A DNA stretch of 64,000 nt. It comes from Solibacillus sp. FSL H8-0523 (GTDB lineage: Bacteria > Bacillota > Bacilli > Bacillales_A > Planococcaceae). This document shows positions 1 to 64,000 of the stretch, in pieces; position 1 is the stretch's first letter; each line of letters starts with the position of its first letter. The position numbers and the translations under genes were made by a program. The notes under the pieces were generated by a model. It made no database searches and had not been told where the DNA came from. It saw nothing but the letters and a program-made list of their open reading frames with translations. The DNA lies in contig NZ_CP150291.1 in the NCBI RefSeq assembly GCF_038051985.1, positions 1,798,001 to 1,862,000 on the forward strand. The letters are read 5' to 3'.

Positions 1-1
1 T

Positions 2-52
2 AAAATCAGTTTAAAAAGTAATTCCGCGGACAAGTTGCGGACAAAAGAGTAA
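2..52 (+). pseudogene. 3' end of a tyrosine integrase gene (runs off the window)
   Basis: Codons 2-52 stay open and end in residues DKLRTKE followed by a stop, a tail I associate with phage-type tyrosine integrases. The body of the gene lies outside the window, so it may be intact or a remnant. A near-identical tail followed by the same hairpin recurs at 48.63-48.71 kb. The family assignment rests on the short tail and that repeat only. Confidence 0.45.
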
Positions 53-80
53 ACAGATGGTCTGTATTACTCTTTTTTTC
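40..80 (+). terminator. Terminator hairpin behind the integrase tail
   Basis: AAAGAGTAA and TTACTCTTT form a stem interrupted by a CAG/CTG pair and are followed by a T-run. The same structure occurs at 48675-48713 behind a second integrase tail. Confidence 0.7.
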
Positions 81-188
81 GTTGTTCTGTTTTATCTGTA
101 GTAGGCAGGTGTTTTCTTTGTTCTAAAATTAGGGCTATTAAGGGGTTTATGTTAAAATTTAGGGTAATCTAACTTGGAGGAATACATA

Positions 189-1064
189 ATGAAAATAAAA
201 CCGACAAAAAAAGTCTTATTATCATGGATGGATAGTTATGTACCAGAAAAAGACTTATTTTTCCTATCGAAAGAACAACTTAATAATGAAATTGACTTAA
301 AAGATGTGTTATTAATGCCAATAGACGAGTTTTATAATCACAGTACATATGGACAATTAAATTATCTAAATAGTTATGAGTATTGGAATATAAAGAATGC
401 TCAATACGTAATCATTGCTGAAAAGGAATGGATTGAAAGTAGGTCTGTAGAGGTCAAACAATTAATTTTAAATTCTCAAGTGCAAAGTGAAAGAGGGCTA
501 GTACTACCCGTCTCATTTATACAAGAGATAGAAAAAATCCCTTCAAGTTATGTGGTGAATGGACACGTGGTCATTCAGCGTTCCATGTGGGAGAAACTTG
601 ACGAATCATCTAAAGAGCAGTTACTTACAACAATGGTTTATGAATGGTGGGATAAAGGAGAATGTGAGAAATCACCGATGTCTTTACCTAGTTTTCTAAA
701 ACCTTTTGCCAATACTTTTGGTCGTTTCCAAGGTGCAAATTGTTTAGCTGCAGTTTTATTTGCAATTTCAAAAGGGAAACAAGAGTGGTTTATTTATGAA
801 TGGATCCACCAAAAAACATTTCTTGAAAAGTTAAATCAGTATCACTATGAGGAGTTCTCAGGTGAAGTATTACACCAAGGGAACATCGTAATTTGGAAAG
901 ATGAAAATGACATCATTCAACATGCTGCTTATTATATTGGAGAAGGGCTCTATTTCAATAAACATGGACAAACAATGTTTAACCCTTGGAAGATACTTTC
1001 GAAAGAAGAACTTTATAAAGAGTGGGAACATCTGACACTTGTGAACTATCGACAATGTAATTGA
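189..1064 (+). CDS. Uncharacterised protein with an NlpC/P60 (papain-fold)-like C-terminal domain
   Basis: 291 residues, start ATG at 189 preceded by GGAGG at 176-180; an upstream TTG at 174 is in frame but overlaps that ribosome site. The C-terminal third resembles an NlpC/P60 or amidase-type papain fold: a GANCLAA segment places Cys about 185 at a helix start, and a GNIVIWKDEND strand is followed by QHAAYYIG, giving a candidate catalytic His near 245. No signal peptide is visible, so it is probably cytoplasmic. It is first in a close three-gene run with a GNAT acetyltransferase and an S51-type peptidase, which suggests a pathway on a peptide-like or amide substrate. The family call is inference from motif spacing. 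Confidence 0.5.
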   Translation: MKIKPTKKVLLSWMDSYVPEKDLFFLSKEQLNNEIDLKDVLLMPIDEFYNHSTYGQLNYLNSYEYWNIKNAQYVIIAEKEWIESRSVEVKQLILNSQVQSERGLVLPVSFIQEIEKIPSSYVVNGHVVIQRSMWEKLDESSKEQLLTTMVYEWWDKGECEKSPMSLPSFLKPFANTFGRFQGANCLAAVLFAISKGKQEWFIYEWIHQKTFLEKLNQYHYEEFSGEVLHQGNIVIWKDENDIIQHAAYYIGEGLYFNKHGQTMFNPWKILSKEELYKEWEHLTLVNYRQCN

Positions 1065-1083
1065 GCAATTAAGGGGGAGCAAC

Positions 1084-1794
1084 TTGAACTTATTTAATAT
1101 CATAAAAAACAAACAACAATATTGGCTCGTTGATCAAATCAAAAAAGATGATATTCCAATAGAATCATACTTACATCAATTTACACAAATCCTGGAGGAA
1201 TGGGACCATCAGGGGATTGGCTACTTATCTTTACTTATGGATGAACGTTTTGAAAGCTGGCTGCTTCAAAAAAAGTTTTCCAAGATTTCAAGTATTGAAG
1301 AGTACATAAGGGAACTAGCTAGTTTACCGCAAATCGATGATCAAATTTGTTGGCATTCTCTTTCAGAAGGATGGCTAGATGACCAGGAATTTGGGGAATT
1401 ATACGATCTATGCCGATTAGAGTCTGCCAATAAGAATATAAATCAGCCAATAGATCAAGTCATGCTTTCGCTTAAAAATGAATTGGGTACAGAGTGGCGC
1501 CGGCATTGTTATTATTTCACAAAGGATGAAGCGTTAATTGGGATAAGCATTCCTCATATTGAAATGGGAACAGAAGACGAGGGAAGGTTATTTTATTTTG
1601 GCGTAGTCCCAAGTTTAAGAGGGCAAGGGCTGGGGGTAAAAATCCATAAAATCAGTCTCGCATTACTCAAGAACTTCCGGGCTAACTATTATGTCGGCAG
1701 CACCGACGTGAACAATTCTCATATGATTAAGATCTTTGAGAAAAATGGATGTGAACTCCGCGATCGAAAAGGGATTTATAAGATTATTAAGTAA
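1084..1794 (+). CDS. GNAT family N-acetyltransferase
   Basis: 236 residues from a TTG start at 1084, preceded by AGGGGGAG. The C-terminal half carries the GNAT acetyl-CoA loop in VVPSLRGQGLGVKIH (about residues 175-190) and the usual final strand-helix with NNSHMIKIFEKNGCE. The first about 100 residues are an unrecognised extension, making the protein longer than a minimal GNAT (150-180). Only 19 bases separate it from the upstream gene and 17 from the downstream S51 peptidase gene, so the three are probably co-transcribed. The substrate cannot be read from the sequence. Confidence 0.8.
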   Translation: MNLFNIIKNKQQYWLVDQIKKDDIPIESYLHQFTQILEEWDHQGIGYLSLLMDERFESWLLQKKFSKISSIEEYIRELASLPQIDDQICWHSLSEGWLDDQEFGELYDLCRLESANKNINQPIDQVMLSLKNELGTEWRRHCYYFTKDEALIGISIPHIEMGTEDEGRLFYFGVVPSLRGQGLGVKIHKISLALLKNFRANYYVGSTDVNNSHMIKIFEKNGCELRDRKGIYKIIK

Positions 1795-1811
1795 AAGCTA
1801 CGGGGGTATCT

Positions 1812-2468
1812 ATGAAAAAGCACTATTATTTAGGGTGGTTTAATAATTTTTTTCCAGACAAACTGGGCAGGGTGTTACAGGAGGACATAACGGATAGAAA
1901 ATCGCTTGTTATGATTAGCTCGAATCCATTATTTTATGAAGATGATGGTGCTACTGAACGCTCGTGGCTTGACCAGGCCGGCATTCTGTTTGATGAATAT
2001 CATTTAATTAATTATCGCGTACAGAAGGAAGATGCCCAAACATTAATTCAAAAAGCATCCGTCATTTTCTTGTTGGGTGGAAATACTGTTAAACAAAATG
2101 AGTTTTTAGTGGATTATGAATTGTCGGATTGGATTAAAAATAGCAGCGCCATTGTGATGGGAGCAAGCGCGGGTGCAATCAATATGTCCGCTAAATGGTT
2201 ATGCTCTAAAAACTTTGGCTATAACGTTGAAACAAGCTCTGTTTACGAAGGGGTCGGGCTTGACGATTTTTCCATCCTATCTCATTTTGATCTTGAAAAT
2301 AACATGGCGCTAGTTCAAGAAGAATTGTCTACCTTATCGGAAGAAATGAATGTTTATGCATCAAACAAAGATTGCGCTGTACGTATAAAGGGAGACAAAA
2401 TCGACATTCTTGGTCAGGTATATTTAATTTCCCACTCAAAGATTCAGAAGATGGATGAGACGCTCTAG
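1812..2468 (+). CDS. Peptidase S51 (dipeptidase E-like) family protein
   Basis: 218 residues, ATG at 1812. The nucleophile-elbow motif MGASAGAINMS (about residue 117) with Ser, the preceding LLGGNT motif and the alternating strand-helix pattern match the dipeptidase E/cyanophycinase class of serine peptidases; the length fits the about 220-residue family norm. It closes a short operon with a GNAT and a papain-fold-like protein. Whether it removes Asp-X dipeptides or another substrate is unknown. Confidence 0.8.
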   Translation: MKKHYYLGWFNNFFPDKLGRVLQEDITDRKSLVMISSNPLFYEDDGATERSWLDQAGILFDEYHLINYRVQKEDAQTLIQKASVIFLLGGNTVKQNEFLVDYELSDWIKNSSAIVMGASAGAINMSAKWLCSKNFGYNVETSSVYEGVGLDDFSILSHFDLENNMALVQEELSTLSEEMNVYASNKDCAVRIKGDKIDILGQVYLISHSKIQKMDETL

Positions 2469-2564
2469 TAAAGATTGCATTAGCTAGCATTGCAACATTC
2501 CTCACAATCAGTTCAAACCATTGCTAGGCATGAATTTTATCAGATGAGTATAAATAAAGTTCCA

Positions 2565-2607
2565 CAAAAAGCCGTAAATGTTGATTTAACGACATTTACG
2601 GCTTTAT
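2565..2607. terminator. Bidirectional terminator between convergent genes
   Basis: An inverted repeat AAAGCCGTAAATG / CATTTACGGCTTT with flanking A and T runs lies between the S51 peptidase gene (+) and the GNAT gene (-). Confidence 0.85.
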
Positions 2608-2649
2608 TGGATGTCCCTTTTATTTGGGAACGTTATTTGTATAAGCAAT

Positions 2650-3195
2650 TCATTCCTTATCTTTAAAATAATCTTCTGCTAAAATAGCTAGGTAATCCAT
2701 ATCTTCATATACATCACCTTTTAAAAATTCTTGTTTGTGCCGTCCTTCCCAGACCATTCCAGACTTCTCCATCACTTTTCTTGAAGCTATATTTCTCACC
2801 ATACAGCGACTATAAACTCTATTTAATTGGTGTTCTTTAAAGCCATAATCCATTATTTTTTTACAGGCTTCGGTTGCATAACCCTTGCCCCATTCTGGTA
2901 CGTCGATAAAGTAGCCTACTTCGGCATTTTTGTGATTTTTGGAAATCGCAACCAACCCACAATTTCCGATATAGCGACCATTTTCTTTTAAAAATACAGC
3001 AAATTCATACGCTGTTCCTTGCTCAAAACTTTTTTGTAAATAAGAAATCCAGCTATCTACAACTTCACGAGGATATGGATGTGGAATCATCACCATTGTA
3101 TCTGCAATTTCTTTATGCTTTACGACCCGATAAATCTCGTCTGCAAATTCGTGTTCATAAGGCTTTAAAAGTAATCTTTCTGTTTCTAAAATCAT
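2650..3195 (-). CDS. RimJ/RimL-type GNAT acetyltransferase under T-box control
   Basis: 181 residues; ATG preceded by AAAGGGGG. It begins with the typical ETERLLLKPYEHEFADEIY opening of RimJ/RimL-like acetyltransferases and has the acetyl-CoA motif VGYFIDVPEWGKGYATEACK at about residues 92-111, then NIASRKVMEKSGM. Members acetylate protein N-termini or small amines including antibiotics. The transcript begins with a T-box leader (3222-3480), so expression should respond to an uncharged tRNA, which is not the usual control for this family. Confidence 0.88.
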   Translation of the reverse strand: MILETERLLLKPYEHEFADEIYRVVKHKEIADTMVMIPHPYPREVVDSWISYLQKSFEQGTAYEFAVFLKENGRYIGNCGLVAISKNHKNAEVGYFIDVPEWGKGYATEACKKIMDYGFKEHQLNRVYSRCMVRNIASRKVMEKSGMVWEGRHKQEFLKGDVYEDMDYLAILAEDYFKDKE

Positions 3196-3221
3196 TTTTA
3201 TTCCCCCTTTAAATTAAAAAA

Positions 3222-3485
3222 GCCCTAATCGAATAATCGATTAGGACGAATTTTTTCGTGGTACCACCTAACTTTACAAATAGCTCCCACTATTTGCCTT
3301 TGCCAGTACGAGTTCATACTGCTGCTGTTGTAACGAGTGCAAATCTCGTCGTAGCCTACATATCGGTACGAAGCTCAAAGGTCATTTTCAGTAAATTTGT
3401 TTTGCTTCATTTCCACCATCAGAAGCTCTCTAAAAAACTCCAATACTTACTCTTCCTTATCAACGCCATAGAGTATACATTTCAT
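3222..3485 (-). promoter_or_regulatory. T-box riboswitch leader of the GNAT gene (tentative Met specifier)
   Basis: On the minus strand the order is AGAGAGCTTCTGATGGTGGAA (stem I), the T-box core AGGTGGTACCACG (3269-3257) and a terminator stem CCTAATCGA/TCGATTAGG plus T-run (3245-3223). By alignment with known leaders, where the specifier precedes ACC/ATC and then TTTGAG, the specifier is ATG at 3385-3383, i.e. tRNA-Met. This is tentative; AAT or GAC shifted by one or two bases cannot be excluded. The GNAT start follows the terminator. Confidence 0.85.
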
Positions 3486-3587
3486 TTTAACTGAATTTTC
3501 TAATATATCAAGTATTTATATAATAATGGCACCCAAAGCGATGTTTGGTCGCATTTTCATTCCCTTTAAAAGAAAGGTATTAAGACC

Positions 3588-3848
3588 TTAGAAAATCCAT
3601 ACATAAAATCCCTTGGTTTTTTCATGTAAACGCCATCCCGATTTGCGGTAATATTCATTTAAATTACAATCAATTGGGCAGAGTGATGTGATAGGTGATT
3701 CATGGACTGTTTGTAACATCATTTTTAACAAACCTTGACCTCGGTATTTTTCGCTAATCGCAAATTGATATAAAGAGATGCGTCCTTGTGTTTTTTTAGG
3801 ATAGAAGCGATAAGTCCGGCGAGCCACAAGTACTGCATTAAGTGTTAA
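3588..3848 (-). pseudogene. C-terminal fragment of a GNAT acetyltransferase
   Basis: An open frame of about 85 codons, starting after an in-frame TGA near 3860, encodes only the C-terminal half of a GNAT: FAISEKYRGQGLLKMMLQ (acetyl-CoA loop) and NEYYRKSGWRLHEKTKGFY. The N-terminal half is absent and no ribosome site precedes the remaining frame, so I treat it as a 5'-truncated remnant. Confidence 0.65.
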
Positions 3849-3917
3849 CTTTTCTCATAAAATGATGCCGAGCCGAATAAATTGAATACCAATGGAAAAA
3901 AAGGGGATGTATGTAGC

Positions 3918-4679
3918 TTGGTAACTTATTTGGACAGTGCTGTTTTCGAACATCAGTTTTGGCTTCAGGTACTTGGAGATCATTCAAGGTTTATCCACGA
4001 TTCGCTCTATCCTTCTGAAACAGAGGATATTGCGAAAGCGGCGTCCTTTATCCATCAATTCGATCAACTGCTTGCACAAGTCGGTTCACTGAACGAGTCC
4101 AATGCGCTGTTGTTCGCGAACAATGTGGAAGAATTCGTCATACAACTAAGAACCTTCAAACTAACCATCATTGAACGCCATATCACAAGCGAAATGAAAA
4201 TCCATTTAACACCTACTTTTATAAATCATATGGTGAATGAATTAGAAGAATACTCACGGATACTAACCTATCTCAAACAGGGGGAAGTGCCGCCAATCTT
4301 TCACGAATTGCATCATCACCTCCTGTGGTTGGTTGATGCAGCGGGTCATGCAGGAGCCATTAATGACCGAATGGATGGCGTAGAAAAACGATTAAAGGAA
4401 AAAAGCGGTGCCTTTACAAAACACTTTGAAGAATTTCATTTGAAAGCAGTGGAATTAACGGGTTATTTACGAACGAATATTCATAAATTCCCTGCGTTAA
4501 ATCGATTTAACAATGAGGTTGAAGTAGAAATTGGTCTATTTAAAACGTTTTTAAATGAGCTGGAGGAAATGGAGCTAAGCGCGGAAGTGTTAGGCATTTT
4601 TTCTGCGTCAATGGCTGACCACATGGCAAGGGAGGAACAGTACTATTTAATGAAATTGGCCGAGTCGACTAGCATGTAG
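3918..4679 (+). CDS. DUF2935 family protein
   Basis: About 253 residues. I prefer the TTG at 3918 because AAGGGG (3901-3906) lies 11 bases upstream; an in-frame TTG at 3882 has no ribosome site. The helical sequence with FEHQFWLQVLGDHSRFIH near the start and MADHMAREEQYYL near the end matches DUF2935, a Bacillus/Clostridium family of two four-helix bundles with conserved His/Glu residues that probably bind metal. The function is unknown. It is monocistronic with its own terminator. Confidence 0.8.
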   Translation: MVTYLDSAVFEHQFWLQVLGDHSRFIHDSLYPSETEDIAKAASFIHQFDQLLAQVGSLNESNALLFANNVEEFVIQLRTFKLTIIERHITSEMKIHLTPTFINHMVNELEEYSRILTYLKQGEVPPIFHELHHHLLWLVDAAGHAGAINDRMDGVEKRLKEKSGAFTKHFEEFHLKAVELTGYLRTNIHKFPALNRFNNEVEVEIGLFKTFLNELEEMELSAEVLGIFSASMADHMAREEQYYLMKLAESTSM

Positions 4680-4686
4680 GAGAAGA

Positions 4687-4725
4687 AAAAAGGCTCTATT
4701 CCAAAAGGGAATAGAGCCTTTAAAA
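4687..4725. terminator. Terminator shared by convergent genes
   Basis: AAAGGCTCTATTCC / GGAATAGAGCCTTT with flanking A and T tracts, between the DUF2935 gene (+) and the small membrane-anchored protein gene (-). Confidence 0.9.
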
Positions 4726-4742
4726 TTAAACCACAAGCAGGG

Positions 4743-5168
4743 TTAGTTTAATTTATTTAGTTCTGTATATAACACATATTTTAAAGCAGAAATTTCATCT
4801 TCAGACAGTGTACCTTCAATTACAGATAATACTTCATCCGCACTAATGGCACCGTTTTGCGCTTGTTCTTGAATAGCGAGTAACTCATTCACGCCCACTT
4901 TTTTAAGTAACACACGTGTTGCTTCTTCCTTCGTTTGGAAGGGAAGCGTATCGGGATTTGTCTCTGCGACTTCACTTACCATTTCTTGAAGCGTTGGATC
5001 GTTCGCAATATAGGAATTTACTTCTTTTAGACTTTCTTCATCTAAAGTAGCTTCCACTTTTTCAATTATTTTTTCGGAAGCGAAATTTGTCCCAAAATGC
5101 CACGTAGCATAGCCGGCTGCTCCTATTAAAATAACAAGTATCATGGTAAAGGTTAAAAACTTTTTCAT
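4743..5168 (-). CDS. Small membrane-anchored protein of unknown function
   Basis: 141 residues from the ATG at 5168, which is preceded by AGGAG; the open frame extends further upstream without support. One N-terminal transmembrane or uncleaved signal segment (MKKFLTFTMILVILIGAAGY) is followed by an acidic, helix-rich extracellular part ending with LSEDEISALKYVLYTEL. I do not recognise the family; it is probably surface-exposed. Confidence 0.7.
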   Translation of the reverse strand: MKKFLTFTMILVILIGAAGYATWHFGTNFASEKIIEKVEATLDEESLKEVNSYIANDPTLQEMVSEVAETNPDTLPFQTKEEATRVLLKKVGVNELLAIQEQAQNGAISADEVLSVIEGTLSEDEISALKYVLYTELNKLN

Positions 5169-5282
5169 TTCTTCACTCCTAACTCCTTGAATATAGCACA
5201 ATTTCTCAAAAACCACGAAGAAAAAACCGTTCCTGTCTAGATTTAATTACAAATGTAACGCTTCAACAAAAAGGGAGGATAA

Positions 5283-5450
5283 ATGATGGATAACCAATAT
5301 TTCGTAGGTTGGGGTACACTGGCATTGATAAATGCTGGACTTGCGCAAGGCAAGAATAGGACGGGTTTAAACTGGTTTTTGCTTACGCTTATATTAGGCC
5401 CTTTAGCAACATTAATTTTGTTACTTGTTGAAAAAAGAGAACCGCAGTAG
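5283..5450 (+). CDS. Small two-helix membrane protein
   Basis: 55 residues, start ATG-ATG at 5283 with AGGGAGG four bases upstream. The sequence contains GWGTLALINAGLAQGKN, then a polar TGLNW turn and a second hydrophobic helix LLTLILGPLATLILLLV, a pattern seen in small Bacillales membrane proteins of unknown role. It lies alone between divergent neighbours. The start signal is strong, but no homology is claimed. Confidence 0.6.
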   Translation: MMDNQYFVGWGTLALINAGLAQGKNRTGLNWFLLTLILGPLATLILLLVEKREPQ

Positions 5451-5623
5451 TAATTATTCTATTTTTGAAAAGAGATAGAAACATCAGATTTTCTATACAC
5501 CCTTGTTTCCCGATTGTAATGTTTGTAATACAACTGCAAAAGAGGCGCCATTGATTACCTAATGATTTTATAGTCGATTTCTAGTAAGCTTATAACAGAC
5601 AACAAGAAAGGAATGATTCAGTA

Positions 5624-6214
5624 ATGTTGAAAAAAAGTATCGTGTTGTTCTTTGGGATGATGATGATTGCGCTGCCAGCATCTGCAGCTAACTATACAGT
5701 AAAAAGTGGGGACACGCTTTGGGCGATTGCCTCTAAAAATCAAATCGGTCTAAGTGAATTAATTGCATTAAACCCTACATTAAAAGATCCGGACATGATT
5801 CATGTCGGAGATGAAATTATAATTTCGCAAAATGAACAACAAGCAGTAGAAGAGCAAGTCGTAAGCCTCGTGAACAAAGAACGTGCGAAAGAAGGCTTAG
5901 CCCCACTTTCGATGGATTGGGAGCTAGCACGTGTGGCAAAATATAAATCACAAGACATGAACGACAAAAATTATTTCAGTCATACAAGTCCAACATATGG
6001 CTCTCCATTTGATATGATGAAAAATTTCGGTATCAGCTATAATGCAGCCGGTGAAAATATTGCAAAAGGTCAAACATCTGCTGCGCAAGTAATGGAAGCA
6101 TGGATGAATAGCTCAGGTCACCGAGCAAACATTATGGATGCGAAATTTACGCATATTGGTGTAGGCTACGTTGAAGATGGTAACCACTGGACACAAATGT
6201 TTATTAAAAAATAA
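5624..6214 (+). CDS. Secreted LysM-CAP domain protein (YkwD-like)
   Basis: 196 residues. A signal peptide (about 1-21, ending PASAA) is followed by one LysM peptidoglycan-binding domain (YTVKSGDTLWAIASKN..., about 23-68) and a CAP/SCP domain (about 82-193) with NKERAKEGL, YFSHTSP, GENIAKG and SGHRANIMDAKFTHIGVGY. The CAP His and Glu residues of the putative metal site (SHTSP and GENIA) are present. It is probably attached to the cell wall through LysM; CAP proteins of Bacillus are linked to spore or cell-wall assembly, but the activity is unsettled. Its own terminator follows. Confidence 0.92.
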   Translation: MLKKSIVLFFGMMMIALPASAANYTVKSGDTLWAIASKNQIGLSELIALNPTLKDPDMIHVGDEIIISQNEQQAVEEQVVSLVNKERAKEGLAPLSMDWELARVAKYKSQDMNDKNYFSHTSPTYGSPFDMMKNFGISYNAAGENIAKGQTSAAQVMEAWMNSSGHRANIMDAKFTHIGVGYVEDGNHWTQMFIKK

Positions 6215-6228
6215 AACACCTCAAATTG

Positions 6229-6275
6229 AAAAGCCGTTCAACTTTTACGATAACTAAAAGTTGAACGGCTTTATT
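6229..6275. terminator. Terminator between convergent genes
   Basis: AAAGCCGTTCAACTTTTA / TAAAAGTTGAACGGCTTT, a long perfect stem ending in a T-run. Confidence 0.92.
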
Positions 6276-6302
6276 TTTATGTCTACTTAATTGAGGAGAA
6301 TC

Positions 6303-7397
6303 TTATTTTACGCCTGGCACCCAACCGACATTACGTTTCATTCGAATCATTAAAGGCTCTGGAATAATATTATCGCGACTCATATCCATTTCCGTAATCA
6401 CTGGTTCACCAGCTACTACTTTTTCTACCCAGTGTGGCTCGATTAATAGCTCACGGCCAAGTGCGAGTAAATCAGCACCTGTTGACATCGCTTCTTTCGC
6501 ATCTTCTGGTGAAAAAATCGAACCGACGCCGACAAGCGGTACACGCTCCCCAATGACACGTTTTAAAATGGTAATTCGGTTTTCTTTTTCACCGCTATAA
6601 CGACGCGCTTCTGCACGGAAATCACCTAATGAAATGTGTAGGTAATCGAGCTTTTCATCTGCTAAACGGTCTACAAGCTGAACCGTTTCATCTAATGTGA
6701 TGCCGTCTTCCTCAGGCTCTTCTGGGCTAAAACGATAGCCAACGATAAATTGGTCATCCGCGTATTGCGCTTTTGCGCGGTTTACAGAGTCGATAATTGC
6801 TAATAAGAAAGTCATGCGTTTTTCAACAGAGCCACCATAGCGGTCTGTGCGTTTATTTGTAAAGCCTGAGAAGAATTGTTGTAATAAATACGTATTGGCA
6901 CCGTGAATCTCTACACCGTCAAATCCTGCTTGAATTGCGCGACGTGTTGTTTCACCAAATGCAATTATGATTTCCTCAATTTCTTCGACCGTTAAAGCGC
7001 GTGCCACACCGCCATCAGCTGCTATTGTTTCACTTGCGCTTACGATATCGCCATTAGGTACAAGATTACGTCCTACTTGGCGACCGCCGTGCTGGATTTG
7101 TAAAATGGCCTTAGCCCCACCATCATGAATCGCATCAGCAATACGTTTTAAGCTTGGAATAAATTCATCGCTATGCCCCGAAATTTGACCTGGGAAGGCT
7201 TTCCCATTAGGAATCACGTAAGCACATGCTGTAATCACGGCACCGACGCCATATGAGCGCTCACGGTAATATGTAATCTCCGCATCGGATACGGTATCAT
7301 CCGCATTTGCTGAGTAAGTTGTCATTGGTGCCATCATGTAACGATTTCGAATCGTGACGCCATTTTTAAAAGTAAATGGTGTTAAATAAGTTGTCAT
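6303..7397 (-). CDS. NADH:flavin oxidoreductase / old yellow enzyme family
   Basis: 364 residues from the ATG at 7397 (AGAGGGAG nine bases upstream); the open frame runs on upstream but without a start signal. An FMN-binding TIM barrel is indicated by NRYMMAPMTTYSA near the N-terminus, ILQIQHGGRQV (about 100), GFDGVEIHGANTYLLQQFFS with KRTDRYGGS (about 165-190), and GVGSIFSPEDAKEAM plus LLALGRELLIEPHWV near the C-terminus. It would reduce alpha,beta-unsaturated carbonyls or nitro compounds with NAD(P)H in the cytoplasm. A second, internally deleted copy lies at 11.04-11.44 kb. Confidence 0.93.
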   Translation of the reverse strand: MTTYLTPFTFKNGVTIRNRYMMAPMTTYSANADDTVSDAEITYYRERSYGVGAVITACAYVIPNGKAFPGQISGHSDEFIPSLKRIADAIHDGGAKAILQIQHGGRQVGRNLVPNGDIVSASETIAADGGVARALTVEEIEEIIIAFGETTRRAIQAGFDGVEIHGANTYLLQQFFSGFTNKRTDRYGGSVEKRMTFLLAIIDSVNRAKAQYADDQFIVGYRFSPEEPEEDGITLDETVQLVDRLADEKLDYLHISLGDFRAEARRYSGEKENRITILKRVIGERVPLVGVGSIFSPEDAKEAMSTGADLLALGRELLIEPHWVEKVVAGEPVITEMDMSRDNIIPEPLMIRMKRNVGWVPGVK

Positions 7398-7647
7398 TTT
7401 GTTCACTCCCTCTAAAATAAGAGTAAGTTTCTCGGATTTAAAAGTCAAAGATTGTGTTTTATTAGAGCTTCCTTTCAATATTAGAATGTATCAATAGGGA
7501 AGAATTTAATGGATTATTTATGCAAATAACATTGTTTTTAAGGATTTATTGGAATTTAATGTAATGGATGTTAAAATGACATAAAAAGTAGACCTAACAG
7601 ATTTTCTAAAAGTATTTAGTATAAATAGGTAGGAGCGATAATTACAT

Positions 7648-8457
7648 ATGAAAATTTGTTCGGATTTTGCAGAAATAATACCGATTGAGCAAGAATGGAA
7701 TGGAAAATTACATAAATTTGATCAGGACTCTTCGCCGAAAGCTTGGGAAATGTATAGTAAGTATTATAATAATTTCGATGCTTTAAAAAATCCTTCTTTA
7801 AATAAAAATAGACTGATATCAGTAGCTACAGAAAGAAACATAAATTTTAAAGTAGCAGGAGATTGCTCATTTAATTTTAATCCTATTAAAGAAAAGTGCT
7901 TTAAATCTATTATTGGAGATAATCAGAATGTATTAGATCAATTAGCAGAATGCTGCAAAATGCATCATTCGTTATATAATTTCGACTTAATGCCGGTGAC
8001 CGGGGGCTTAAATAATATGAAGGGAAAATTAAAATACGGCGGTAAAAATAAAATTGTAAAAGTACATATGTCAAGAAATGCACCTAAAAACGGTCACCTA
8101 GACAGATTAGATACTTATATCTATTTTTTAGATTTTTCAATGAGCCGGATGAAGGAATTAAAAGATTGTAGGGATTTGAAAATGATAGGAGAGTTTTATA
8201 ATAATAGTATTTTTACGTTTTCCATGAACACTGAAAATTTTTCACTGTTGTATGAAATCATAGGAAATTATTCATCTATTTATTCGTATTGTGAGACATT
8301 TTATAATCTTAAAGATAAAAAATTTATCGACAAGCTTATTACAAATGGGGGAAAACCTATAGAAACTGTAGAGGATGTAAAAAATTATATGGATTTAGCA
8401 AATGAGTTTTGGCGTATTAAAAAACAGTTTTTAGAGAATAAAGGATGTATTAGTTAA
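7648..8457 (+). CDS. Protein of unknown function (DUF6994-like?)
   Basis: 269 residues, ATG at 7648, preceded by AGGAGCGA. No signal peptide or membrane helix. The middle has NFDLMPVTGGLNNMKGKL and then DRLDTYIYFL, an arrangement I associate with a small family of uncharacterised Firmicute and actinobacterial proteins (perhaps DUF6994); this name is a recollection, not a search result. It stands alone between the oxidoreductase (divergent) and an SLH protein. Codon use is AT-rich compared with the oxidoreductase, which is compatible with transfer. Confidence 0.6.
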   Translation: MKICSDFAEIIPIEQEWNGKLHKFDQDSSPKAWEMYSKYYNNFDALKNPSLNKNRLISVATERNINFKVAGDCSFNFNPIKEKCFKSIIGDNQNVLDQLAECCKMHHSLYNFDLMPVTGGLNNMKGKLKYGGKNKIVKVHMSRNAPKNGHLDRLDTYIYFLDFSMSRMKELKDCRDLKMIGEFYNNSIFTFSMNTENFSLLYEIIGNYSSIYSYCETFYNLKDKKFIDKLITNGGKPIETVEDVKNYMDLANEFWRIKKQFLENKGCIS

Positions 8458-8579
8458 CTGGAAAATCTGATTATAGTTACAGCTTTCCCAATAGCTAGTT
8501 TTGAACAAATAGCTGTATCCATATTACTTAACATTTAAAAATGTACTAATTAAAACGGACTAGAGAAAGGGGTATTCAT

Positions 8580-9512
8580 GTGAAGAAAATTTTATTGTTG
8601 GTGTTGGCGATATTATCAATCACGCTATTTACAACGCAAGCTCATGCAGAAACTAAAAAGTTTTCAGATTTATCAACGAAAAATACACATTACGAAAGCA
8701 TTATGAAAGTTATGAACCAAGGTTTAATGAATGGCTTTTCAGATGGAACTTTTCGACCCAATGATTTAATTTTAAGGAGACAGGTCGCAGTTATTATAGA
8801 TAAGGAATTCCCGCAGTTAATTATGAACAAAAATAAAATGGACAAATATAGAAATATCACGCTACTGGTAGATGTTTCTAAAAAGGATAATGCATATTCG
8901 TCTATTAAAAAAATGTACGAATCCGATTTAATGGAAGCATCTTATATAAAGGCTGAAAAAAAGAGTTATTTTAGACCAAATGCTCCTATTAAACGAGAGG
9001 AACTGGCGGTAATTATTATGAAGGCATATGGTGTAAAATCCGATTTTGTTAGTAAGATGATAAACAACCATGAGCCTATTACGAGAGCACAATTTGCATC
9101 TATTATAGTTCATGCCCAAGACAATATGAGCGAAGCGCATCGTCAAATGTATAATTTAACAATATATAAATATTTAGAATCGAAAGATGTCCCATTACCA
9201 AAAGGCGTAACGGATGGACAAGTATTAAAAAAACAACAAGAACTACAGTTTAAAGAATATCTGAAAACAAATAAAATATCCGTTCAAAAAGGATGGCATG
9301 CAATGTTTTATGGGAAGTATGAATTTTCACAATATATACAATTATACTCTGAGAGATTTAACATGACTGAAAAGGTATTTGTGAAATTAATTAATAGACT
9401 TGTTGAAACAGGAGAAGTTTATACAGGAGTAGTAGACGAATTCAATGATTTTCGATTATATTATGATTTCGAAAATGGTCGTTTGTATAAAAAAGAACCT
9501 GGTGGGATTTAA
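8580..9512 (+). CDS. Secreted protein with S-layer homology (SLH) domains
   Basis: 310 residues from the GTG at 8580 (GAAAGGGG upstream; the ATG two bases earlier is out of frame and meets a stop at once). Signal peptide about 1-23 (TQAHA). Two SLH domains are clear: KKFSDLSTKNTHYESI...GFSDGTFRPNDLILRRQVAVII (about 25-75) and a more divergent one ending YFRPNAPIKREELAVIIMKAYG (about 95-150). A short third piece ITRAQFASIIVHA follows. SLH domains bind secondary cell-wall polymer, so this is a surface protein; the C-terminal about 130 residues are unrecognised. Confidence 0.85.
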   Translation: MKKILLLVLAILSITLFTTQAHAETKKFSDLSTKNTHYESIMKVMNQGLMNGFSDGTFRPNDLILRRQVAVIIDKEFPQLIMNKNKMDKYRNITLLVDVSKKDNAYSSIKKMYESDLMEASYIKAEKKSYFRPNAPIKREELAVIIMKAYGVKSDFVSKMINNHEPITRAQFASIIVHAQDNMSEAHRQMYNLTIYKYLESKDVPLPKGVTDGQVLKKQQELQFKEYLKTNKISVQKGWHAMFYGKYEFSQYIQLYSERFNMTEKVFVKLINRLVETGEVYTGVVDEFNDFRLYYDFENGRLYKKEPGGI

Positions 9513-9654
9513 TCAAAAACAAAGAGATGAATAAAAGACTATCCGCTGCATTTATAGGATTGTAAATTTTCATCAAAATAATACTAAATTCTTGTGGGGA
9601 TTTTGGATGCTTCTTGAAATAAAGGCTAACATGATGGAGTTATTTTAATAAATA

Positions 9655-9697
9655 AAGTCAGTAAACGTCGTTACATGAATCGTTTACTGGCTTTTTA
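9655..9697. terminator. Terminator hairpin
   Basis: AGTCAGTAAACG / CGTTTACTGGCT followed by a T-run, about 150 bases behind the SLH gene. The rest of 9513-9777 shows no gene I can support. Confidence 0.75.
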
Positions 9698-9777
9698 ATT
9701 TATACTTATTGTAAATAGTAGCACTCATTTTGATGAAGGTCATAAAAAATGGAAATTAAGTTTCCTTTTAGCCTCCG

Positions 9778-10470
9778 ATTGACAAAGAACCAACTGGCGA
9801 TCAGTTTAATTCAATTATTCGCTTAGAAAGCACTGCGCAGGGAAAACCATTTAATCCAATGATTAATGCAGGTGCGATTACCATTGCTTCCATGTTACCT
9901 GGAAAATCTGTAAAAGACCGAATCGATTATGTTGTCGACTTTTTACATCGTATTACAGGTAGCCCGCATCAAATCAACGAGGCTGTTTATCATTCCGAAA
10001 TGAAAACAACTCATCGGAACCGCGCGATTGCCTATTATTTAAAGGCAAATGATTATTTGTTAGGTGATGTTGAAGAAGCGGTAGAAACATATATCCATTT
10101 ATGCTCGCATGAAGTTTCTACTAAGAATCTTGCAAAAATAGGGCTAATGCTTGCAGGAAATGGCCTATACCCTTTAACAAATGAAAAGTTTATAACAGAT
10201 AAAACTGCAAAAGTTACGAAAGCTTTAATGACCACTTGCGGCCTTTATAATGCTTCAGGAAAGTACGCTGCTTCGATTGGTATTCCAATGAAAAGCGGTG
10301 TATCGGGCGGTGTTTTATGTACAGTATCCAACGGTATGATTGAACAGCTTGAAGGGGAAATCGGGATTGGTGTTTATAGTCCTGGAATCGATCATATAGG
10401 GAATAGTGTTGCGGGGATGAAATTTCTTGAAAAACTTTCACTGAAGTATGATTTAAGTATTTTTAAATGA
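9778..10470 (+). pseudogene. glsA: Glutaminase, 5'-truncated remnant
   Basis: The frame from about 9778 encodes DKEPTGDQFNSIIRLE...NPMINAGAITIASML and continues to the C-terminus typical of serine-dependent glutaminases, including YNASGKYAASIGIPMKSGVSGGVL and GIDHIGNSVAGMKFLE. An in-frame TAG stands just upstream at about 9766, and the first about 90-100 residues of the about 310-residue family are missing. Those carry the catalytic Ser-Lys (SxxK) pair, so the product cannot be active. The remaining frame is otherwise undamaged, suggesting a recent loss. An ATG at 9859 could still initiate an inert 203-residue product. Confidence 0.85.
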
Positions 10471-10520
10471 TTGTGTGTTGGATTGGGGGGGAACGTAGCG
10501 CTAATTAATTGGAACTAATA

Positions 10521-10578
10521 TTTGCGTACAAATCTTAAAGTTGAGGGTAAGGTAGGAAGTTGTCCCAAAAGAAAAAAA
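10521..10578. repeat. Copy of the integrase-tail/tRNA-Val junction repeat (no tRNA part)
   Basis: GTACAAATCTTAAAGTTGAGGG...GTAGGAAGT.GTCCCAAAAGAAAAA matches the segment at 30770-30823 and, less closely, 42165-42220, where it precedes a hairpin and a tRNA-Val fragment. Here the hairpin and tRNA part are absent. Confidence 0.6.
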
Positions 10579-10582
10579 TCGG

Positions 10583-10626
10583 TACCGGGTGCAAAAACGA
10601 TTCTGAATTATTTGTGCGCCCGGCAC
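10583..10626. repeat. GC-rich inverted repeat
   Basis: ACCGGGTGCAAAAA pairs with TTATTTGTGCGCCCGG across a short loop; it is much more GC-rich than its surroundings. No T-run follows, so it is not a clear terminator. It may be a dispersed Bacillales repeat; no gene is attached to it. Bases 10627-11037 hold only further hairpins and no supportable gene. Confidence 0.5.
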
Positions 10627-10681
10627 ATTATATGACACGTATTTCTAGGGAAAGCTAACAATTAAGCGATTCCTTGAAATG

Positions 10682-10730
10682 AAGTCTCTTAACAAGCGAT
10701 TTTTCGGATTCTTGTAATGTTAGAGACTTA
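10682..10730. repeat. Inverted repeat, possible RNA hairpin
   Basis: AAGTCTCTTAAC and GTTAGAGACTT pair with one bulge around a 25-base loop. It lies just upstream of a terminator-like hairpin at 10742-10781. There is no coding potential; a small transcript is conceivable but not shown. Confidence 0.35.
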
Positions 10731-10741
10731 TAATATTAAAA

Positions 10742-10781
10742 CGCTACTAACTGTGTAAGTGCAGCTAGGAGCATTTTTTTT
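10742..10781 (+). terminator. Terminator-like hairpin
   Basis: GCTACTAACTG / CAGCTAGGAGC pair with two mismatches, followed by eight T residues. Confidence 0.55.
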
Positions 10782-11037
10782 GTGATTATATTTGTGAGAT
10801 ATGTTTAATTGGTTAAATTCCCATATTCATTATATTGCTAGTTTGGGTAGAAATAACAGTAGCTTTAATATGTTGTTGAAGTGTAATCACCAATTTCACA
10901 TTCTAGAGCTTTACACAATGCGCCTAGCGTTTGGCGTTGGAACCGTAGTCAAAACCGTATTCACTAGAAATTTATGTGTTTTCGAATTAATGAATAAATG
11001 ACTATCTAGTCAGTCCGTCATAGTGGTTTTTTTACTA

Positions 11038-11437
11038 TTATTTTACGCCTGGCACCCAACCGACATTACGTTTCATTCTAATCATTAGCGGCTCTGGAAT
11101 AATATTATCACGACTCATATCCATTGCAGTAATAACTGGTTCACCAGCTGCTACTTTTTCTACCCAGTGTGGCTCAATTAATAGCTCACGACCAAGTGCA
11201 AGTAAATTAGCACCTGTTGCAATCGCTTCTTTCGCATCTTCTGGTGAAAAAATCGAACCAACGCCGATAAGCGGTACACGACCCTTAATGACGCGTTTTA
11301 AAATTTTAATACGGTTTTCTTTTTCACCGCTATAACGACGCGCTTCTGCACGGAAATCACCTAATGATAAGTTGTCATTTTGTTCACTCCCTCTAAAATA
11401 AGAGTAAGTTTCTCGGATTTAAAAGTCAAAGATTGTG
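11038..11437 (-). pseudogene. Internally deleted duplicate of the old-yellow-enzyme gene
   Basis: 11038-11368 matches 6302-6632 (C-terminal about 110 codons of the oxidoreductase) with scattered substitutions. It then jumps directly to the start codon and ribosome site of the same gene, 11369-11437 matching 7388-7456. About 755 bases are missing between the two parts. The reading frame is destroyed. Confidence 0.88.
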
Positions 11438-11584
11438 CTTTGTATTTCCCGCGGCCATTCATAAAGGGGAAAATAGTATAATCTTAAATAAACAATCTAT
11501 GTTTTCATGATAAGCTTTAAAAAAATTCCACGAAATGAAACCTTTTCACTTAAACCGAACTCTAAGTTAGTAGGAGGGAATGCA

Positions 11585-13516
11585 ATGGAGCACTACATAC
11601 AACAAGCACTTGCCGGAGATGAGATTGCAATCGCGCATTTAACAACGCTGCATAAACCGAGATTACTCGCTAAAGCATATACATATATGAAAAATAAGCA
11701 GGATGCGGAAGATATTGTGCAAGAAACGTTCATCAAAGCATTCGCGGCGCTACCTCAGCTGAAGGAGCCGAATTATTTTGCGACGTGGCTCTACAAAATA
11801 TTGATGCGAGAAAGTCTTTTTGCGTTAAAAAAGAAGGAGCGCACAAAGCTGTTAGAGTCAGAAATCATGCAACAGCTTCAGCTACTCGATCAGGAAAATA
11901 GTGATGATTATAGCACTTTACATCAAGCCGTTGCAAGCTTAAAAAAAGACTACCAAACGGCGATTGTCTTGCATTACTTTTATGATTTTAAAGTATTTGA
12001 AATCGCGGAAATGCTCGGAAAGCCTAATAACACGATTAAAATGCATCTGCACCGCGGGAGAAAAGCGCTACGCCTAAAGCTAGAGAAAAAAATGCAACAG
12101 CCATTACAAAAAAAGGACGTGAAACGCATGTTAAAAGCGCAATTATTTGAGTTAGCAAAAAACTTTGCAAAGGTACCTACAAACTATGAGTTAGAGCTTG
12201 AAGACTATCAGGAGCACGGAATCGCTTCGTTCATGTGGAAAGGGCAAAGCAAGGATGAAGGCGTTTTTGTTCGATTAGATGACAAAGGACGACTGGATGA
12301 TTTTGCGAAAAATCCAACGATACAAGGGCCACAGCTTTCAGAACAACTTAAGCTTGAAATTGCCGAGCAGCTGCTACGTGAACAATACCCGGAAGCACTT
12401 TCATACTATACACTTATAGAACAAAATAAAAAAGAAGCGAGTACAAGCTTTAAGTTTGGCCAAGTAGTGGGCGGTCTTCCATTAAACAGATTTTATTGTC
12501 TAATGGAGGTGACCGATCCAGGCGAGGTGGTAAATTTTACCTATACAGGCTATATGGAAAATCCGCCTCAAATGCCAACGGAGCTTTATCCGACAGAACG
12601 TATTTTAAAAGCGTTGTACGAGGAGGAGTGGACGCTAAGTGCTACAAGCTTTAATCAAAAATACGATTCTGTTTCAGCGTCAGGTATTTATGCAATCTAT
12701 GACTCAGCGCTATTAAAGCAGGCGTATGATGCGGTGAGCGGTAAACCGTTATTTGAGTATGATGATGAGCGAAAGCCAAGCTATGTGCCGTTTCCAAAGG
12801 TAGAAGCACTGCCGAAAAAAGACACAATAGAAGAAATTTTTGGCATCAATGAGCAGTGGGAGCAATATGAAGAAGAAAGTATGGATGAGGCGTATGAAGA
12901 GCTCAACTGGCGCTCTAAAGGCTGGCAAGATTCTGAGGGGAAATCCTACGAGCATTTAATGAAAAATAAATTTGAAAATCGGGTAAAGGCAAAAGTGGAC
13001 AAACGTACGAAGCGCTTGGATAGTTTCATTTGGTTTGCTGAAATTGAAGGTGAGGCGAAGCTTTCTGAAGAGGAATGTTTACAAATTGCCGCACAGTTTA
13101 TTCAAACGTACTATCCGGAGTATACACCATATTTACATGTAGAGATAAAAGATGAAGAGGACATAGAGGAAAACCGCGCCTTTTTCCGATTTGTAGTGCA
13201 GAAGAATGGATTTTTCGTTGAAAATGAATTTTTCCATATGAATATTAGTAAAAAAACGGGCGATATTTTGATGTTTTTAGCACCGAATATAGCGGTTGAA
13301 GATATCGAAAAGTTTGAGTCAAAAGCGATTAAGCCTATTAAAGAATTGCTGCCACTAAAAGACTTAAAAGTGCAACTGGAGTGGGACAAGGTGTACGGGA
13401 AAACAAAGCAGGATGAGGTCGAGATGCGTGTTATTTACCGTATTCAGATGACGGACGGTGCTTTTATTAAAGGGGTTAATGCGGGAAGCGGAGAGGTTAT
13501 TTATAGTGTAATATAA
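11585..13516 (+). CDS. ECF-type RNA polymerase sigma factor fused to a YcdB/YcdC-like C-terminal region
   Basis: 643 residues from the ATG at 11585, with TAGGAGGG nine bases upstream. Residues about 1-75 are a sigma region 2 (KNKQDAEDIVQETFIKAFAAL, then FATWLYKILMRESLFALKK). Region 4 follows at about 100-155 (LKKDYQTAIVLHYFYDFKVFEIAEML, IKMHLHRGRKALRLKL). ECF factors normally end there (160-190 residues). This one continues without a stop for about 470 residues that resemble the PepSY-like YcdB/YcdC repeats (EEECLQIAAQFIQTYYPEY, FFHMNISKKTGDILMF, FIKGVNAGSGEVIYSVI). Such regions usually occur in secreted or membrane-anchored proteins, yet no membrane helix is seen here. No separate anti-sigma gene follows, so the extension may regulate the sigma part; that is inference. 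Confidence 0.85.
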   Translation: MEHYIQQALAGDEIAIAHLTTLHKPRLLAKAYTYMKNKQDAEDIVQETFIKAFAALPQLKEPNYFATWLYKILMRESLFALKKKERTKLLESEIMQQLQLLDQENSDDYSTLHQAVASLKKDYQTAIVLHYFYDFKVFEIAEMLGKPNNTIKMHLHRGRKALRLKLEKKMQQPLQKKDVKRMLKAQLFELAKNFAKVPTNYELELEDYQEHGIASFMWKGQSKDEGVFVRLDDKGRLDDFAKNPTIQGPQLSEQLKLEIAEQLLREQYPEALSYYTLIEQNKKEASTSFKFGQVVGGLPLNRFYCLMEVTDPGEVVNFTYTGYMENPPQMPTELYPTERILKALYEEEWTLSATSFNQKYDSVSASGIYAIYDSALLKQAYDAVSGKPLFEYDDERKPSYVPFPKVEALPKKDTIEEIFGINEQWEQYEEESMDEAYEELNWRSKGWQDSEGKSYEHLMKNKFENRVKAKVDKRTKRLDSFIWFAEIEGEAKLSEEECLQIAAQFIQTYYPEYTPYLHVEIKDEEDIEENRAFFRFVVQKNGFFVENEFFHMNISKKTGDILMFLAPNIAVEDIEKFESKAIKPIKELLPLKDLKVQLEWDKVYGKTKQDEVEMRVIYRIQMTDGAFIKGVNAGSGEVIYSVI

Positions 13517-13610
13517 CCAAAAAGCAGTGCGGCTTTATTGGGGAAATTCAATGCTCAGTTTGTTAATGGTCCTAGTAAATAGTTAAAGATCTTCGAAAGT
13601 GAGAAAAATT

Positions 13611-13649
13611 AAAGCCTTCCACAAGTAATATAAACTGTGGAAGGCTTGT
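13611..13649. terminator. Bidirectional terminator
   Basis: AAGCCTTCCACA / TGTGGAAGGCTT with a T-run, between the convergent sigma-fusion gene and the HIRAN-domain gene. Confidence 0.9.
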
Positions 13650-13652
13650 TTT

Positions 13653-14522
13653 TTATTTGTATTTAATTTCTACTTTTACACCCGACGTTAATTCATTAGT
13701 GACTACTATATCTTTATCTTTTTCTAAATCATAGTCGATTTCTTTAATCTTCCCACCTACATAACAAGCAGTTATAGCCAGCACGTTTTTAGAATCTAAT
13801 AGATTTTTTAATTCCGCTGTATGTTTTTTAGGAACGTATCCGATATGATGTATTTCTTCATTGCCATAATCAATAAATACTTTTATTGCGTTTGGATCGT
13901 ATTCGTTTGTTGGCTCAGGAACAAATGAAATTTCATTGTCCTTAAACTCTAAATCTACAAATTCTGATACTTCAAAAACATATTCTAATATATCTTTATT
14001 CGTAAATCCACCGTAAAGTTCTATTAAGTTTTCTTCACAATACAATTTCCCGAAACGTCGCAGTAGTTTTTGAATATCTCTATTTTTATCATTGTGCTGC
14101 GTTACGCCAGCAACATTAAATGTAAAACGTCTTGAGTCGACTGTTGGTGTTGGGATCGCTTTTTCTTGTTTGCTGGTTTGTGTAGGTTTGTATTCCTGCT
14201 TTTTGTGTATTTCTACTGGTGTTGCTACTTCAGCTTCTACTCGTAAATCATCAAAAGTTTCGTTCCTTTTTTGTATATCGATGTTCTTTGAAGCGGAGTA
14301 TGTAGGACGCTCATAAGTTCGATGCTGTGTATGATTTGCCTTCTTTTGAAATGCTTTTTTGTATAAAAGAAAGGTTGGTATACCTAAAATTATTAAAATG
14401 ATTATACCGGTTACTAATCCAATGCTCTCACTATCCATTAAAAAACCTAGTAGCATAAGGACCCAAAATATGACTGCGCTAATAGCAGTAACTTTTAAAA
14501 TAAAGTTTAATAATTGATTCAA
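13653..14522 (-). CDS. Membrane protein with HIRAN domain
   Basis: About 289 residues. I choose the TTG at 14522 (AGGAG about nine bases upstream); an ATG nine bases earlier overlaps the ribosome site. Two transmembrane helices lie at about 1-55 (LKVTAISAVIFWVLMLLGF and VTGIIILIILGIPTFLLY). A charged linker follows, then a C-terminal HIRAN domain (about 180-260) with VPEPTNEYDPNAIKVFID and HIGYVPKKHTAELKNLL. HIRAN domains bind damaged or single-stranded DNA ends and are found fused to helicases or in phage-related proteins; membrane tethering is unusual. Function unknown. Confidence 0.75.
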   Translation of the reverse strand: MNQLLNFILKVTAISAVIFWVLMLLGFLMDSESIGLVTGIIILIILGIPTFLLYKKAFQKKANHTQHRTYERPTYSASKNIDIQKRNETFDDLRVEAEVATPVEIHKKQEYKPTQTSKQEKAIPTPTVDSRRFTFNVAGVTQHNDKNRDIQKLLRRFGKLYCEENLIELYGGFTNKDILEYVFEVSEFVDLEFKDNEISFVPEPTNEYDPNAIKVFIDYGNEEIHHIGYVPKKHTAELKNLLDSKNVLAITACYVGGKIKEIDYDLEKDKDIVVTNELTSGVKVEIKYK

Positions 14523-14871
14523 TGTTATCATCTCCTGTTGTTTAATACTAACGGATAACATTTGTGATTGTACATGGTAAAAAATAGATTAAAAGGGTTG
14601 GGAAAGGGGGGAGTGTCAATTTATTTGCGGTGTCGTACTTGTACGGCTAACAAAAAACCTCCAACTGAATTCATCTTCATGATTGACTCATGTCAGTTGA
14701 ATTCGTTGAAGGTATTGGTAATCCGACACGATTCCTACTGTTTTTGCTTTTTCTAAATTTAAAAGGAAAATAAGTTGACATTTAAAATGAACTTATGATA
14801 TTATTAAAAATTTGATAAAAAACAATATCCATGTTAAGGTTAAGAAGGTTACATATATGGAGGTGGATTAT

Positions 14872-15333
14872 TTGTTTCAAATTGGCGAAAACATTATTTA
14901 TCCAATGTACGGAGCAGGTATAATTAAAGGTGTAGAAGAAAAGGAAATATCAGGGGAAAAACATCAGTGCTATATCATAAAAATGTCAATCGGTAATATG
15001 CAAATCACGATTCCTACTGATAAAATATTGAGTTCAAGTATACGCCCTGTTACTGACATAATTGAATTAAAACGCATCATACACATTTTTCAGCATGGAG
15101 TATCAGATAAATTACTACCGTGGAGACAAAGACATAAAGTGAACACGGACAAAGTAAAAACGGGTAAAATACAAGAATGTGCTGAAGTTGTACGTGATTT
15201 AATGCGTATGAAGAAAGAAAAAGCATTAAATACAAGCGAAAAAGAAATGTTAGCTCACGCATATGAATTTTTGATTAGTGAACTAGGATTAATTAAAGGG
15301 ATTACTGAAAATCAAATAAAAAGTTTCTGTTAA
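14872..15333 (+). CDS. CarD-like transcriptional regulator
   Basis: 153 residues from the TTG at 14872, with GGAGGTG upstream at 14859-14865. The N-terminal about 60 residues form a CarD/TRCF RNA-polymerase-interacting domain (FQIGENIIYPMYGAGIIKGVEEKEISG...YYII-type strand, TIPTDKI). The C-terminal helical part has PWRQRHKVNTDKVKTG and LMRMKKEKALNTSEKEMLAHA, as in the Bacillus CarD family. It probably binds the beta subunit and stabilises promoter opening. The length matches the family (150-160). No operon partner. Confidence 0.88.
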   Translation: MFQIGENIIYPMYGAGIIKGVEEKEISGEKHQCYIIKMSIGNMQITIPTDKILSSSIRPVTDIIELKRIIHIFQHGVSDKLLPWRQRHKVNTDKVKTGKIQECAEVVRDLMRMKKEKALNTSEKEMLAHAYEFLISELGLIKGITENQIKSFC

Positions 15334-15345
15334 GGTTAATTTGAG

Positions 15346-15419
15346 ACTTCCACAAACTGGCGCATTTCTTTAATAAGGAGTGTGCCTTTTTCTATTAAAG
15401 GGCCATATTGTGAAGTGGG
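15346..15419. repeat. Dispersed palindromic repeat, full-length copy
   Basis: CTTCCACAAACTGGCGC at the left end and GGGCCATATTGTGAAGTG at the right end are near inverted repeats. Inside is TTTCTTTAATAAGGAGTGTG.. and a T-run. Related copies are at 21158-21200, 44644-44680, 48558-48600 and 62095-62139. Confidence 0.65.
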
Positions 15420-15621
15420 AATCATTATTTATTCTCAAGCATTCAATAATGACGCAAGATTTTAATATACCGGGTGCACAAGCTAAGGCTGTGTAGGGCT
15501 TTACTCTTTTAAAAATCACTCCCTAACCGTCAACCATAGAAGTAAACAAAAAAGCAATAGTATAAATTGATTTTTGATTGGCTATTATAATCGAGTACGA
15601 AATAAAGGCCATATAATCTTT

Positions 15622-15692
15622 CCGAAGTAGCTCAGTGGTAGAGCAATCGGCTGTTAACCGATTGGTCGTAGGTTCGAGTCCTACCTTCGGAG
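15622..15692 (+). tRNA. tRNA-Asn (GTT)
   Basis: A complete cloverleaf: acceptor TCCGAAG/CTTCGGA, D arm GCTCAGTGGTAGAGC, anticodon stem-loop ATCGG-CTGTTAA-CCGAT with anticodon GTT, and T arm GTAGG-TTCGAGT-CCTAC. The 3' CCA is not encoded. It stands alone, not in a tRNA cluster. Confidence 0.97.
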
Positions 15693-15726
15693 TTTAAAAT
15701 CGAATTGAATTTCCAAATCTCAAAGA

Positions 15727-15766
15727 AGGGAACGCTATTCTTGAAAAAGATAAGCGTTCTTTTTCA
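15727..15766 (+). terminator. Terminator of tRNA-Asn, member of the dispersed hairpin family
   Basis: GAACGCTATTCTT / AAGATAAGCGTTC followed by a T-run, 35 bases behind the tRNA. Its sequence resembles hairpins at 29644-29687, 46216-46253 and 62203-62247. Confidence 0.75.
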
Positions 15767-15831
15767 TTACTATCAATAAATTAGCTTTAGTGAAATAATG
15801 TGGCTAGGAACCAGTAATAATATCACCATTA

Positions 15832-15990
15832 GAGTACGCTGGAAATAGCACAGCGTCATTTGAAATTGCTGGGAAATCTTATAGCAAAGGATATGTATTA
15901 AGGGATACTGAATATCAATTATTTAATTAAAATGGACAATATAGTTCCTTAACATTTGATATTGAGAGAGGGCGATGTATTTTCCAGATT
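15832..15990 (+). pseudogene. Remnant of an NPCBM/stalk-domain surface protein gene
   Basis: The frame reads EYAGNSTASFEIAGKSYSKG, then YVLRDTEYQLFN, a stop, and NGQYSSLTFDIERG. This is the pattern of NPCBM-type carbohydrate-binding or copper-amine-oxidase-like stalk domains (FEIAGKSY...LNGQYSSLTFDIG). An in-frame stop and missing flanks mark it as decayed. The family is tentative. Confidence 0.5.
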
Positions 15991-16089
15991 TATTAGCAGA
16001 TCACAAGCATCAAGCAAATACTTAAAAGCATCTTTACAAAAACGTTCATTATATGTAATATATGGATAATTAAAGAATTAACGTTGATT

Positions 16090-16305
16090 GGAAGTAGTAA
16101 GGAACACTTATTGTAGAGAGAGCTGTTGGTTGGTGAGAAACAGTCAATAATTTCCTGAACTCGTCCAGGAGTATTTATTCTGAAATTAAGTAGGGATAAA
16201 CGGCAGCTACCGTTATAGCTTAAGTGAGTTAATTTTTTACATTGACTAATTAGAGTGGTACCGCGAATTGAACTTCGTCTCTTTGTTGAGACGAAGTTTT
16301 TTTAT
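16090..16305 (+). promoter_or_regulatory. T-box riboswitch leader (tentative Leu specifier, CTC)
   Basis: Stem I elements AGAGAGAGCTGTTGGTTGGTG and the putative specifier CTC in CTGAACTCGTCCAGGAG (16160-16162) are followed by the T-box AGAGTGGTACCGCG (16252-16265). A terminator AACTTCGTCTC/GAGACGAAGTT plus T-run closes it (16270-16303). The next gene, a GNAT at 16324, has its ribosome site just behind the terminator. It is clearly homologous to the minus-strand leader at 23490-23710. Confidence 0.9.
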
Positions 16306-16323
16306 TTTTTTAGGAGGGATTTT

Positions 16324-16821
16324 ATGTTGGTAAGAAAAGCTATTGGGAAAGAAGATGCATTAAAAATTATTTCAGTTATGACAAATGCAGAAAATTCGGG
16401 TTTCATGTTATTTGCACCTGGTGAAAGACGCATGGAGGAGGATTCAATTTGCAAATTTATAAATTCAATTAATAATGCGCCGAAATCTGGGATTTTTATT
16501 GCTGTAGAAGAGGAAGAAATTTTAGGTTACCTTATGATAAAAGGCGAAAATTTGTCGCGTACATCTCATCGTGCTTCCATTGCAATCGGGGTCCACTCGA
16601 ATAGTAGAGGAATAGGTGTGGGAACAATACTTTTTGAATACATTATAAATTGGGCAAAACAAGAGCAAATTCATCGATTGGAATTAACAGTAATCGAGAA
16701 TAATGTACAAGCCATTCATCTATACAAAAAAATGGGCTTTGAAATAGAAGGTATCAAAAAAGATTCACTACAAATAAATGATTCTTATGTAAACGAATTA
16801 TACATGTCTAAATTACTTTAA
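16324..16821 (+). CDS. GNAT acetyltransferase under T-box control
   Basis: 165 residues from the ATG at 16324 (AGGAGGG upstream; the longer frame from 16255 runs through the T-box and is not real). GNAT features: IAVEEEEILGYLMIKG, acetyl-CoA loop IAIGVHSNSRGIGVGTILFEYI (about 95-115) and NVQAIHLYKKMGFEIEGIKKDS. The overall pattern resembles acetyltransferases acting on small amines or on ribosomal/peptide substrates. A leucine-type T-box leader indicates induction when charged tRNA-Leu is scarce. Confidence 0.9.
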   Translation: MLVRKAIGKEDALKIISVMTNAENSGFMLFAPGERRMEEDSICKFINSINNAPKSGIFIAVEEEEILGYLMIKGENLSRTSHRASIAIGVHSNSRGIGVGTILFEYIINWAKQEQIHRLELTVIENNVQAIHLYKKMGFEIEGIKKDSLQINDSYVNELYMSKLL

Positions 16822-16978
16822 TAGATTAATGGATTATACTAACTCGATTATTTTAGTTAAAAGGAGAAGACGATATTTTACGATTTATAGCTTTAAGTTC
16901 GCGATATTAGGTTATTTCCAGCCCAAAAGAGGTATTGGTATTTTTGCAACATTTGAAATTAAAATTAAGGAGAAAAAA

Positions 16979-17560
16979 ATGTTAATTCGAAATTATACTC
17001 AAAATGATGAACAAGGTTGGCTCCGCTGCCGGGTTTTGTCATTTTTAAATACCGCCTATTATGACAATGTTCTAAAGGAAAAAGAAGTATATGAAAACCC
17101 TTCAATTGAATTAGTAGCTATCATGGATAACCAAGTTGTAGGGTTAATTGATATTGAATATGAAACAGAGCCAAAGTCAGTTTGTACTTCAAAAGACAGT
17201 TTAGGTGGAATGATTTGGCATATTGCGGTTCATCCAGACTATCAACGCAAGGGAATTGGAGAAAAGCTACTAGAAGCAGCAATTGAGGAAGCCAAAAACT
17301 ATAATTTAACGTATTTAGAAGCTTGGACAAGGGATGATGTGTGGGTGCAAACGTGGTATGAGAAAATGAATTTTGAACAAACAACTTCTTACTATCATTT
17401 ATATTTAGAAGGAAATGAAATAAAGTCCCTTTCACTTTCAAAGCGTACAAGCTTTTATCCTGTTACAGTGTTTGCACATTATACAGGGAACGACATAGAA
17501 GAGTTTGAAAGTCTTAAAAGGAAACACCTTTGTGTTTGTTATGTTAAAGAAGTCTTATAA
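16979..17560 (+). CDS. GNAT acetyltransferase
   Basis: 193 residues from the ATG at 16979 (AAGGAG upstream); earlier in-frame codons lack a ribosome site. MLIRNYTQNDEQGWLRCRVLSF is a typical GNAT beginning. The acetyl-CoA motif IAVHPDYQRKGIGEKLLEAA (about 78-97) is followed by YLEAWTRDDVWVQTWYEKMNFEQ. It lies 157 bases behind the T-box-controlled GNAT and could be read through from it; the substrate is unknown. Confidence 0.9.
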   Translation: MLIRNYTQNDEQGWLRCRVLSFLNTAYYDNVLKEKEVYENPSIELVAIMDNQVVGLIDIEYETEPKSVCTSKDSLGGMIWHIAVHPDYQRKGIGEKLLEAAIEEAKNYNLTYLEAWTRDDVWVQTWYEKMNFEQTTSYYHLYLEGNEIKSLSLSKRTSFYPVTVFAHYTGNDIEEFESLKRKHLCVCYVKEVL

Positions 17561-17593
17561 TTCAGTAACTCCCAACTGAAAGGGGAAAATAAT

Positions 17594-18151
17594 TTGAAAC
17601 AAATGCTATTAATCATTGATGTACAGCAAGAACTAATTGATGGGAATCAAGAAGTGAGTCCGATTTTTTATAAACAGCAGCTTGTTAGCAATGTTAATAA
17701 AGTGATTGAAATGGCAAGAGAAGCAAATGTTCCTGTTGTGTTTGTAAGGGATCTTGATGTTGCTAAAGGAAAAGGCGATGGATTTCAAATACACAATGAA
17801 ATCAATGTTCCCACTGGAGCAAAGATTTTTGATAAATCTGCAACAAACGCCTTTTATGGAACAGGGCTTCTAGAGTATTTAAAGTCACAACAAATTAAAC
17901 ACATTGTGATTATGGGCTGTGAAACACAGCACTGTATAGATAGCGCGGTTAGAACAGCAACTATAAGCGGATTTGATGTAACATTAGTAGGTGACGGGCA
18001 TTCAACAGTGGGCAATGATGTTTTAAGTGCAGAACAAATCATAAAACATCATAATACTACACTTCACGGCCACTATAATGTTGATCATTTTTCAGTTGTC
18101 AGAAATTCTAGTGAAGACTTGTTTTATCCAACTCACGATTCCTATAGGTAA
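17594..18151 (+). CDS. Isochorismatase-family cysteine hydrolase
   Basis: 185 residues from the TTG at 17594 (AAGGGG upstream). The catalytic triad of the family is visible: Asp9 in LLIIDVQQE, Lys81 in FDKSATNAF and Cys114 in GCETQHCIDS. Relatives hydrolyse nicotinamide, N-carbamoyl amines or isochorismate; the sequence does not decide between these. Two GNAT genes precede it on the same strand with a 33-base gap, so an operon is plausible. Confidence 0.9.
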   Translation: MKQMLLIIDVQQELIDGNQEVSPIFYKQQLVSNVNKVIEMAREANVPVVFVRDLDVAKGKGDGFQIHNEINVPTGAKIFDKSATNAFYGTGLLEYLKSQQIKHIVIMGCETQHCIDSAVRTATISGFDVTLVGDGHSTVGNDVLSAEQIIKHHNTTLHGHYNVDHFSVVRNSSEDLFYPTHDSYR

Positions 18152-18299
18152 TAATCTTGAAATAAAGAATTTTGTTAAAGCGCGCATTTCTACAGAAAGA
18201 AATACGTTCGTAATTAATTGGGCCAGATTGTAAAGATTTTTCATTTTTATTTAAACCATTATAGGATCGCTGGGTTCATGTGCTATAAACACAACGAGC

Positions 18300-18329
18300 G
18301 AATACCTATTTTAGGTATTGGTTTTTTTG
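18300..18329 (+). terminator. Terminator
   Basis: AATACCTA-TTT-TAGGTATT followed by GGTTTTTTT, about 150 bases behind the isochorismatase-family gene. Confidence 0.75.
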
Positions 18330-18389
18330 TTTGGTGAGCATACATTTCCAATAGCACTTTGTTTAGCGTGTCCGTGAGGAGGTAATTTT

Positions 18390-19166
18390 ATGAAACGATT
18401 AATGAATAAGATTGCGATTGTTACTGGCGCAAGTCGAGTAATGGGCATAGGTACTGCAATATGTCGAGAATTAGCCAAAGAAGGCGCAGACATTTTTTTC
18501 ACCCATTGGTCAAATTATGATCGTCAGATGAAATATTTTAATGATGATGATTCCGTTTGGTCGCAACATCTTATGGAAGAGATCCGCAGCTTTGGAGTAC
18601 GATGCGAATCAATGGAATTGGATCTTTCGCAATCAGATGCACCGAGGAAACTACTTGATGAAGTTAATGAGAGACTGGGCTCTCCATCAATCCTTGTAAA
18701 TAATGCAACATATTCCGTTGACGTAGATTTTCGTTCTATAAATGCAAATATCCTTGATTCTCATTATGGTGTTAATATTAGAGGAACCTGTCTTTTAACT
18801 GTTGAGTTTGCTCGTCAAATTGAAGGAAAACATGGTGGTCGAATTATTAACATGGTGTCAGGCCAAGACAAATCACCTGAGCCTGGCAATTTGGCTTATG
18901 TTGCAACAAAAGGTGCTGTTTCTACTTTTACTAAATCAGTCGCTCTTGAATTAGCGCCACTTAAAATCACGGTTAATGCCGTAGATCCTGGACCAACTGA
19001 CAGTGGTTGGATGAACAGTGAGTTGAAGGAATCCTTATTACCGAAATTCCCAATGGGTCGAATCGGTGAACCTAGAGATGCTGCAAAGTTAATCGTCTTT
19101 TTAGCAAGTGAAGAATCTGAATGGATTACGGGACAAATTATCCATTCAGATGGGGGCTTCTGGTGA
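18390..19166 (+). CDS. Short-chain dehydrogenase/reductase (SDR)
   Basis: 258 residues, ATG at 18390 with GAGGAGG upstream. Rossmann motif TGASRVMGIG at 12-21, the NNA motif at 104-106, catalytic Ser157, Tyr170 and Lys174 (YVATK), and the C-terminal SDGGFW. The glycine loop reads TGASRxxGIG rather than the classical TGxxxGIG, an insertion seen in some 3-oxoacyl reductase-like SDRs. Cytoplasmic NAD(P)H oxidoreductase of unknown substrate. Confidence 0.92.
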   Translation: MKRLMNKIAIVTGASRVMGIGTAICRELAKEGADIFFTHWSNYDRQMKYFNDDDSVWSQHLMEEIRSFGVRCESMELDLSQSDAPRKLLDEVNERLGSPSILVNNATYSVDVDFRSINANILDSHYGVNIRGTCLLTVEFARQIEGKHGGRIINMVSGQDKSPEPGNLAYVATKGAVSTFTKSVALELAPLKITVNAVDPGPTDSGWMNSELKESLLPKFPMGRIGEPRDAAKLIVFLASEESEWITGQIIHSDGGFW

Positions 19167-19210
19167 TTTAACGTATTAGTGGTCGCCAACTTTAAAAGGA
19201 GGAGTTTTAT

Positions 19211-19753
19211 ATGAAAAAAACAGCGGTTCTCATATATCCTAATTTTAGTGAATATGAATTAACGACAGCTTTATCTATTTTAATGCAAGGTGCCAAGCCT
19301 ATAAGTATTATTTCGATAGATAGTGAACCGGTTAGAGGAGAGTCTGGTTTAACAGTAATTGCAGATTTAACAATTAATCAAATAAATTATGAAGAATTTG
19401 ATAGTCTTTTATTAACTGGATGTATGGATATTTTCGATATTCTTACAAATACTACATATACAGACTTCATTAAAAAAATTTCAAATCAGGATAATTTCAT
19501 AATTGCTAGTATTTCAAGTTCACCTGCTTTACTTGCAAAAGCGGGATTATTAAAGAATAAAAACTTTACAGTTGGTTTACTAGAAGAGGCAAGAAGAAAA
19601 TCGGGATTATTCGAAGATGCAAATTATTTAGGTGAATTAGTTGTGCAAGATGGGAACATTATAACTGCGTGGGGATCTGCGTTTATTCAATTTGGTATTC
19701 TATTTGGAAAAGCATTGAATCTTCAATTTGAAGAAGGCTGGTATCATAAATAA
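19211..19753 (+). CDS. DJ-1/PfpI-like protein lacking the nucleophilic cysteine
   Basis: 180 residues, ATG at 19211 (AAAGGAGGAG upstream). The fold is recognisable from KKTAVLIYPNFSEYELTTAL at the start and SPALLAKAGLLKNKNFTVG after the nucleophile elbow. At the elbow, where relatives have a reactive Cys (AICxxP), this protein has Ser (SISSSP, about residue 101). The catalytic or oxidative-stress role of DJ-1 relatives may therefore be lost or altered. The gap to the SDR gene is 44 bases, suggesting co-transcription. Confidence 0.82.
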   Translation: MKKTAVLIYPNFSEYELTTALSILMQGAKPISIISIDSEPVRGESGLTVIADLTINQINYEEFDSLLLTGCMDIFDILTNTTYTDFIKKISNQDNFIIASISSSPALLAKAGLLKNKNFTVGLLEEARRKSGLFEDANYLGELVVQDGNIITAWGSAFIQFGILFGKALNLQFEEGWYHK

Positions 19754-19819
19754 ATTAGGTTTGATCAGCTCACTTACAAAGTTATCTTAATTTAATAAAT
19801 GATTGATTGGAGGAAAGGT

Positions 19820-20599
19820 ATGAATTTTAAAGGAAAACTAATTGCTACCGGGAATACAGCCAATCTATATTTATGGAATAATAAAATAGTAAAGATATTT
19901 AAAGGAAATCCACCATCTACTGAATCGTTTTATGAAGCTAAGAAACAAGAGTATGCATTTTCCTGTGGACTTAATGTTCCTAAAGTCTTAGAGGTTAGAA
20001 AGATAAACGGAATACAGGCAATAATAATGGAATACATTAACGGTGAAACCTTGGGACATCATCTATTAAAAAATCTAAATGAGGCTGAGCGATATCTTAA
20101 TATCCTTGTTAATATTCAAAAAAAAATTCATGAAGTCAAGGTAGAATCAGATGAAATTGAACCTATGGATATAAAAGTTCACCGTAAGATTGAATCGGCT
20201 CCATCTCTAAATCTAAGACAAAAAAAGGCGTTATTTAGTAGGTTAAATTCTTTAAAGTATGAACCTAGACTATGCCATGGTGATCTGCATCCATTTAATC
20301 TAATTATGAACGAAGATATAGTTAGTATTATTGATTGGGTAGATGCAAGTGCAGGGGACATTCGTGCAGACGTATGTCGTTCATATTTATTGTTATCTCA
20401 GCATTCCATTGATTTAGCTGAGTTATATTTAAAATTATATTGTACTAATATAAACATATCCAAAAGTGAAATACTCCAATGGATGCCAGTCAGTGCAGGA
20501 GCAATGTTAGACGAAAGGTTGTCTTGTGAAAAAAATAAACGACTAATGAACATTGTCAATCAGTTTTGTGATGGAAAAAGCTCTAATGACTTGCTCTAA
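19820..20599 (+). CDS. Aminoglycoside-phosphotransferase-family kinase
   Basis: 259 residues from the ATG at 19820, with GGAGG upstream. It has the kinase-like fold: glycine-rich GNTANLYLWNNKIVKIFKG with the nucleotide-binding Lys, EYINGETLGHHLL, the catalytic loop CHGDLHPFNLIM (about 153-164) and the metal-binding IIDWVDA. Relatives phosphorylate aminoglycosides, macrolides, choline or homoserine. The block context (acetyltransferases, methyltransferase) hints at resistance or detoxification, but the substrate is unknown. Confidence 0.88.
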   Translation: MNFKGKLIATGNTANLYLWNNKIVKIFKGNPPSTESFYEAKKQEYAFSCGLNVPKVLEVRKINGIQAIIMEYINGETLGHHLLKNLNEAERYLNILVNIQKKIHEVKVESDEIEPMDIKVHRKIESAPSLNLRQKKALFSRLNSLKYEPRLCHGDLHPFNLIMNEDIVSIIDWVDASAGDIRADVCRSYLLLSQHSIDLAELYLKLYCTNINISKSEILQWMPVSAGAMLDERLSCEKNKRLMNIVNQFCDGKSSNDLL

Positions 20600-20766
20600 T
20601 ATCTATATAATCTTAACGGGATACACCAGCTACTTTTTTGAACTAACGAGGCAAGTGAGTAGAATAGGGAGAATGAAAAGATTACTTCTAAAGATGCTTA
20701 GGAAAAAAGCTTGTTAGTGACCTGAACCATATTAATATAACCTCTAATTAAAGGAGTGTAATTAAA

Positions 20767-21101
20767 ATGAATGGTGATGAAATTGTTTGGTTGGTTATAT
20801 TATTGACTATTATAATTGGTGATGGTTTAGCATTGTATTTATACAAAAAAAGAAAATCCCTTTATGGGTTTCTGCAATCGTTATGGCTCTTTTAGTTCCG
20901 GTAATAGCCTATAGTTTTGTATCATTAGGAATTCATTATGGTAATAAAAATCCTGGAAATGAAGCTGCTGACGAATGGCAAGGGCTCGCTTTTGCAGGAG
21001 GTTTTATAGTAATAGTCCTGGCACTCAACGCAATTATTATGTTTGTCATAGGAGTTATCTTAAATATTTACACATTCATTAAAAAGAAACAAAACGCATA
21101 A
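20767..21101 (+). pseudogene. Small membrane protein gene broken by a frameshift in an A-run
   Basis: ATG at 20767 with AAAGGAGTG upstream opens MNGDEIVWLVILLTIIIGDG and meets a stop after 42 codons. The next frame, entered at the seven-A run 20845-20851, continues with IPLWVSAIVMALLVPVIAY and ends KKKQNA at 21101, with a third hydrophobic segment. One extra A would restore a single 111-residue, three-helix membrane protein. The cause may be slippage, real mutation or a sequencing error. No family recognised. Confidence 0.65.
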
Positions 21102-21157
21102 CTGCTTGGATTTTTAGCGTAGAATAATGCGTTCAGTGGTTTGGTAATGTAACTTAA

Positions 21158-21200
21158 TACAACAATCCGGCGCAATTCTTTAATAAGGAGTGCGTTTTTT
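21158..21200. repeat. Dispersed palindromic repeat, left part
   Basis: ACAACAATCCGGCGCAATTC, then TTTAATAAGGAGTGCG and a T-run. It corresponds to the left part of the 15346-15419 element; the CGCA..TGCG arms form a terminator-like hairpin. Confidence 0.6.
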
Positions 21201-21252
21201 TACGTTAAAGATGGAGTAGTGTGATAAGAAATCTGTTATACAAGTCCTCGCG

Positions 21253-21292
21253 AAAAGGCACAAACGTTGTTTTGACAACATTCGTGCCTTAT
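21253..21292. terminator. Terminator-like hairpin
   Basis: AAGGCACAAACGTTGT / ACAACATTCGTGCCTT around TTTG, a long near-perfect stem. A related hairpin is at 57631-57672. The stretch 21293-21480 shows no gene I can support. Confidence 0.75.
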
Positions 21293-21481
21293 AGAAGTAT
21301 TTACAAACTTTTTTTTGGAAACGTTATTTCGAATTTATTGTGGTCGCGTCAGGAAAATGCGGATTTACAACGTTAAGTACTTAATGCTACCAAACATGGG
21401 TTTGGGCACGTTTGATACGTTTTATCCAACTGCCACTAATGAAGATTATTTTAATATGTCTACTTCTTCTTTCTAAAATAA

Positions 21482-21513
21482 AAAAGACCACACGCTAGAG
21501 ATGTGGTCTTACA
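21482..21513. terminator. Terminator of the minus-strand operon
   Basis: AAGACCACA / TGTGGTCTT with an A-run on the plus strand, hence a T-run for minus-strand transcripts leaving the gene at 21548. Confidence 0.75.
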
Positions 21514-21547
21514 AACTTATATACAACATTACTAATGGGGGGCTCAT

Positions 21548-21937
21548 TTAAAATTCATCATAAGCTATTAGAACAAAATCTTCTTTACAGAGACCTTTTT
21601 TTTTCTTAACTTTATAATCTTTTATATTACCTATAAAATTACGTACGGTATCTTCCAAAGCTTGTTCTATAGTAATGCCAAATCCTATTCCACCTTCATA
21701 ACCACCAAATCCTAATGAATCTTTTAGTCTAAGATTCGTAAATCCTGTAAATTTTTCATTCTCACCAATATTAGGTTGAGTATTTTGACTCTCATAAATT
21801 TTTACTTTAAAGGAACCGTAATGAATAGTATCTCCTTCGTATACGGTTTCAAAGAAATCTAAAGCAGTAATTTCAAACTCAGCTACACATTTCTCAATAT
21901 AATCAATATGATCAATTTTAATGTCTTTCCAACTCAA
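21548..21937 (-). CDS. Hypothetical protein
   Basis: 129 residues; ATG preceded by AAGGGAGG. Soluble and acidic, with FETVYEGDTIHYGSFKVKIYES and a glycine-rich GFGGYEGGIGFGITIEQALE. No family recognised. It is separated by 19 bases from the upstream GNAT gene on the same strand, so the two form an operon ended by the hairpin at 21482. Confidence 0.7.
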   Translation of the reverse strand: MSWKDIKIDHIDYIEKCVAEFEITALDFFETVYEGDTIHYGSFKVKIYESQNTQPNIGENEKFTGFTNLRLKDSLGFGGYEGGIGFGITIEQALEDTVRNFIGNIKDYKVKKKKGLCKEDFVLIAYDEF

Positions 21938-21956
21938 TAAATAACCTCCCTTTTAA

Positions 21957-22517
21957 TCAAGTTGTTCCGAAAGATACAATTCTACCATCTGGAGCAAGAT
22001 CAATGTATTTCCCATTTTTTCCAAACCTAAATAGTTCCTCTTTTAAAGTCCCATCCAAAGAAAACCCACATTTTTCATAAGAGGCAACTGCTCTTTTATT
22101 GAAACTAAATACCTGAAGCTTCACTTTATTTAAATTCATATAATTAAATATAAAGTCAATCAATATTTTCATAGAATCTGTTCCAAAGCCTTTTCCTTGG
22201 TATTCGGTTCCAATAGAAACACCGACATGACAAGTACTGTTTTTCCAATTCACTGAGTAAATAGATATTGTTCCAATAAAGATTTTTTTATCTTTCAGCT
22301 CAATTCCGAATATATATTCATCCTTTTCAGGGTTTACTTCACTTAGAAACTTTTCATGGTCACTTATAGTTGGCGGAAATGGAATATCATCATTCATTAA
22401 TAATCGACTTTCCACAACATCTTCAATTGCATAGAAATTTTCATAATCATCTTTTGTAATTTTACATAAAACGATTCTCTTACCTGTTAAAAAATTTTCA
22501 ATATAATGCTGCATCAT
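21957..22517 (-). CDS. GNAT acetyltransferase (RimJ/RimL-like)
   Basis: 186 residues; start at one of two consecutive Met codons, with GGAGGG upstream. GKRIVLCKITKDDYENFYAIED opens the domain, VGVSIGTEYQGKGFGTDSMKIL (about 110-130) is the acetyl-CoA motif and NKRAVASYEKCGFSLDGTLKEE closes it. It is co-transcribed with the hypothetical gene at 21548. The substrate is unknown. Confidence 0.9.
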   Translation of the reverse strand: MMQHYIENFLTGKRIVLCKITKDDYENFYAIEDVVESRLLMNDDIPFPPTISDHEKFLSEVNPEKDEYIFGIELKDKKIFIGTISIYSVNWKNSTCHVGVSIGTEYQGKGFGTDSMKILIDFIFNYMNLNKVKLQVFSFNKRAVASYEKCGFSLDGTLKEELFRFGKNGKYIDLAPDGRIVSFGTT

Positions 22518-22760
22518 TTTTTCCCTCCAATTAATTAGCAGGGGACAGCAGTAAGGGTTATTCTACTGAACCCTTGCGGAATTATTGCTTTTGTTCCTGT
22601 GAAAACGTCTAATGCAATACATGCCATCATGAGTTCAACTCCCATTACTTATGATAGTTAAAGTGTATATAAAATTAACAATTTTTTCAATCTAGTTATT
22701 TAGAAAGTCTATGCTTTGGTTCCCTAACTTACATTGGAACGTTATTTTGAAGATTGTAAA

Positions 22761-23462
22761 TTATTTTACGCCACTAAACACAGCAAGCTCAAACCATTTA
22801 AAATAACAATCTGCATGTTGATAGCCAATCTCTCTTAACCAATTTACTTGAATATCGACACGTTGTAATATATTATCCTGTTTGTCTGGACGGCTATTGT
22901 ATTCGGCAGCTACTTCTTCAACTGATTGATGATTATAATTCGCTAAGTGCTGAACGAATTGTTCATCATATAAGCTTTCTAATTTTTCTGTAGCTGAAGC
23001 AGTATGCTCAATATTTATAAAAATGCCACCATCTTTTAATAAAGTATAAATTTCAGCATAAAGTTTCTTCTTTTTTTCATGAGGTAAATGGTGAATTGCA
23101 AAGCCTGAAACGATACAATCCACTGAATTTGGCGCAACAAAATTACTTAATGATTCGCTAAAATCAGCGTGGATTACAGTACATTGATTTTGATAAGCAG
23201 CTAAATATTCTTTTGCTTGTTCAACCATTGGTTCAGAATGGTCGATAAATAGGGCATTTGCATTTTTATATGTATCTAAAAGTACCTTCCCTAAAAATCC
23301 GTTCCCACATCCTAAATCAATTACCGTGTGAACATTCGGAGTGAAATGCTTGATTACTTGAAGCATTACATTAATTTGTTCTGCTCCAAATGGAATTCCT
23401 CCTCTCACTTGTTCTAAATAGTGCTTCGTTACATCTTGTCTTTGCCATTGTGTTGTTTCCAT
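22761..23462 (-). CDS. Class I SAM-dependent methyltransferase under T-box control
   Basis: 233 residues from the ATG at 23462 (AAGGGGG upstream). SAM-binding motif I VIDLGCGNGFLGKVLL (about 49-64), motif II NALFIDHSEPMVEQA, and motif IV-like IVSGFAIHHLPHEKKKKLY are all present, with LLKDGGIFINIEH. Small-molecule or tRNA methylation are both possible. The gene is read from a leucine-type T-box leader homologous to the one before the GNAT at 16.3 kb. Confidence 0.9.
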   Translation of the reverse strand: METTQWQRQDVTKHYLEQVRGGIPFGAEQINVMLQVIKHFTPNVHTVIDLGCGNGFLGKVLLDTYKNANALFIDHSEPMVEQAKEYLAAYQNQCTVIHADFSESLSNFVAPNSVDCIVSGFAIHHLPHEKKKKLYAEIYTLLKDGGIFINIEHTASATEKLESLYDEQFVQHLANYNHQSVEEVAAEYNSRPDKQDNILQRVDIQVNWLREIGYQHADCYFKWFELAVFSGVK

Positions 23463-23485
23463 TTCTTTCGCCCCCTTAGTAAAAT

Positions 23486-23712
23486 AAAAAAAACTTCGCC
23501 TCATAAAAGAGACGAAGTTACATTCGCGGTACCACTCTAATTGATTAATTCAGTATTAATCCACTTAAGCTATAACGGTAGCTGCCGTTTATACTTACTT
23601 TAGTTCAGCATAAATACTCATGGACGAGTTCAGAAATTTATTGACTGTTTTGCACCAACCAACAGCTCTCTGGACAACAAATGCTTCCTACTACTTCCAA
23701 TCATTGATTTAT
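23486..23712 (-). promoter_or_regulatory. T-box riboswitch leader (tentative Leu specifier, CTC)
   Basis: On the minus strand: AGAGAGCTGTTGGTTGGTGCA, putative specifier CTC in GAACTCGTCCATGAG (23628-23626), an AACGGCAGCTACCGTT hairpin, T-box AGAGTGGTACCGCG (23538-23525) and terminator AACTTCGTCTC/GAGGCGAAGTT with T-run (23519-23486). The methyltransferase start follows. The leader aligns with 16090-16305 over its whole length. Confidence 0.9.
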
Positions 23713-23875
23713 ATATTGTTCTATATATTAATTTATTCCGAAAATTTTGTCGATTTAATATCCAGTAAGATTTTTAGTAGTTCCCAAACTGGTGTTGAAG
23801 TTACCCGTAAAAAGGATAAAGCCAATAATTTTTAACATAATAAAAGTAATATTAAAAATTAAAGGTGTGATTGGA

Positions 23876-24412
23876 TTGAAAAGGGCAGTTTTTTTAGATC
23901 GAGATGGCGTAATAAATGAAGTGCTAACGGATCGAGTTAAATTTGTAAACGAACCGAATCAATTATATTTTTTACCTGGTGTAGAAGAAGCAATTAAAAG
24001 TTTAAATGAGTATTTTGATTATGTGTTTGTCGTAACAAATCAAGGTGGAATTGGATTAGGTTATATGAAGGAAAAGCAGTTACATAAAATTCATGACTAT
24101 ATGATCGTTGAACTGGAGAAAAAGGGAGCAACAATTCATGAGGTTGCCTATTGTCCGCATAAACCAAAGGCTAGATGTGCATGTAGAAAACCAAATAGCA
24201 AAATGATTTTAGATTTAGGCGAAAAATACAAAATTGATCTTGAAAAATCATATATGGTTGGAGATACGGATACGGATATTCAGGCAGGTAAAAAAGCAGG
24301 TACAAGAACCGTTTATATTGGCGAGAGTGATCCATTAGCAGATGCAGTGTGTCCAAATCTAAAAGAGGCAGCACAATGGATTATTCGTGATATTAAAAAT
24401 GATAAGAAATAA
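23876..24412 (+). CDS. GmhB-like HAD phosphatase (D,D-heptose 1,7-bisphosphate phosphatase family)
   Basis: 178 residues from the TTG at 23876 (AAAGGTG seven bases upstream); the longer frame has no start signal. HAD motif I FLDRDGVIN gives nucleophile Asp8 and general acid Asp10; VTNQGGIG is motif II and MVGDTDTDIQAG motif IV. The zinc-binding loop CPHKPKARCACRKP, characteristic of GmhB/histidinol-phosphatase-type members, is complete. In Bacillales it probably makes a heptose precursor for surface glycan or another sugar phosphate. A Lys-rich C-terminus is followed by a terminator-like hairpin. Confidence 0.9.
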   Translation: MKRAVFLDRDGVINEVLTDRVKFVNEPNQLYFLPGVEEAIKSLNEYFDYVFVVTNQGGIGLGYMKEKQLHKIHDYMIVELEKKGATIHEVAYCPHKPKARCACRKPNSKMILDLGEKYKIDLEKSYMVGDTDTDIQAGKKAGTRTVYIGESDPLADAVCPNLKEAAQWIIRDIKNDKK

Positions 24413-24442
24413 CCCACAGTATATTATCTATTGTGGGTTTTA
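24412..24442 (+). terminator. Terminator-like hairpin behind the HAD phosphatase gene
   Basis: ACCCACAGTA / TATTGTGGGTTTT directly behind the stop codon. It stands where other junctions carry the AACGTTGATAT hairpin, just left of a tRNA-Val fragment. Confidence 0.6.
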
Positions 24443-24458
24443 ATTGAGGTGTAATAAG

Positions 24459-24499
24459 TGTCCCAGCTGGTCTCGAATCAGCGACCTCCACCTTGTCGA
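24459..24499 (-). other. tRNA-Val 3' fragment (attachment-site footprint)
   Basis: Matches the 3' part of tRNA-Val: acceptor strand, T arm with a GCTGG/CCAG-type stem, variable loop and 3' half of the anticodon arm. It breaks off after CCACCTTGTCGA in the anticodon loop, exactly where the fragments at 42261-42302 and 49665-49706 end. This is the pattern left by tyrosine-integrase insertion into a tRNA gene. Confidence 0.8.
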
Positions 24500-24604
24500 T
24501 TTTGTTACGAAAATTAGAGCTTAAAATCAGATAATTGGCAAACCTCCTAGATTTTTTACATAAATAATGCACCATCACACATTCTATAAAGAGGAGGTGT
24601 GAAT

Positions 24605-24844
24605 ATGGGGAAGAAAGTTTCGAAGGCGAATCATGGAAAAACAGGAGTCGAACTAATAAGTGAAGCATTTGGCATGTCAAAAAACGATAGCGAAGCATTA
24701 TTAGCACAGGCGTCGGAAGTTCAAACTACCGATATTCCTTTAGGGAAAGATGATGTATACGCAAGGGATAGTACTACAACAACTTTGAACAACTTACATG
24801 AAGATAATACATCTGCCATTTTAGATCGAAATGGGCCGAGGTAA
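24605..24844 (+). CDS. Small hypothetical protein
   Basis: 79 residues from the ATG at 24605, with GAGGAGGTG upstream. It is hydrophilic, with a basic start (GKKVSKANHGKTGVELI), an acidic Thr-rich end (RDSTTTTLNNLHEDNTSAILDRNGPR) and no membrane segment. Its size and composition recall minor spore proteins, but I do not recognise a family. It begins about 100 bases right of the tRNA-Val fragment. Confidence 0.55.
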   Translation: MGKKVSKANHGKTGVELISEAFGMSKNDSEALLAQASEVQTTDIPLGKDDVYARDSTTTTLNNLHEDNTSAILDRNGPR

Positions 24845-24904
24845 TTATTAAGTGGATCAATTGTGATTTAAGGGCAATTCTTCCTTTAGAATAAGTAAAG
24901 CTTT

Positions 24905-25003
24905 ACAATACCTTAAATTGAGAGCTTGTGGAACTCATTCCAAAGGGAAAACCTGTAAACGTAGATATTCCAACGTTTACAGGCACTTTAAATGAGGGTC
25001 CCG
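24905..25003. repeat. Decayed tRNA-Val junction repeat with hairpin
   Basis: Contains the CCTGTAAACG..CGTTTACAGG hairpin (24952-24983) and then AATGAGGGTCCCG, the beginning of the tRNA-Val 3' end, before the similarity stops. It is a shorter, older copy of the junction seen at 42165-42302 and 49615-49706. Confidence 0.6.
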
Positions 25004-25190
25004 TAATGCGGACATATGAGTATAAAGGTGGTCTATATTAACCTTTGTCTGTCTGTCTTAAATTTTAAGGAATGCAAAAATGTAGAGCACTCTAAAAGAA
25101 ATGAAATAAAATCAATAAGTTTTTTCATCATCACATTAGCACATAAATCCACTTTTTTGTGGAAGGCTATTTTCATGTGGAGGTGTAGAA

Positions 25191-26543
25191 ATGGGAAAAA
25201 AAGCGTCGGGTGTTAAGGACGAAACAGCTAGCCTTCCATGGTGGCAATTATCCCTGATCGGGGTAGGTTGTATCATTGGTACAGGGTTTTTCCTGGCATC
25301 CAGTATTGCGATTAAAATGACAGGTCCATCTATAATCCTAGCCTTTATAATGGCGGCAACGGCAACGTATATCGTGTATGAAGCATTAGCTAAAATGTCT
25401 GTCAAAGATCCACAGAAAGGGTCTTTTCGGACGTATGCGAAAAAAGCGTATGGGCGTTGGGCTGGTTTTAGCAGTGGTTGGGTTTACTGGTGTTCAGAGA
25501 TATTAATTATTGGCAGTCAGCTTACTGCCATTTCGCTATTAACTAGGTTTTGGTTTCCTAACGTTAAGTTGTGGATATTCGCATCCATTTATGCAGTTCT
25601 CGGTCTCATTGTTCTGTTTATCGGGGCAAAAGCATTTGGAAAATTAGAAAGCGTATTTGCGGTCATGAAAATTGCTGCAATTTTGATGTTTATTGTAATT
25701 GCGATTTTAGCGCTGACGGGGGTAATTGGCGGGAATTCAAATGCTAACATGCCCGGGACTGTAAAGGGATTTTTCCCGAATGGTTTCATCGGATTTTGGA
25801 GCGCTCTTATATTCGCTTTTTATGCTCATGCTGGCATTGAAGTAATGGGCATCATGGCCATCCATCTTAAAAAGAAAGAGGATGCGCCTAAATCGGGTAA
25901 AGTTATGTTAGGCCTGCTTGGCATCATTTATGTTACCGCACTTTCGTTGGCGCTATTACTGAAGCCATACGATAAGTTCAAAGAAAACAAAAGCCCGTTT
26001 GTTGAGGCTTTATCAGGTATCCATAATATCGAATTTTTCCCGCATGTGTTTACTGCAGCCATTATTATTGCAGGGTTTTCAACGATGTCTGCATCCCTTT
26101 TTTCGGTTACCACAATCCTTGTAACAATATCTGAAGACGGGGACGCTCCGAAAATTTTTAGTCAACAAAAGAAAAAGAAATTCAAAATGCCACTACCTGC
26201 AATTATGTTAACAACAACGGGACTTGTCCTTTCGATTGTTACTTCTTTGTTATTGCCTGATAAAGTGTACGAATATATAACGACCGCTGCGGCCTTAATG
26301 CTTCTTTATAATTGGCTTTTTATTTTAGTCATGTATCACAGGCTAATTGAACCGACCACTTCAGATAAAGTAAAAAGAATTATTGGCATGATACTAGTCG
26401 TTTCAGCAGTTAGTGGAACACTCTTCCACCAAACAAGTCGTCCAGGCTTTTTTATCAGTCTAGTATTCCTGCGAGTAATCGGGAGTATAGTCTTTTTTAT
26501 GCGAAAAAAATGGGAGAAGGAAGAACCTCAAAATAACGCGTGA
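25191..26543 (+). CDS. Amino acid permease (APC superfamily)
   Basis: 450 residues, ATG at 25191 with TGGAGGTG upstream. Twelve hydrophobic segments; the first contains the substrate-binding IGVGCIIGTGFFLASSIAI, followed by GPSIILAFIMAATATYIVYEALAKM. Such a transporter imports amino acids by cation symport or exchange. The 3' end overlaps the convergent LysE-type exporter gene by 16 bases, an import/export pair facing each other. Confidence 0.9.
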   Translation: MGKKASGVKDETASLPWWQLSLIGVGCIIGTGFFLASSIAIKMTGPSIILAFIMAATATYIVYEALAKMSVKDPQKGSFRTYAKKAYGRWAGFSSGWVYWCSEILIIGSQLTAISLLTRFWFPNVKLWIFASIYAVLGLIVLFIGAKAFGKLESVFAVMKIAAILMFIVIAILALTGVIGGNSNANMPGTVKGFFPNGFIGFWSALIFAFYAHAGIEVMGIMAIHLKKKEDAPKSGKVMLGLLGIIYVTALSLALLLKPYDKFKENKSPFVEALSGIHNIEFFPHVFTAAIIIAGFSTMSASLFSVTTILVTISEDGDAPKIFSQQKKKKFKMPLPAIMLTTTGLVLSIVTSLLLPDKVYEYITTAAALMLLYNWLFILVMYHRLIEPTTSDKVKRIIGMILVVSAVSGTLFHQTSRPGFFISLVFLRVIGSIVFFMRKKWEKEEPQNNA

Positions 26544-27157
26544 TAAGCCTGAATTCCAAAATAAATACCGAACCCAATCATCGCAATGGATGAGATGACA
26601 GAAATAATTTTTAAAAATTTAGTTGATAATATCCTACGGGCGCCACCGGATAGAGTAGCCATGATTGTATCCCACAATAAAATTCCTAGGATGACGGCCA
26701 AGCTATTAATAATTATTTGGTTATCCGTACTTACTTTGTTTGTCTCGGCAAGAACGGACCCATAAATACCTAGCCAAAAAAGAATCGTAAGTGGGTTCAA
26801 TAGTGACACGAGAAAGCCTGATAGTAAGGAATGTCTTAGACGAATTGTTTTTTTGCCGGATTTTAAAGCGATCTCAATTTTATGTAGAGAAAGTAAATTC
26901 TCTATCCCGGAATATGTAAGAACAAAACAACCAAAGGACCAAAGAATTGTTTTTACAAGAGGATATTCGATAATTTGGCCAATCCCGAAATAAACCATAG
27001 TCATATAAATAATATCTGCTGTTAAAGCGCCAATACCAAAAAGAAAAGCATGAAAAAAACCGTTTTTAATCCCAGTATCTAGCTGCGCTGCGTTGACAGG
27101 ACCAATTGGCGCAGCCAAAGATACACCTAAAAAAATGTAAGCAGCTATTGAATTCAA
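26528..27157 (-). CDS. LysE-family amino acid exporter
   Basis: 209 residues from the TTG at 27157 with AGGGAGGG upstream; further upstream codons lack a start signal. Six hydrophobic segments, with FLGVSLAAPIGPVNAAQLDTG near the start and LNPLTILFWLGIYGSV in the middle, the conserved P-G-P and N-P motifs of LysE/RhtB exporters. It probably expels an amino acid or analogue. Confidence 0.9.
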   Translation of the reverse strand: MNSIAAYIFLGVSLAAPIGPVNAAQLDTGIKNGFFHAFLFGIGALTADIIYMTMVYFGIGQIIEYPLVKTILWSFGCFVLTYSGIENLLSLHKIEIALKSGKKTIRLRHSLLSGFLVSLLNPLTILFWLGIYGSVLAETNKVSTDNQIIINSLAVILGILLWDTIMATLSGGARRILSTKFLKIISVISSIAMIGFGIYFGIQAYHALF

Positions 27158-27398
27158 AAAATAGCCCTCCCTAAAATGATGTCTATGCATCTTATTCAAA
27201 GAGGATGACTCGTACAACTATAAAAAAAATTTCTACTAAAGACCGTCCGTTTTTTCTACACCTATTGTACCTCCGCTCTTTCCTACTATAGTATTTATTC
27301 TCTCCACAATTTATTGACTATTTCCTTATGTTTTATTAATTTCAAATAATTTATAATATTAAGACGTAATAAACAAGTTGAAAAAGGAGCTAAATGGA

Positions 27399-28232
27399 TT
27401 GAAACCGCTTCGCAATAATTTGTATGAAAAACTTCTTGTACAATGCAAGCCTCAACTCACTCTTGTTCTTATGATAACTTTATTATTTTTAGTAGCGTGT
27501 AACTCAGAAAATGACACAACAGCACCTGAAGAAAATAGCGAGCCAAACACTACTGAAACATTTACAGAAAACACCGAATCGACAAAGCCTACGAATGATG
27601 AAACATCAACCTCTTTTGAAACACCACAACAGTGTATCACGATTAAATTTGAAAAGGATGCTCTTATAAACGGCAATGAGCTCGCCCATTGTATGATGGC
27701 AACAATGCTGGCAGCGAAAACCGGATCACATTTTGCACAAACTTCTACCGCATCCACAAATGTCGACTTTAAATTTGACCCACAATATTCGATGTATGTG
27801 GAAAATGAAGACATGAGTATTATTATTCATGAAAATACAGGCTGGTTGAAACAGGAAGGGCAATGGATTGAAGAGGATGATACATCTGAAGATATGGATG
27901 TCATACTTGCAACAAATACAATCAAATTGACAAGAGTTTTTTCACATCCGTACATGATTACGCAATATTTAGCAGCTGTATCGCAATGGAAAGTGATAGA
28001 TTTCGGAGAAGTACCTGATAATAAGGCATTTGTAAAAACGGCTTGGCAGCTTGTCCCAGAAGGCCCTGTCAACTTAGAGGGTATGACACTTTCGGATGTT
28101 GAGCTATGGATTACTGATGAATATTTAGGTGCATATTACGTTTCTACTGGTAATATTGCAGGCATTACTGAAACAACCAGTAATACGTTCACACAATGGG
28201 GTGAGCCCATTACAATACCAGAGCCATTTTAA
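27399..28232 (+). CDS. Lipoprotein of unknown function
   Basis: 277 residues from the TTG at 27399 (AAAGGAG eight bases upstream). A signal sequence ends in the lipobox LFLVAC with Cys about 35 as lipid-attachment site. A Glu/Thr/Ser-rich linker follows, then a domain with NGNELAHCMMATMLAAKTGSH and MTLSDVELWITDEYLGAYYV. The latter resembles LolA/LppX-like or DUF-type substrate-carrying lipoproteins, but I cannot assign it. Own terminator downstream. Confidence 0.75.
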   Translation: MKPLRNNLYEKLLVQCKPQLTLVLMITLLFLVACNSENDTTAPEENSEPNTTETFTENTESTKPTNDETSTSFETPQQCITIKFEKDALINGNELAHCMMATMLAAKTGSHFAQTSTASTNVDFKFDPQYSMYVENEDMSIIIHENTGWLKQEGQWIEEDDTSEDMDVILATNTIKLTRVFSHPYMITQYLAAVSQWKVIDFGEVPDNKAFVKTAWQLVPEGPVNLEGMTLSDVELWITDEYLGAYYVSTGNIAGITETTSNTFTQWGEPITIPEPF

Positions 28233-28243
28233 TTCATAGTTTA

Positions 28244-28276
28244 GACCACTCACTATTCATTTTGAGTGGTTTTTCT
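28244..28276 (+). terminator. Terminator of the lipoprotein gene
   Basis: ACCACTCA / TGAGTGGT followed by TTTTTC. Confidence 0.8.
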
Positions 28277-28370
28277 TTGTATGGATTGTTCCTAAACAAG
28301 AAGAGTCCATAAGAATTTAATCCCAGACCAAAAAGCTAAAGCTAAAATATGCTAAAATAATCTCGTACAG

Positions 28371-29162
28371 ATGACAGAATTTTGGCGAATTGTCATAGTA
28401 AAACAAGAGAAATATTCACTTTCCCTTGAACAAGTAGAAAAACTTGCTAAGGAACAATTGAAGTTAGTTGAGTTTCCGGTCATTGAACAAAAAAAGCTCA
28501 TTCCTGCATTTGCAATTGAGGAGATTTATATTAAAAATAACGGTCTTTCTACCTTACCCTATGAATTCTTTGTAGATGATAAGTTTTCTCTGCAAATGGA
28601 CAAAGTGATAGAATGGGATGATCCTATTCAAGAAATTTTCCAAAGTAAAATAATAGCACTCATTGAAAATGTCACACCTGATCAAGCATTTCAGTGTGAA
28701 CCACATCCAGATTTACGGCCAATCACAGAGGAAGAAATTGAAATGTGTGTTCGCAACATTAAAGATTTTTTAAGTCAAGAATACACGAATGATTCTGGAA
28801 AGTGGGTATTAAAGACTCTATATCGAGACAAGGGATACATCCATGCAACATTAAAAGCAAATGAACAGAGAGAACGTGTATTTAAAAGAAAAATGAAACT
28901 ATTCATTGACTCAAAGACTTATCAAATATTAAATTACATGGATAATAAGCCGTTTTTAGAAATGTATATGGAATTAGAAGAAACAGAGGAAATAAAGGTT
29001 ACAAAAGAGGAAGCATTTGAAAAATTAAAAGACTTCATTGAATTAAAACCTTTTTATAAATATGATTTTAAGCAAGGTTACTATGTATTGTGTGGAAAGT
29101 TAGATTGTCAATATGCAGTAAAGGCGAATAAAGGGGAAGTTGTAGAATTAAATGAATTGTAA
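28371..29162 (+). CDS. Hypothetical protein with a YcdB-like C-terminus
   Basis: 263 residues from an ATG at 28371 that lacks a convincing ribosome site, so the start is uncertain. It has no signal peptide. The end VTKEEAFEKLKDFIELKPFY...YVLCGKLDCQY, then AVKANKGEVVEL, resembles YcdB/YcdC (PepSY-like) repeats also seen in the sigma-factor fusion at 11.6-13.5 kb. It may be a stand-alone relative or the 3' part of a once longer gene. Low certainty. Confidence 0.5.
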   Translation: MTEFWRIVIVKQEKYSLSLEQVEKLAKEQLKLVEFPVIEQKKLIPAFAIEEIYIKNNGLSTLPYEFFVDDKFSLQMDKVIEWDDPIQEIFQSKIIALIENVTPDQAFQCEPHPDLRPITEEEIEMCVRNIKDFLSQEYTNDSGKWVLKTLYRDKGYIHATLKANEQRERVFKRKMKLFIDSKTYQILNYMDNKPFLEMYMELEETEEIKVTKEEAFEKLKDFIELKPFYKYDFKQGYYVLCGKLDCQYAVKANKGEVVELNEL

Positions 29163-29259
29163 TTTTTAAGATGATGTTAGAAAAATCTAGGGATGTGCAA
29201 ATAAATAATCTGTTTGTGATAATATTAATAAGAAGAATTCTTTGTTTCAGGAGGGTTAT

Positions 29260-29541
29260 ATGAGCTTGATAGCACAACATCCTTATATAAAAATTGAAAG
29301 AAAAGTGACAGGTCTTGAACAGTATCAAATTGAGCTTAACCGAATCATTTATTTATATAAGGATAAAGTCATTACGCAGTATAGAGAGTTTCCGATTAAG
29401 GATGTAACGGATTTTTCTTATCGGGTAATTGCAAATGAAGGTGGTATTCTCTATTTACACACGATACAAGGTGTATTTCCGTATATCGTAAAATCTTCAC
29501 CAGAAGCTTTTATCACAGCATATAGAGCATATTTCAAGTGA
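29260..29541 (+). CDS. Small conserved-type hypothetical protein
   Basis: 93 residues from the ATG at 29260 (AGGAGGG upstream). The strand-rich sequence IELNRIIYLYKDKVITQYREFPIKDVTDFSYR with a closing helix PEAFITAYRAYF looks like a small bacterial PH-like domain. Function not recognised. It follows the YcdB-like gene by 97 bases. Confidence 0.65.
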   Translation: MSLIAQHPYIKIERKVTGLEQYQIELNRIIYLYKDKVITQYREFPIKDVTDFSYRVIANEGGILYLHTIQGVFPYIVKSSPEAFITAYRAYFK

Positions 29542-29643
29542 AGGCCGTATTAAGAAAAGCTTATAGCGTACTATTTGGAAATGTTTAGAATAATTTACTG
29601 TTGCACTTAAAAAAATAACAACTTTAGTTGAATAATGATTTTT

Positions 29644-29687
29644 AACAATCGGGTGCGATTCTGAAAAAGAATCAGCGCTCGTTTTCA
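29644..29687 (+). repeat. Dispersed hairpin repeat
   Basis: AACAATCGGGTGCGATTCTG / AAAGAATCAGCGCTCG plus T-run; related to 15727-15766, 46216-46253 and 62203-62247. It may terminate the preceding gene. Confidence 0.55.
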
Positions 29688-29761
29688 TTAAACGTCATAA
29701 TCTTGAATAACAGCATGTTTCTTAACAAAATAAAGCAGCATAATTTAATATGCTGCTTGCA

Positions 29762-30045
29762 CGTTATTTATCCGCTTTCAACTTCAACGCTCGAAGTAAT
29801 AGCACAATTGCATCTTGCTTTAAAGAACCGTCCTGTGAATATGGATCAATCGCAACATCTTTTGTGCGCGCTTCAAACCAAGTTGTGATCATCGGCTGTA
29901 GTGAAGGTTCGATATCTAATAACGTTGTTCAACGAGGACTCGAATTTTAATTCAAGCAGCTTTGCCCGTTTCGTTACGAGTGTTTCCACCGTAAAGGCAC
30001 CTGAGCGAAGCTGTACATGCGTATCTTCTAACTTCTATACTAGCT
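29762..30045 (-). pseudogene. Frameshifted 3' remnant of an unidentified gene
   Basis: On the minus strand one frame encodes LEDTHVQLRSGAFTVETLV, then TKRAKLLELKFES. After about 25 bases of mismatch another frame continues EPSLQPMITTWFEARTKDVA, then DPYSQDGSLKQDAIVLLLRAL, and a stop. Two consecutive protein-like stretches in different frames point to a decayed gene. The family is not recognised. Confidence 0.5.
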
Positions 30046-30053
30046 ACCAGATC

Positions 30054-30620
30054 CTATCTTGTAATATAACTTGTAGTTATACCAACAAAAAGTATTGTAA
30101 GAATAGAGAGTAAAAAAGTCTCGGAAGTTAGTAATAGACCCCCACATATAATCACAAAAGCATCAATGATTAAAATATAGATTCCTACATTTATGCCTGT
30201 TTTATCACATAAAAATTGGGCAATAAAATCTGTGCCGCCTGTACTTGTCTGAAATTTCAACATCAATCCAATCCCACTTCCTACTAAGATGCCACCTAGA
30301 ATCGAACTATATAATGCTTCAACTTCTAATAGACCACCAACAGGCCTTAGAAAATCAATTAAAAAAGAAGAAATCAACATCCCGTGTAAATTATTATAAA
30401 AATAATTTCTGTTATGAAACCATGCAAATATAAAGATAGGAATACTTAATAAGATAATGATTAATCCTGTATTTAAATCCCATATGTAATTTAATATTAA
30501 TCCGATACCAACTGTACCTCCATCTAATATCTCATGTGGTACTAAAAACAAATTTACGCCTAAAGATAGAAGAATGCTACCGAAAATGAGCGCAAAGCCT
30601 TTTTTTAGAAAGTACAGGGG
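30054..30620 (-). pseudogene. YitT-family membrane protein, truncated
   Basis: A DUF161/YitT-type membrane protein: LFLVPHEILDGGTVGIGLIL, FAWFHNRNYFYNNLHGMLISS, VEALYSSILGGILVGSGIGL, then FQTSTGGTDFIAQFL. The frame extends upstream to LYFLKKGFALIFGSILLSLG (about 30620) with no ATG, GTG or TTG start. It stops after LFVGITTSYITR, where relatives go on into the about 100-residue DUF2179 domain. The C-terminal break lies beside another gene remnant at 30.05 kb. Probably inactive, though a CTG or ATT start could make a short product. Confidence 0.7.
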
Positions 30621-30769
30621 ACCACCTCTTAATATTACTTTTTAAAAATACGTATAAATAACAAAGGTATTGTGAAATCTCAATAATAAATATATGTTCG
30701 TTATTCAATCTAAAGAAGAAAGGTCAGATACAATTTTTAAACAGAACCTGTATTACCTGTATTTTTCTT

Positions 30770-30867
30770 GCAGACAAATCTTAAAATTGAGGTGTAAAGT
30801 AGGAAGTCATCCCAAAAGAAAAACCTATAAACGCTGATATACCAACGTTTATAGGCGTTTTAATGCT
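30770..30867. repeat. Junction repeat with hairpin (tRNA part lost)
   Basis: Integrase-tail-like GCAGACAAATCTTAAAATTGAGG is followed by AGTAGGAAGTC.TCCCAAAAG and the hairpin CCTATAAACGCTGAT/ACCAACGTTTATAGG (30823-30855). The same order as at 42165-42302, but the tRNA-Val part is replaced by an SDR gene fragment. Confidence 0.65.
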
Positions 30868-31082
30868 AAGGATAAAGCTAAGTTTGCGACATCCATTGGA
30901 TCACCGATACGATCTAATAATTTGATATCTTTGTAAATATCGATTAAGGCTGCTAAAGCTTCTGGAGCATTGTTGATACGATTTTTTCGTAATACCATAC
31001 CAGGTGCACCACAATTTCAGATGAATCAAGCTACTCAACAGGTTCTGAATTTGTAATTGATGGCGGATTAACAGCCCAGTAA
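30863..31082. pseudogene. Rearranged remnant of a short-chain dehydrogenase gene
   Basis: Minus strand 31010-30863 encodes APGMVLRKNRINNAPEA...LLDRIGDPMDVANLALSLA. Plus strand 31013-31082 encodes SDESSYSTGSEFVIDGGLTAQ and a stop. In an intact SDR these two pieces follow each other in one frame, so the first has been inverted relative to the second. No active site remains. Confidence 0.75.
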
Positions 31083-31227
31083 TCTCAGTGATTTTCAGAA
31101 GATATTAATTATACCCTCGAAAAGTTGGTTTTTGGCGGGCTATTTATTGCATATAGTATGGAATAATTGAATATTCTCTCAACGTATCGGAAAAAATAGG
31201 AATAAAATACAGAGAAAGGAGAAATAA

Positions 31228-31587
31228 ATGAATTATTTTTCCGTTGTTTTATCTTGTCTTATTCTGATTCTTCTTACTGCGAGTCTCATGTACATTTTAG
31301 GTAGAAAAATTTCCTATAACTATATTTTATATAATGGACCTATTTCACTTGGGGTAGGGTTAATTTTTTTCTTAGGAAAAATAGTTTTCTTTGAGACCAG
31401 AAATACAATTGAAAGTGGTGCAGATATTGCAATTACATTAATTCTTCTATTTGTATGGTTAGTTGCACTTATTGAAACAATTGTCGTTGAAGTAATAGTG
31501 AATGGTAATGAAATTAAAACTTCAATAAGAAATATGCAAACTCAATTAAAAAGTTGGGACATTAAGAAAATAAAAGAAAGATTTTAA
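31228..31587 (+). CDS. Small membrane protein (YesK-like size and topology)
   Basis: 119 residues, ATG at 31228 with GAAAGGAG upstream. Three hydrophobic segments (about 4-24, 33-52, 67-90) and a charged C-terminal tail (NMQTQLKSWDIKKIKERF). No motif permits assignment. Confidence 0.7.
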   Translation: MNYFSVVLSCLILILLTASLMYILGRKISYNYILYNGPISLGVGLIFFLGKIVFFETRNTIESGADIAITLILLFVWLVALIETIVVEVIVNGNEIKTSIRNMQTQLKSWDIKKIKERF

Positions 31588-31765
31588 ATTATTTTTTAGT
31601 TGATGGAGTTCGTTATGGTGATTAGTGGATACCTTAAATAAGACTGCTTTTTGACAGACTTCTCGCTTTGAGTAAGTTGGCCTTTTTGAGCATATGCATC
31701 GCTACTATTCCAGAGATAATTTGTTTGTGCGGATTTCTCCTTTTTATATGGACCTTTTAATAAAG

Positions 31766-31801
31766 AAAACGGAAGTGAAAACGATCTCCACTTCCGTTTA
31801 A
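31766..31801. terminator. Terminator between convergent genes
   Basis: AAACGGAAGTG / CACTTCCGTTT around AAAACGATCTC, left of the SASP gene. Confidence 0.8.
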
Positions 31802-31846
31802 TTATTTATTTTTAATGTTGTCTAAATTCATTAATGGTCTTAATTG

Positions 31847-32050
31847 TTACTTTGACGTTTTTAATTGTTGTTGAGCCATTGCAACTAATCGTTTTGTGAT
31901 TTCTCCGCCAACAGAACCATTAGCTCTTGATGCTACTTCTCCATCAAGGTTTACTCCGAATTCCTGCGCAATTTCATATTTCATCTTGTCTACTGCTTGG
32001 CGAGCGCCGGGTACGTTTAATGGATTTGAATTATTGTTTGAATTACTCAT
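31847..32050 (-). CDS. Alpha/beta-type small acid-soluble spore protein (SASP)
   Basis: 67 residues from the ATG at 32050 (GGAGGAAT upstream). It has the two conserved family segments: [19 protein letters not shown], with the germination-protease cleavage region EIAxEFGV, and [20 protein letters not shown]. It coats DNA in the spore core and is degraded at germination. Direct evidence that the organism forms endospores. Expression in the forespore is expected from the family. Confidence 0.97.
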
Positions 32051-32219
32051 TGTGCATTCCTCCAATCAAGTTATCAGGTTTGTCGCCTGTGGAATTATTA
32101 TGAGAGTAAAGCTTTAAATTATTCGTAACAACAGAAAATAAATAAACTAAAAAAAGTGGTTCATTATTACCTGTATACAAATTCAAGAAGAATTCCTGAC
32201 ATAATAGCTTACCAGCTAC

Positions 32220-32253
32220 AAAAACGCTCAGATTATTTCTGAGCGTTTTTTTA
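32220..32253. terminator. Terminator of the gene at 32334
   Basis: AAAACGCTCAG / CTGAGCGTTTTTTT; usable in both directions. Confidence 0.85.
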
Positions 32254-32333
32254 ATGAAATATTTTACTCTAATTAAGGTTCCTTCTGAAAAATGAAAAGT
32301 TACAGCGATAAGAATATACACGATTTTAGATGC

Positions 32334-32726
32334 TTATATAGTTCCAAAAGCATTATCTATTCTATGCGTTATATCTAAAATATCTTCATTAACAAATATG
32401 AAATTATCTCTGATTCTTTCATAACTTTTAACAGCTTTTTTTAGATGCTCATCTTCTTCAAGAATTCCTTCTAAGTAAATTTCCATTTCCTCCATTAAAT
32501 CATATAATTTTTTATCAGAAAAAAATTTATACTTGCCATTATTCATCTTCAAATTTAAATATTCAAAACTATATTCACTCCAAAGTTCACCCTTGTTAAT
32601 GGGCCATATGAAAAGAAATCTTTGCTCTTCTTTATCATTCCTATGATACAGCTTATCAGAACGTAACTCATATCTTTTAATATCTTTTAGAAGAATTCTT
32701 TTGTTATCTAGTATTAAAACACTCAT
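32334..32726 (-). CDS. Hypothetical protein
   Basis: 130 residues, ATG at 32726. It opens with a strand-rich part (MSVLILDNKRILLKDIKRYEL) and ends with a charged helical part (LMEEMEIYLEGILEEDEHLKKAVKSYERI). Very AT-rich and without recognised motifs. No clear operon partner; no strong ribosome site beyond AAAAAGGAT. Confidence 0.55.
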   Translation of the reverse strand: MSVLILDNKRILLKDIKRYELRSDKLYHRNDKEEQRFLFIWPINKGELWSEYSFEYLNLKMNNGKYKFFSDKKLYDLMEEMEIYLEGILEEDEHLKKAVKSYERIRDNFIFVNEDILDITHRIDNAFGTI

Positions 32727-32863
32727 TTAATATTCATCCTTTTTACATTTATTTATTTGAGTATATTAACCTAAAAAATTTTTATTAGTGTTTTTTTATA
32801 AATTCTTTTAAATATGAGAACATAAAAGCATACAGTCCAAGCGTTATTATCGGAGCGTGAAAG

Positions 32864-33028
32864 GCAAAAATTGAACATCGTTATGCATGGTATAGCAGAA
32901 TTACTCACTTCGTTAAAAATGCAATCGCAAACGGGTTACAACTAACAATCACGAAGGACCATGAGGGGATACAAGGTTGGCATTATCAAATGAAACAATA
33001 TCGCCATGCCCTTGAATCAAGGTTATAA
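32864..33028 (+). pseudogene. Short coding remnant, unidentified
   Basis: 54 open codons read AKIEHRYAWYSRITHFVKNA, then IANGLQLTITKDHEGIQGWHY and a stop. There is no start codon or ribosome site and the frame is closed just upstream by TGA. The composition is protein-like. No family recognised. The rest of 32727-33390 has no gene I can support. Confidence 0.35.
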
Positions 33029-33393
33029 AAAGTATGTTAGTAAGGGTAATTGTTACGACAACGGTGATGAAGAATTTCCTCGATATTATGAAATAAGAAT
33101 TCCTCAACCTAAAAAAATTTGAACGTGTCGAACATTTTAAATTGGAGCTAAAAACTATATAGGCAAAATTAAAAATGAGTCCTGTGCAGTACCGAACTCA
33201 TTTCACCCTAGCTGCATAAACGAAATAACCGTGTCTAACTTTTAGGGATCACTTCAACTTCTCCGCGTAATTTTTTTATCTCTTCTGTTTGCTTTAAAAA
33301 TTGCTTCCAAATATTAAGAGAGTAACTTATAAATACCGAGTATTCTCCTTAACCATTTTGGGCATTCTAATTTGGCGAAGGAGGTGGACAGTT

Positions 33394-33645
<252 letters not shown>

Positions 33646-33658
33646 CAGTAATAAATAC

Positions 33659-33693
33659 AGTCATTCCTAAAGTTAAATTTAGGAGTGACTGTA
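33659..33693 (+). terminator. Terminator of the poly-Asn gene
   Basis: CAGTCATTCCTAAA / TTTAGGAGTGACTG around GTTAAA, followed by TATTTGT. Confidence 0.85.
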
Positions 33694-33931
33694 TTTGTAT
33701 TCCGTTTTTCCTGCTTCAGATTTACCGCCAAGCCTGTTCCATACACCCAAATTTTGTGGCTTTTTTTGAAACCCTTTTTGGAAATCATTACAATTAATTA
33801 CGGTGTTATGTTAATATTGAAATTAATTTCATAATTTAGCGAAATATCTGAATATTAAACAACGTGGCTCCTTGGTGCTTTGTATCGTATTTTTCCAAAG
33901 GGTTATTTAATGCAAATAAAAGAGGGATAAA

Positions 33932-35695
33932 ATGAAAAATAAAAGCTCAATGGAAATTAGTTTGTTCAAGGTTTATATATGGGCTCTTTCCTTTTTAAAG
34001 CCATATTCAATGAAAGTTTTACTATTAATCATTTGCGGGGTAGTTATCGCAGTAAGTGAACTTATCATTCCCAAAATGTTTGGCTTTTTTATCGACGATG
34101 TTTTAAAAAATAAGAATGTAAATTTATTTATTTATTGCCTATGTGCCATTTTATTCGTTTTACTACTAAAATTAATTGCGACAGCTTTAAAAGAATATTT
34201 GCAACGTTACATACAAGAAAATAGTGTGAGAGATTTACAGTGGAGTGTTGTATCGAAATTACGAGTTCTTGGCGCCAAATATCTGGAGAAAAACTCTACA
34301 GGGACAATATTTGCAATAGTAAACACTGAAGTTGCAGCTTTACAACAACTATATAGAAGATACTTCCCTGAAATGATCCAACATATTTTATTTGTTTCGA
34401 TCGCTATTTATTTCATGTTAGATATCAGTCTTTATTTAAGTTTAACGATCATTCCTTGCTTTTCCCTGTACTACTTACTTGGCCCAAGTATTGAAAAGCA
34501 AGCTACTAATATTGGGAAAAAACTAGCGAATAGTCAAGTCGATTTGGGACAAAAATATTATGAAAGTGTCTCTTTAATCAAAGAACTGCATGTGTTTAAT
34601 AGCTTTAAATGGGATTCAGATAAAACATTAAAAGAGGTAGGGAACAATACAGATTTATATTCGAAGCGGTATTGGTATGCTTATTTAAGAGGGTCGGTTC
34701 GACGTTTTACTTATTATTTTGGAGCGATTATTCTAATAATATTTGGTTGTTATTTAATAGGTGAAGAAACGATAACAGCAGGAGATTTTGTTTCGTTTTT
34801 ACTACTATATTTAGCTACGATGCATAAATTAACATCAGTCATTACGCTTTTAACGGAGCAAAAAATGCTTATGTTTCAAGCGAGCAAACTTTATGAATTT
34901 ACCCACTTACAACCAACAATTACTGAAATGGAAGGTGCTATCCATTTAAATAAGGTAGAAGGAAATATTAATTTCGAAAATGTGTCTTTTAGTTATACTC
35001 CGAATAATCCTATATTAAAAAATTTAAATTTTAATATTAAGTCTGGGGAAAAAATAGCATTTGTTGGAGAGTCAGGAAGTGGAAAATCTACAATCGCAAA
35101 GTTAATGATCCGTTTTTATGACTGTAATAGTGGGGACATCTCAATTGATGGCAATCCTATTAACTTACTAAGTTTGGAGTCAATTAGACAATCGATTGGT
35201 ATTGTCTTTCAGGATGTATATATTTTTGGATCCACAATAAAAGACAATATTTTATTTGGAAATCCATCTGCAACAGAAGAAGAGATCTTTGAGGCATCAA
35301 AGGCAGCACAACTGCATGACTATATTATAGAATTACCAGATCAATATAATACGAAAGTTGATGAAAAAGGGGACACGTTATCAGGCGGACTCAAACAACG
35401 AGTGGGCTTGGCAAGACTGTTTCTAATGAATCCATCTATAGTAATAATGGATGAACCAACCTCTGCTTTAGATAATATCACTGAAAAAAGTATACAAAAC
35501 TCTTTAGATCGTTTTCTAAAGGATAAGACTGTCATAACGATTGCCCACAGATTAAGTACAATTCGCGATTATGATCGTATCTACGTACTTGAGCATGGCA
35601 TCATTACAGAATCTGGTTCACATGAGCAGTTACTAGCAAAGAATGGTCTTTATAAGAAATTTATATTACAAACGAAAGAAGCTGGGCTCGTATGA
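33932..35695 (+). CDS. ABC exporter half-transporter (permease-ATPase), subunit 1
   Basis: 587 residues, ATG at 33932 (AGAGGGAT upstream). Six membrane helices (about 1-320) are fused to a nucleotide-binding domain: Walker A GESGSGKST (about 378), Q-loop VFQDVYIFGS, signature LSGGLKQR, Walker B IVIMDEPTSAL with catalytic Glu, and H-loop IAHRLSTI. MsbA/LmrA-type, with no C39 peptidase domain. The stop overlaps the next gene's start (ATGA), so the two make a heterodimeric exporter of lipid, drug or peptide. Confidence 0.95.
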   Translation: MKNKSSMEISLFKVYIWALSFLKPYSMKVLLLIICGVVIAVSELIIPKMFGFFIDDVLKNKNVNLFIYCLCAILFVLLLKLIATALKEYLQRYIQENSVRDLQWSVVSKLRVLGAKYLEKNSTGTIFAIVNTEVAALQQLYRRYFPEMIQHILFVSIAIYFMLDISLYLSLTIIPCFSLYYLLGPSIEKQATNIGKKLANSQVDLGQKYYESVSLIKELHVFNSFKWDSDKTLKEVGNNTDLYSKRYWYAYLRGSVRRFTYYFGAIILIIFGCYLIGEETITAGDFVSFLLLYLATMHKLTSVITLLTEQKMLMFQASKLYEFTHLQPTITEMEGAIHLNKVEGNINFENVSFSYTPNNPILKNLNFNIKSGEKIAFVGESGSGKSTIAKLMIRFYDCNSGDISIDGNPINLLSLESIRQSIGIVFQDVYIFGSTIKDNILFGNPSATEEEIFEASKAAQLHDYIIELPDQYNTKVDEKGDTLSGGLKQRVGLARLFLMNPSIVIMDEPTSALDNITEKSIQNSLDRFLKDKTVITIAHRLSTIRDYDRIYVLEHGIITESGSHEQLLAKNGLYKKFILQTKEAGLV

Positions 35696-37428
35696 AGAAT
35701 ATGCATTGGATTTGGTCTTATATTAAAAATCAAAAGTTCCTCTATTTTTCTTCTATTTTTTTATTAATCATTGAATCGATAAGCTTTGTTTATTCAATAA
35801 CGTTGCAACAATATATTATTGATCAAATCATTATGGGGTCAGATTTTGGTGGAATTTTAAAATATGTTCTATTAATTGCCCTATGTTATTTTATATTCGT
35901 AATCTTATTTGTTGTGAATCCATATATTCAAAGTAAAATTCATGGTCGTGTTAAATATCAATTAACTGAGCAAGGTTTATCAACTTTATATAGTACGCCC
36001 ATCAATATCATTCAAAAAGAAAGAAATGCGAGGTATGTACATTTTTTTACAAATGAAATATCCATTGTTGCAAGATTAATAGGCGAAGATATTTCGGATA
36101 TTATTAAGCACTTGGTAAGTACCATTATTATATGCGTGTTATTTATAAAGGCTTCTCCTATTCTTTTTTTATCAATTCTTATTTTATCTCTTTTCTATAT
36201 AAAAACTGGGAAAAAATTATCGAATGAGCAAAAAACAGTTTCGAAAGATATTCAAAAGAAAAAATCTTCACTACTCATTGTATTGGAAGAATGTATCACA
36301 TCTACTCGTGATGTGATCGCGAATAACCGTGGGGATTGGGAAAAAAAGAGATATCAAAACAGTTTTATTCAATACTTCAAAAGTGTCATGATGGAAGGAA
36401 AGCTAAAGATAAAAATGGTGTTTTCATTAGAATCTATCACTTCCATTGCACAGCTCATTGTCATTGGATATGGGGGTTACCTTGTATTTAAGGGGGTAAT
36501 GTCAATTGGGTTATTAGTTGTGATATACCAACTGACATTAGAACTGCTGCACTCGTTTGGAAAAGTATACAATTTAATATTTTCATTTTCAGGTAAGATG
36601 GCTTCCGTTGAAAATATTAGCAATTGGTTTAATACAAAGCTAAAGCAAAGAGAGAATACGAAAACAATCTCCTCGATTGAGTCATTAACAATGAATAATA
36701 TCTCTTTTCGTTATAATTCAGGGGGGAAATTGATATTTAAAAATTTTTCTTTAGATATACCAATTGGCAAGAAAATAGCTTTAGTTGGACTGAGTGGTAG
36801 TGGGAAATCAACTATTGGAAGTTTACTTGAAAATTTATATGAAGTTGAAGAGGGAAGTATACAGGCAAATAATATAAATATTACTGATATTTCAAAAGAT
36901 ATTTGGAAATCGAAAGTTAGTATTGTTTTTCAAGATCCGTACATATTTCCGGGAACTGTAAAAGATAATTTATTACTGGGGTATAATGGAATTACTGATA
37001 CTCAAATAATGAGTTTAGTCAAAGCAATGTGTATTGATGATTTCATTCAGAAATTGCCGGAGAAGTATGATAGTTCACTAGGGGAGCGCGGAATAACGAT
37101 TTCAGGCGGTGAAAAACAAAGGTTAGCATTAGTGCGTGCTTTAATTAGAGATCCAGAGGTATTAATTTTAGATGAGTCTACATCGGCATTAGATGTAAGT
37201 ACAGAAAAAATCATTCATGAAAATCTTGCCATACTTAGAGAAAATAAAACGACCATTATTATTGCGCATCGACTCTCTACGATTAAAGATTCAGACATTA
37301 TATTTGTTATGGATAAGGGGGAAATTGTAGAACAAGGTTGTCATGCTGAGTTATTAAAAAATAAATCCTTATATTATGAATTAGTGTTGAATGAGATGAA
37401 GGATAATAATTATTTAATATATCAGTAA
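35692..37428 (+). CDS. ABC exporter half-transporter, subunit 2
   Basis: 578 residues; ATG at 35692 overlaps the preceding stop by four bases, showing translational coupling. Six membrane helices, then Walker A GLSGSGKST (about 366), Q-loop VFQDPYIFPG, signature ISGGEKQR, Walker B VLILDESTSAL and H-loop IAHRLSTI. Both subunits keep the Walker B glutamate, so both ATP sites look functional. The cargo is unknown. Confidence 0.95.
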   Translation: MKNMHWIWSYIKNQKFLYFSSIFLLIIESISFVYSITLQQYIIDQIIMGSDFGGILKYVLLIALCYFIFVILFVVNPYIQSKIHGRVKYQLTEQGLSTLYSTPINIIQKERNARYVHFFTNEISIVARLIGEDISDIIKHLVSTIIICVLFIKASPILFLSILILSLFYIKTGKKLSNEQKTVSKDIQKKKSSLLIVLEECITSTRDVIANNRGDWEKKRYQNSFIQYFKSVMMEGKLKIKMVFSLESITSIAQLIVIGYGGYLVFKGVMSIGLLVVIYQLTLELLHSFGKVYNLIFSFSGKMASVENISNWFNTKLKQRENTKTISSIESLTMNNISFRYNSGGKLIFKNFSLDIPIGKKIALVGLSGSGKSTIGSLLENLYEVEEGSIQANNINITDISKDIWKSKVSIVFQDPYIFPGTVKDNLLLGYNGITDTQIMSLVKAMCIDDFIQKLPEKYDSSLGERGITISGGEKQRLALVRALIRDPEVLILDESTSALDVSTEKIIHENLAILRENKTTIIIAHRLSTIKDSDIIFVMDKGEIVEQGCHAELLKNKSLYYELVLNEMKDNNYLIYQ

Positions 37429-37596
37429 AAAAATTTCCAAGTTTACAGGGAAATTAGGTTTTTTTCATAGAATTCTATCAATGAGTTCGCAGTTAACGAA
37501 ATTAATAAAATTTACTAGTATTAAGGTCTGAAACATTAACATTTGTCAGTATTCTACGTGTTTTTAATAATGTACATTTGAATAGAGCGGTGCTTT

Positions 37597-37706
37597 GACA
37601 AGTTTGTTGTGAGCAATGGTTTTCAGAAGGCTGAGGGAAATACAACTAATGAGGTTTTCAATCTACAAAGTTTGGGGCTTAGTACAGATGAAGTAGAAAA
37701 TTTATA
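37597..37706 (+). pseudogene. 3' remnant of an unidentified gene
   Basis: The frame DKFVVSNGFQKAEGNTTNEV, then FNLQSLGLSTDEVENL and a stop, lies directly before the NHL-repeat gene without start or ribosome site. Protein-like in composition, probably the tail of a lost gene. Confidence 0.35.
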
Positions 37707-37721
37707 AGGTTGGTGAATGAA

Positions 37722-39302
37722 ATGAAACAACAGATTTTGAAAAAATATATCGTAATCACATCTGTATGCTTGATGGCTTTAGCGACACCATTCGTTGCGC
37801 AGGGTGAAGGAGTGCTCGATAGTAAGCGCGGATTACTAGAATTACGCACAATGGTAGGACAATCGAAGGCTGGTTTTAACGACGGATCCACTGCTGATGC
37901 GTCATTATTCTATCCTACTTCATTACTACAGCAGACTGACGGCAGCTTACTAATTAGTGATACCAATAATCATAAAATTAGAATGCTAGCTAACGATCAA
38001 CTAACTACTTTAAGTGGCCATATTGTAGATTTTGATGAATCCTCGATGCCGGTAGGAAGCTATGGAGATGGTGCTCTTGATGTAGCTATGTATCAATCAC
38101 CTGGTGGACTTGCGATGGATGAACAAGGTCAAATCTATATTGCTGATACAAATAATCATAGTATTCGCCTTATATCTAAGGAAGGTACTGTAACAACAAT
38201 TGCTGGTTCATGGCAACTTGGCGATCAAGATGGGAAGGGCTCAGCTGCGGGATTCTATGCTCCATCCGATGTTGCTGTCGATAGTCAAGGTAACGTCTAT
38301 GTTGCTGATACGTTAAATCATCTTATTCGTAAAATAGATACGAAAGGCAATGTTACAACTTTGAATAAGGCATCTGAAAGAGTGGTTGAATATTTTCCAG
38401 GTGTATTAGAGTATAGTGGCGATTTTGCAGATGGTTCTCTAGCTGAAGCTATGTTCAATGAGCCTACTGGTCTAGCGATAGATGCTCAAGATAATTTATA
38501 TGTTAGCGATAAAGGGAATCAACGTATCCGCTATATCGATTTTGCTACGAATAAGGTATCGACAGTAGTGGGCAATGGCCTTTATGACAGCGATGAGTTG
38601 TATGTGAAGGGAGCTTATGTTGATGGGGCAGTTTCTGTTGCACGTCTATCCTCTCCAGCAGGGATTACAGTAACAAAATCAGGTATAGTACTTGTCGCAG
38701 ATACACTTAATCATGTCGTTCGGGCTATTTATAATGGGAATGTAACGACAGTCGCTGGTATTGGAGGGGAGTATGGCTTCGCGGATGGCGTACTATCCTC
38801 AGGGGCATTGAATAAGCCTACCGATGTCATCGAATTAGCTAATGGAAATATCGCGATTGCTGATTCATCTAACAATAGAATAAGAGTCGTTCAATCTTAT
38901 GTAATTCCAGAAAGGGTAAAATACGATGGCCCCACTCGTATTATTGTAAATGATGAGCTGCTGGAAACGGATGTTGCTCCAATGCTCGAAAAAAATCGGA
39001 TATATGTACCGCTACGAGCGATCGTTACGAAGCTAGGTTTGAATGTCAACTATTTGACAGAGACGAAGCAATATGAAGTTATCGTCGATGATAAGCTGAG
39101 CTATATATTCTCTACATCAAGTGATCGCGTAATAAGGCTTGAAAATGGTGCGAATAGTGAATTATTGATGGATGATTCCGTTATTTTAGCGGATGGTCGT
39201 CTATTAATTCCAGTGAGATTTTTTGCAGAGCAACTTGGATATGATGTGCAATGGGATCAAGCGAACAGTAATGTTGTTATAAGACATACAATATTTAATT
39301 GA
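37722..39302 (+). CDS. Secreted NHL-repeat beta-propeller protein with a stalk domain
   Basis: 526 residues; start taken at the ATG 37722, with TTG/GTG 9-12 bases earlier also possible. Signal peptide about 1-27 (PFVAQG). At least five NHL-type repeats follow (SLLISDTNNHKIRML, IYIADTNNHSIRLI, VYVADTLNHLIRKI, LYVSDKGNQRIRYI, VLVADTLNHVVRAI) at about 40-395. Then comes a copper-amine-oxidase N-terminal-like domain (LEKNRIYVPLRAIVTKLGLN, DGRLLIPVRFFAEQLGYDVQW). It probably acts in wall or matrix binding. The FecR-domain gene follows 23 bases downstream. Confidence 0.88.
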   Translation: MKQQILKKYIVITSVCLMALATPFVAQGEGVLDSKRGLLELRTMVGQSKAGFNDGSTADASLFYPTSLLQQTDGSLLISDTNNHKIRMLANDQLTTLSGHIVDFDESSMPVGSYGDGALDVAMYQSPGGLAMDEQGQIYIADTNNHSIRLISKEGTVTTIAGSWQLGDQDGKGSAAGFYAPSDVAVDSQGNVYVADTLNHLIRKIDTKGNVTTLNKASERVVEYFPGVLEYSGDFADGSLAEAMFNEPTGLAIDAQDNLYVSDKGNQRIRYIDFATNKVSTVVGNGLYDSDELYVKGAYVDGAVSVARLSSPAGITVTKSGIVLVADTLNHVVRAIYNGNVTTVAGIGGEYGFADGVLSSGALNKPTDVIELANGNIAIADSSNNRIRVVQSYVIPERVKYDGPTRIIVNDELLETDVAPMLEKNRIYVPLRAIVTKLGLNVNYLTETKQYEVIVDDKLSYIFSTSSDRVIRLENGANSELLMDDSVILADGRLLIPVRFFAEQLGYDVQWDQANSNVVIRHTIFN

Positions 39303-39325
39303 TAATGAGCAAAGGAGGAATCACT

Positions 39326-41695
39326 TTGAAAAGGTGGAGTATAGTAACGCTTATAGCTATATTTTTGACAGTATCGATATTTAGCCATGTCGGAACAGCT
39401 GAGGCATCCACTTCAAGAGTTGCAATTATATCGAAGGTGGAAGGTACAGTTGAGGTTCAAAAATCCGGAGGTAAAAAGATACTTAAAGGATTCAAAGGAA
39501 TGAGCTTGAATCAAGGTGATATTGTAACTACTGGTAAGGAAAGCTCAGTTGTATTGAAATTTTCTAATGGTACATCAGAAGACGATACATTCGTATTAGA
39601 GAGTAGTGCAAAGGTAACTTTTAGTAAGCTGTCTAATAAGAGTGGTACTATAACGAAAGTAAGTATGCTTAAAGGAAAAGCATGGGTCGATGTAAAGTCG
39701 ATTAAAAATAAAGAGGATGAATTTGTATTGGAGACTCCGACTGCTATTATGGGCGTACGGGGGACAAACTTCTTTGTAGGTGTAGACCCTAACACAGGAC
39801 TTCCTTCGTTAGCGGTATTGTCGGGGAATGTTAATGTTACTGGAAGCGGTAATAATACTAATCAATTTAACGTTTATCCAGCTTCAGCATTGACTGTTGG
39901 TGGCCAATATCAACTACAAACGATACCGATAGATAATCAAATTTTAGCTCAAATGTTAAATTCAACTAGTAGTGAAGTTATGGCAGCGATCCTAGAAAGT
40001 GCACAAAAAATTATTAGAGAGAACCAAAAGCTAATGAATCAGTTTTCAACGACAACTTTCCCAACGGAAATTAATCAATTTCCGCTAGCACAAAATCAAT
40101 ATACTGATAATGTATATAATTTATTGCTAGCTCTAGCAGAAGAGGCATTTAAGTTAAATAAAATAGATGGAAATGCACTATCAGAATTACAAGGGCAAAT
40201 TAAAGAGCAGCAATTGAATAATAGTGAATTGCATAAAAATCAAGACGATGTAGATTGGGAATTTGAAGCGAAAAAATTAAGCGAGCAACAGCGTTTAGAA
40301 AAATTACAGGCAGAGCAGGCCAAAAAGCTTGCATTAATGAAAGACATTGCTGCTAATGAAAAAAAAGCTAAAGAGGATAAATTAAAGCAAGATCGGCTTG
40401 ATGCATTAGAAAAGATCTGGCTTGCTAAGCTAAGCCAAGCTGAGCGGGATAAATATGAACGTGAGAAGCAGGAAAGATTAGATGAGCAGCAATCAGGTCA
40501 GGGGAACACTAATGGTGATTCAACGGTAACTCCAAAACCAACAGAGACTCCGGGCCCTACAGAAAATCCAGGCCCGACAGAGACGCCGAAACCGACAGAA
40601 CCTCCAACACCAACATGGCCACAAATAGAGAAGCCATTCGATTTACAGCTCGAGATAGGTGATAGTTCGACAGCTATGAATTATAAGCGAGGAGCATCGA
40701 TTACCGATCTACTAGTTAAAGAACCAATAGTAGTAAGCCGTGATGATGTAAGTCTTGTATTTAAATCAACGGACCCATCGATGCAACTTTTAGAAGTTAA
40801 GCGTGATGGTGAGCCCATCTATGAACTAGATGAAGACGATGACGGTAATGGTGATGGAGTATTTATAACTCATTTGTCTCAGGATCGCGCTGAGATGAGA
40901 TTCACAGTAACGGTGAATCATAACAAGTTAGATACGAAAGAATTTAATTTGAATGTGGCTACAGTAGTACCGCCCTCATGGTCAGATATCGAGAAACCGT
41001 TCGATGTTCAACTTCTGACAAATGAATTGCCGACAGATTTGAATTATAGTAAGAGTGGTGAAGAAGATGATATCACCAACCTATTAATTGAACGAGAAAT
41101 ACCAGTTAACGGTGATAATGTATCTTTGGCAATTATATCAAATGATCAAAATATACAAATACTTGAAGTTGAGAGAAATGGAATAAGTATTAAAAATCCA
41201 GATACTGGGCAATTCTTAACGCAGTTGGGGCAACAGAAAACTGAGTTAATTTTCACAATAACTGTGCAACATAATACATTTGGTCCGAAAGTATTTAAAT
41301 TGATAGTGAATACCGTTGTTGTACAACCATTTAATATTTACGAAATATGGGGAGGTCATGATGGAAGTGTCGTTTCTAATCTACCGGCCCCATATACAAT
41401 TAGCGCAGGAGTTTCTAATTATGATTACGTCATTACAGTAGATGAGATTAATTTTACTGAACAATATCTTAATGCTATAGGCTTTAATAGAAAAGATGAC
41501 GCCGATGAAATGTTGCTACATGTAAAAGTTGGAGATGAGTGGCAACCTCTAGAAATGAATCTCCAAGATAGTGTGGAATATAAACACTATCCAACTCCGG
41601 GGGCTGATTCAATACAGTACGAACTAGTGCATACAAGGGATGGGATTCCAGAGACGTATCTCATTAATGTCCTGTCCATTCAATGGAATAATTAA
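39326..41695 (+). CDS. Secreted FecR-domain protein with Pro/Thr linker and beta-sandwich repeats
   Basis: 789 residues from the TTG at 39326, with AAAGGAGG upstream at 39310-39317. Signal peptide about 1-27 (TAEAS); a FecR domain at about 35-175 (GDIVTTGKESSVVLKFSNG, ETPTAIMGVRGTNFFVGVD); a coiled-coil, Lys/Glu/Gln-rich region (about 270-390); a TP/GP-rich linker (about 400-440); two similar about 100-residue beta-sandwich domains (IEKPFDLQL..., IEKPFDVQL...) and a third end domain. FecR domains outside iron signalling often sit in surface proteins. Operon with the NHL protein. Confidence 0.88.
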   Translation: MKRWSIVTLIAIFLTVSIFSHVGTAEASTSRVAIISKVEGTVEVQKSGGKKILKGFKGMSLNQGDIVTTGKESSVVLKFSNGTSEDDTFVLESSAKVTFSKLSNKSGTITKVSMLKGKAWVDVKSIKNKEDEFVLETPTAIMGVRGTNFFVGVDPNTGLPSLAVLSGNVNVTGSGNNTNQFNVYPASALTVGGQYQLQTIPIDNQILAQMLNSTSSEVMAAILESAQKIIRENQKLMNQFSTTTFPTEINQFPLAQNQYTDNVYNLLLALAEEAFKLNKIDGNALSELQGQIKEQQLNNSELHKNQDDVDWEFEAKKLSEQQRLEKLQAEQAKKLALMKDIAANEKKAKEDKLKQDRLDALEKIWLAKLSQAERDKYEREKQERLDEQQSGQGNTNGDSTVTPKPTETPGPTENPGPTETPKPTEPPTPTWPQIEKPFDLQLEIGDSSTAMNYKRGASITDLLVKEPIVVSRDDVSLVFKSTDPSMQLLEVKRDGEPIYELDEDDDGNGDGVFITHLSQDRAEMRFTVTVNHNKLDTKEFNLNVATVVPPSWSDIEKPFDVQLLTNELPTDLNYSKSGEEDDITNLLIEREIPVNGDNVSLAIISNDQNIQILEVERNGISIKNPDTGQFLTQLGQQKTELIFTITVQHNTFGPKVFKLIVNTVVVQPFNIYEIWGGHDGSVVSNLPAPYTISAGVSNYDYVITVDEINFTEQYLNAIGFNRKDDADEMLLHVKVGDEWQPLEMNLQDSVEYKHYPTPGADSIQYELVHTRDGIPETYLINVLSIQWNN

Positions 41696-41740
41696 ATGAC
41701 TGAGTTCAATTGCTAAATGATTAATCGAGTTTTCATACGT

Positions 41741-41832
41741 AAGCTCGAAATATAAAAAAGCGCACCTTTTCGGTACGCAGGTCGAATAGCCATTTATCTG
41801 AAATTTTTTTCGGATAGATGGCTTTTTGCACA
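41741..41832. repeat. Two-hairpin repeat element, copy A
   Basis: CGAAATATAAAAAAGC precedes hairpin 1 (GCGCACC/GGTACGC). Hairpin 2 follows (CCATTTATCTG / CGGATAGATGG around a T-rich loop) and then TTTTTGCACA. Copy B at 56738-56830 has the same order with a different hairpin 2 stem that still pairs. Copy A abuts the integrase remnant. Confidence 0.75.
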
Positions 41833-41840
41833 ACTTACGC

Positions 41841-42148
41841 ATAAACAGCGCCAAGAAGAGTGGAGGGGATTTGTAGGTGAGCTATAAGAAGATAACGACT
41901 TAGTTATCTGTACCAATACTGTGTTATGGAAGCGCCTTGTTAAATGCACGAAGGTACCAAACATTCGTTTTCATGATATTCGACACACGCATACATCGAT
42001 TCTTATTTCGGAAATCGTTAAAATTTCGAGGCGATTAGGTCATGCCAACCCTAAAATTACGTTAGAGTTTTATGCACATTTATTGCCGAATGCAGATAAT
42101 GACATTGCAGACATTTTTCACAAGGCCATCCAAAGTAACGCTAAATAA
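41841..42148 (+). pseudogene. Tyrosine integrase, C-terminal remnant
   Basis: The frame aligns with the C-terminal third of the intact integrase at 58377: QEEWRGFVGEL, a stop, EDNDLVICTNT, then after a gap VPNIRFHDIRHTHTSILIS, and after a second gap RRLGHANPKITLEFYAHLLP. The catalytic HxxR (HDIR), GH and Tyr are still there, but the in-frame stop, two deletions and the missing N-terminal two thirds mean no function. It is followed by the hairpin and tRNA-Val fragment, as in the intact case. Confidence 0.92.
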
Positions 42149-42164
42149 TTGGAAAAAATCCTGC

Positions 42165-42302
42165 GGACAAATCCTAAAAGAGCGATGTAAGGGAGGAAGT
42201 CTTCTAAATAGAAAAACCTGCAAACGTTGATATATCAACGTTTGCAGGCACTTAAAGTGATGGTCTCAATAAGTCTCGAACTTGCGCCCCCCACCTTGTC
42301 GA
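42165..42302 (-). repeat. Junction repeat: hairpin plus tRNA-Val 3' fragment (attachment footprint)
   Basis: GCGGACAAATCCTAAAAGAG is followed by the hairpin CCTGCAAACGTTGATAT/ATCAACGTTTGCAGG (42216-42249) and a 42-base tRNA-Val 3' fragment (42261-42302, minus strand) that stops in the anticodon loop after TTGTCGA. The T stem is of the AAG/CTT type found in the intact tRNA at 59.6 kb. Confidence 0.88.
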
Positions 42303-42406
42303 AAGCATTTGGCCAAATCAAGCTAGTTCAGCTCAGTTAAATAAATCTGGAAAACGTTGATTTATCAAAGAAAAAGAAGTGTTTCTATACACTTCTCTTC
42401 CTTACT

Positions 42407-43102
42407 TTATGCAGGAATCGCCGAAGCTTTTCGTAATGCGCCTGTAATCACGCTATAAATCAAGGCAATAATGATTAGCAAACCGCCGAGAATAGCAATA
42501 ATCGAGGCCTCTGACAGTACCTCCCAAAGTGGTATATACCATTCGAAAATGACTATCACAATCGGAATTAAAATAAGAATCCCAATAAAGCTGTAACCCC
42601 CGATTGTCCCTAAACGATAAAAAACTACATTTAGTAGTATCCCAGAGATTAGGCAGAACAAAAGTAATACGAAGTCTAAAGCAAGTGTCAGCATAAATGG
42701 ATGGGCAGTATCGATAAGTAAAATAGGGTGGATGATGAAAATTTCTTTTACGTCTAACAGTTTGGATAAGAATTTGCTGATTTGATGCGTACAGGCAATA
42801 ATGAAAGCACCGGCAATGCTCCAAGCAAGAGAAAAAAGCCCTAAATGTAATACATATTGTATACGACTCAAGCCGAGCTTTAAAAAATACGGCATTGTTC
42901 TATTTAAAATCCTCGAAGCCATTATGCTGTAAAAAATATAAACAGGAATGGAAATCGTTATGGCAAAAGAAATATACTTACCAAAAAATGAATCTAAAAA
43001 AAACGACAGAAAGGCTATGGAAAACAAAATGCACCAGAAAATGATATTTTCCTTTTTATAGCTTTGAAAAAAGACGTAGAAGCTTCCTTTTAACACATTC
43101 AT
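42407..43102 (-). CDS. ABC transporter membrane subunit
   Basis: 231 residues, ATG at 43102, overlapping the stop of the ATPase gene by four bases. Six hydrophobic segments, no ATPase motif. Together with the ATPase and GntR-type regulator it matches the three-gene architecture of Bacillus ytrA-like operons, in which the transporter responds to cell-wall-active compounds. The substrate is not evident. Confidence 0.85.
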   Translation of the reverse strand: MNVLKGSFYVFFQSYKKENIIFWCILFSIAFLSFFLDSFFGKYISFAITISIPVYIFYSIMASRILNRTMPYFLKLGLSRIQYVLHLGLFSLAWSIAGAFIIACTHQISKFLSKLLDVKEIFIIHPILLIDTAHPFMLTLALDFVLLLFCLISGILLNVVFYRLGTIGGYSFIGILILIPIVIVIFEWYIPLWEVLSEASIIAILGGLLIIIALIYSVITGALRKASAIPA

Positions 43103-43965
43103 TTTGTTGACCTCGCCTTCTGCTTTTTACTTAAATACACCAACACGTCTTGCAGTGACACACTTCCAATTGTAATGTTTTCTGCCTCAATTGCTTTGCC
43201 ATTTGCAAAAAGTACTGCTGACATTTCATGCATGAAGGACTGCTTGTAAATAACCTCAAAACCTTCAATTGCCTGCTCAACGTTTTTGGATGCACCTTTT
43301 ACTGCCACAACATGCTGAGGCCATTCATCGGCATTTTTTTGCAACAATAATTTTCCTTCATGGATAATCAAAATTTCCTCAAATAACGCACTCGCCTCAT
43401 CAATTAAATGCGTCGATAACAAAAATAATCTAGGGTTTTCAGCCTGCTGTTCAATCAATAAATCATAAAAGCAATTTCTCCCTGCAGCATCTAGCCCAAT
43501 ATACGGCTCATCAAAAATCGTTATAGCTGCATTACTTGCAAAGCCTGTAATAATTCCAAGTGCAGACACCATACCTTTTGATAGGCTTTTTACTTTGTCT
43601 TTCGGGTTGAGTGCAAATACTTCTAGCAATTCTCTAGCAAGGGCATTATCCCATCTTGGATAAAAGAAGCTAATGGCCTTTAAGCTTTGGGCAACGGTCA
43701 TTTCGTCTTGGAAATTCCCACTTTCTGCAACAAAGCAAATCTCGCTTAAAATGTGTGGTGCATTGAAGACATTTTCGCCGTTGACACAAATTTCTCCTTC
43801 AGTTGCTGAAATGAGGCCGGCTAGCATATTCAAAAAAGTCGTTTTCCCCGCACCATTGTGGCCTAAAAATCCAACAATTTTAGGTCCTTCTATTTTAAAT
43901 GTTACATTTGCTAGAGCATGTTTCTTCTTATAGGATTTACTAACATTTCTCGCTTCAATGATCAT
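43099..43965 (-). CDS. ABC transporter ATP-binding protein
   Basis: 288 residues, ATG at 43965. Walker A GHNGAGKTT (about 35-43), Q-loop-region FVAESGNFQDEMTVAQSL, a degenerate signature LSKGMVSALG instead of LSGGQ, Walker B AITIFDEPYIGLD and H-loop LLSTHLIDE. The signature change is common in YtrB-type ATPases. It sits between the regulator (3-base gap) and the permease. Confidence 0.92.
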   Translation of the reverse strand: MIIEARNVSKSYKKKHALANVTFKIEGPKIVGFLGHNGAGKTTFLNMLAGLISATEGEICVNGENVFNAPHILSEICFVAESGNFQDEMTVAQSLKAISFFYPRWDNALARELLEVFALNPKDKVKSLSKGMVSALGIITGFASNAAITIFDEPYIGLDAAGRNCFYDLLIEQQAENPRLFLLSTHLIDEASALFEEILIIHEGKLLLQKNADEWPQHVVAVKGASKNVEQAIEGFEVIYKQSFMHEMSAVLFANGKAIEAENITIGSVSLQDVLVYLSKKQKARSTK

Positions 43966-43968
43966 ACG

Positions 43969-44328
43969 TTATCCCCTTTGTATCATATTTTGTAATTCCT
44001 CATCCGAAATGCCTAATCTAGTTGCTTCATTTTTCAATGGTTTAATGTGTTGTGAAATAAAGTTTTTCTTGCGTTCTTCGATTAATATCGTTCGCGCGTG
44101 TGGACTAACAAACATGCCAATTCCACGTTGTTTATAAATAACCCCTTTATCCACCAGTTCATTCACTCCCTTGCCAGCAGTGGCTGGATTGATTTGATAT
44201 TCCTTGGCAAACTCATTTGTTGATGGAATGCGATTTTCGGGCTGTAGGTGTCCATCGAGAATAGCGTCTTCAATGCGTTCGCGAATTTGCTGGAAAATGG
44301 GTTTTTCATTGTTTAAAGAATGCGTCAC
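43969..44328 (-). CDS. GntR-family regulator, YtrA type
   Basis: 119 residues from the GTG at 44328 (AGGAGG seven bases upstream). N-terminal winged helix PIFQQIRERIEDAILDGHLQ...STNEFAKEYQINPATAGKGVNELVDKGVI (about 10-70), followed by the short C-terminal helical tail of YtrA-type GntR repressors (no large effector domain). It most likely represses its own ABC transporter operon through the palindrome at 44349-44372. Confidence 0.92.
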   Translation of the reverse strand: MTHSLNNEKPIFQQIRERIEDAILDGHLQPENRIPSTNEFAKEYQINPATAGKGVNELVDKGVIYKQRGIGMFVSPHARTILIEERKKNFISQHIKPLKNEATRLGISDEELQNMIQRG

Positions 44329-44348
44329 AGTCCACCTCCTAGTTAAGT

Positions 44349-44397
44349 GGTTAATTAGTTGTGTAACTAACCATATAACGAATTGAATTTTCTGTCA
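44349..44397 (-). promoter_or_regulatory. Promoter and operator of the YtrA-like operon
   Basis: Reading the minus strand: TTGACA (44397-44392 region), a 15-17 base spacer, a TATATGG -10 region, and then a dyad GGTTAGTTACACAACTAATTAACC (arms GGTTAGTT / AACTAAttAACC; core TAGTT-ACAC-AACTA in 44349-44372). The AGGAGG and GTG of the regulator follow. A dyad just downstream of -10 is the expected site of GntR autorepression. Confidence 0.65.
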
Positions 44398-44643
44398 ACT
44401 TATTTTTATGAAAAGAATTATTTTCGGACTAATGGAAATACGCATCATTTTTTTTCGTATCCGTTCAGGGATGTTATTTGAGAGGCGTGTAGTAGGGAGG
44501 ATGGTAGCCAAAAGCCATTTAATGTTCGTAGATTTTCTGGCTGTGGATGTCAATAAATTGTGGAATGTGTCCAATAACCTAAAAATAGACCCTCAACCTG
44601 GAGGGCCTAACTGATATTTTGTGGTACTTAAATTTGACCTTTG

Positions 44644-44680
44644 CTTTATTCAACAAACGGGCCATATTGTTGAGTAAAGT
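44644..44680. repeat. Dispersed palindromic repeat, end fragment
   Basis: CTTTATTCAACAA...GGGCCATATTGTTGAGTAAAG: both ends of the 15346-type element joined with the middle missing, forming a short palindrome. The rest of 44404-44835 holds no gene I can support. Confidence 0.55.
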
Positions 44681-44835
44681 AATCACCTATTCTTTTATAA
44701 AGTAGTTCAGATTTTCAACAAATGTACTTACATTAACTCGTAGGATAGTGATTAAGGAATCTTTAATATGCCTATGGAATATAATAGTAAGTAGTAAATT
44801 TGGTCTTTATATACGATATTTGAAAGGAGCTAATT

Positions 44836-46218
44836 TTGAAGAAAATATGGTTTCTTTACGTTCTAAGTATAATTATTTTAATAGGTTGTTCAGATGTAGT
44901 TTTTAATCCTCGTGAAGTACCTGCTGGAAGTAAAAGTGATTATAATATGAAATTAAGTATGGATACCAATGGACATTTTAGTGCAGATATATCAATAGAT
45001 ATCCTCAATGTATCTAATGAAAAATGGGACGAGTTAAAACTCTATTTTATTCCTAATATGTTTACGTCTGAAAACTCTCCTCAACTGAAAACTCCCTCTG
45101 AAATAGGAATTGAGTCCGTTAAAATTGACAATATTGATTCATCATACTCCCTAGAGAAAGACACTCTTAAGATCCCTTTAAATTCATCGGTTTCTCCAAA
45201 TGAAAGTGTTAAATTTCAAATGAAATATCACTTCACTTTACCAATCGACGGGTTTAGATTCGAAAAAATCGATAGTAACTATCATCTTGCTCAATGGTAT
45301 CCAATGGTCCCTACCTATAGAAAAGGATGGAATAAACAAGCCTATAGGTCCAAAGGAGAGTCATACCACACAACTTTTAGTAATTTTAATTTAACATTCG
45401 ATATTCCTAAAGAGTACACTCTTGTTACAACATTTGACGAAGATAGTTATCTAGGTGGGAGCAGTAATTCATTTAGAATTGAAAGTGTAAAAGAATTATT
45501 TGTTGCTATATTAAAAGATCCAAAAGTCGTCCAAAAAAAATCTCAGAACGTCAATATAAGAGTATTTGGAAAGGACGAATCAGAGGAGTTTTTAGATGAA
45601 GTAGCAGAGACAGCTGTCGAGTCTTTTAATTACTTCCAAAGTATTATTGGGCCATATCCCCACAAACAGTTAGATATTATTTTAGATGGGCAAGGAATGG
45701 AGTATCCAGGGGTAGTAACAGCTGGCTCCATCTATGGGCGTTCTGTTACAAACGAAGCAATAAAAAACATTGTAGTTCATGAAATTGCTCATCAATGGTT
45801 TTATGGAATAGTAAGCAATGATCCATACACCGATGCGTGGTTAGATGAGGGAATAGCAGAGATTTCAACTTATTTATTTCGAATGACTAACGAGAAAGAA
45901 ATAGGTTATTTAGACTTTTCAGACAACTATGAGCCAATGCCTTCCAATTTACCATTACATGAGTATACAAAAAGTCCACAAAGTAATTATATCTATGGTC
46001 AAGCATTAACAAACTTAGCTAAGATTTTCAATCAACATGGTGGAAAACAAACAGCAGAAAATTTTTTAAGAAGATATTTTACTCTTTATAAGTATAAAGA
46101 AGTAGATACAGATGAATTTGTAAGGTTCATGAAATTCTATTTAGAACTAGAAGATGACTCCTTATTTGAGGGTTGGTTAGAACTAGGAAATACTGATAAT
46201 GAATTTATTATTCAGTAA
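44836..46218 (+). CDS. M1-family zinc metallopeptidase lipoprotein
   Basis: 460 residues from the TTG at 44836 (AAAGGAG upstream). Lipoprotein signal with lipobox LIGC (Cys about 19). An N-terminal beta-sandwich (about 35-220) is followed by the catalytic domain with HEIAHQW (His315, Glu316, His319) and the third ligand Glu338 in WLDEGIAE, the M1 aminopeptidase signature. A lipid anchor means it acts outside the membrane, perhaps on peptides. It is shorter than classical PepN (about 850), as usual for this lipoprotein subgroup. Confidence 0.92.
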   Translation: MKKIWFLYVLSIIILIGCSDVVFNPREVPAGSKSDYNMKLSMDTNGHFSADISIDILNVSNEKWDELKLYFIPNMFTSENSPQLKTPSEIGIESVKIDNIDSSYSLEKDTLKIPLNSSVSPNESVKFQMKYHFTLPIDGFRFEKIDSNYHLAQWYPMVPTYRKGWNKQAYRSKGESYHTTFSNFNLTFDIPKEYTLVTTFDEDSYLGGSSNSFRIESVKELFVAILKDPKVVQKKSQNVNIRVFGKDESEEFLDEVAETAVESFNYFQSIIGPYPHKQLDIILDGQGMEYPGVVTAGSIYGRSVTNEAIKNIVVHEIAHQWFYGIVSNDPYTDAWLDEGIAEISTYLFRMTNEKEIGYLDFSDNYEPMPSNLPLHEYTKSPQSNYIYGQALTNLAKIFNQHGGKQTAENFLRRYFTLYKYKEVDTDEFVRFMKFYLELEDDSLFEGWLELGNTDNEFIIQ

Positions 46219-46253
46219 TCGGGCGCTATTCTTGAGGGATTTGCGCTTATTCT
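46216..46253 (+). repeat. Dispersed hairpin repeat
   Basis: TAATCGGGCGCTATTCTTG.. and GGATTTGCGCTTATTC directly behind the M1 peptidase stop; same family as 15727, 29644 and 62203. Confidence 0.5.
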
Positions 46254-46296
46254 ACATTCAAGGGCTATAGGAAGAAAATAATTTCTAAATATCGAA

Positions 46297-46335
46297 AAAG
46301 GTTTGGTTTTAGGTAGGATAAAACCAAACCTTCTC
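46297..46335 (+). terminator. Terminator of the M1 peptidase gene
   Basis: AAGGTTTGGTTTT / AAAACCAAACCTT around AGGTAGGAT, followed by TCTCTT. Confidence 0.8.
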
Positions 46336-46757
46336 TTATTTGGTCGTTAAATAAACTTTTACGAGGAGAGTCATCCACTTAAAGGAAAAGTCTAATTGTA
46401 AAAAAACGGTGCTAAGCAAAAAACGACGCAAAAAATACCATTGTGTCGAGGAATTTACCGATTATGAAGGGCGACAGTACCGTACATCTGATTACCAATC
46501 TTCTTGACGCAGCAGCCGAGGAAATTGCTGGCATATACAAGGAACACAGGGCAATTAAATCCTTTTTCCACTGAACGGTATTCAGCCAGCTACTTTCAGC
46601 CTTAATCGCCTGTTTTTCATACATATTAATGCCAACCTCTTTGTACTGCCCTACCAGTCAAATGGCGCATTGTATTAAATGTAGAAAATAAAAGCAACTT
46701 TAGAAATTTTATAATCGTCTCACTTGTGACGGGAAATTGATTCAGGGAGATAAAAAA

Positions 46758-47248
46758 ATGTCTAAAATGAATCCATTAGTTCTAATTGAAGAAATATACA
46801 ATGAGCATTATGCCTATTTAAGAAACTTTTTAATTGGTCTAACTAAAAGTGACGTTATTGCTGATGATATTATTCAAGATTTTTTACAAAAATCTTAGTT
46901 TCACCTTCAGTAGTTACAGAAGTTAAATATATGAGGAGTTGGTTAATAACAGGGGTTAAAAACACGCTGCTAGATTATTATAAAAAGAAGAAGCCTGAGT
47001 TGCTTCAAGATGAGAACATTATTGAAACGTTGTTGGTTGATAATTATACACCAGAAGTAAGGACAACAATAAACAACGAATTGGAAACAATTTTAGGCAA
47101 GCTATCCACTACTGAGAAAGCAATTATTATTGCAAAAGAATATTATGGTTATGACTATAATGAAATTAGTGAGCTTTTAAATATACCGGTATCTGCAATA
47201 AAATCGCAAGTGTTCAGGATGAGGAAAAGAATGATTAAAGTGAGGTGA
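46758..47248 (+). pseudogene. ECF RNA polymerase sigma factor, frameshifted in a T-run
   Basis: ATG at 46758 with AGGGAGAT upstream opens MSKMNPLVLIEEIYNEHYAY, then LRNFLIGLTKSDVIADDIIQD and stops at about 46898. In the next frame the sigma continues TKILVSPSVVTEVKYMRSWL, then region 4 (KLSTTEKAIIIAKEYYGYDY, NEISELLNIPVSAIKSQVFR). The frames join at the six-T run 46880-46885; one more T would give an intact about 164-residue ECF factor. The anti-sigma gene 4 bases downstream is intact. This may be a real mutation, slippage switch or sequencing error. Confidence 0.82.
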
Positions 47249-47252
47249 TTCT

Positions 47253-47741
47253 ATGGATTCTTACAAAAAAATACATCTTTTATCTCTAGAGCTGATTCCC
47301 ATAATTAACGACCTGGATGATGAACCGAAACAGATTATTTTAGAACATATCACAGACTGTGAAGATTGCAAAAAATTATACGATAGTACAGAGAACTTTA
47401 ATAAAAGTATGCCCAAGCAAGATTACTCAGAGAACGTGGATTTAAAACCCTTAAAAAAATTAGTGCAGTTTAATAATGGATTAAAGTTACTACTAGTTAC
47501 TGTAAGAGCGTTAATTTTATTTTATATTGTTTACTCCAGTTTTAAATATTATGGTGCTGAGTCTGTAACATCATTGCTAGAGTATTTCAAATCGGGGATA
47601 GTTATATTTTACACACCAGCTGCGATATTTCTACTGGTATTTACGTTTACTTTCTTCAATAAAAAATGGGTTTGGATATCTCTTGTTACTGATTTAGTGA
47701 TTATTTTATTATTAGACAAAGTAGTGCAGTTATTTTTATAA
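47253..47741 (+). CDS. Anti-sigma factor with zinc-binding ZAS motif
   Basis: 162 residues, ATG at 47253 (GAGGTG upstream, just behind the sigma stop). The N-terminal HITDCEDCKKLYDS (about 31-44) is the H-x3-C-x2-C zinc motif of anti-ECF factors. Two or three C-terminal membrane helices follow (ILFYIVYSSFKYYG, FYTPAAIFLLVFTFTFF, LVTDLVIILLLD). It would hold the sigma at the membrane until a cell-envelope signal arrives. Its partner is the frameshifted sigma gene. Confidence 0.85.
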   Translation: MDSYKKIHLLSLELIPIINDLDDEPKQIILEHITDCEDCKKLYDSTENFNKSMPKQDYSENVDLKPLKKLVQFNNGLKLLLVTVRALILFYIVYSSFKYYGAESVTSLLEYFKSGIVIFYTPAAIFLLVFTFTFFNKKWVWISLVTDLVIILLLDKVVQLFL

Positions 47742-47755
47742 ATGGAGGTGTTAAT

Positions 47756-48412
47756 TTGGCATATTTAATCATGTTGGTTGGATTGTTTTTAGGCTTTATA
47801 TTTTTTGCGTTTATTTTTATTGTTTCGAAAAGGAGCGGCAAGTATTATTTAGCCCCAGTAATCACTTTTCTTTTTTCGGGAATGATCGTTGCATACAGCC
47901 TATTCTTGGTTGGAGGATTCGAAGGAATGGGTTATTTATTTATAGCAGTAGGGTTTTTTATTGTTAGTATATTGGGTACATTGTTTTTACCCTTATTAAT
48001 ACGTAAAAATGAATCACAACATCTTAATAATATAGATAAAATCAGTTTGTTGCTTTTACCTATTCTATTTTTTGCAACAATCGGGATAGCCATATTTTCA
48101 GAAGAAGGATATTGGATTATTGAACAGGCAAACGCTGCTCCTGTGGAAACAGAAGGTTACCGAATTTCCACTATCTCTGAAGGAAGCAAAGAAGTTACAC
48201 TACTATTAGGAGAAAAATATCTTGGGAAAGAGATTGAAGTTGAAAATGTAAGTAAATTTGGATCTACAGAAATTATTCTGAAATTTGTAGATGGAGGGGA
48301 TGATGATAAAGTTCCTTTTATACAAATAGGTCTTAATGAAATAAACGAACCATTGAAAGTACAAACAACGGATGGTGAGATTTTTCAACCAATAGGAAGT
48401 CCAAGGGATTGA
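47756..48412 (+). CDS. Membrane protein of the sigma operon, unknown function
   Basis: 218 residues from the TTG at 47756 with GGAGGTG upstream and 14 bases behind the anti-sigma gene. Four hydrophobic segments in the first about 120 residues are followed by an extracytoplasmic domain of about 95 residues (STISEGSKEVTLLLGEKYLG ... FVDGGDDDKVPFIQIGL). It may sense or carry out the envelope response of this ECF unit. Confidence 0.75.
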   Translation: MAYLIMLVGLFLGFIFFAFIFIVSKRSGKYYLAPVITFLFSGMIVAYSLFLVGGFEGMGYLFIAVGFFIVSILGTLFLPLLIRKNESQHLNNIDKISLLLLPILFFATIGIAIFSEEGYWIIEQANAAPVETEGYRISTISEGSKEVTLLLGEKYLGKEIEVENVSKFGSTEIILKFVDGGDDDKVPFIQIGLNEINEPLKVQTTDGEIFQPIGSPRD

Positions 48413-48454
48413 AGTATGTATCCAATGTAGAATAGACATCTGAGTATCACCAGG

Positions 48455-48565
48455 TGTTCAAATCTTAACAGGTTCACCGATCATCGAGACGGTTAATAAA
48501 TATCAAAAGAGTTCTTATTTTGTAATAGCACATGATACACTTTTCGTGACGATGAAAGGAATTGT
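48455..48565 (+). pseudogene. Short coding remnant
   Basis: The frame VQILTGSPIIETVNKYQKSS, then YFVIAHDTLFVTMKGIV is open without start signal and merges into a dispersed repeat. Unidentified. Confidence 0.3.
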
Positions 48566-48600
48566 GCCTTCTTCAGCTAAAGGGCCAGATTGTGGAATAA
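48558..48600. repeat. Dispersed palindromic repeat, right part
   Basis: GAATTGTGCCTTCTTCAGC, then TAAAGGGCCAGATTGTGGAAT equals the right part of the 15346-15419 element. Confidence 0.5.
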
Positions 48601-48632
48601 CACAATTTAATAAATGTTACCAATTCAGTTAA

Positions 48633-48713
48633 ATAAATTCAGCACAAAAAAATATTATACGGACAAATTGCGGACAAAAGAGTAATCAGGTGGTCTGTAT
48701 TACTCTTTTTTTC
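48633..48713 (+). repeat. Integrase tail plus terminator (second copy of the 2-80 segment)
   Basis: The open frame FSTKKYYTDKLRTKE ends at 48685. The hairpin AAAAGAGTAATCAG / CTGTATTACTCTTTT and a T-run follow. The last about 55 bases match 20-80 with few changes. It marks the end of a former integrase gene not tied to tRNA-Val. Confidence 0.6.
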
Positions 48714-48744
48714 TGTCTTATCTGGATTATAAATTTTGTATCTG

Positions 48745-48925
48745 GATAGGTAGGGGTCTCTGTATCGGCTATTTATGATTTGAAAACAGGTAGCTGTCTT
48801 ATAATTAAATATAAATCCGTTTGATTCCAAAAGTTCATTCGCTGCCGTGTTGATTTCTACCTTCGTAGCTTCATCGGCAGCCGGAGTGTACCCTTTGATT
48901 ACAGGCTCGTATCCGTTAGACAGAC
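48745..48925 (-). pseudogene. Gene remnant, unidentified
   Basis: On the minus strand SNGYEPVIKGYTPAADEATK, then VEINTAANELLESNGFIFNY runs open without a start codon or ribosome site and then degenerates. Family not recognised. Confidence 0.4.
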
Positions 48926-48933
48926 ATTTTGGA

Positions 48934-49314
48934 TTAATTGCTTAAAGGATTCGAGCGCATAACCAATATAAACCAGACGACAAACACAAGGTAAACTAAT
49001 GTCAAAATAACGAATATGAAATGAAACTGCTCCGCCAACTGCCGGATTAGGGCAAAAAAGACAACGATGTAATGTATCAGATTTCCCAATACAACAGGTT
49101 TGTTATAGATGCCGCCAATCAGGGCAGAACGTGTAAACCAGTTCAACATTGCGAACCCTAAATATAGTCCTCCGATGATTTGCAGAAGAATCAGAGTAAT
49201 GGATGAAGGGTCAATCCCTAATATTATTGAGATTTCTTCGGGAATAAAGGTTCCTGCCAATCCCAACAAACCCATCATCACGGCACTACTACTCAAAAGC
49301 CATTTTGTTTTCAT
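48934..49314 (-). CDS. Four-helix integral membrane protein, hypothetical
   Basis: 126 residues from the ATG at 49314 (AGAGG upstream). Four hydrophobic helices with LQIIGGLYLGFAMLNWFTR and NKPVVLGNLIHYIVVFFALI. Architecture resembles small DoxX- or DUF4345-like membrane proteins, but I cannot decide between them. Monocistronic. Confidence 0.7.
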   Translation of the reverse strand: MKTKWLLSSSAVMMGLLGLAGTFIPEEISIILGIDPSSITLILLQIIGGLYLGFAMLNWFTRSALIGGIYNKPVVLGNLIHYIVVFFALIRQLAEQFHFIFVILTLVYLVFVVWFILVMRSNPLSN

Positions 49315-49614
49315 TTTGTTTCCTCTTTTCATCTAATCTTGGAACTTCCTAAATAGCATCCAGAGAATTCTAAACAAGGCATGCGTATCTTCAAACCGCA
49401 ATAAACCACGAATACAATCCTAAGTAATTTAACAGGCTATCGTTAAACGATAAAATCGCCTCCCTTTTGGAGAGCGATGAAATTTTAGACATTTTGGGCG
49501 AGGGGGTGTGACATCTATTGTTCATTTAAATGAGTCTCTGGATAGGTAATATTATATTCGACGAAACTCCACTTTTTACCTTTGCTTTTCATTCTTGGGT
49601 AGTCTTCCAAAAAT

Positions 49615-49706
49615 AAAAAACCTGTAAACGTTGATATACCAACGTTTACAGGCACTATAAATGATGGTCCCGACTGGTCTCGAACCAGCGACCCCCACCT
49701 TGTCGA
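49615..49706 (-). repeat. Junction repeat: hairpin plus tRNA-Val 3' fragment (attachment footprint)
   Basis: Hairpin CCTGTAAACGTTGATATACC/AACGTTTACAGG (49621-49652), then 42 bases of tRNA-Val 3' part (49665-49706, minus strand) ending after TTGTCGA in the anticodon loop. The T stem is CTGG/CCAG, paired but different from the intact tRNA, so it derives from another tRNA-Val allele. Left boundary candidate of the 49.7-59.7 kb element. Confidence 0.85.
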
Positions 49707-49953
49707 AAAGTGGAAATCAACTAATTTCAAGTAGTGTCAAAACCCTTGTGGATTAACACTTTTTCTTCTTTTACTATCTCATAAAAAGAGACTCAAAGAT
49801 TCAAACCTAGTAAAATAGTGTTTATGACGACAACTATAGAAAGGGATGAGAACGTTGAATCGTAAGCGTCAAATAGCGCCAACATGATTCACAGAAGTAA
49901 AGGGTAATAAGGCACTATACTTCTGATAAATCATATTTGCACCAGAACCTTAT

Positions 49954-52900
49954 TTACTGTTCTTTATTAATCAGTCGATCTAAAAAGGCGACAAACTGTG
50001 CACGTGTTACCGGTTCATTTGGATTGAACTGGCCATTATCACCGAGTGCAATGCCTGCGTGAGCAAGTGCTGTAATATACACATAGCTCCAATGATTTTC
50101 CGAGATATCACTAAATGGATTTTCTCCTTCTAATGGTAACCCGAATGCAAGAACCAAAATTTTTGCTAATTGTGCACGTGTCATTGGTTCATTTGGATAA
50201 TAATAACCTTTAATTCCATCGATAATCCCTGCTCGCTGAATAGCCGTAATGGCTTCGTAATACGCATGATTTTCCGGCACATCACCAAATGTAGTAACTG
50301 TTCGAATTGGTGCGAATTCTAATACGCGATGCAGCATGATGGCAATATGTTTACGTGAAACGGGCTCATTCGGACGGAATGTACCGTCTGGAAACCCAAC
50401 AATCACACCTTGCGCCACCATCGCATCAATACTATCGGATGCCCAATGAGCAGCTGTATCCGAAAATTTCGGTGTTGGTGTTGGTGTTGGTGTTGGTGTT
50501 GGTGTTGGTGTTGGTGTTGGTGTTGGCCCGCTTGGCGTTGGTTCCGGTTCTACTGGTGTCGGTTCTGGCTCTACAGGTGTTGTTGGTCGCACTTCTGGCA
50601 CTGGTGCTTCATTCACTTCATTTACTGTTAGCGTAATTTCTTCAATATCCGTTAGCGTACCGTCACTTACTGCAACCTCAAATGTGTAGCTTCCTGGACC
50701 TTGCAATTCTGTTGGTGTCCATGTGAATACGCCCGTTGTTGCGTTGATACTTGCTCCTGACGGCGCATCGACTAAGCTGTAGGTTAATGTATCGGCTGGT
50801 AAATCGGCATCCGTTGCCGTTACTGTAAATGTCAACTCGTTGCCTTCGTTTATTGTTTTGTTTCCTATTGCCGATAGTACTGGTACTGTATTTACTTCAT
50901 TCACTGTCACCATAAGGCTTTCTTCATCTGTTAAACTACCGTCACTTACTCTTACTTCAAACGAGTATGTGCCTGGACCTTGTGCTTCTGTTGGTGTCCA
51001 TGTGAATACACCCGTTGTTGCGTTGATACTTGCTCCTGATGGAGCATCGACTAAGCTGTAGGTTAATGTATCGGCTGGTAAATCGGCATCCGTTGCCGTT
51101 GCTGTAAATGTCAACTCGCTGCTTTCGTTTATTGTTTTGTCGCCGATTGTAGAAAGTACCGGTGCTGTATTTACTTCATTCACTGCCACCCTAATGCTTT
51201 CTTCATCTGTCAAACTGCCGTCACTTACTCTTACTTTAAACGAGTATGTGCCTGGACCTTGTGCTTCTGTAGGGGCCCATGTGAATACGCCGGTTGTTGC
51301 GTTGATACTCGCTCCTGATGGCGCATCGACTAAGCTATACGTCAACGTATTCGCTGGCAGATCTGCATCTGTTGCTGTTGCTGTAAATGTCAACTCGCTG
51401 CCTTCGTTTATTGTTTTGTCGCCGATTGTAGAAAGTACCGGCGCTGTATTTACTTCATTCACTGCCACCCTAATGCTTTCTTCATCTGTCAAACTGCCGT
51501 CACTTACTCTTACTTTAAACGAGTATGTGCCTGGGCCTTGTGCTTCTGTAGGGGCCCATGTGAATACGCCGGTTGTTGCGTTGATACTCGCTCCTGATGG
51601 CGCATCGACTAAGCTATACGTCAACGTATTCGCTGGCAGATCTGCATCTGTTGCCGTTGCTGTAAATGTCAACTCGCTGCCTTCGTTTATTGTTTTGTCG
51701 CCGATTGTAGAAAGTACCGGCGCTGTATTTACTTCATTCACTGCCACCCTAATGCTTTCTTCATCTGTCAAACTGCCGTCACTTACTCTTACTTTAAACG
51801 AGTATGTGCCTGGGCCTTGTGCTTCTGTAGGGGCCCATGTGAATACGCCGGTTGTTGCGTTGATACTCGCTCCCGATGGCGCATCGACTAAGCTATACGT
51901 CAACGTATTCGCTGGCAGATCTGCATCTGTTGCCGTTGCTGTAAATGTCAACTCGCTGCCTTCGTTTATTGTTTTGTCGCCGATTGTAGAAAGTACCGGC
52001 GCTGTATTTACTTCATTCACTGCCACCCTAATGCTTTCTTCATCTGTCAAACTGCCGTCACTTACTCTTACTTTAAACGAGTATGTGCCTGGGCCTTGTG
52101 CTTCTGTAGGGGCCCATGTGAATACGCCGGTTGTTGCGTTGATACTCGCTCCTGATGGCGCATCGACTAAGCTATACGTCAACGTATTCGCTGGCAGATC
52201 TGCATCTGTTGCCGTTGCTGTAAATGTCAACTCGCTGCCTTCGTTTATTGTTTTGTTTCCTATTGCCGATAGTACTGGTGCTTCATTCACTTCCTTTACC
52301 GTTAGCGTAATTTCTTCACTATCCGTTTGCGTACCATCACTTACTACAACTTCAAATGTGTAGCTTCCTGGACCTTGTGCTTCTGTTGGCGTCCATGTAA
52401 ACACACCTGTCGTAGCGTTAATACTAGCTCCTGGCGGTTCATCACCTAAGCTGTACGTCAACGTATTCGCTGGTAGATCTGCATCTGTTGCCGTTGCTGT
52501 AAACGTGAGCAGGGTTTCTTCGTCTACCATTTTGTCTCCAATTGCAGCTAGTACCGGTGCTGTGTTCACTTCGTTAACCGTAACCGTGATTTCCTCTTCA
52601 TCACTTAGCATTCCATCACTTACGACCACTTTAATTGTGAAGCTATCTGGACCTTGCGCTTCTGTTGGTGTCCATGTGAATACACCCGTTGTTGCGTTGA
52701 TACTTGCTCCTGATGGAGCATCGACTAAGCTGTAGGTTAATGTATCGGCTGGTATATAGGCATCCGTTGCCGTTGCTGTAAATGTCAACTCGCTGCCTTC
52801 GTTTATTATTTTGTTTCCTATTGCCGATAGTACTGGTGCTTCATTCACTTCATTTACCGTTAGCGTAATTTCTTCACTATCCGTTTGCGTACCATCACTT

Positions 52901-54798
52901 ACTACAACTTCAAATGTGTAGCTTCCTGGACCTTGTGCTTCTGTTGGCGTCCATGTAAACACACCTGTCGTAGCGTTAATACTAGCTCCTGGCGGCTCAT
53001 CACCTAAGCTGTACGTCATCGTATTCGCTGGTAGATCTGCATCTGTTGCCGTTGCTGTAAACGTGAGCAGGGTTTCTTCGTCTACCATTTTGTCTCCAAT
53101 TGCAGCTAGTACCGGTGCTGTGTTCACTTCGTTAACCGTAACCGTGATTTCCTCTTCATCACTTAGCATTCCATCACTTACGACCACTTTAATTGTGAAG
53201 CTATCTGGACCTTGCGCTTCTGTTGGTGTCCATGTAAATACGCCCGTTGTTGCGTTGATACTTGCTCCTGTTGGCGCACCAACTAAGCTATACGTCAACG
53301 TATTCGCTGGCAGATCTGTATCTGGTGCAGACGCTGTAAACGTTAATTCGCTTCCTTCATCTACCGTTTTGTCGCTGATTGTTGCAAGCACTGGTGCAAC
53401 ATTCACTTCATTCACAGTAACCGTAATAGTTTCATCATCCGTCAACGTTCCGTCGCTTACTCGCACTATAAACGGATAAGTACCCGGACCTTGCGCTTCA
53501 CTTGGTATCCATGTGAATACACCCGTCGTGGCATTGATGCTAGCTCCTATTGGAGCTCCCACTAAGCTGTACGTCAAGATAGCTGAATCTGAATCAGTCG
53601 CTGTTGCCGTAAAGGTTAGCTGACTCCCCTCGTTCACTGTCTTATTACCGGTGGCACCAAGAAATGGGGCTGAATTAATCTCGTTAACCGTAATGGTAAT
53701 TTGCTCGCTGTCAATTTGTGTTCCATCACTTACGCGGATTGTAAACGCATAGCTTCCTGGACCTTGTGCTTCTGTTGGCGTCCATGTAAACACACCTGTC
53801 GTAGCGTTAATACTAGCTCCTGATGGCGCTCCTACTAGACTATACGTCAACGTATTCGGTGGCAGATCTGCATCTGTTGCTGTTGCTGTAAAGGTAAGAA
53901 AGATTTCTTCATTTATCGTTTTATTGCCAATCGCAGCTAGTAACGGTGCCTCATTTACCTCATTGACCGTAACCGTGATTTGTTCTTCGGCAGTTAATGC
54001 TCCATCACTTACTATTACTCTAATTGTAAAGCTACCTGGACCCTGCGCTTCCGTTGGCGTCCATGTGAATACACCCGTCGTTGAGTTAATACTTGCTCCT
54101 GTCGGAGCGTTACCCAAACTGTAGGTTAATGTATCTCCCTCCGCATCTGATGCTGTTGCAGTGAAAGTTAGCAAGTTTTTTTCGTTTACCGATTTAATGC
54201 CAATTCCATTCAAAACTGGCGCTGTGTTCACTGGCGCTGCAGCATAATTAATTTCAAGTCTAGGATTCAAAATTTCTGCATCGTATATTGAAGTTGTAGA
54301 CATTAATAACGAAATAATGCCATCAGCACCAATATTGCTGGATGTCATCAAGCTGCTCACGTTTATCCGGTATGTATTAATTTGTAAAGCCGGATTATAC
54401 GGAATAATACTGTAGAAAATACCCGGAACACTAGAATTAATCGATTTTTCTGGCGTAACTAGCGTTGGCATAACCGTTGCCGTTCCTGGCCAACTATCAT
54501 CTGTAATGGCAATTTTTAAATTTGAAATTGTAGTCCAATACCCCTCGAAGCTTTCAAAGGCAATGTATGATGAATCTATTGAACGAGCGCTATCAATTCC
54601 ATTAAACTTAAAAGTTGATTCTGAGTAATTATTAATAGTATCTCCTGCAATATAGCCAAAATCCAAAATTGTCCCATCAAAAGTATTTCTGCCATCTATC
54701 GGATTAAGCACTTGAGGAGCAGCAGCTATATGCGATGGAAATAAAGACAAAATTAGAACAATCGCTAAAAAAATATTAATACTAACTTTCTTTTTCAT
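49954..54798 (-). CDS. Giant surface protein: 13 cadherin/Ig-like repeats and three SLH domains
   Basis: 1614 residues; ATG preceded by GGAGGTG. Signal peptide about 1-27 (HIAAA), an N-terminal domain of about 165 residues with no clear family, then 13 tandem about 93-residue putative-Ig (He_PIG/cadherin-like) repeats, each with the pattern APVL..IG-K..NE...LTFTATATDAD, TYSL..AP.GASINATTGVF, WTPTEAQGPG and VSDG. A TP-dipeptide linker precedes three SLH domains (about 1440-1614: AAHWASDSIDAMVAQGVIVG, HAYYEAITAIQRAGIIDGI, HWSYVYITALAHAGIALGD). It is held at the cell wall by SLH domains; the repeats may form an adhesive stalk. Four repeats are near-identical at DNA level. Confidence 0.95.
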   Translation of the reverse strand: MKKKVSINIFLAIVLILSLFPSHIAAAPQVLNPIDGRNTFDGTILDFGYIAGDTINNYSESTFKFNGIDSARSIDSSYIAFESFEGYWTTISNLKIAITDDSWPGTATVMPTLVTPEKSINSSVPGIFYSIIPYNPALQINTYRINVSSLMTSSNIGADGIISLLMSTTSIYDAEILNPRLEINYAAAPVNTAPVLNGIGIKSVNEKNLLTFTATASDAEGDTLTYSLGNAPTGASINSTTGVFTWTPTEAQGPGSFTIRVIVSDGALTAEEQITVTVNEVNEAPLLAAIGNKTINEEIFLTFTATATDADLPPNTLTYSLVGAPSGASINATTGVFTWTPTEAQGPGSYAFTIRVSDGTQIDSEQITITVNEINSAPFLGATGNKTVNEGSQLTFTATATDSDSAILTYSLVGAPIGASINATTGVFTWIPSEAQGPGTYPFIVRVSDGTLTDDETITVTVNEVNVAPVLATISDKTVDEGSELTFTASAPDTDLPANTLTYSLVGAPTGASINATTGVFTWTPTEAQGPDSFTIKVVVSDGMLSDEEEITVTVNEVNTAPVLAAIGDKMVDEETLLTFTATATDADLPANTMTYSLGDEPPGASINATTGVFTWTPTEAQGPGSYTFEVVVSDGTQTDSEEITLTVNEVNEAPVLSAIGNKIINEGSELTFTATATDAYIPADTLTYSLVDAPSGASINATTGVFTWTPTEAQGPDSFTIKVVVSDGMLSDEEEITVTVNEVNTAPVLAAIGDKMVDEETLLTFTATATDADLPANTLTYSLGDEPPGASINATTGVFTWTPTEAQGPGSYTFEVVVSDGTQTDSEEITLTVKEVNEAPVLSAIGNKTINEGSELTFTATATDADLPANTLTYSLVDAPSGASINATTGVFTWAPTEAQGPGTYSFKVRVSDGSLTDEESIRVAVNEVNTAPVLSTIGDKTINEGSELTFTATATDADLPANTLTYSLVDAPSGASINATTGVFTWAPTEAQGPGTYSFKVRVSDGSLTDEESIRVAVNEVNTAPVLSTIGDKTINEGSELTFTATATDADLPANTLTYSLVDAPSGASINATTGVFTWAPTEAQGPGTYSFKVRVSDGSLTDEESIRVAVNEVNTAPVLSTIGDKTINEGSELTFTATATDADLPANTLTYSLVDAPSGASINATTGVFTWAPTEAQGPGTYSFKVRVSDGSLTDEESIRVAVNEVNTAPVLSTIGDKTINESSELTFTATATDADLPADTLTYSLVDAPSGASINATTGVFTWTPTEAQGPGTYSFEVRVSDGSLTDEESLMVTVNEVNTVPVLSAIGNKTINEGNELTFTVTATDADLPADTLTYSLVDAPSGASINATTGVFTWTPTELQGPGSYTFEVAVSDGTLTDIEEITLTVNEVNEAPVPEVRPTTPVEPEPTPVEPEPTPSGPTPTPTPTPTPTPTPTPTPKFSDTAAHWASDSIDAMVAQGVIVGFPDGTFRPNEPVSRKHIAIMLHRVLEFAPIRTVTTFGDVPENHAYYEAITAIQRAGIIDGIKGYYYPNEPMTRAQLAKILVLAFGLPLEGENPFSDISENHWSYVYITALAHAGIALGDNGQFNPNEPVTRAQFVAFLDRLINKEQ
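50470..50525 (-). repeat. Hexanucleotide microsatellite encoding the Thr-Pro linker
   Basis: Nine or so GGTGTT units on the plus strand encode repeated Thr-Pro in the linker before the SLH domains; linker length is likely variable. Confidence 0.85.
51142..52258 (-). repeat. Four near-identical 279-bp tandem repeats within the giant gene
   Basis: The landmark GCCGATTGTAGAAAGTACCGG recurs at 51142, 51421, 51700 and 51979, a period of 279 bases = 93 codons. The units differ at only a few positions, unlike the outer repeats, so they arose by recent amplification. Confidence 0.92.
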
Positions 54799-55109
54799 AA
54801 ATTAACGACACCTCCGCTCATTTTTTTAATTGTTCCACCGTTTAACTCAATCTCACTTCCAATTTCAATGCCATCCTCATCCAACATTCCTTTCTCTACT
54901 GTATATTGAAAGAAAAGCTGCTCTGTACCGTAGCCACCTAAGTAAGTAACTTTTACAGTCGTATTTCCGATGCTCAGCGTTAGTTGAGGGTTGTCCATTA
55001 CGTGGACTGGTGGTGTTTGTACCGTTCCGTAAAGGCTGCCGAAGATGGTTTGGACCATCAGCAAACAAATCACGAGCACTTATAGTTTTGAGTAAAATGA
55101 CTTCTCCAT
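54795..55109 (-). pseudogene. Small secreted protein gene with an in-frame stop at codon 10
   Basis: ATG at 55109, with AAAGGAGAG upstream, begins MEKSFYSKL and hits TAA at 55082-55080. The same frame continues VLVICLLMVQTIFGSLYG (signal peptide-like) and a beta-rich domain to 54795, overlapping the giant gene's ATG by four bases. A GTG at 55079 could restart a 94-residue product, but lacks its own ribosome site. Either a nonsense mutation in the first gene of the surface-protein operon or reinitiation. Confidence 0.65.
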
Positions 55110-55592
55110 ATTTTCTCTCCTTTCTACAATCAAGCTAGATTTCTACAGTTTCTACCAATTTAAGAATAAATCAATAAGGTTAAAATAAGGTTAAAAAATT
55201 TAAAGTTAGAAAAAAGGGAAAATATATCTAAGATTTCAATGAAATATCCTCAACATGTATTTGTCACTCTTGATATCAAGGGTTTTCTAAAATATATCTA
55301 TTCCTATAACGAAACTACAGCGAGTTTATTCGGTAAAGTAAAAGTAGTAGCTCTTGATTTTTTTCGGTAATGTGAACATAAAAAACTGCTGATTTTTTTT
55401 AGGTTAAGTAATCGCTAATAACTCGCTGCCATTATAAAAGTTTAAGCGAGTGGTCAGAATGAGTAAAATTCTCCTTTTAATTTTAGTTTAGTAAAACAAT
55501 ATTTTCGCTACCCACTACCCTTAACAACACAATAATTGTATAATATATACATTTATTAGTAAATATGGTATATTAGGAAAGAGGTGTTTAGA

Positions 55593-56600
55593 TTGAGATT
55601 ACTATTTAGTGTATTAAGAAAAATACTCGAGAAAGAGTCTTTTTCACACAAAACATACAATATTGATGAACGTGAGTTTCGGGATTTTCTGAATATGGTT
55701 ATAAAAAAAGATTATATTTCTATCCTCAGAATTCGGAATGAAAATACATATGCTCTTACAGAAAAAGGATTAGAGTTCCTTAATTCTAATATGAAATTTA
55801 ATAAGGAGGTTCCAAATAATCCTGAAGAACTGCCTCAATGGGTCCGATTTGAAGGGGAAATTTATTCACCAAAACACAAAAAATCAGAGCCATATCAGAA
55901 TAAGGACGAATCAGAAATTATCGAATATTTTCAATGGAATGAAATTCTAAATTCAACACTCAAATCTATTGAAAACAAGGGCGGCATAGGGGGGCTATTT
56001 ATTGGTCAACCTGCATCAGCAAGTGAAGTGATGCACATTGAAAGCATTATTGGATTTGGACTTCCAGAATCCTTTAAAAAGGTAGTAATAGATTATTCGC
56101 GTCAATGTGATTTTTATTGGAATACACAAGAACATTCAACATGTGTGTTGGATGATCCTAATATCTATTCAGCACAAGGCAAACCATATAAGAACAGGAA
56201 TATATTGAATGGGGGCCTATTTGATTTAGGGTTATGGAATCTAGATAAGATAATTCATTTAAACGCCATAAGGATAGACCATGATTACCTTGATGAAGAG
56301 AATGAAGAATTTCATTTTTGGTCAAATTCATTTATTTTTTCCGGAGATGGAATGGGAAATTACTTTGGAATAGATCGAAAGTACAACATAGGGGAAGTTA
56401 TATATTTAACAAATGATAAAGAGTTTCACGGGTGGAGGCTAGGAAAATCATTTGAATCTTTTATGAACAACTGGGTCCAAATAGGTTGTGCTGGTGGTTT
56501 TATCAGTGATTTTATTGCGCTATCTTCACAACAAATCCCTTATATTAACAGTATGACTACAAATTCTCTCAAAATAAAGAAATGGCTAGAAATTACTTAG
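55593..56600 (+). CDS. SMI1/KNR4 (SUKH) family protein with an N-terminal winged-helix-like part
   Basis: About 335 residues from the TTG at 55593 (AAAGAGG upstream); a GTG nine bases earlier overlaps the ribosome site. Residues about 1-75 look like a small winged helix (IRNENTYALTEKGLEFLN). The C-terminal half has the SUKH pattern: ASASEVMHIESIIGFGLPES, FKKVVIDYSRQCDFYWN, FSGDGMGNYFGID and EVIYLTNDKEFHGWRL. SUKH proteins are typically immunity factors against contact-dependent nuclease toxins. No toxin gene lies beside it. A promoter-like TATAAT-type stretch precedes it near 55545-55560. Confidence 0.75.
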   Translation: MRLLFSVLRKILEKESFSHKTYNIDEREFRDFLNMVIKKDYISILRIRNENTYALTEKGLEFLNSNMKFNKEVPNNPEELPQWVRFEGEIYSPKHKKSEPYQNKDESEIIEYFQWNEILNSTLKSIENKGGIGGLFIGQPASASEVMHIESIIGFGLPESFKKVVIDYSRQCDFYWNTQEHSTCVLDDPNIYSAQGKPYKNRNILNGGLFDLGLWNLDKIIHLNAIRIDHDYLDEENEEFHFWSNSFIFSGDGMGNYFGIDRKYNIGEVIYLTNDKEFHGWRLGKSFESFMNNWVQIGCAGGFISDFIALSSQQIPYINSMTTNSLKIKKWLEIT

Positions 56601-56737
56601 TAGGCCTCATCAGCCTTCGTTACTCTACAATCGAAAAGAATACTTAGTAAAATAAGGCTTTACGAGGTGCTTTTGCTCAAACTTTATTTCAAAGAAAGTA
56701 ATCATAAAATTTTCATTCTTTTTAATAAAACGGAAGT

Positions 56738-56830
56738 AAGCCCGAAATATAAAAAAGGCGTACCTTTACGGTACGCACGACGAATGGCCAGCTAGCTGAA
56801 TTTTTTTCGGCTAGCTAGCTATTTTGCACA
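56738..56830. repeat. Two-hairpin repeat element, copy B
   Basis: CCGAAATATAAAAAAGGCG with hairpin 1 (GCGTACC/GGTACGC), then hairpin 2 (AGCTAGCTG / CGGCTAGCT around AATTTTTTT) and ATTTTGCACA. Compared with copy A (41741-41832), the hairpin 2 stem has changed on both sides and still pairs. Confidence 0.75.
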
Positions 56831-56871
56831 TGTGGCTTGAATAGTCTCTGACCACGGCAGGTAGGTTGCTG

Positions 56872-57152
56872 GTGCTGGATTTGAAGAATATTATCGTTTA
56901 CTTAATACTTACGATAGAACATTTATTTTTCCAAGTGATTTAGCTAGTTACTTTAGAATAATGACGACAACTATGAAAGAAGCGAGCGAAAGAAATTTAA
57001 TTACGGCTGAAGAAATTATTGAACGCATATCAAGTTTCATTATGGACCGAGTAGACCCATGTTGGGGAGCAGATCAACTTAGGGAACTTATAATTTTCTT
57101 ATCAAAAACTTATAGAGAAAAGGTGAAGCTACTATGCATATTCGTTCAATGA
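56872..57152 (+). pseudogene. 5'-truncated gene remnant
   Basis: The frame GAGFEEYYRLLNTYDRTFIF, then PSDLASYFRIMTTTMKEASE and a helical tail ends at 57152, overlapping the GNAT start. There is no start signal at its left edge, which degenerates toward the two-hairpin repeat. Unidentified; the only alternative is a short 63-residue gene from the ATG at 56961, without a ribosome site. Confidence 0.4.
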
Positions 57153-57571
57153 TTAGAAATGATATTAATAATATGGATGTTTTAATGAATCAGTTAGGTT
57201 ATCCTTCTTCAAATCAAAAAATTCAAGAAAGATTGGATAAAATCTTGGATTTACCAAATTACGAAACGTTTGTTGCTGAAATAAACGGAGATTTAGTTGG
57301 CTTTGTAGGAATGTGTAAGCAAATCGCATATGAATTTGATGAGCCGTATGTAAGAGTTTTAGCACTAGTAGTTCACGAGGATTATCGTAGAAAAAATATT
57401 GGGCAAAACCTTATGTTAGCAGTTGAAGATTGGGCGAAAAAGAACGATTGTATAGCTATCACATTAAACAGCGGGAATAGAGAAGAACGAATCGCTGCAC
57501 ATAATTTTTATAAAAATTTAGGATACAAAGGGAAGAGTACAGGTTTCAGTAAAAGTTTAAGCAATAATTAA
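57134..57571 (+). CDS. GNAT acetyltransferase
   Basis: 145 residues, ATG at 57134 with AAAAGGTG upstream. MHIRSMIRNDINNMDVLMNQ opens a minimal GNAT of the aminoglycoside-6'-acetyltransferase-like class. VRVLALVVHEDYRRKNIGQN (about 75-94) is the acetyl-CoA loop and EERIAAHNFYKNLGYKGKS the closing part. It may be cargo of the tRNA-Val element. The substrate is unknown. Confidence 0.9.
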   Translation: MHIRSMIRNDINNMDVLMNQLGYPSSNQKIQERLDKILDLPNYETFVAEINGDLVGFVGMCKQIAYEFDEPYVRVLALVVHEDYRRKNIGQNLMLAVEDWAKKNDCIAITLNSGNREERIAAHNFYKNLGYKGKSTGFSKSLSNN

Positions 57572-57600
57572 AATTCAATATACGAGCCTATACAAAATAA

Positions 57601-57673
57601 CGTTCCCAAATCAAAGTTTGGGAAGAAACGAAAAGGGCAGAAACGTTGTTTTAACAACGTTTCTGCCTTTTCT
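57601..57673 (+). terminator. Two consecutive terminator-like hairpins
   Basis: TTCCCAAA/TTTGGGAA (57604-57623) is followed by AAAAGGGCAGAAACGTTGTT / AACAACGTTTCTGCCTTTT (57631-57672). The second resembles the hairpin at 21253-21292. Confidence 0.8.
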
Positions 57674-57938
57674 ATTGGTCCATTGTTTTTGCTTTTTTTT
57701 ATACACTTTTACTAAAAGTCAGTGTTAAAAAAGGTTTGAGTATGTTTTTGGGAAGGCTGCGTCCTTGGTTTTCTTGCATAAAATGATGCATATCCTTACC
57801 GTTGTAAATCTTGATTTAGAACCGGTTAGGTGAGATGTTTATTTTAGAATCCGGCAATAACTTTGTGGTCCCGACTACCGGTATCTTTAGCATTAATTAC
57901 TCTATCAAAAAAAATTTTAAAAAATATATAATAAGTAC

Positions 57939-58066
57939 TTAGAATATGAAAAGTAATAAGGTATAATCTTTTCAAATTAAATATTAAATCCCATTATAAG
58001 CGAAAACCGTAGGGAATATAACCACTTCATTTTATGTTGATGGTTATGTTCATCTGCGGTTTTTTC
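57939..58066 (+). promoter_or_regulatory. Promoter and attenuator-like leader of xis-int
   Basis: A TATAAT box at 57962-57967 has a weak -35 TTAGAA 17 bases upstream. The transcript then forms a long hairpin 58003-58066: AAAACCG pairs with CGGTTTT at the base and ATAACCA with TGGTTAT inside, ending in TTTTTTC. The excisionase ribosome site AAAGGAG follows at once. This could attenuate element excision; alternatively it terminates an upstream transcript. Confidence 0.5.
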
Positions 58067-58093
58067 TTTTTCGAAAGGAGTGACATATAAACA

Positions 58094-58291
58094 ATGCATA
58101 AAAGTCTTGAAGATTATCCAGTGATTTTAACTGCTGAACATATAGCCGAAATTTTGATGGTTTCCAAACCAACGGCCTATGAATTGATGGAACAGACTTC
58201 ATTTCCATTGATTCGAATTGGTCGTAGTAAACGAGTTTTAAAAGATAAATTTTTTAATTGGCTTTCACAGCAGCAGGCGTGTGGCTTATAG
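58094..58291 (+). CDS. xis: Excisionase-type helix-turn-helix protein
   Basis: 65 residues, ATG at 58094 with AAAGGAGTG upstream. A single MerR-like helix-turn-helix of the excisionase/HTH_17 family: LTAEHIAEILMVSKPTAYEL, then LIRIGRSKRVLKDKFFNWL. Its position directly before the integrase and its size fit a recombination directionality factor that bends attachment-site DNA. Confidence 0.88.
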   Translation: MHKSLEDYPVILTAEHIAEILMVSKPTAYELMEQTSFPLIRIGRSKRVLKDKFFNWLSQQQACGL

Positions 58292-58376
58292 AACAGGAAG
58301 TAAGTGGTCAAAATGAAAGTAGATCACTTGCTTACCTTTATTAATAGACAAGATTAAATGGAGGTTAGCAATAATA

Positions 58377-59510
58377 ATGAAAGGCAGTGTAAAAAAGAGA
58401 GGAAATGCCTATCGATATATAGTGGATATTGGGCGAGATCCTTTAACGGGAAAACGTAAACAATTAACCAAAGGTGGTTTTAAACGGAAAAAAGATGCAG
58501 AAGCAGCTTTGAACGAAGTGCTTAATGAAGTTCATACTCAAGGTTATGTAGTACCTAGTCAAGAAGTTTTTTCTTCCTTCATTGAGAATTGGTTTACAAC
58601 GCACTTGGAAAAACGAATTAAAGAAACAACGGCATCTAATGCTAAATCTCTTATCGATAAACATTTAATAAGAGAGAATCCATTTGGGGATAAACCTTTA
58701 TCAAAAATTACGACAGAAGATATTGATGCTTTTTATAACCTTAAAATTGATGAAGGGTATAGTTCAAGTTATATTCGTAAAATGCATCAAACCCTAAATC
58801 AAGCATTCAATCAAGCGGTAAAATGGAAACGTATTAAATATAATCCAGTTACTGATGCGGATCCACCGGCAGTGAAAAAAGAAGAGATGAAAATTTGGTC
58901 TTATGATGAAATCAATGCGTTTCTTGAACATTGTAAGGGAGAAAGACATTATTTAACTTTCTTTCTTGCCATTTATACGGGAATGAGACGAGGCGAGATA
59001 TTAGGGTTGAACTGGAGCGATATTGATTTTGCCAATAAAACAATTCGTATTCAACGTTCGTTAGCGTATATTCCAAAAAAAGGTTACGTTTTAACGTCTA
59101 CTAAGACTCTAAAATCAAAACGAATCGTACCAATATCGGATATGGTTGTGAACGAATTAATTAAATATCGCGCACAACAAGAAATTTGGAAAGAGCAACT
59201 TGGTGAACTTTATCAGGATGAGGATTTTGTGATTTGTACGGAAACAGGGTCAAAGCAAGACCCGCGAAATGTGTTACGAGCGTTGAAGAGATTGATTACA
59301 TCTTCTAAAGTAACCTCTATTCGATTCCACGATTTTCGTCACACACATGCATCCATTTTAATTTCTAGTGGTGTCGATGTTGTAAAGGTATCAAAACGTT
59401 TAGGTCATGCGAATGCGAAAATCACATTAGAAACATATGCTCATCTCGTTCCAAATGAAGACAATGATTTAGCAGATATTTTTGAAAAAGCACTGGAAAA
59501 AAATCTGTGA
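58377..59510 (+). CDS. int: Tyrosine integrase of the tRNA-Val element
   Basis: 377 residues, ATG at 58377 (GGAGGT upstream). Arm-binding domain about 1-50 (KRGNAYRYIVDIGRDPLTGK), core-binding domain about 60-160, catalytic domain with Arg204 (TGMRRGE), His318 and Arg321 (HDFRHTH), His344 (LGHANAKIT) and Tyr354 (ETYAHL). The catalytic set is complete and the length is standard for Bacillales ICE/phage integrases. The stop lies about 105 bases from the 3' end of tRNA-Val, the usual place for an integrase that targets that tRNA. Confidence 0.97.
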   Translation: MKGSVKKRGNAYRYIVDIGRDPLTGKRKQLTKGGFKRKKDAEAALNEVLNEVHTQGYVVPSQEVFSSFIENWFTTHLEKRIKETTASNAKSLIDKHLIRENPFGDKPLSKITTEDIDAFYNLKIDEGYSSSYIRKMHQTLNQAFNQAVKWKRIKYNPVTDADPPAVKKEEMKIWSYDEINAFLEHCKGERHYLTFFLAIYTGMRRGEILGLNWSDIDFANKTIRIQRSLAYIPKKGYVLTSTKTLKSKRIVPISDMVVNELIKYRAQQEIWKEQLGELYQDEDFVICTETGSKQDPRNVLRALKRLITSSKVTSIRFHDFRHTHASILISSGVDVVKVSKRLGHANAKITLETYAHLVPNEDNDLADIFEKALEKNL

Positions 59511-59570
59511 CCAATCCGTGACCATTGACCAAAAAATCGAGTTTTTGCACAAGGATTATCTAAAAAAAAC

Positions 59571-59604
59571 CCTACAAACGTTGATATATCAACGTTTGTA
59601 GGGT
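59571..59604. terminator. Hairpin between integrase and tRNA-Val
   Basis: CCCTACAAACGTTGATAT/ATCAACGTTTGTAGGG, a perfect palindrome. It serves as terminator for both tRNA-Val (minus) and int (plus). Variants occur at 24952, 30823, 42216 and 49621. Confidence 0.88.
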
Positions 59605-59615
59605 GATTTATAAGA

Positions 59616-59688
59616 TGGTCCCGACAAGTCTCGAACTTGCGACCCCCACCTTGTCGAGGTGGTGCTCTCCCAACTGAGCTACAAGACC
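59616..59688 (-). tRNA. tRNA-Val (GAC)
   Basis: Cloverleaf on the minus strand: acceptor GGTCTTG/CGGGACC, D arm GCTCAGTTGGGAGAGC, anticodon arm CCACC-TCGACAA-GGTGG with GAC at 34-36, T arm GCAAG-TTCGAGA-CTTGT. Position 33 reads C, not the near-universal T. The acceptor has two G-T pairs. CCA is not encoded. It is the only complete member of the tRNA-Val series in the window and carries the integrase at its 3' side. Confidence 0.88.
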
Positions 59689-59828
59689 ATGATCACATAC
59701 AAAAATAACATGTTCTTACAAATCATTGTAGCATTTAAGAGGGGAGAGGTATATAGAAAATCATTATAATTTCACTTTTTATTATGCTATTTTTACATAA
59801 TGAGTTGTCCGCGCTTTTCTCCTACGCA

Positions 59829-60050
59829 TTAACGTTTTTTCTTTTTATCATCTTTTAGTAATGTTTCCTTCTTAATTAGTTTTTCTAACTCTACATGGAC
59901 GTGATATTTACTTTCTTCAATTGGAATGACATTTACTACTTTTCCTTTACGGCCTTTAATTTTTATATTTTCATCGACTTGGGGGATACGTTGTAGACAT
60001 TGACTTAATACAGCGGTTTTATTTTCTAGATAATGAATGGCATAAAACAT
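59829..60050 (-). CDS. Small basic hypothetical protein
   Basis: 73 residues from the ATG at 60050 (AAGGAGTG upstream). A helical start MFYAIHYLENKTAVLSQCL is followed by a strand-rich, SH3-like stretch (NIKIKGRKGKVVNVIPIEES) and a Lys-rich end. Possibly a small nucleic-acid-binding protein; not recognised. It is the first gene right of the tRNA-Val and may be original chromosome. Confidence 0.65.
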   Translation of the reverse strand: MFYAIHYLENKTAVLSQCLQRIPQVDENIKIKGRKGKVVNVIPIEESKYHVHVELEKLIKKETLLKDDKKKKR

Positions 60051-60220
60051 TTCATACACTCCTTGTGAACTCAAATAGAAGATTGAGTGAATTTTTTTCA
60101 ATTTATGATGACTCAGGCGCATATAGAACTGTCAGAAAAGGAGATTGCCAAACTTAGGGGAAATGATTTCTAGACTTTAATAATAGGATAGGGTAACGAA
60201 TGAATTGAGGTGTAGAAGGA

Positions 60221-61483
60221 ATGACGAAAAAATGTGGTTTATTAGCTGTTCTTGCATTTGGTCTGTATGTTGTGGCGATGTATATCTATTTTTTTTATAG
60301 CCAAAATAGCGGGATACCCGCCGCGCTTAAAGGAACGGTAGCGGATCCGAGTACTTTTCTAACAGCGCAGGAAATGGTGTTAAGCGAAGAGTTTTCAAAG
60401 ATAAGAAATTTCCTGTTTTTTATCGCAACACCGTTTGAATGGTTGCTTTACTTTGTTATTTTGATTACGGGTATATCGCATTTGTTCGAGAGATGGGGCC
60501 CTGAACAACAAAAATGGGCCATTTGGAGAAATACGATGTATGTATTTTTACTTTCCGTTCTCTTGTTCATCCTCCAATTCCCACTAGACTATTACAAGTA
60601 TATGTTGAGCAAAAGCTATGGGATTAGTACGCAGCTTTTTTCCTCATGGATGAGGGATAATGTGATTGATTTTTGGCTGGATTTTGGGATGGCGGTTATT
60701 ATGGTATCGGTTCTCTATTGGCTCATCAAAAAAAGTCCGAAGAGATGGTGGTTTTATGCATGGGCGTTAACTGTGCCATTTTCACTGTTCCTTATGTTCA
60801 TCCAACCAGTCTTGATCGACCCCATCTACAATGATTTTTCTCCACTACAAGATAAAGCATTAGAGACGAAGATTCTTTCACTCGCAGAGCAAGCGGATAT
60901 TCCTTCAGAGCATGTGTATGAGGTGAATATGTCAGAGAAGACGAATGCTTTAAACGCGTATGTGACAGGGATTGGTGAGAATTCTAGAATTGTGCTGTGG
61001 GATACGACCTTAAACCGATTAACGGATGAGGAAATACTCTTTATCATGGCACATGAGATGGGACACTACGTGGTGAAGGATATTTATTTAAACATCGCTG
61101 TCTATTTGTCGATGACGCTCATTGGACTCTGGCTAATCGCAAAAATCATGCCTTGGATGATCCGTCGCTATGGATCGCTATTAAAAATTAAACATATGGG
61201 CAATATTAATTCATTTCCATTATTTTTATTGATTTCATCATTCCTAGTATTCTTCTCAAGCCCACTTTCAAATGTAGTTTCACGGTATCAGGAGGTTCGA
61301 GCTGATGAATATGCAATGGAACTAGTTGAAAATCCAGAGGCAGCGGTCTCGACGTTTCAACAGTTGACTAAAGCTGGACTTAGCGAAGTAAATCCACCAG
61401 CACTTGTCAAATGGTTTCGCTACTCCCATCCGCCCATGTTAGAAAGAATCAATAAAGTAGCTAATCAAGCTGAAGAAGAATAG
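60221..61483 (+). CDS. M48-family membrane zinc protease (Ste24/CAAX-protease-1-like)
   Basis: 420 residues; ATG at 60221 with GAGGTG upstream. Several membrane helices (about 8-26, 65-90, 105-125, 160-180, 190-210, 290-310, 340-360). The zinc motif HEMGH (His278, Glu279, His282) stands in ILFIMAHEMGHYVVKD, and the third ligand Glu is in EVRADEYAMEL (about 358). The layout matches full-length Ste24-type proteases, which in bacteria act on membrane or misfolded proteins. Monocistronic. Confidence 0.93.
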   Translation: MTKKCGLLAVLAFGLYVVAMYIYFFYSQNSGIPAALKGTVADPSTFLTAQEMVLSEEFSKIRNFLFFIATPFEWLLYFVILITGISHLFERWGPEQQKWAIWRNTMYVFLLSVLLFILQFPLDYYKYMLSKSYGISTQLFSSWMRDNVIDFWLDFGMAVIMVSVLYWLIKKSPKRWWFYAWALTVPFSLFLMFIQPVLIDPIYNDFSPLQDKALETKILSLAEQADIPSEHVYEVNMSEKTNALNAYVTGIGENSRIVLWDTTLNRLTDEEILFIMAHEMGHYVVKDIYLNIAVYLSMTLIGLWLIAKIMPWMIRRYGSLLKIKHMGNINSFPLFLLISSFLVFFSSPLSNVVSRYQEVRADEYAMELVENPEAAVSTFQQLTKAGLSEVNPPALVKWFRYSHPPMLERINKVANQAEEE

Positions 61484-61713
61484 AAGAACCTCAAGACTTA
61501 AGGGGACCCGTAAGACTAGGTGGGCGATCAAGAACCCCCCACGGATTGAAGTTTCACTTTATAGCTGATTAATTTTTCAACAACTGGTTCATTTTCTGGG
61601 AAAAGGTAGGTGACTGGTTTCAGTAAGAAATTTGGCTGGCTAAATGATCGGTTTGGTGTTTCATGGCAACTTAATTTTGTGCAATAAATTAATAGTTGTT
61701 ATAGGATTGAACT

Positions 61714-62043
61714 GTGAAAGAATATTATAAGAAAAGGAACCAATTTAAAGTGACTATTTCAGAAAAAAATTTAAGGACTTGTAACAAAGGACACAAGTAT
61801 TATAAAAGTAGTGATTGTCCGACCTGTCCAACTTGTGAGCAAGAACGTAAACCTGATAATGGATTTCTTTCACTGCTCTCTGCACCTGCAAGACGGGCAT
61901 TGGAAAACAATAGGATAACTTCTTTACAAAAGCTATCAACATATAGTGAAAAAGAGATTTTACAATTTCATGGTATGGGACCTGCTTCTTTACCGAAACT
62001 TAGGTCTGCATTAAAGGAAATTGGATTATCATTCAGAAACTAA
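61714..62043 (+). CDS. RNA polymerase alpha-CTD-like protein with a Cys-rich zinc-binding N-terminus
   Basis: 109 residues from the GTG at 61714 (weak ribosome site). The N-terminal half has Cys/His spaced as a zinc ribbon: LRTCNKGHKYYKSSDCPTCP, then TCEQERKP. The C-terminal half matches the helix-hairpin-helix alpha-CTD: SAPARRALENNRITSLQKLS, then LQFHGMGPASLPKLRSALKE. Similar short proteins occur in Bacillales and may bind DNA or polymerase. No operon partner. Confidence 0.85.
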   Translation: MKEYYKKRNQFKVTISEKNLRTCNKGHKYYKSSDCPTCPTCEQERKPDNGFLSLLSAPARRALENNRITSLQKLSTYSEKEILQFHGMGPASLPKLRSALKEIGLSFRN

Positions 62044-62094
62044 GTATTAAGAATATGACTACTCGATAAATTTACGAAATAGAAAAATTTGTAT

Positions 62095-62139
62095 TCAACA
62101 ATCTGGCGCATTGCTTTAATAAGGAGTGCGTCTATTAAG
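62095..62139. repeat. Dispersed palindromic repeat, left part
   Basis: CAACAATCTGGCGCATTGCT, then TTAATAAGGAGTGCGTC; same family as 15346-15419 and 21158-21200. Confidence 0.6.
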
Positions 62140-62202
62140 TAGTGATAATCAATTATTTTGTGAGGAAAGGTAAAGTATTTAAAATTTCGCTTTAGTTTCT
62201 TC

Positions 62203-62247
62203 AGCAATCGGGCACAATTCTAGTACAAGGGATTGTGTCTTTTTTTT
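62203..62247 (+). repeat. Dispersed hairpin repeat, terminator-like
   Basis: GCAATCGGGCACAATTCTAG / AAGGGATTGTGTC followed by eight T residues; same family as 15727, 29644 and 46216. Confidence 0.6.
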
Positions 62248-62297
62248 CTTCGAAAATGCTACTACTAATTTTAATCATTAAGCGTAATAACAACAAA

Positions 62298-62323
62298 AAA
62301 GCGTTGCAATAAAGCAACGCTAA
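62298..62323. terminator. Terminator of the small membrane protein gene
   Basis: AGCGTTGC-AATAAA-GCAACGCT preceded by an A-run on the plus strand, which is a T-run for the minus-strand gene; it overlaps the gene's last codons. Confidence 0.75.
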
Positions 62324-62502
62324 GTTCGAGCAATTTTAAACAATTTTACGGCACAAACTATTGAGCCTATAAGTCCAGTTATTGTAAAAACATATGCAAC
62401 TAATAAAGACATGGGGCTATAAATAATGATTCTATAAGTTCCTAGAAAGCATAGTAACAAACCGCTAATGAGGCCTAATAATATTTGACTCTTATCTTTC
62501 AA
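62320..62502 (-). CDS. Small two-helix membrane protein
   Basis: 60 residues from the TTG at 62502, preceded by GGAGGTGG; the longer open frame upstream lacks a start signal. Two hydrophobic helices (ILLGLISGLLLCFLGTYRII and LLVAYVFTITGLIGSIVCAV). No family recognised. Confidence 0.6.
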   Translation of the reverse strand: MKDKSQILLGLISGLLLCFLGTYRIIIYSPMSLLVAYVFTITGLIGSIVCAVKLFKIART

Positions 62503-62659
62503 GAATACCACCTCCAATATATGGGGATAAGAGCGTGTTAACATACGCTCCCGCAACTCTCGAGCGGTGTTACGACAAATACATACAAGACAACTAATTA
62601 TGATTAGTAGAGTCGTCGCATACACTTATTAAGGATTATCTATTTTCAGGAGGTTTGAG

Positions 62660-64000
62660 ATGAAAAGAAACGTGTATGAAAAGTTATTTAAGGCAGGTAT
62701 TGCGACAACTTTAGTTGCTTCAGCTTTCGTAGTTGCCCCAATAGGTGAGGTAAACGCACAAAAAGATGATCACAAAAATGCTAACAAAAAAGATAACAAA
62801 AAAGGCCATGGAAAAGATAAAAAACCCGTACAAAAAGTGGACAAGACAAACCTGCAAACGACGATTAACAAATTGTTCAATCACAAAAAAGAAGATTATA
62901 CAGTAGATAGTTGGAATAAATTTCAACAGGCACTTTCAGCAGCCCAAAGAATATTTAAAGATTCAAAGGCATCACAGTCTGATGTAACAAAAGCAATGAA
63001 TAATTTACTAGCAGCTATAGCTAATTTAGTCGTAGTAACCCCACCTACAGATGTGAAAGTGAATACATTAAAAGAATTAAAATCAGCAATTAACAATCCA
63101 AAGGTTAAGAATATTACTATTCAAAAGGATATAAAAGTAGAAGAAAAACTAAAGATTACTTCAGAAAAGCATATTAACGGAAATGGCTATACATTAACTG
63201 GGGAATTTTCGAAAAAGGGAGACAATTCCTATGCGCTAGAATTTATGAAAACAGTCGGTTCCATCACAAATATTAAAATTAAAAGTGCTGATGCAGCAAT
63301 TTATGTAGATGGCTCAACTGTTACATTAAGTGGCACGATTGATGTCAGTGGAAATAAAAACGCTGGAATCATTGTATCCGCAGCTTCGGGAGGAAAGGGT
63401 CAATCACTCCTAAAACTTGTGAATGCAAAGCTAGTGAATCGTGATGAAGCGAATAATAAACCGACAATTTTAGAGGAACGAATTGAAAATAAAGATGTTT
63501 CGAACAAAGTAGTTGGTTATGAAGGCATGTATGTGGATTACAATCAAAAATCAGCTAATCATTTACAAAGGTTTTATTATTTAAACCGTGAATTAAGAAC
63601 ACCAAATCCGATAAAACGCTTCACCTTGTCACTAATGCATTCAAATGATACACATGCCAATTTAAATCAAATAGCCAAAAAAGTAACAGCTGTGAAGGAA
63701 GTGCGTGCAGTTAGACCGAAAGCATTACTTCTAGATGCAGGAGATGTGTTTTCTGGAACATTATATTTCAATGCATTTAAAGGGCAAGCAGACTTACAAT
63801 TCATGAATTTAATGGGCTATGATATTATGACGTTTGGTAACCATGAATTTGATTTAGGAGCTAGCGCGGAAGGACATCAGGCGTTAGTAAATTTTATTAA
63901 AGGTGCCAAATTCTCATTTGTTAGTTCAAATATTAATTTTTCAAAGGATGCCAAGTTTAAAGATTTATTTAGCGAATCGATAACAAGTAATCCAAAAAAC
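62660..64000 (+). CDS. Secreted 5'-nucleotidase-like metallophosphatase, N-terminal part (runs off the window)
   Basis: 447 codons visible from the ATG at 62660 (CAGGAGG upstream) to the window end. Signal peptide about 1-33 (GEVNA); a Lys-rich stretch; a FIVAR-type three-helix module (about 58-115: TTINKLFNHKKEDYTVDSWN, QSDVTKAMNNLLAAI); a parallel-beta-type region (about 130-250). Then a metallophosphatase domain begins with SLMHSNDTHANL, LLLDAGDVFSGT and TFGNHEFDLGAS, the metal-binding Asp, His and Asn signature of UshA-type nucleotidases. Probably wall-attached and involved in phosphate or nucleotide scavenging. The C-terminus is outside. Confidence 0.92.
   Translation, partial: MKRNVYEKLFKAGIATTLVASAFVVAPIGEVNAQKDDHKNANKKDNKKGHGKDKKPVQKVDKTNLQTTINKLFNHKKEDYTVDSWNKFQQALSAAQRIFKDSKASQSDVTKAMNNLLAAIANLVVVTPPTDVKVNTLKELKSAINNPKVKNITIQKDIKVEEKLKITSEKHINGNGYTLTGEFSKKGDNSYALEFMKTVGSITNIKIKSADAAIYVDGSTVTLSGTIDVSGNKNAGIIVSAASGGKGQSLLKLVNAKLVNRDEANNKPTILEERIENKDVSNKVVGYEGMYVDYNQKSANHLQRFYYLNRELRTPNPIKRFTLSLMHSNDTHANLNQIAKKVTAVKEVRAVRPKALLLDAGDVFSGTLYFNAFKGQADLQFMNLMGYDIMTFGNHEFDLGASAEGHQALVNFIKGAKFSFVSSNINFSKDAKFKDLFSESITSNPKN

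Follow-up and report, generated by a model that had tools for sequence, protein, structure and literature searches.

Islands inserted in tRNA genes are recognized in Islander by a displaced-fragment rule (PMC4383910). In a set of 3919 islands, that work counts 125 tandems with at least two members and 4 with at least three, and 2083 entries are at anticodon-centred sites. Tandem elements at tRNA genes are likewise known, for instance the AICEs at a Frankia tRNA-Lys and a Streptomyces tRNA-Arg gene, where elements with related or different integrases adjoin each other in a single tRNA gene (PMC3218068). Both the use of the anticodon loop as a 7-bp overlap and tandem integration at a single locus have been described (PMC8371274), and an element at a non-tRNA site has been described in a related Lysinibacillus (PMC13239906). 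Among open-licence papers, none of the matches listed concerned the Solibacillus site described below.

The window analysed here is a 64,000-nucleotide stretch (positions 1798001-1862000) of the Solibacillus sp. FSL H8-0523 genome, which comprises 4.14 Mb on a single contig. It contains an array that has very probably arisen by tandem accretion of tyrosine-integrase islands at a single tRNA-Val(GAC) gene. Like the islands of Islander, the array combines a tyrosine integrase, an island-restored tRNA gene and a displaced fragment marking the far end: the intact tRNA gene and its displaced 3' fragments share one orientation, and the integrase gene lies inside the last segment, adjoining the restored tRNA (58377-59510). 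The tandem definition of PMC4383910 demands an integrase and a fragment of its own for each island, whereas only the last segment here carries an intact integrase, and one intact gene and one remnant stand against three fragments. AICEs carry tra and rep genes, and excision of the Frankia tandem has been demonstrated (PMC3218068), whereas no such genes were recognized in our array. The closest named process, which we take from a title cited in PMC3218068, is the growth of a region by insertion beside resident elements and by deletion; the array appears to have grown likewise, with the difference that no conjugation gene was recognized in it. The 7-nt loop and flanking stem also fit the overlap and core-site plan of SSV1 and the classical bacterial tyrosine recombinases, whose cut positions have been measured (PMC8371274), whereas those of the array we only infer. 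The mechanism is already known; what is unusual is the depth and legibility of the array.

Element ends were sought over positions 1738001-1880000 of the window's genome with a left-end profile built from 5 sequences and a right-end profile built from 11, both drawn from junctions of other genomes. The features of the locus, with nhmmer scores where a profile was used, are as follows.

1-102, plus strand: left-end scar at the window edge (match from -6 to 102) with GCGGACAA repeats; 77.0 bits
9586-9700: weak right-end profile match
10492-10577, plus strand: weak right-end scar (integrase tail); 31.7 bits, E 6.7e-8
24459-24499, minus strand: displaced tRNA-Val 3' half, showing the strongest decay of the three by nearest-variant comparison; right-end profile match at 24431-24499, 32.6 bits
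24906-25003, plus strand: right-end scar, hairpin and stub of the tRNA acceptor end; 53.0 bits and sequence
25006-25059, plus strand: short left-end scar; 21.6 bits, E 6.7e-5
30768-30863, plus strand: right-end scar consisting of an integrase tail and hairpin, with the tRNA half lost; 63.8 bits
41840-42145, plus strand: C-terminal remnant of a type-1 integrase; 80% in a gapped tblastn alignment of 115 residues
42116-42302, plus strand: right-end scar, integrase tail, hairpin and displaced half 42261-42302 (3/42 changes); 153.0 bits
42291-42365, plus strand: weak left-end similarity immediately right of the displaced half; 21.0 bits, E 9.8e-5
48620-48724, plus strand: left-end scar, second arm with GGACAAAT repeats (repeat at genome position 1846659), own tRNA half missing; 83.2 bits
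49596-49706, plus strand: right-end scar left by an older element, comprising a hairpin and displaced half 49665-49706 (0/42 changes), integrase lost; 117.5 bits
49707-59657, plus strand: putative youngest segment, 9.95 kb, from displaced half to intact tRNA
58377-59510, plus strand: intact 377-aa tyrosine integrase; domains Phage_integrase, SAM-like and Arm-DNA-bind_4; Pfam, PHROGs
59464-59657: intact-tRNA junction, right-end profile match
59507-59524, plus strand: direct repeat GTGACCA, twice, at the integrase stop (type 2), a probable arm-type site
59571-59602: hairpin (AACGTTGATATATCAACGTT palindrome) between integrase and tRNA; probably a terminator, judged by eye
59614-59689, minus strand: tRNA-Val (anticodon GAC), intact target gene; ARAGORN and Rfam RF00005

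ARAGORN gives a single tRNA-Val (GAC), which the first-pass annotation had placed at 59616-59688 on the minus strand; other tRNA-Val genes are present elsewhere in the same genome. That annotation had also proposed three minus-strand 3' fragments collinear with this gene (24459-24499, 42261-42302 and 49665-49706), and these are indeed present: all end in TTGTCGA and share a single-base breakpoint at the 5' edge of the anticodon loop. Their resemblance to tRNA-Val is significant rather than fortuitous, as the right-end profile recovered the 42261, 49665 and 24459 halves with E values of 5e-45, 3.8e-34 and 3.5e-8, respectively, and returned zero matches up to E 0.01 on the same sequences reversed. 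The short end ACCTTGTCGA taken alone is unremarkable, with 12 exact matches in the genome against 18 for a backward control. Two covarying T-stem types (CAAG/CTTG and CTGG/CCAG) were likewise found as claimed, the four halves reading CTGG, CAAG, CTGG and CAAG from left to right, and a third type, CAGG/CCTG, occurs in the genus (G005 and G007).

Compared with one another, the junctions share an attP layout, in which the integrase stop is followed by direct repeats, a hairpin, the tRNA 3' half and a core ending TTGTCGA. Beyond the core there often follows ATTTATC (10 of 17 halves; the sequence after the window's three fragments differs) and then, after a further 125 bp or so, a second set of the type-1 repeats, such a second arm being found in one of two element types. 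The direct repeats are TGCGGACAAATTGCGGACAAA in type 1 and pairs of GTGAGCA or GTGACCA in type 2; reading them as integrase arm sites would fit the Arm-DNA-bind_4 domain. Type-1 elements in G003, G006 and G008 have the same repeats on both arms, and no second arm of type 2 was found in any region searched, the window's GTGACCA pair occurring once. With up to one mismatch, the GCGGACAAATTGCGGACAAA repeat occurs at 21 places in the 16 genomes, of which 17 lie on the contig of the tRNA, within 71 kb and on the island side; of the others, G001 has 3 on different contigs and G013 has 1. With up to three mismatches there are 29 places, against 4 for a backward control. The hairpin is shared by three of the window's four junctions (42217-42248, 49621-49652 and 59571-59602), as had been noticed, and two more copies, overlooked at that time, lie near 24952 and 30824; the 24459 half has neither integrase tail nor hairpin on its left side. 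AACGTTG-like palindromes that lack tRNA sequence, probably terminators, occur elsewhere in the genus, and the remaining weak right-end profile matches, mostly on the minus strand, represent the palindromic hairpin. The T-stem allele of the 49665 half differs from that of the intact gene, so that on this model the last crossover would be confined to some 20 bp between the T stem and the loop edge; the crossover may fall within the anticodon loop itself, with cleavage presumably bordering its 7 nt.

Displaced halves are present in 10 of the 16 Solibacillus genomes and in one Psychrobacillus: three in G000, two each in G003, G005 (decayed), G008 and P. psychrotolerans (L064), and one each in G001, G004, G006, G009, G013 and G015 (decayed). 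This makes 17 displaced halves in 11 genomes beside 17 intact copies, a count that leaves out a degenerate half at position 14466 of G003, depends on the sequence read per genome (31.7 to 79.8 kb) and includes G001 and G013 halves from separate stretches located via the repeat. Fifteen of the 17 end exactly in TTGTCGA, and a search of both strands gave 24 tRNA-end matches in 15 of 16 regions, every one in the orientation of the tRNA. Eleven junctions, from 9 genomes, combine a right and a left element end at a single half. Where segments have typed ends on both sides, the types agree in three of four cases (G003 28787-35920, G006 18978-38014 and the last segment of G008), the mismatched one being G009 55214-57882, with a type-1 left arm and a type-2 integrase remnant.

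A comparison with 15 relatives, suggested by the first-pass annotation, yielded no clean empty site, and neither did it reveal genes in fixed order lacking an association with the tRNA, the outcome that would have spoken against serial insertion. In 14 of the 15, the M48 protease gene and tRNA-Val(GAC) are no more than 3 kb apart; the exception is G013, in which the tRNA is away from M48 and the displaced half lies some 183 kb off. The island side of the tRNA is different in every relative, and ancestral neighbours sit elsewhere in the window's genome. An attempt to reconstruct the ancestral flank from three island-side genes of G015 failed, the genes being dispersed or only distantly matched: the sensor kinase (88%) lies at 2.40 Mb, the catalase (81%) at 1.54 Mb, and the dehydrogenase has distant homologues only, 34% at best by E-value. 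The AACGTTG hairpin is absent next to the tRNA in G007, G010, G011, G012 and G014. These were considered as uninvaded sites and not called empty; all except G010 share a tail with CGTCACACATCCGTCACG-like repeats beside the tRNA and may carry an older element type. A search of the tRNA surroundings in these five genomes with seven integrases gave no adjoining match; in G010 a piece of an integrase lies some 3.8 kb from the tRNA.

Integrase sequence to the left of two junctions was confirmed: the intact gene, which belongs to type 2, and the remnant at 41840-42145, which aligns to residues 263-377 of a relative's integrase. None was detected at the scars at 49.7, 30.8 and 24.9 kb. Ten of 21 integrase loci in named genomes were inspected for a neighbouring tRNA. 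Relatives directly adjoining tRNA-Val(GAC) were found in P. insolitus (85%), C. oceanisediminis (58%) and A. filiformis (37%), members of the genera Psychrobacillus, Cytobacillus and Alkalibacillus; those of S. massiliensis and V. senegalensis (35-36%) adjoin tRNA-Arg instead, P. psychrotolerans has an integrase remnant within a tandem, and the other four comprise two Solibacillus records and two loci with no tRNA result. Relatives in viral contigs are only 25-32% identical, and those in phage and plasmid records all fall below 60%. The core CCACCTTGTCGAATTTATC is absent from all IMG/VR contigs, and among plasmid and phage records no match covers 80% of the junction, the matches listed being restricted to the stretch around the tRNA. 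The arm 20-mer occurs in 5 IMG/VR contigs; one of them (L095) has two copies with a spacing of 209 bp, which follow a distant integrase and flank a tRNA-end-like stretch. As a general viral motif the arm repeat was unconvincing (28 stretches with period 11, 16 with period 12, 5 in the backward control).

The segments had been described as nested, of about 18, 7.4 and 10 kb. They are in fact arranged in tandem, and neither the 18 kb nor the 7.4 kb segment is a single element; both are composite, because further element ends lie inside them (24906-25003 with 25006-25059, 30768-30863 and 48620-48724). With five right ends to the right of 24459, at least five insertions would have occurred, provided that none is a duplicate. 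More element ends lie to the left of 24459, and another left-end match (39.7 bits) lies about 27 kb left of the window; the left-end profile had no match following 49706 or 24499.

Successive insertion of tyrosine-integrase elements into one tRNA gene, as first proposed, is well supported by the junctions in relatives, the repeats and the displaced halves. In this scheme each island would supply its own tRNA 3' half and hairpin, to be joined to the resident 5' half, while the previous 3' half would be displaced to the far end of the incoming island; the youngest island (49707-59657, with the intact integrase) would adjoin the tRNA, and older ones, decayed by deletion, would lie further left. 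Sequence comparison establishes that the breakpoint is shared, that the order and orientation of the ends are fixed, that the same junctions recur in relatives and that the allele of the tRNA 3' half changes. Several observations count against the scheme: the failure to find a clean empty site, the lack of a second arm or left-end match for the window's last segment, the unusual sequence that follows the window's three fragments, the mixed end types in G009, the bare left side of the 24459 half and the separation of tRNA and M48 in G013. On this reading, the 3' half of the intact tRNA-Val was brought in by an element and has switched type three times. Under serial insertion, fragments should be older the farther they lie from the tRNA; relative to the nearest of six intact-type 42-nt variants, the 24459, 42261 and 49665 halves carry 6, 3 and 0 changes, a decay that fits with the oldest lying farthest away. 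The state of the integrases along the array fits such an age order only in part. The insertions presumably took place in that order, leftmost first, and the last island might still be able to excise.

Deletion is evident in the partnerless ends at 30768, 48620 and 24906, and the block order is altered relative to G009, as would be expected if only one or two elements had inserted and their scars had been multiplied by later duplication and deletion; we nevertheless consider this improbable, since the four halves alternate in T-stem type, two types are represented among the integrase tails and the cargo between scars is unrepeated in the window save for short stretches. As tRNA genes are repeated sequences and the genome holds further tRNA-Val genes, homologous recombination between tRNA loci might also have copied halves and flanks without any integrase. 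The common breakpoint, the integrase or integrase tail adjoining the half and the repeats flanking both sides in relatives make this highly improbable. That half and hairpin constitute a small self-spreading repeat element, a notion to which the bare palindromes elsewhere in the genus lend some colour, is scarcely credible: off-locus matches in the genome are either tRNA-like or a bare palindrome, halves at the locus accompany element ends in fixed order, and no clean-ended half with hairpin was found far from any tRNA-Val locus at the thresholds used.

Compatible with tandem accretion, although itself rather unlikely, is the idea that the gene serves as a shared docking bay, in which two integrase kinds use one core with different arm repeats, a resident integrase may move segments that lack one, and gene blocks pass between species like cassettes. 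Possible hints are segments of G003 and G008 that have no intact integrase and are bracketed by unchanged cores, and the G009 blocks described below, which match more closely between species than the flank does and differ in order. The integrases of the window and G001 are least alike in the arm domain (49% identical, against 61% and 66% in other parts), a weak hint given that the Cytobacillus integrase has nearly no domain contrast (56, 56 and 60%) and that integrase remnants point to decay and not to loss by design.

The scars give a relative order of invasion at one gene across the genus, and both element ends are readable in several genomes. They suggest that versions from mobile DNA have taken the place of the tRNA 3' half on more than one occasion, and T-stem variation would therefore track the history of invasion and not only that of descent. 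Should the last element still be capable of excision, the action of two integrase kinds on a single core would allow arm-site specificity to be tested directly.

Twenty-six ORFs in the 24.5-59.6 kb interval were searched with Pfam, 10 of which had no match. The cargo recognized includes an amino acid permease, a LysE exporter, YitT, two ABC exporters, NHL and FecR proteins, a peptidase M1 domain, a sigma-70 region 4 protein, a 1614-aa Ig/S-layer protein and a GNAT protein. Among the 26 ORFs, and within the limit set by the 10 unmatched, Pfam recognized no relaxase, conjugation or replication gene of the kind expected of an ICE or IME, nor, together with PHROGs for 10 of the 26, any phage structural, packaging or lysis gene. 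PADLOC, applied to 10 proteins, matched only the ABC ATPase at 43102, with ATPase-type models. Blocks at 24524-24930, 31038-32166, 33906-37435 and 37696-41736 are shared with G009 at 90-96% identity and in changed order, while the flank (59370-61468, from the integrase end via the tRNA to the M48 gene) is 82% identical; similarly, 27267-28283 is 93.5% identical to G003, the flank 83%. Because the shared blocks are more alike than the flank, the comparison points to transfer between species after they had split.

In G013, one of the relatives from the genus, the region containing tRNA-Val and the M48 protease gene has been rearranged, since a displaced tRNA half with an unchanged core (locus L087, G013 positions 2271000-2290900) lies approximately 183 kb away from the M48 gene and tRNA-Val was not found in the approximately 38 kb adjoining that gene. 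The putative arm-type motif was also encountered in the viral contig L095 (IMGVR_UViG_3300021255_001005), in which two exact copies of the 20-mer GCGGACAAATTGCGGACAAA, spaced 209 bp apart, directly follow a distant integrase (~22% identity) and flank a stretch resembling a tRNA end, suggesting that the same motif may be used by an unrelated element.

Other features located in the window are as follows.

3239-3472, T-box leader
16075-16285, T-box leader
23505-23713, T-box leader
24524-24930, 81-aa gene of unknown family, between two scars
41754-41809 and 56752-56807, hairpin-rich repeat, two copies (82% identity to each other)
46931-47741, short sigma-70 region 4 ORF, then a possible anti-sigma factor
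49954-54798, 1614-aa protein that combines S-layer homology domains with numerous Ig-like repeats

The coding DNA of the 1614-aa protein contains 13 copies of a unit of ~279 bp. The 81-aa gene has counterparts with 87-94% DNA identity in five relatives (G005, G009, G010, G011 and G015), at other places in those genomes. The sigma domain was assigned by Pfam; on visual inspection the start of this gene looks truncated and the following ORF is a candidate anti-sigma factor. The hairpin-rich repeat is also present in G009 and G011, and one of its two window copies stops immediately to the left of the integrase remnant.
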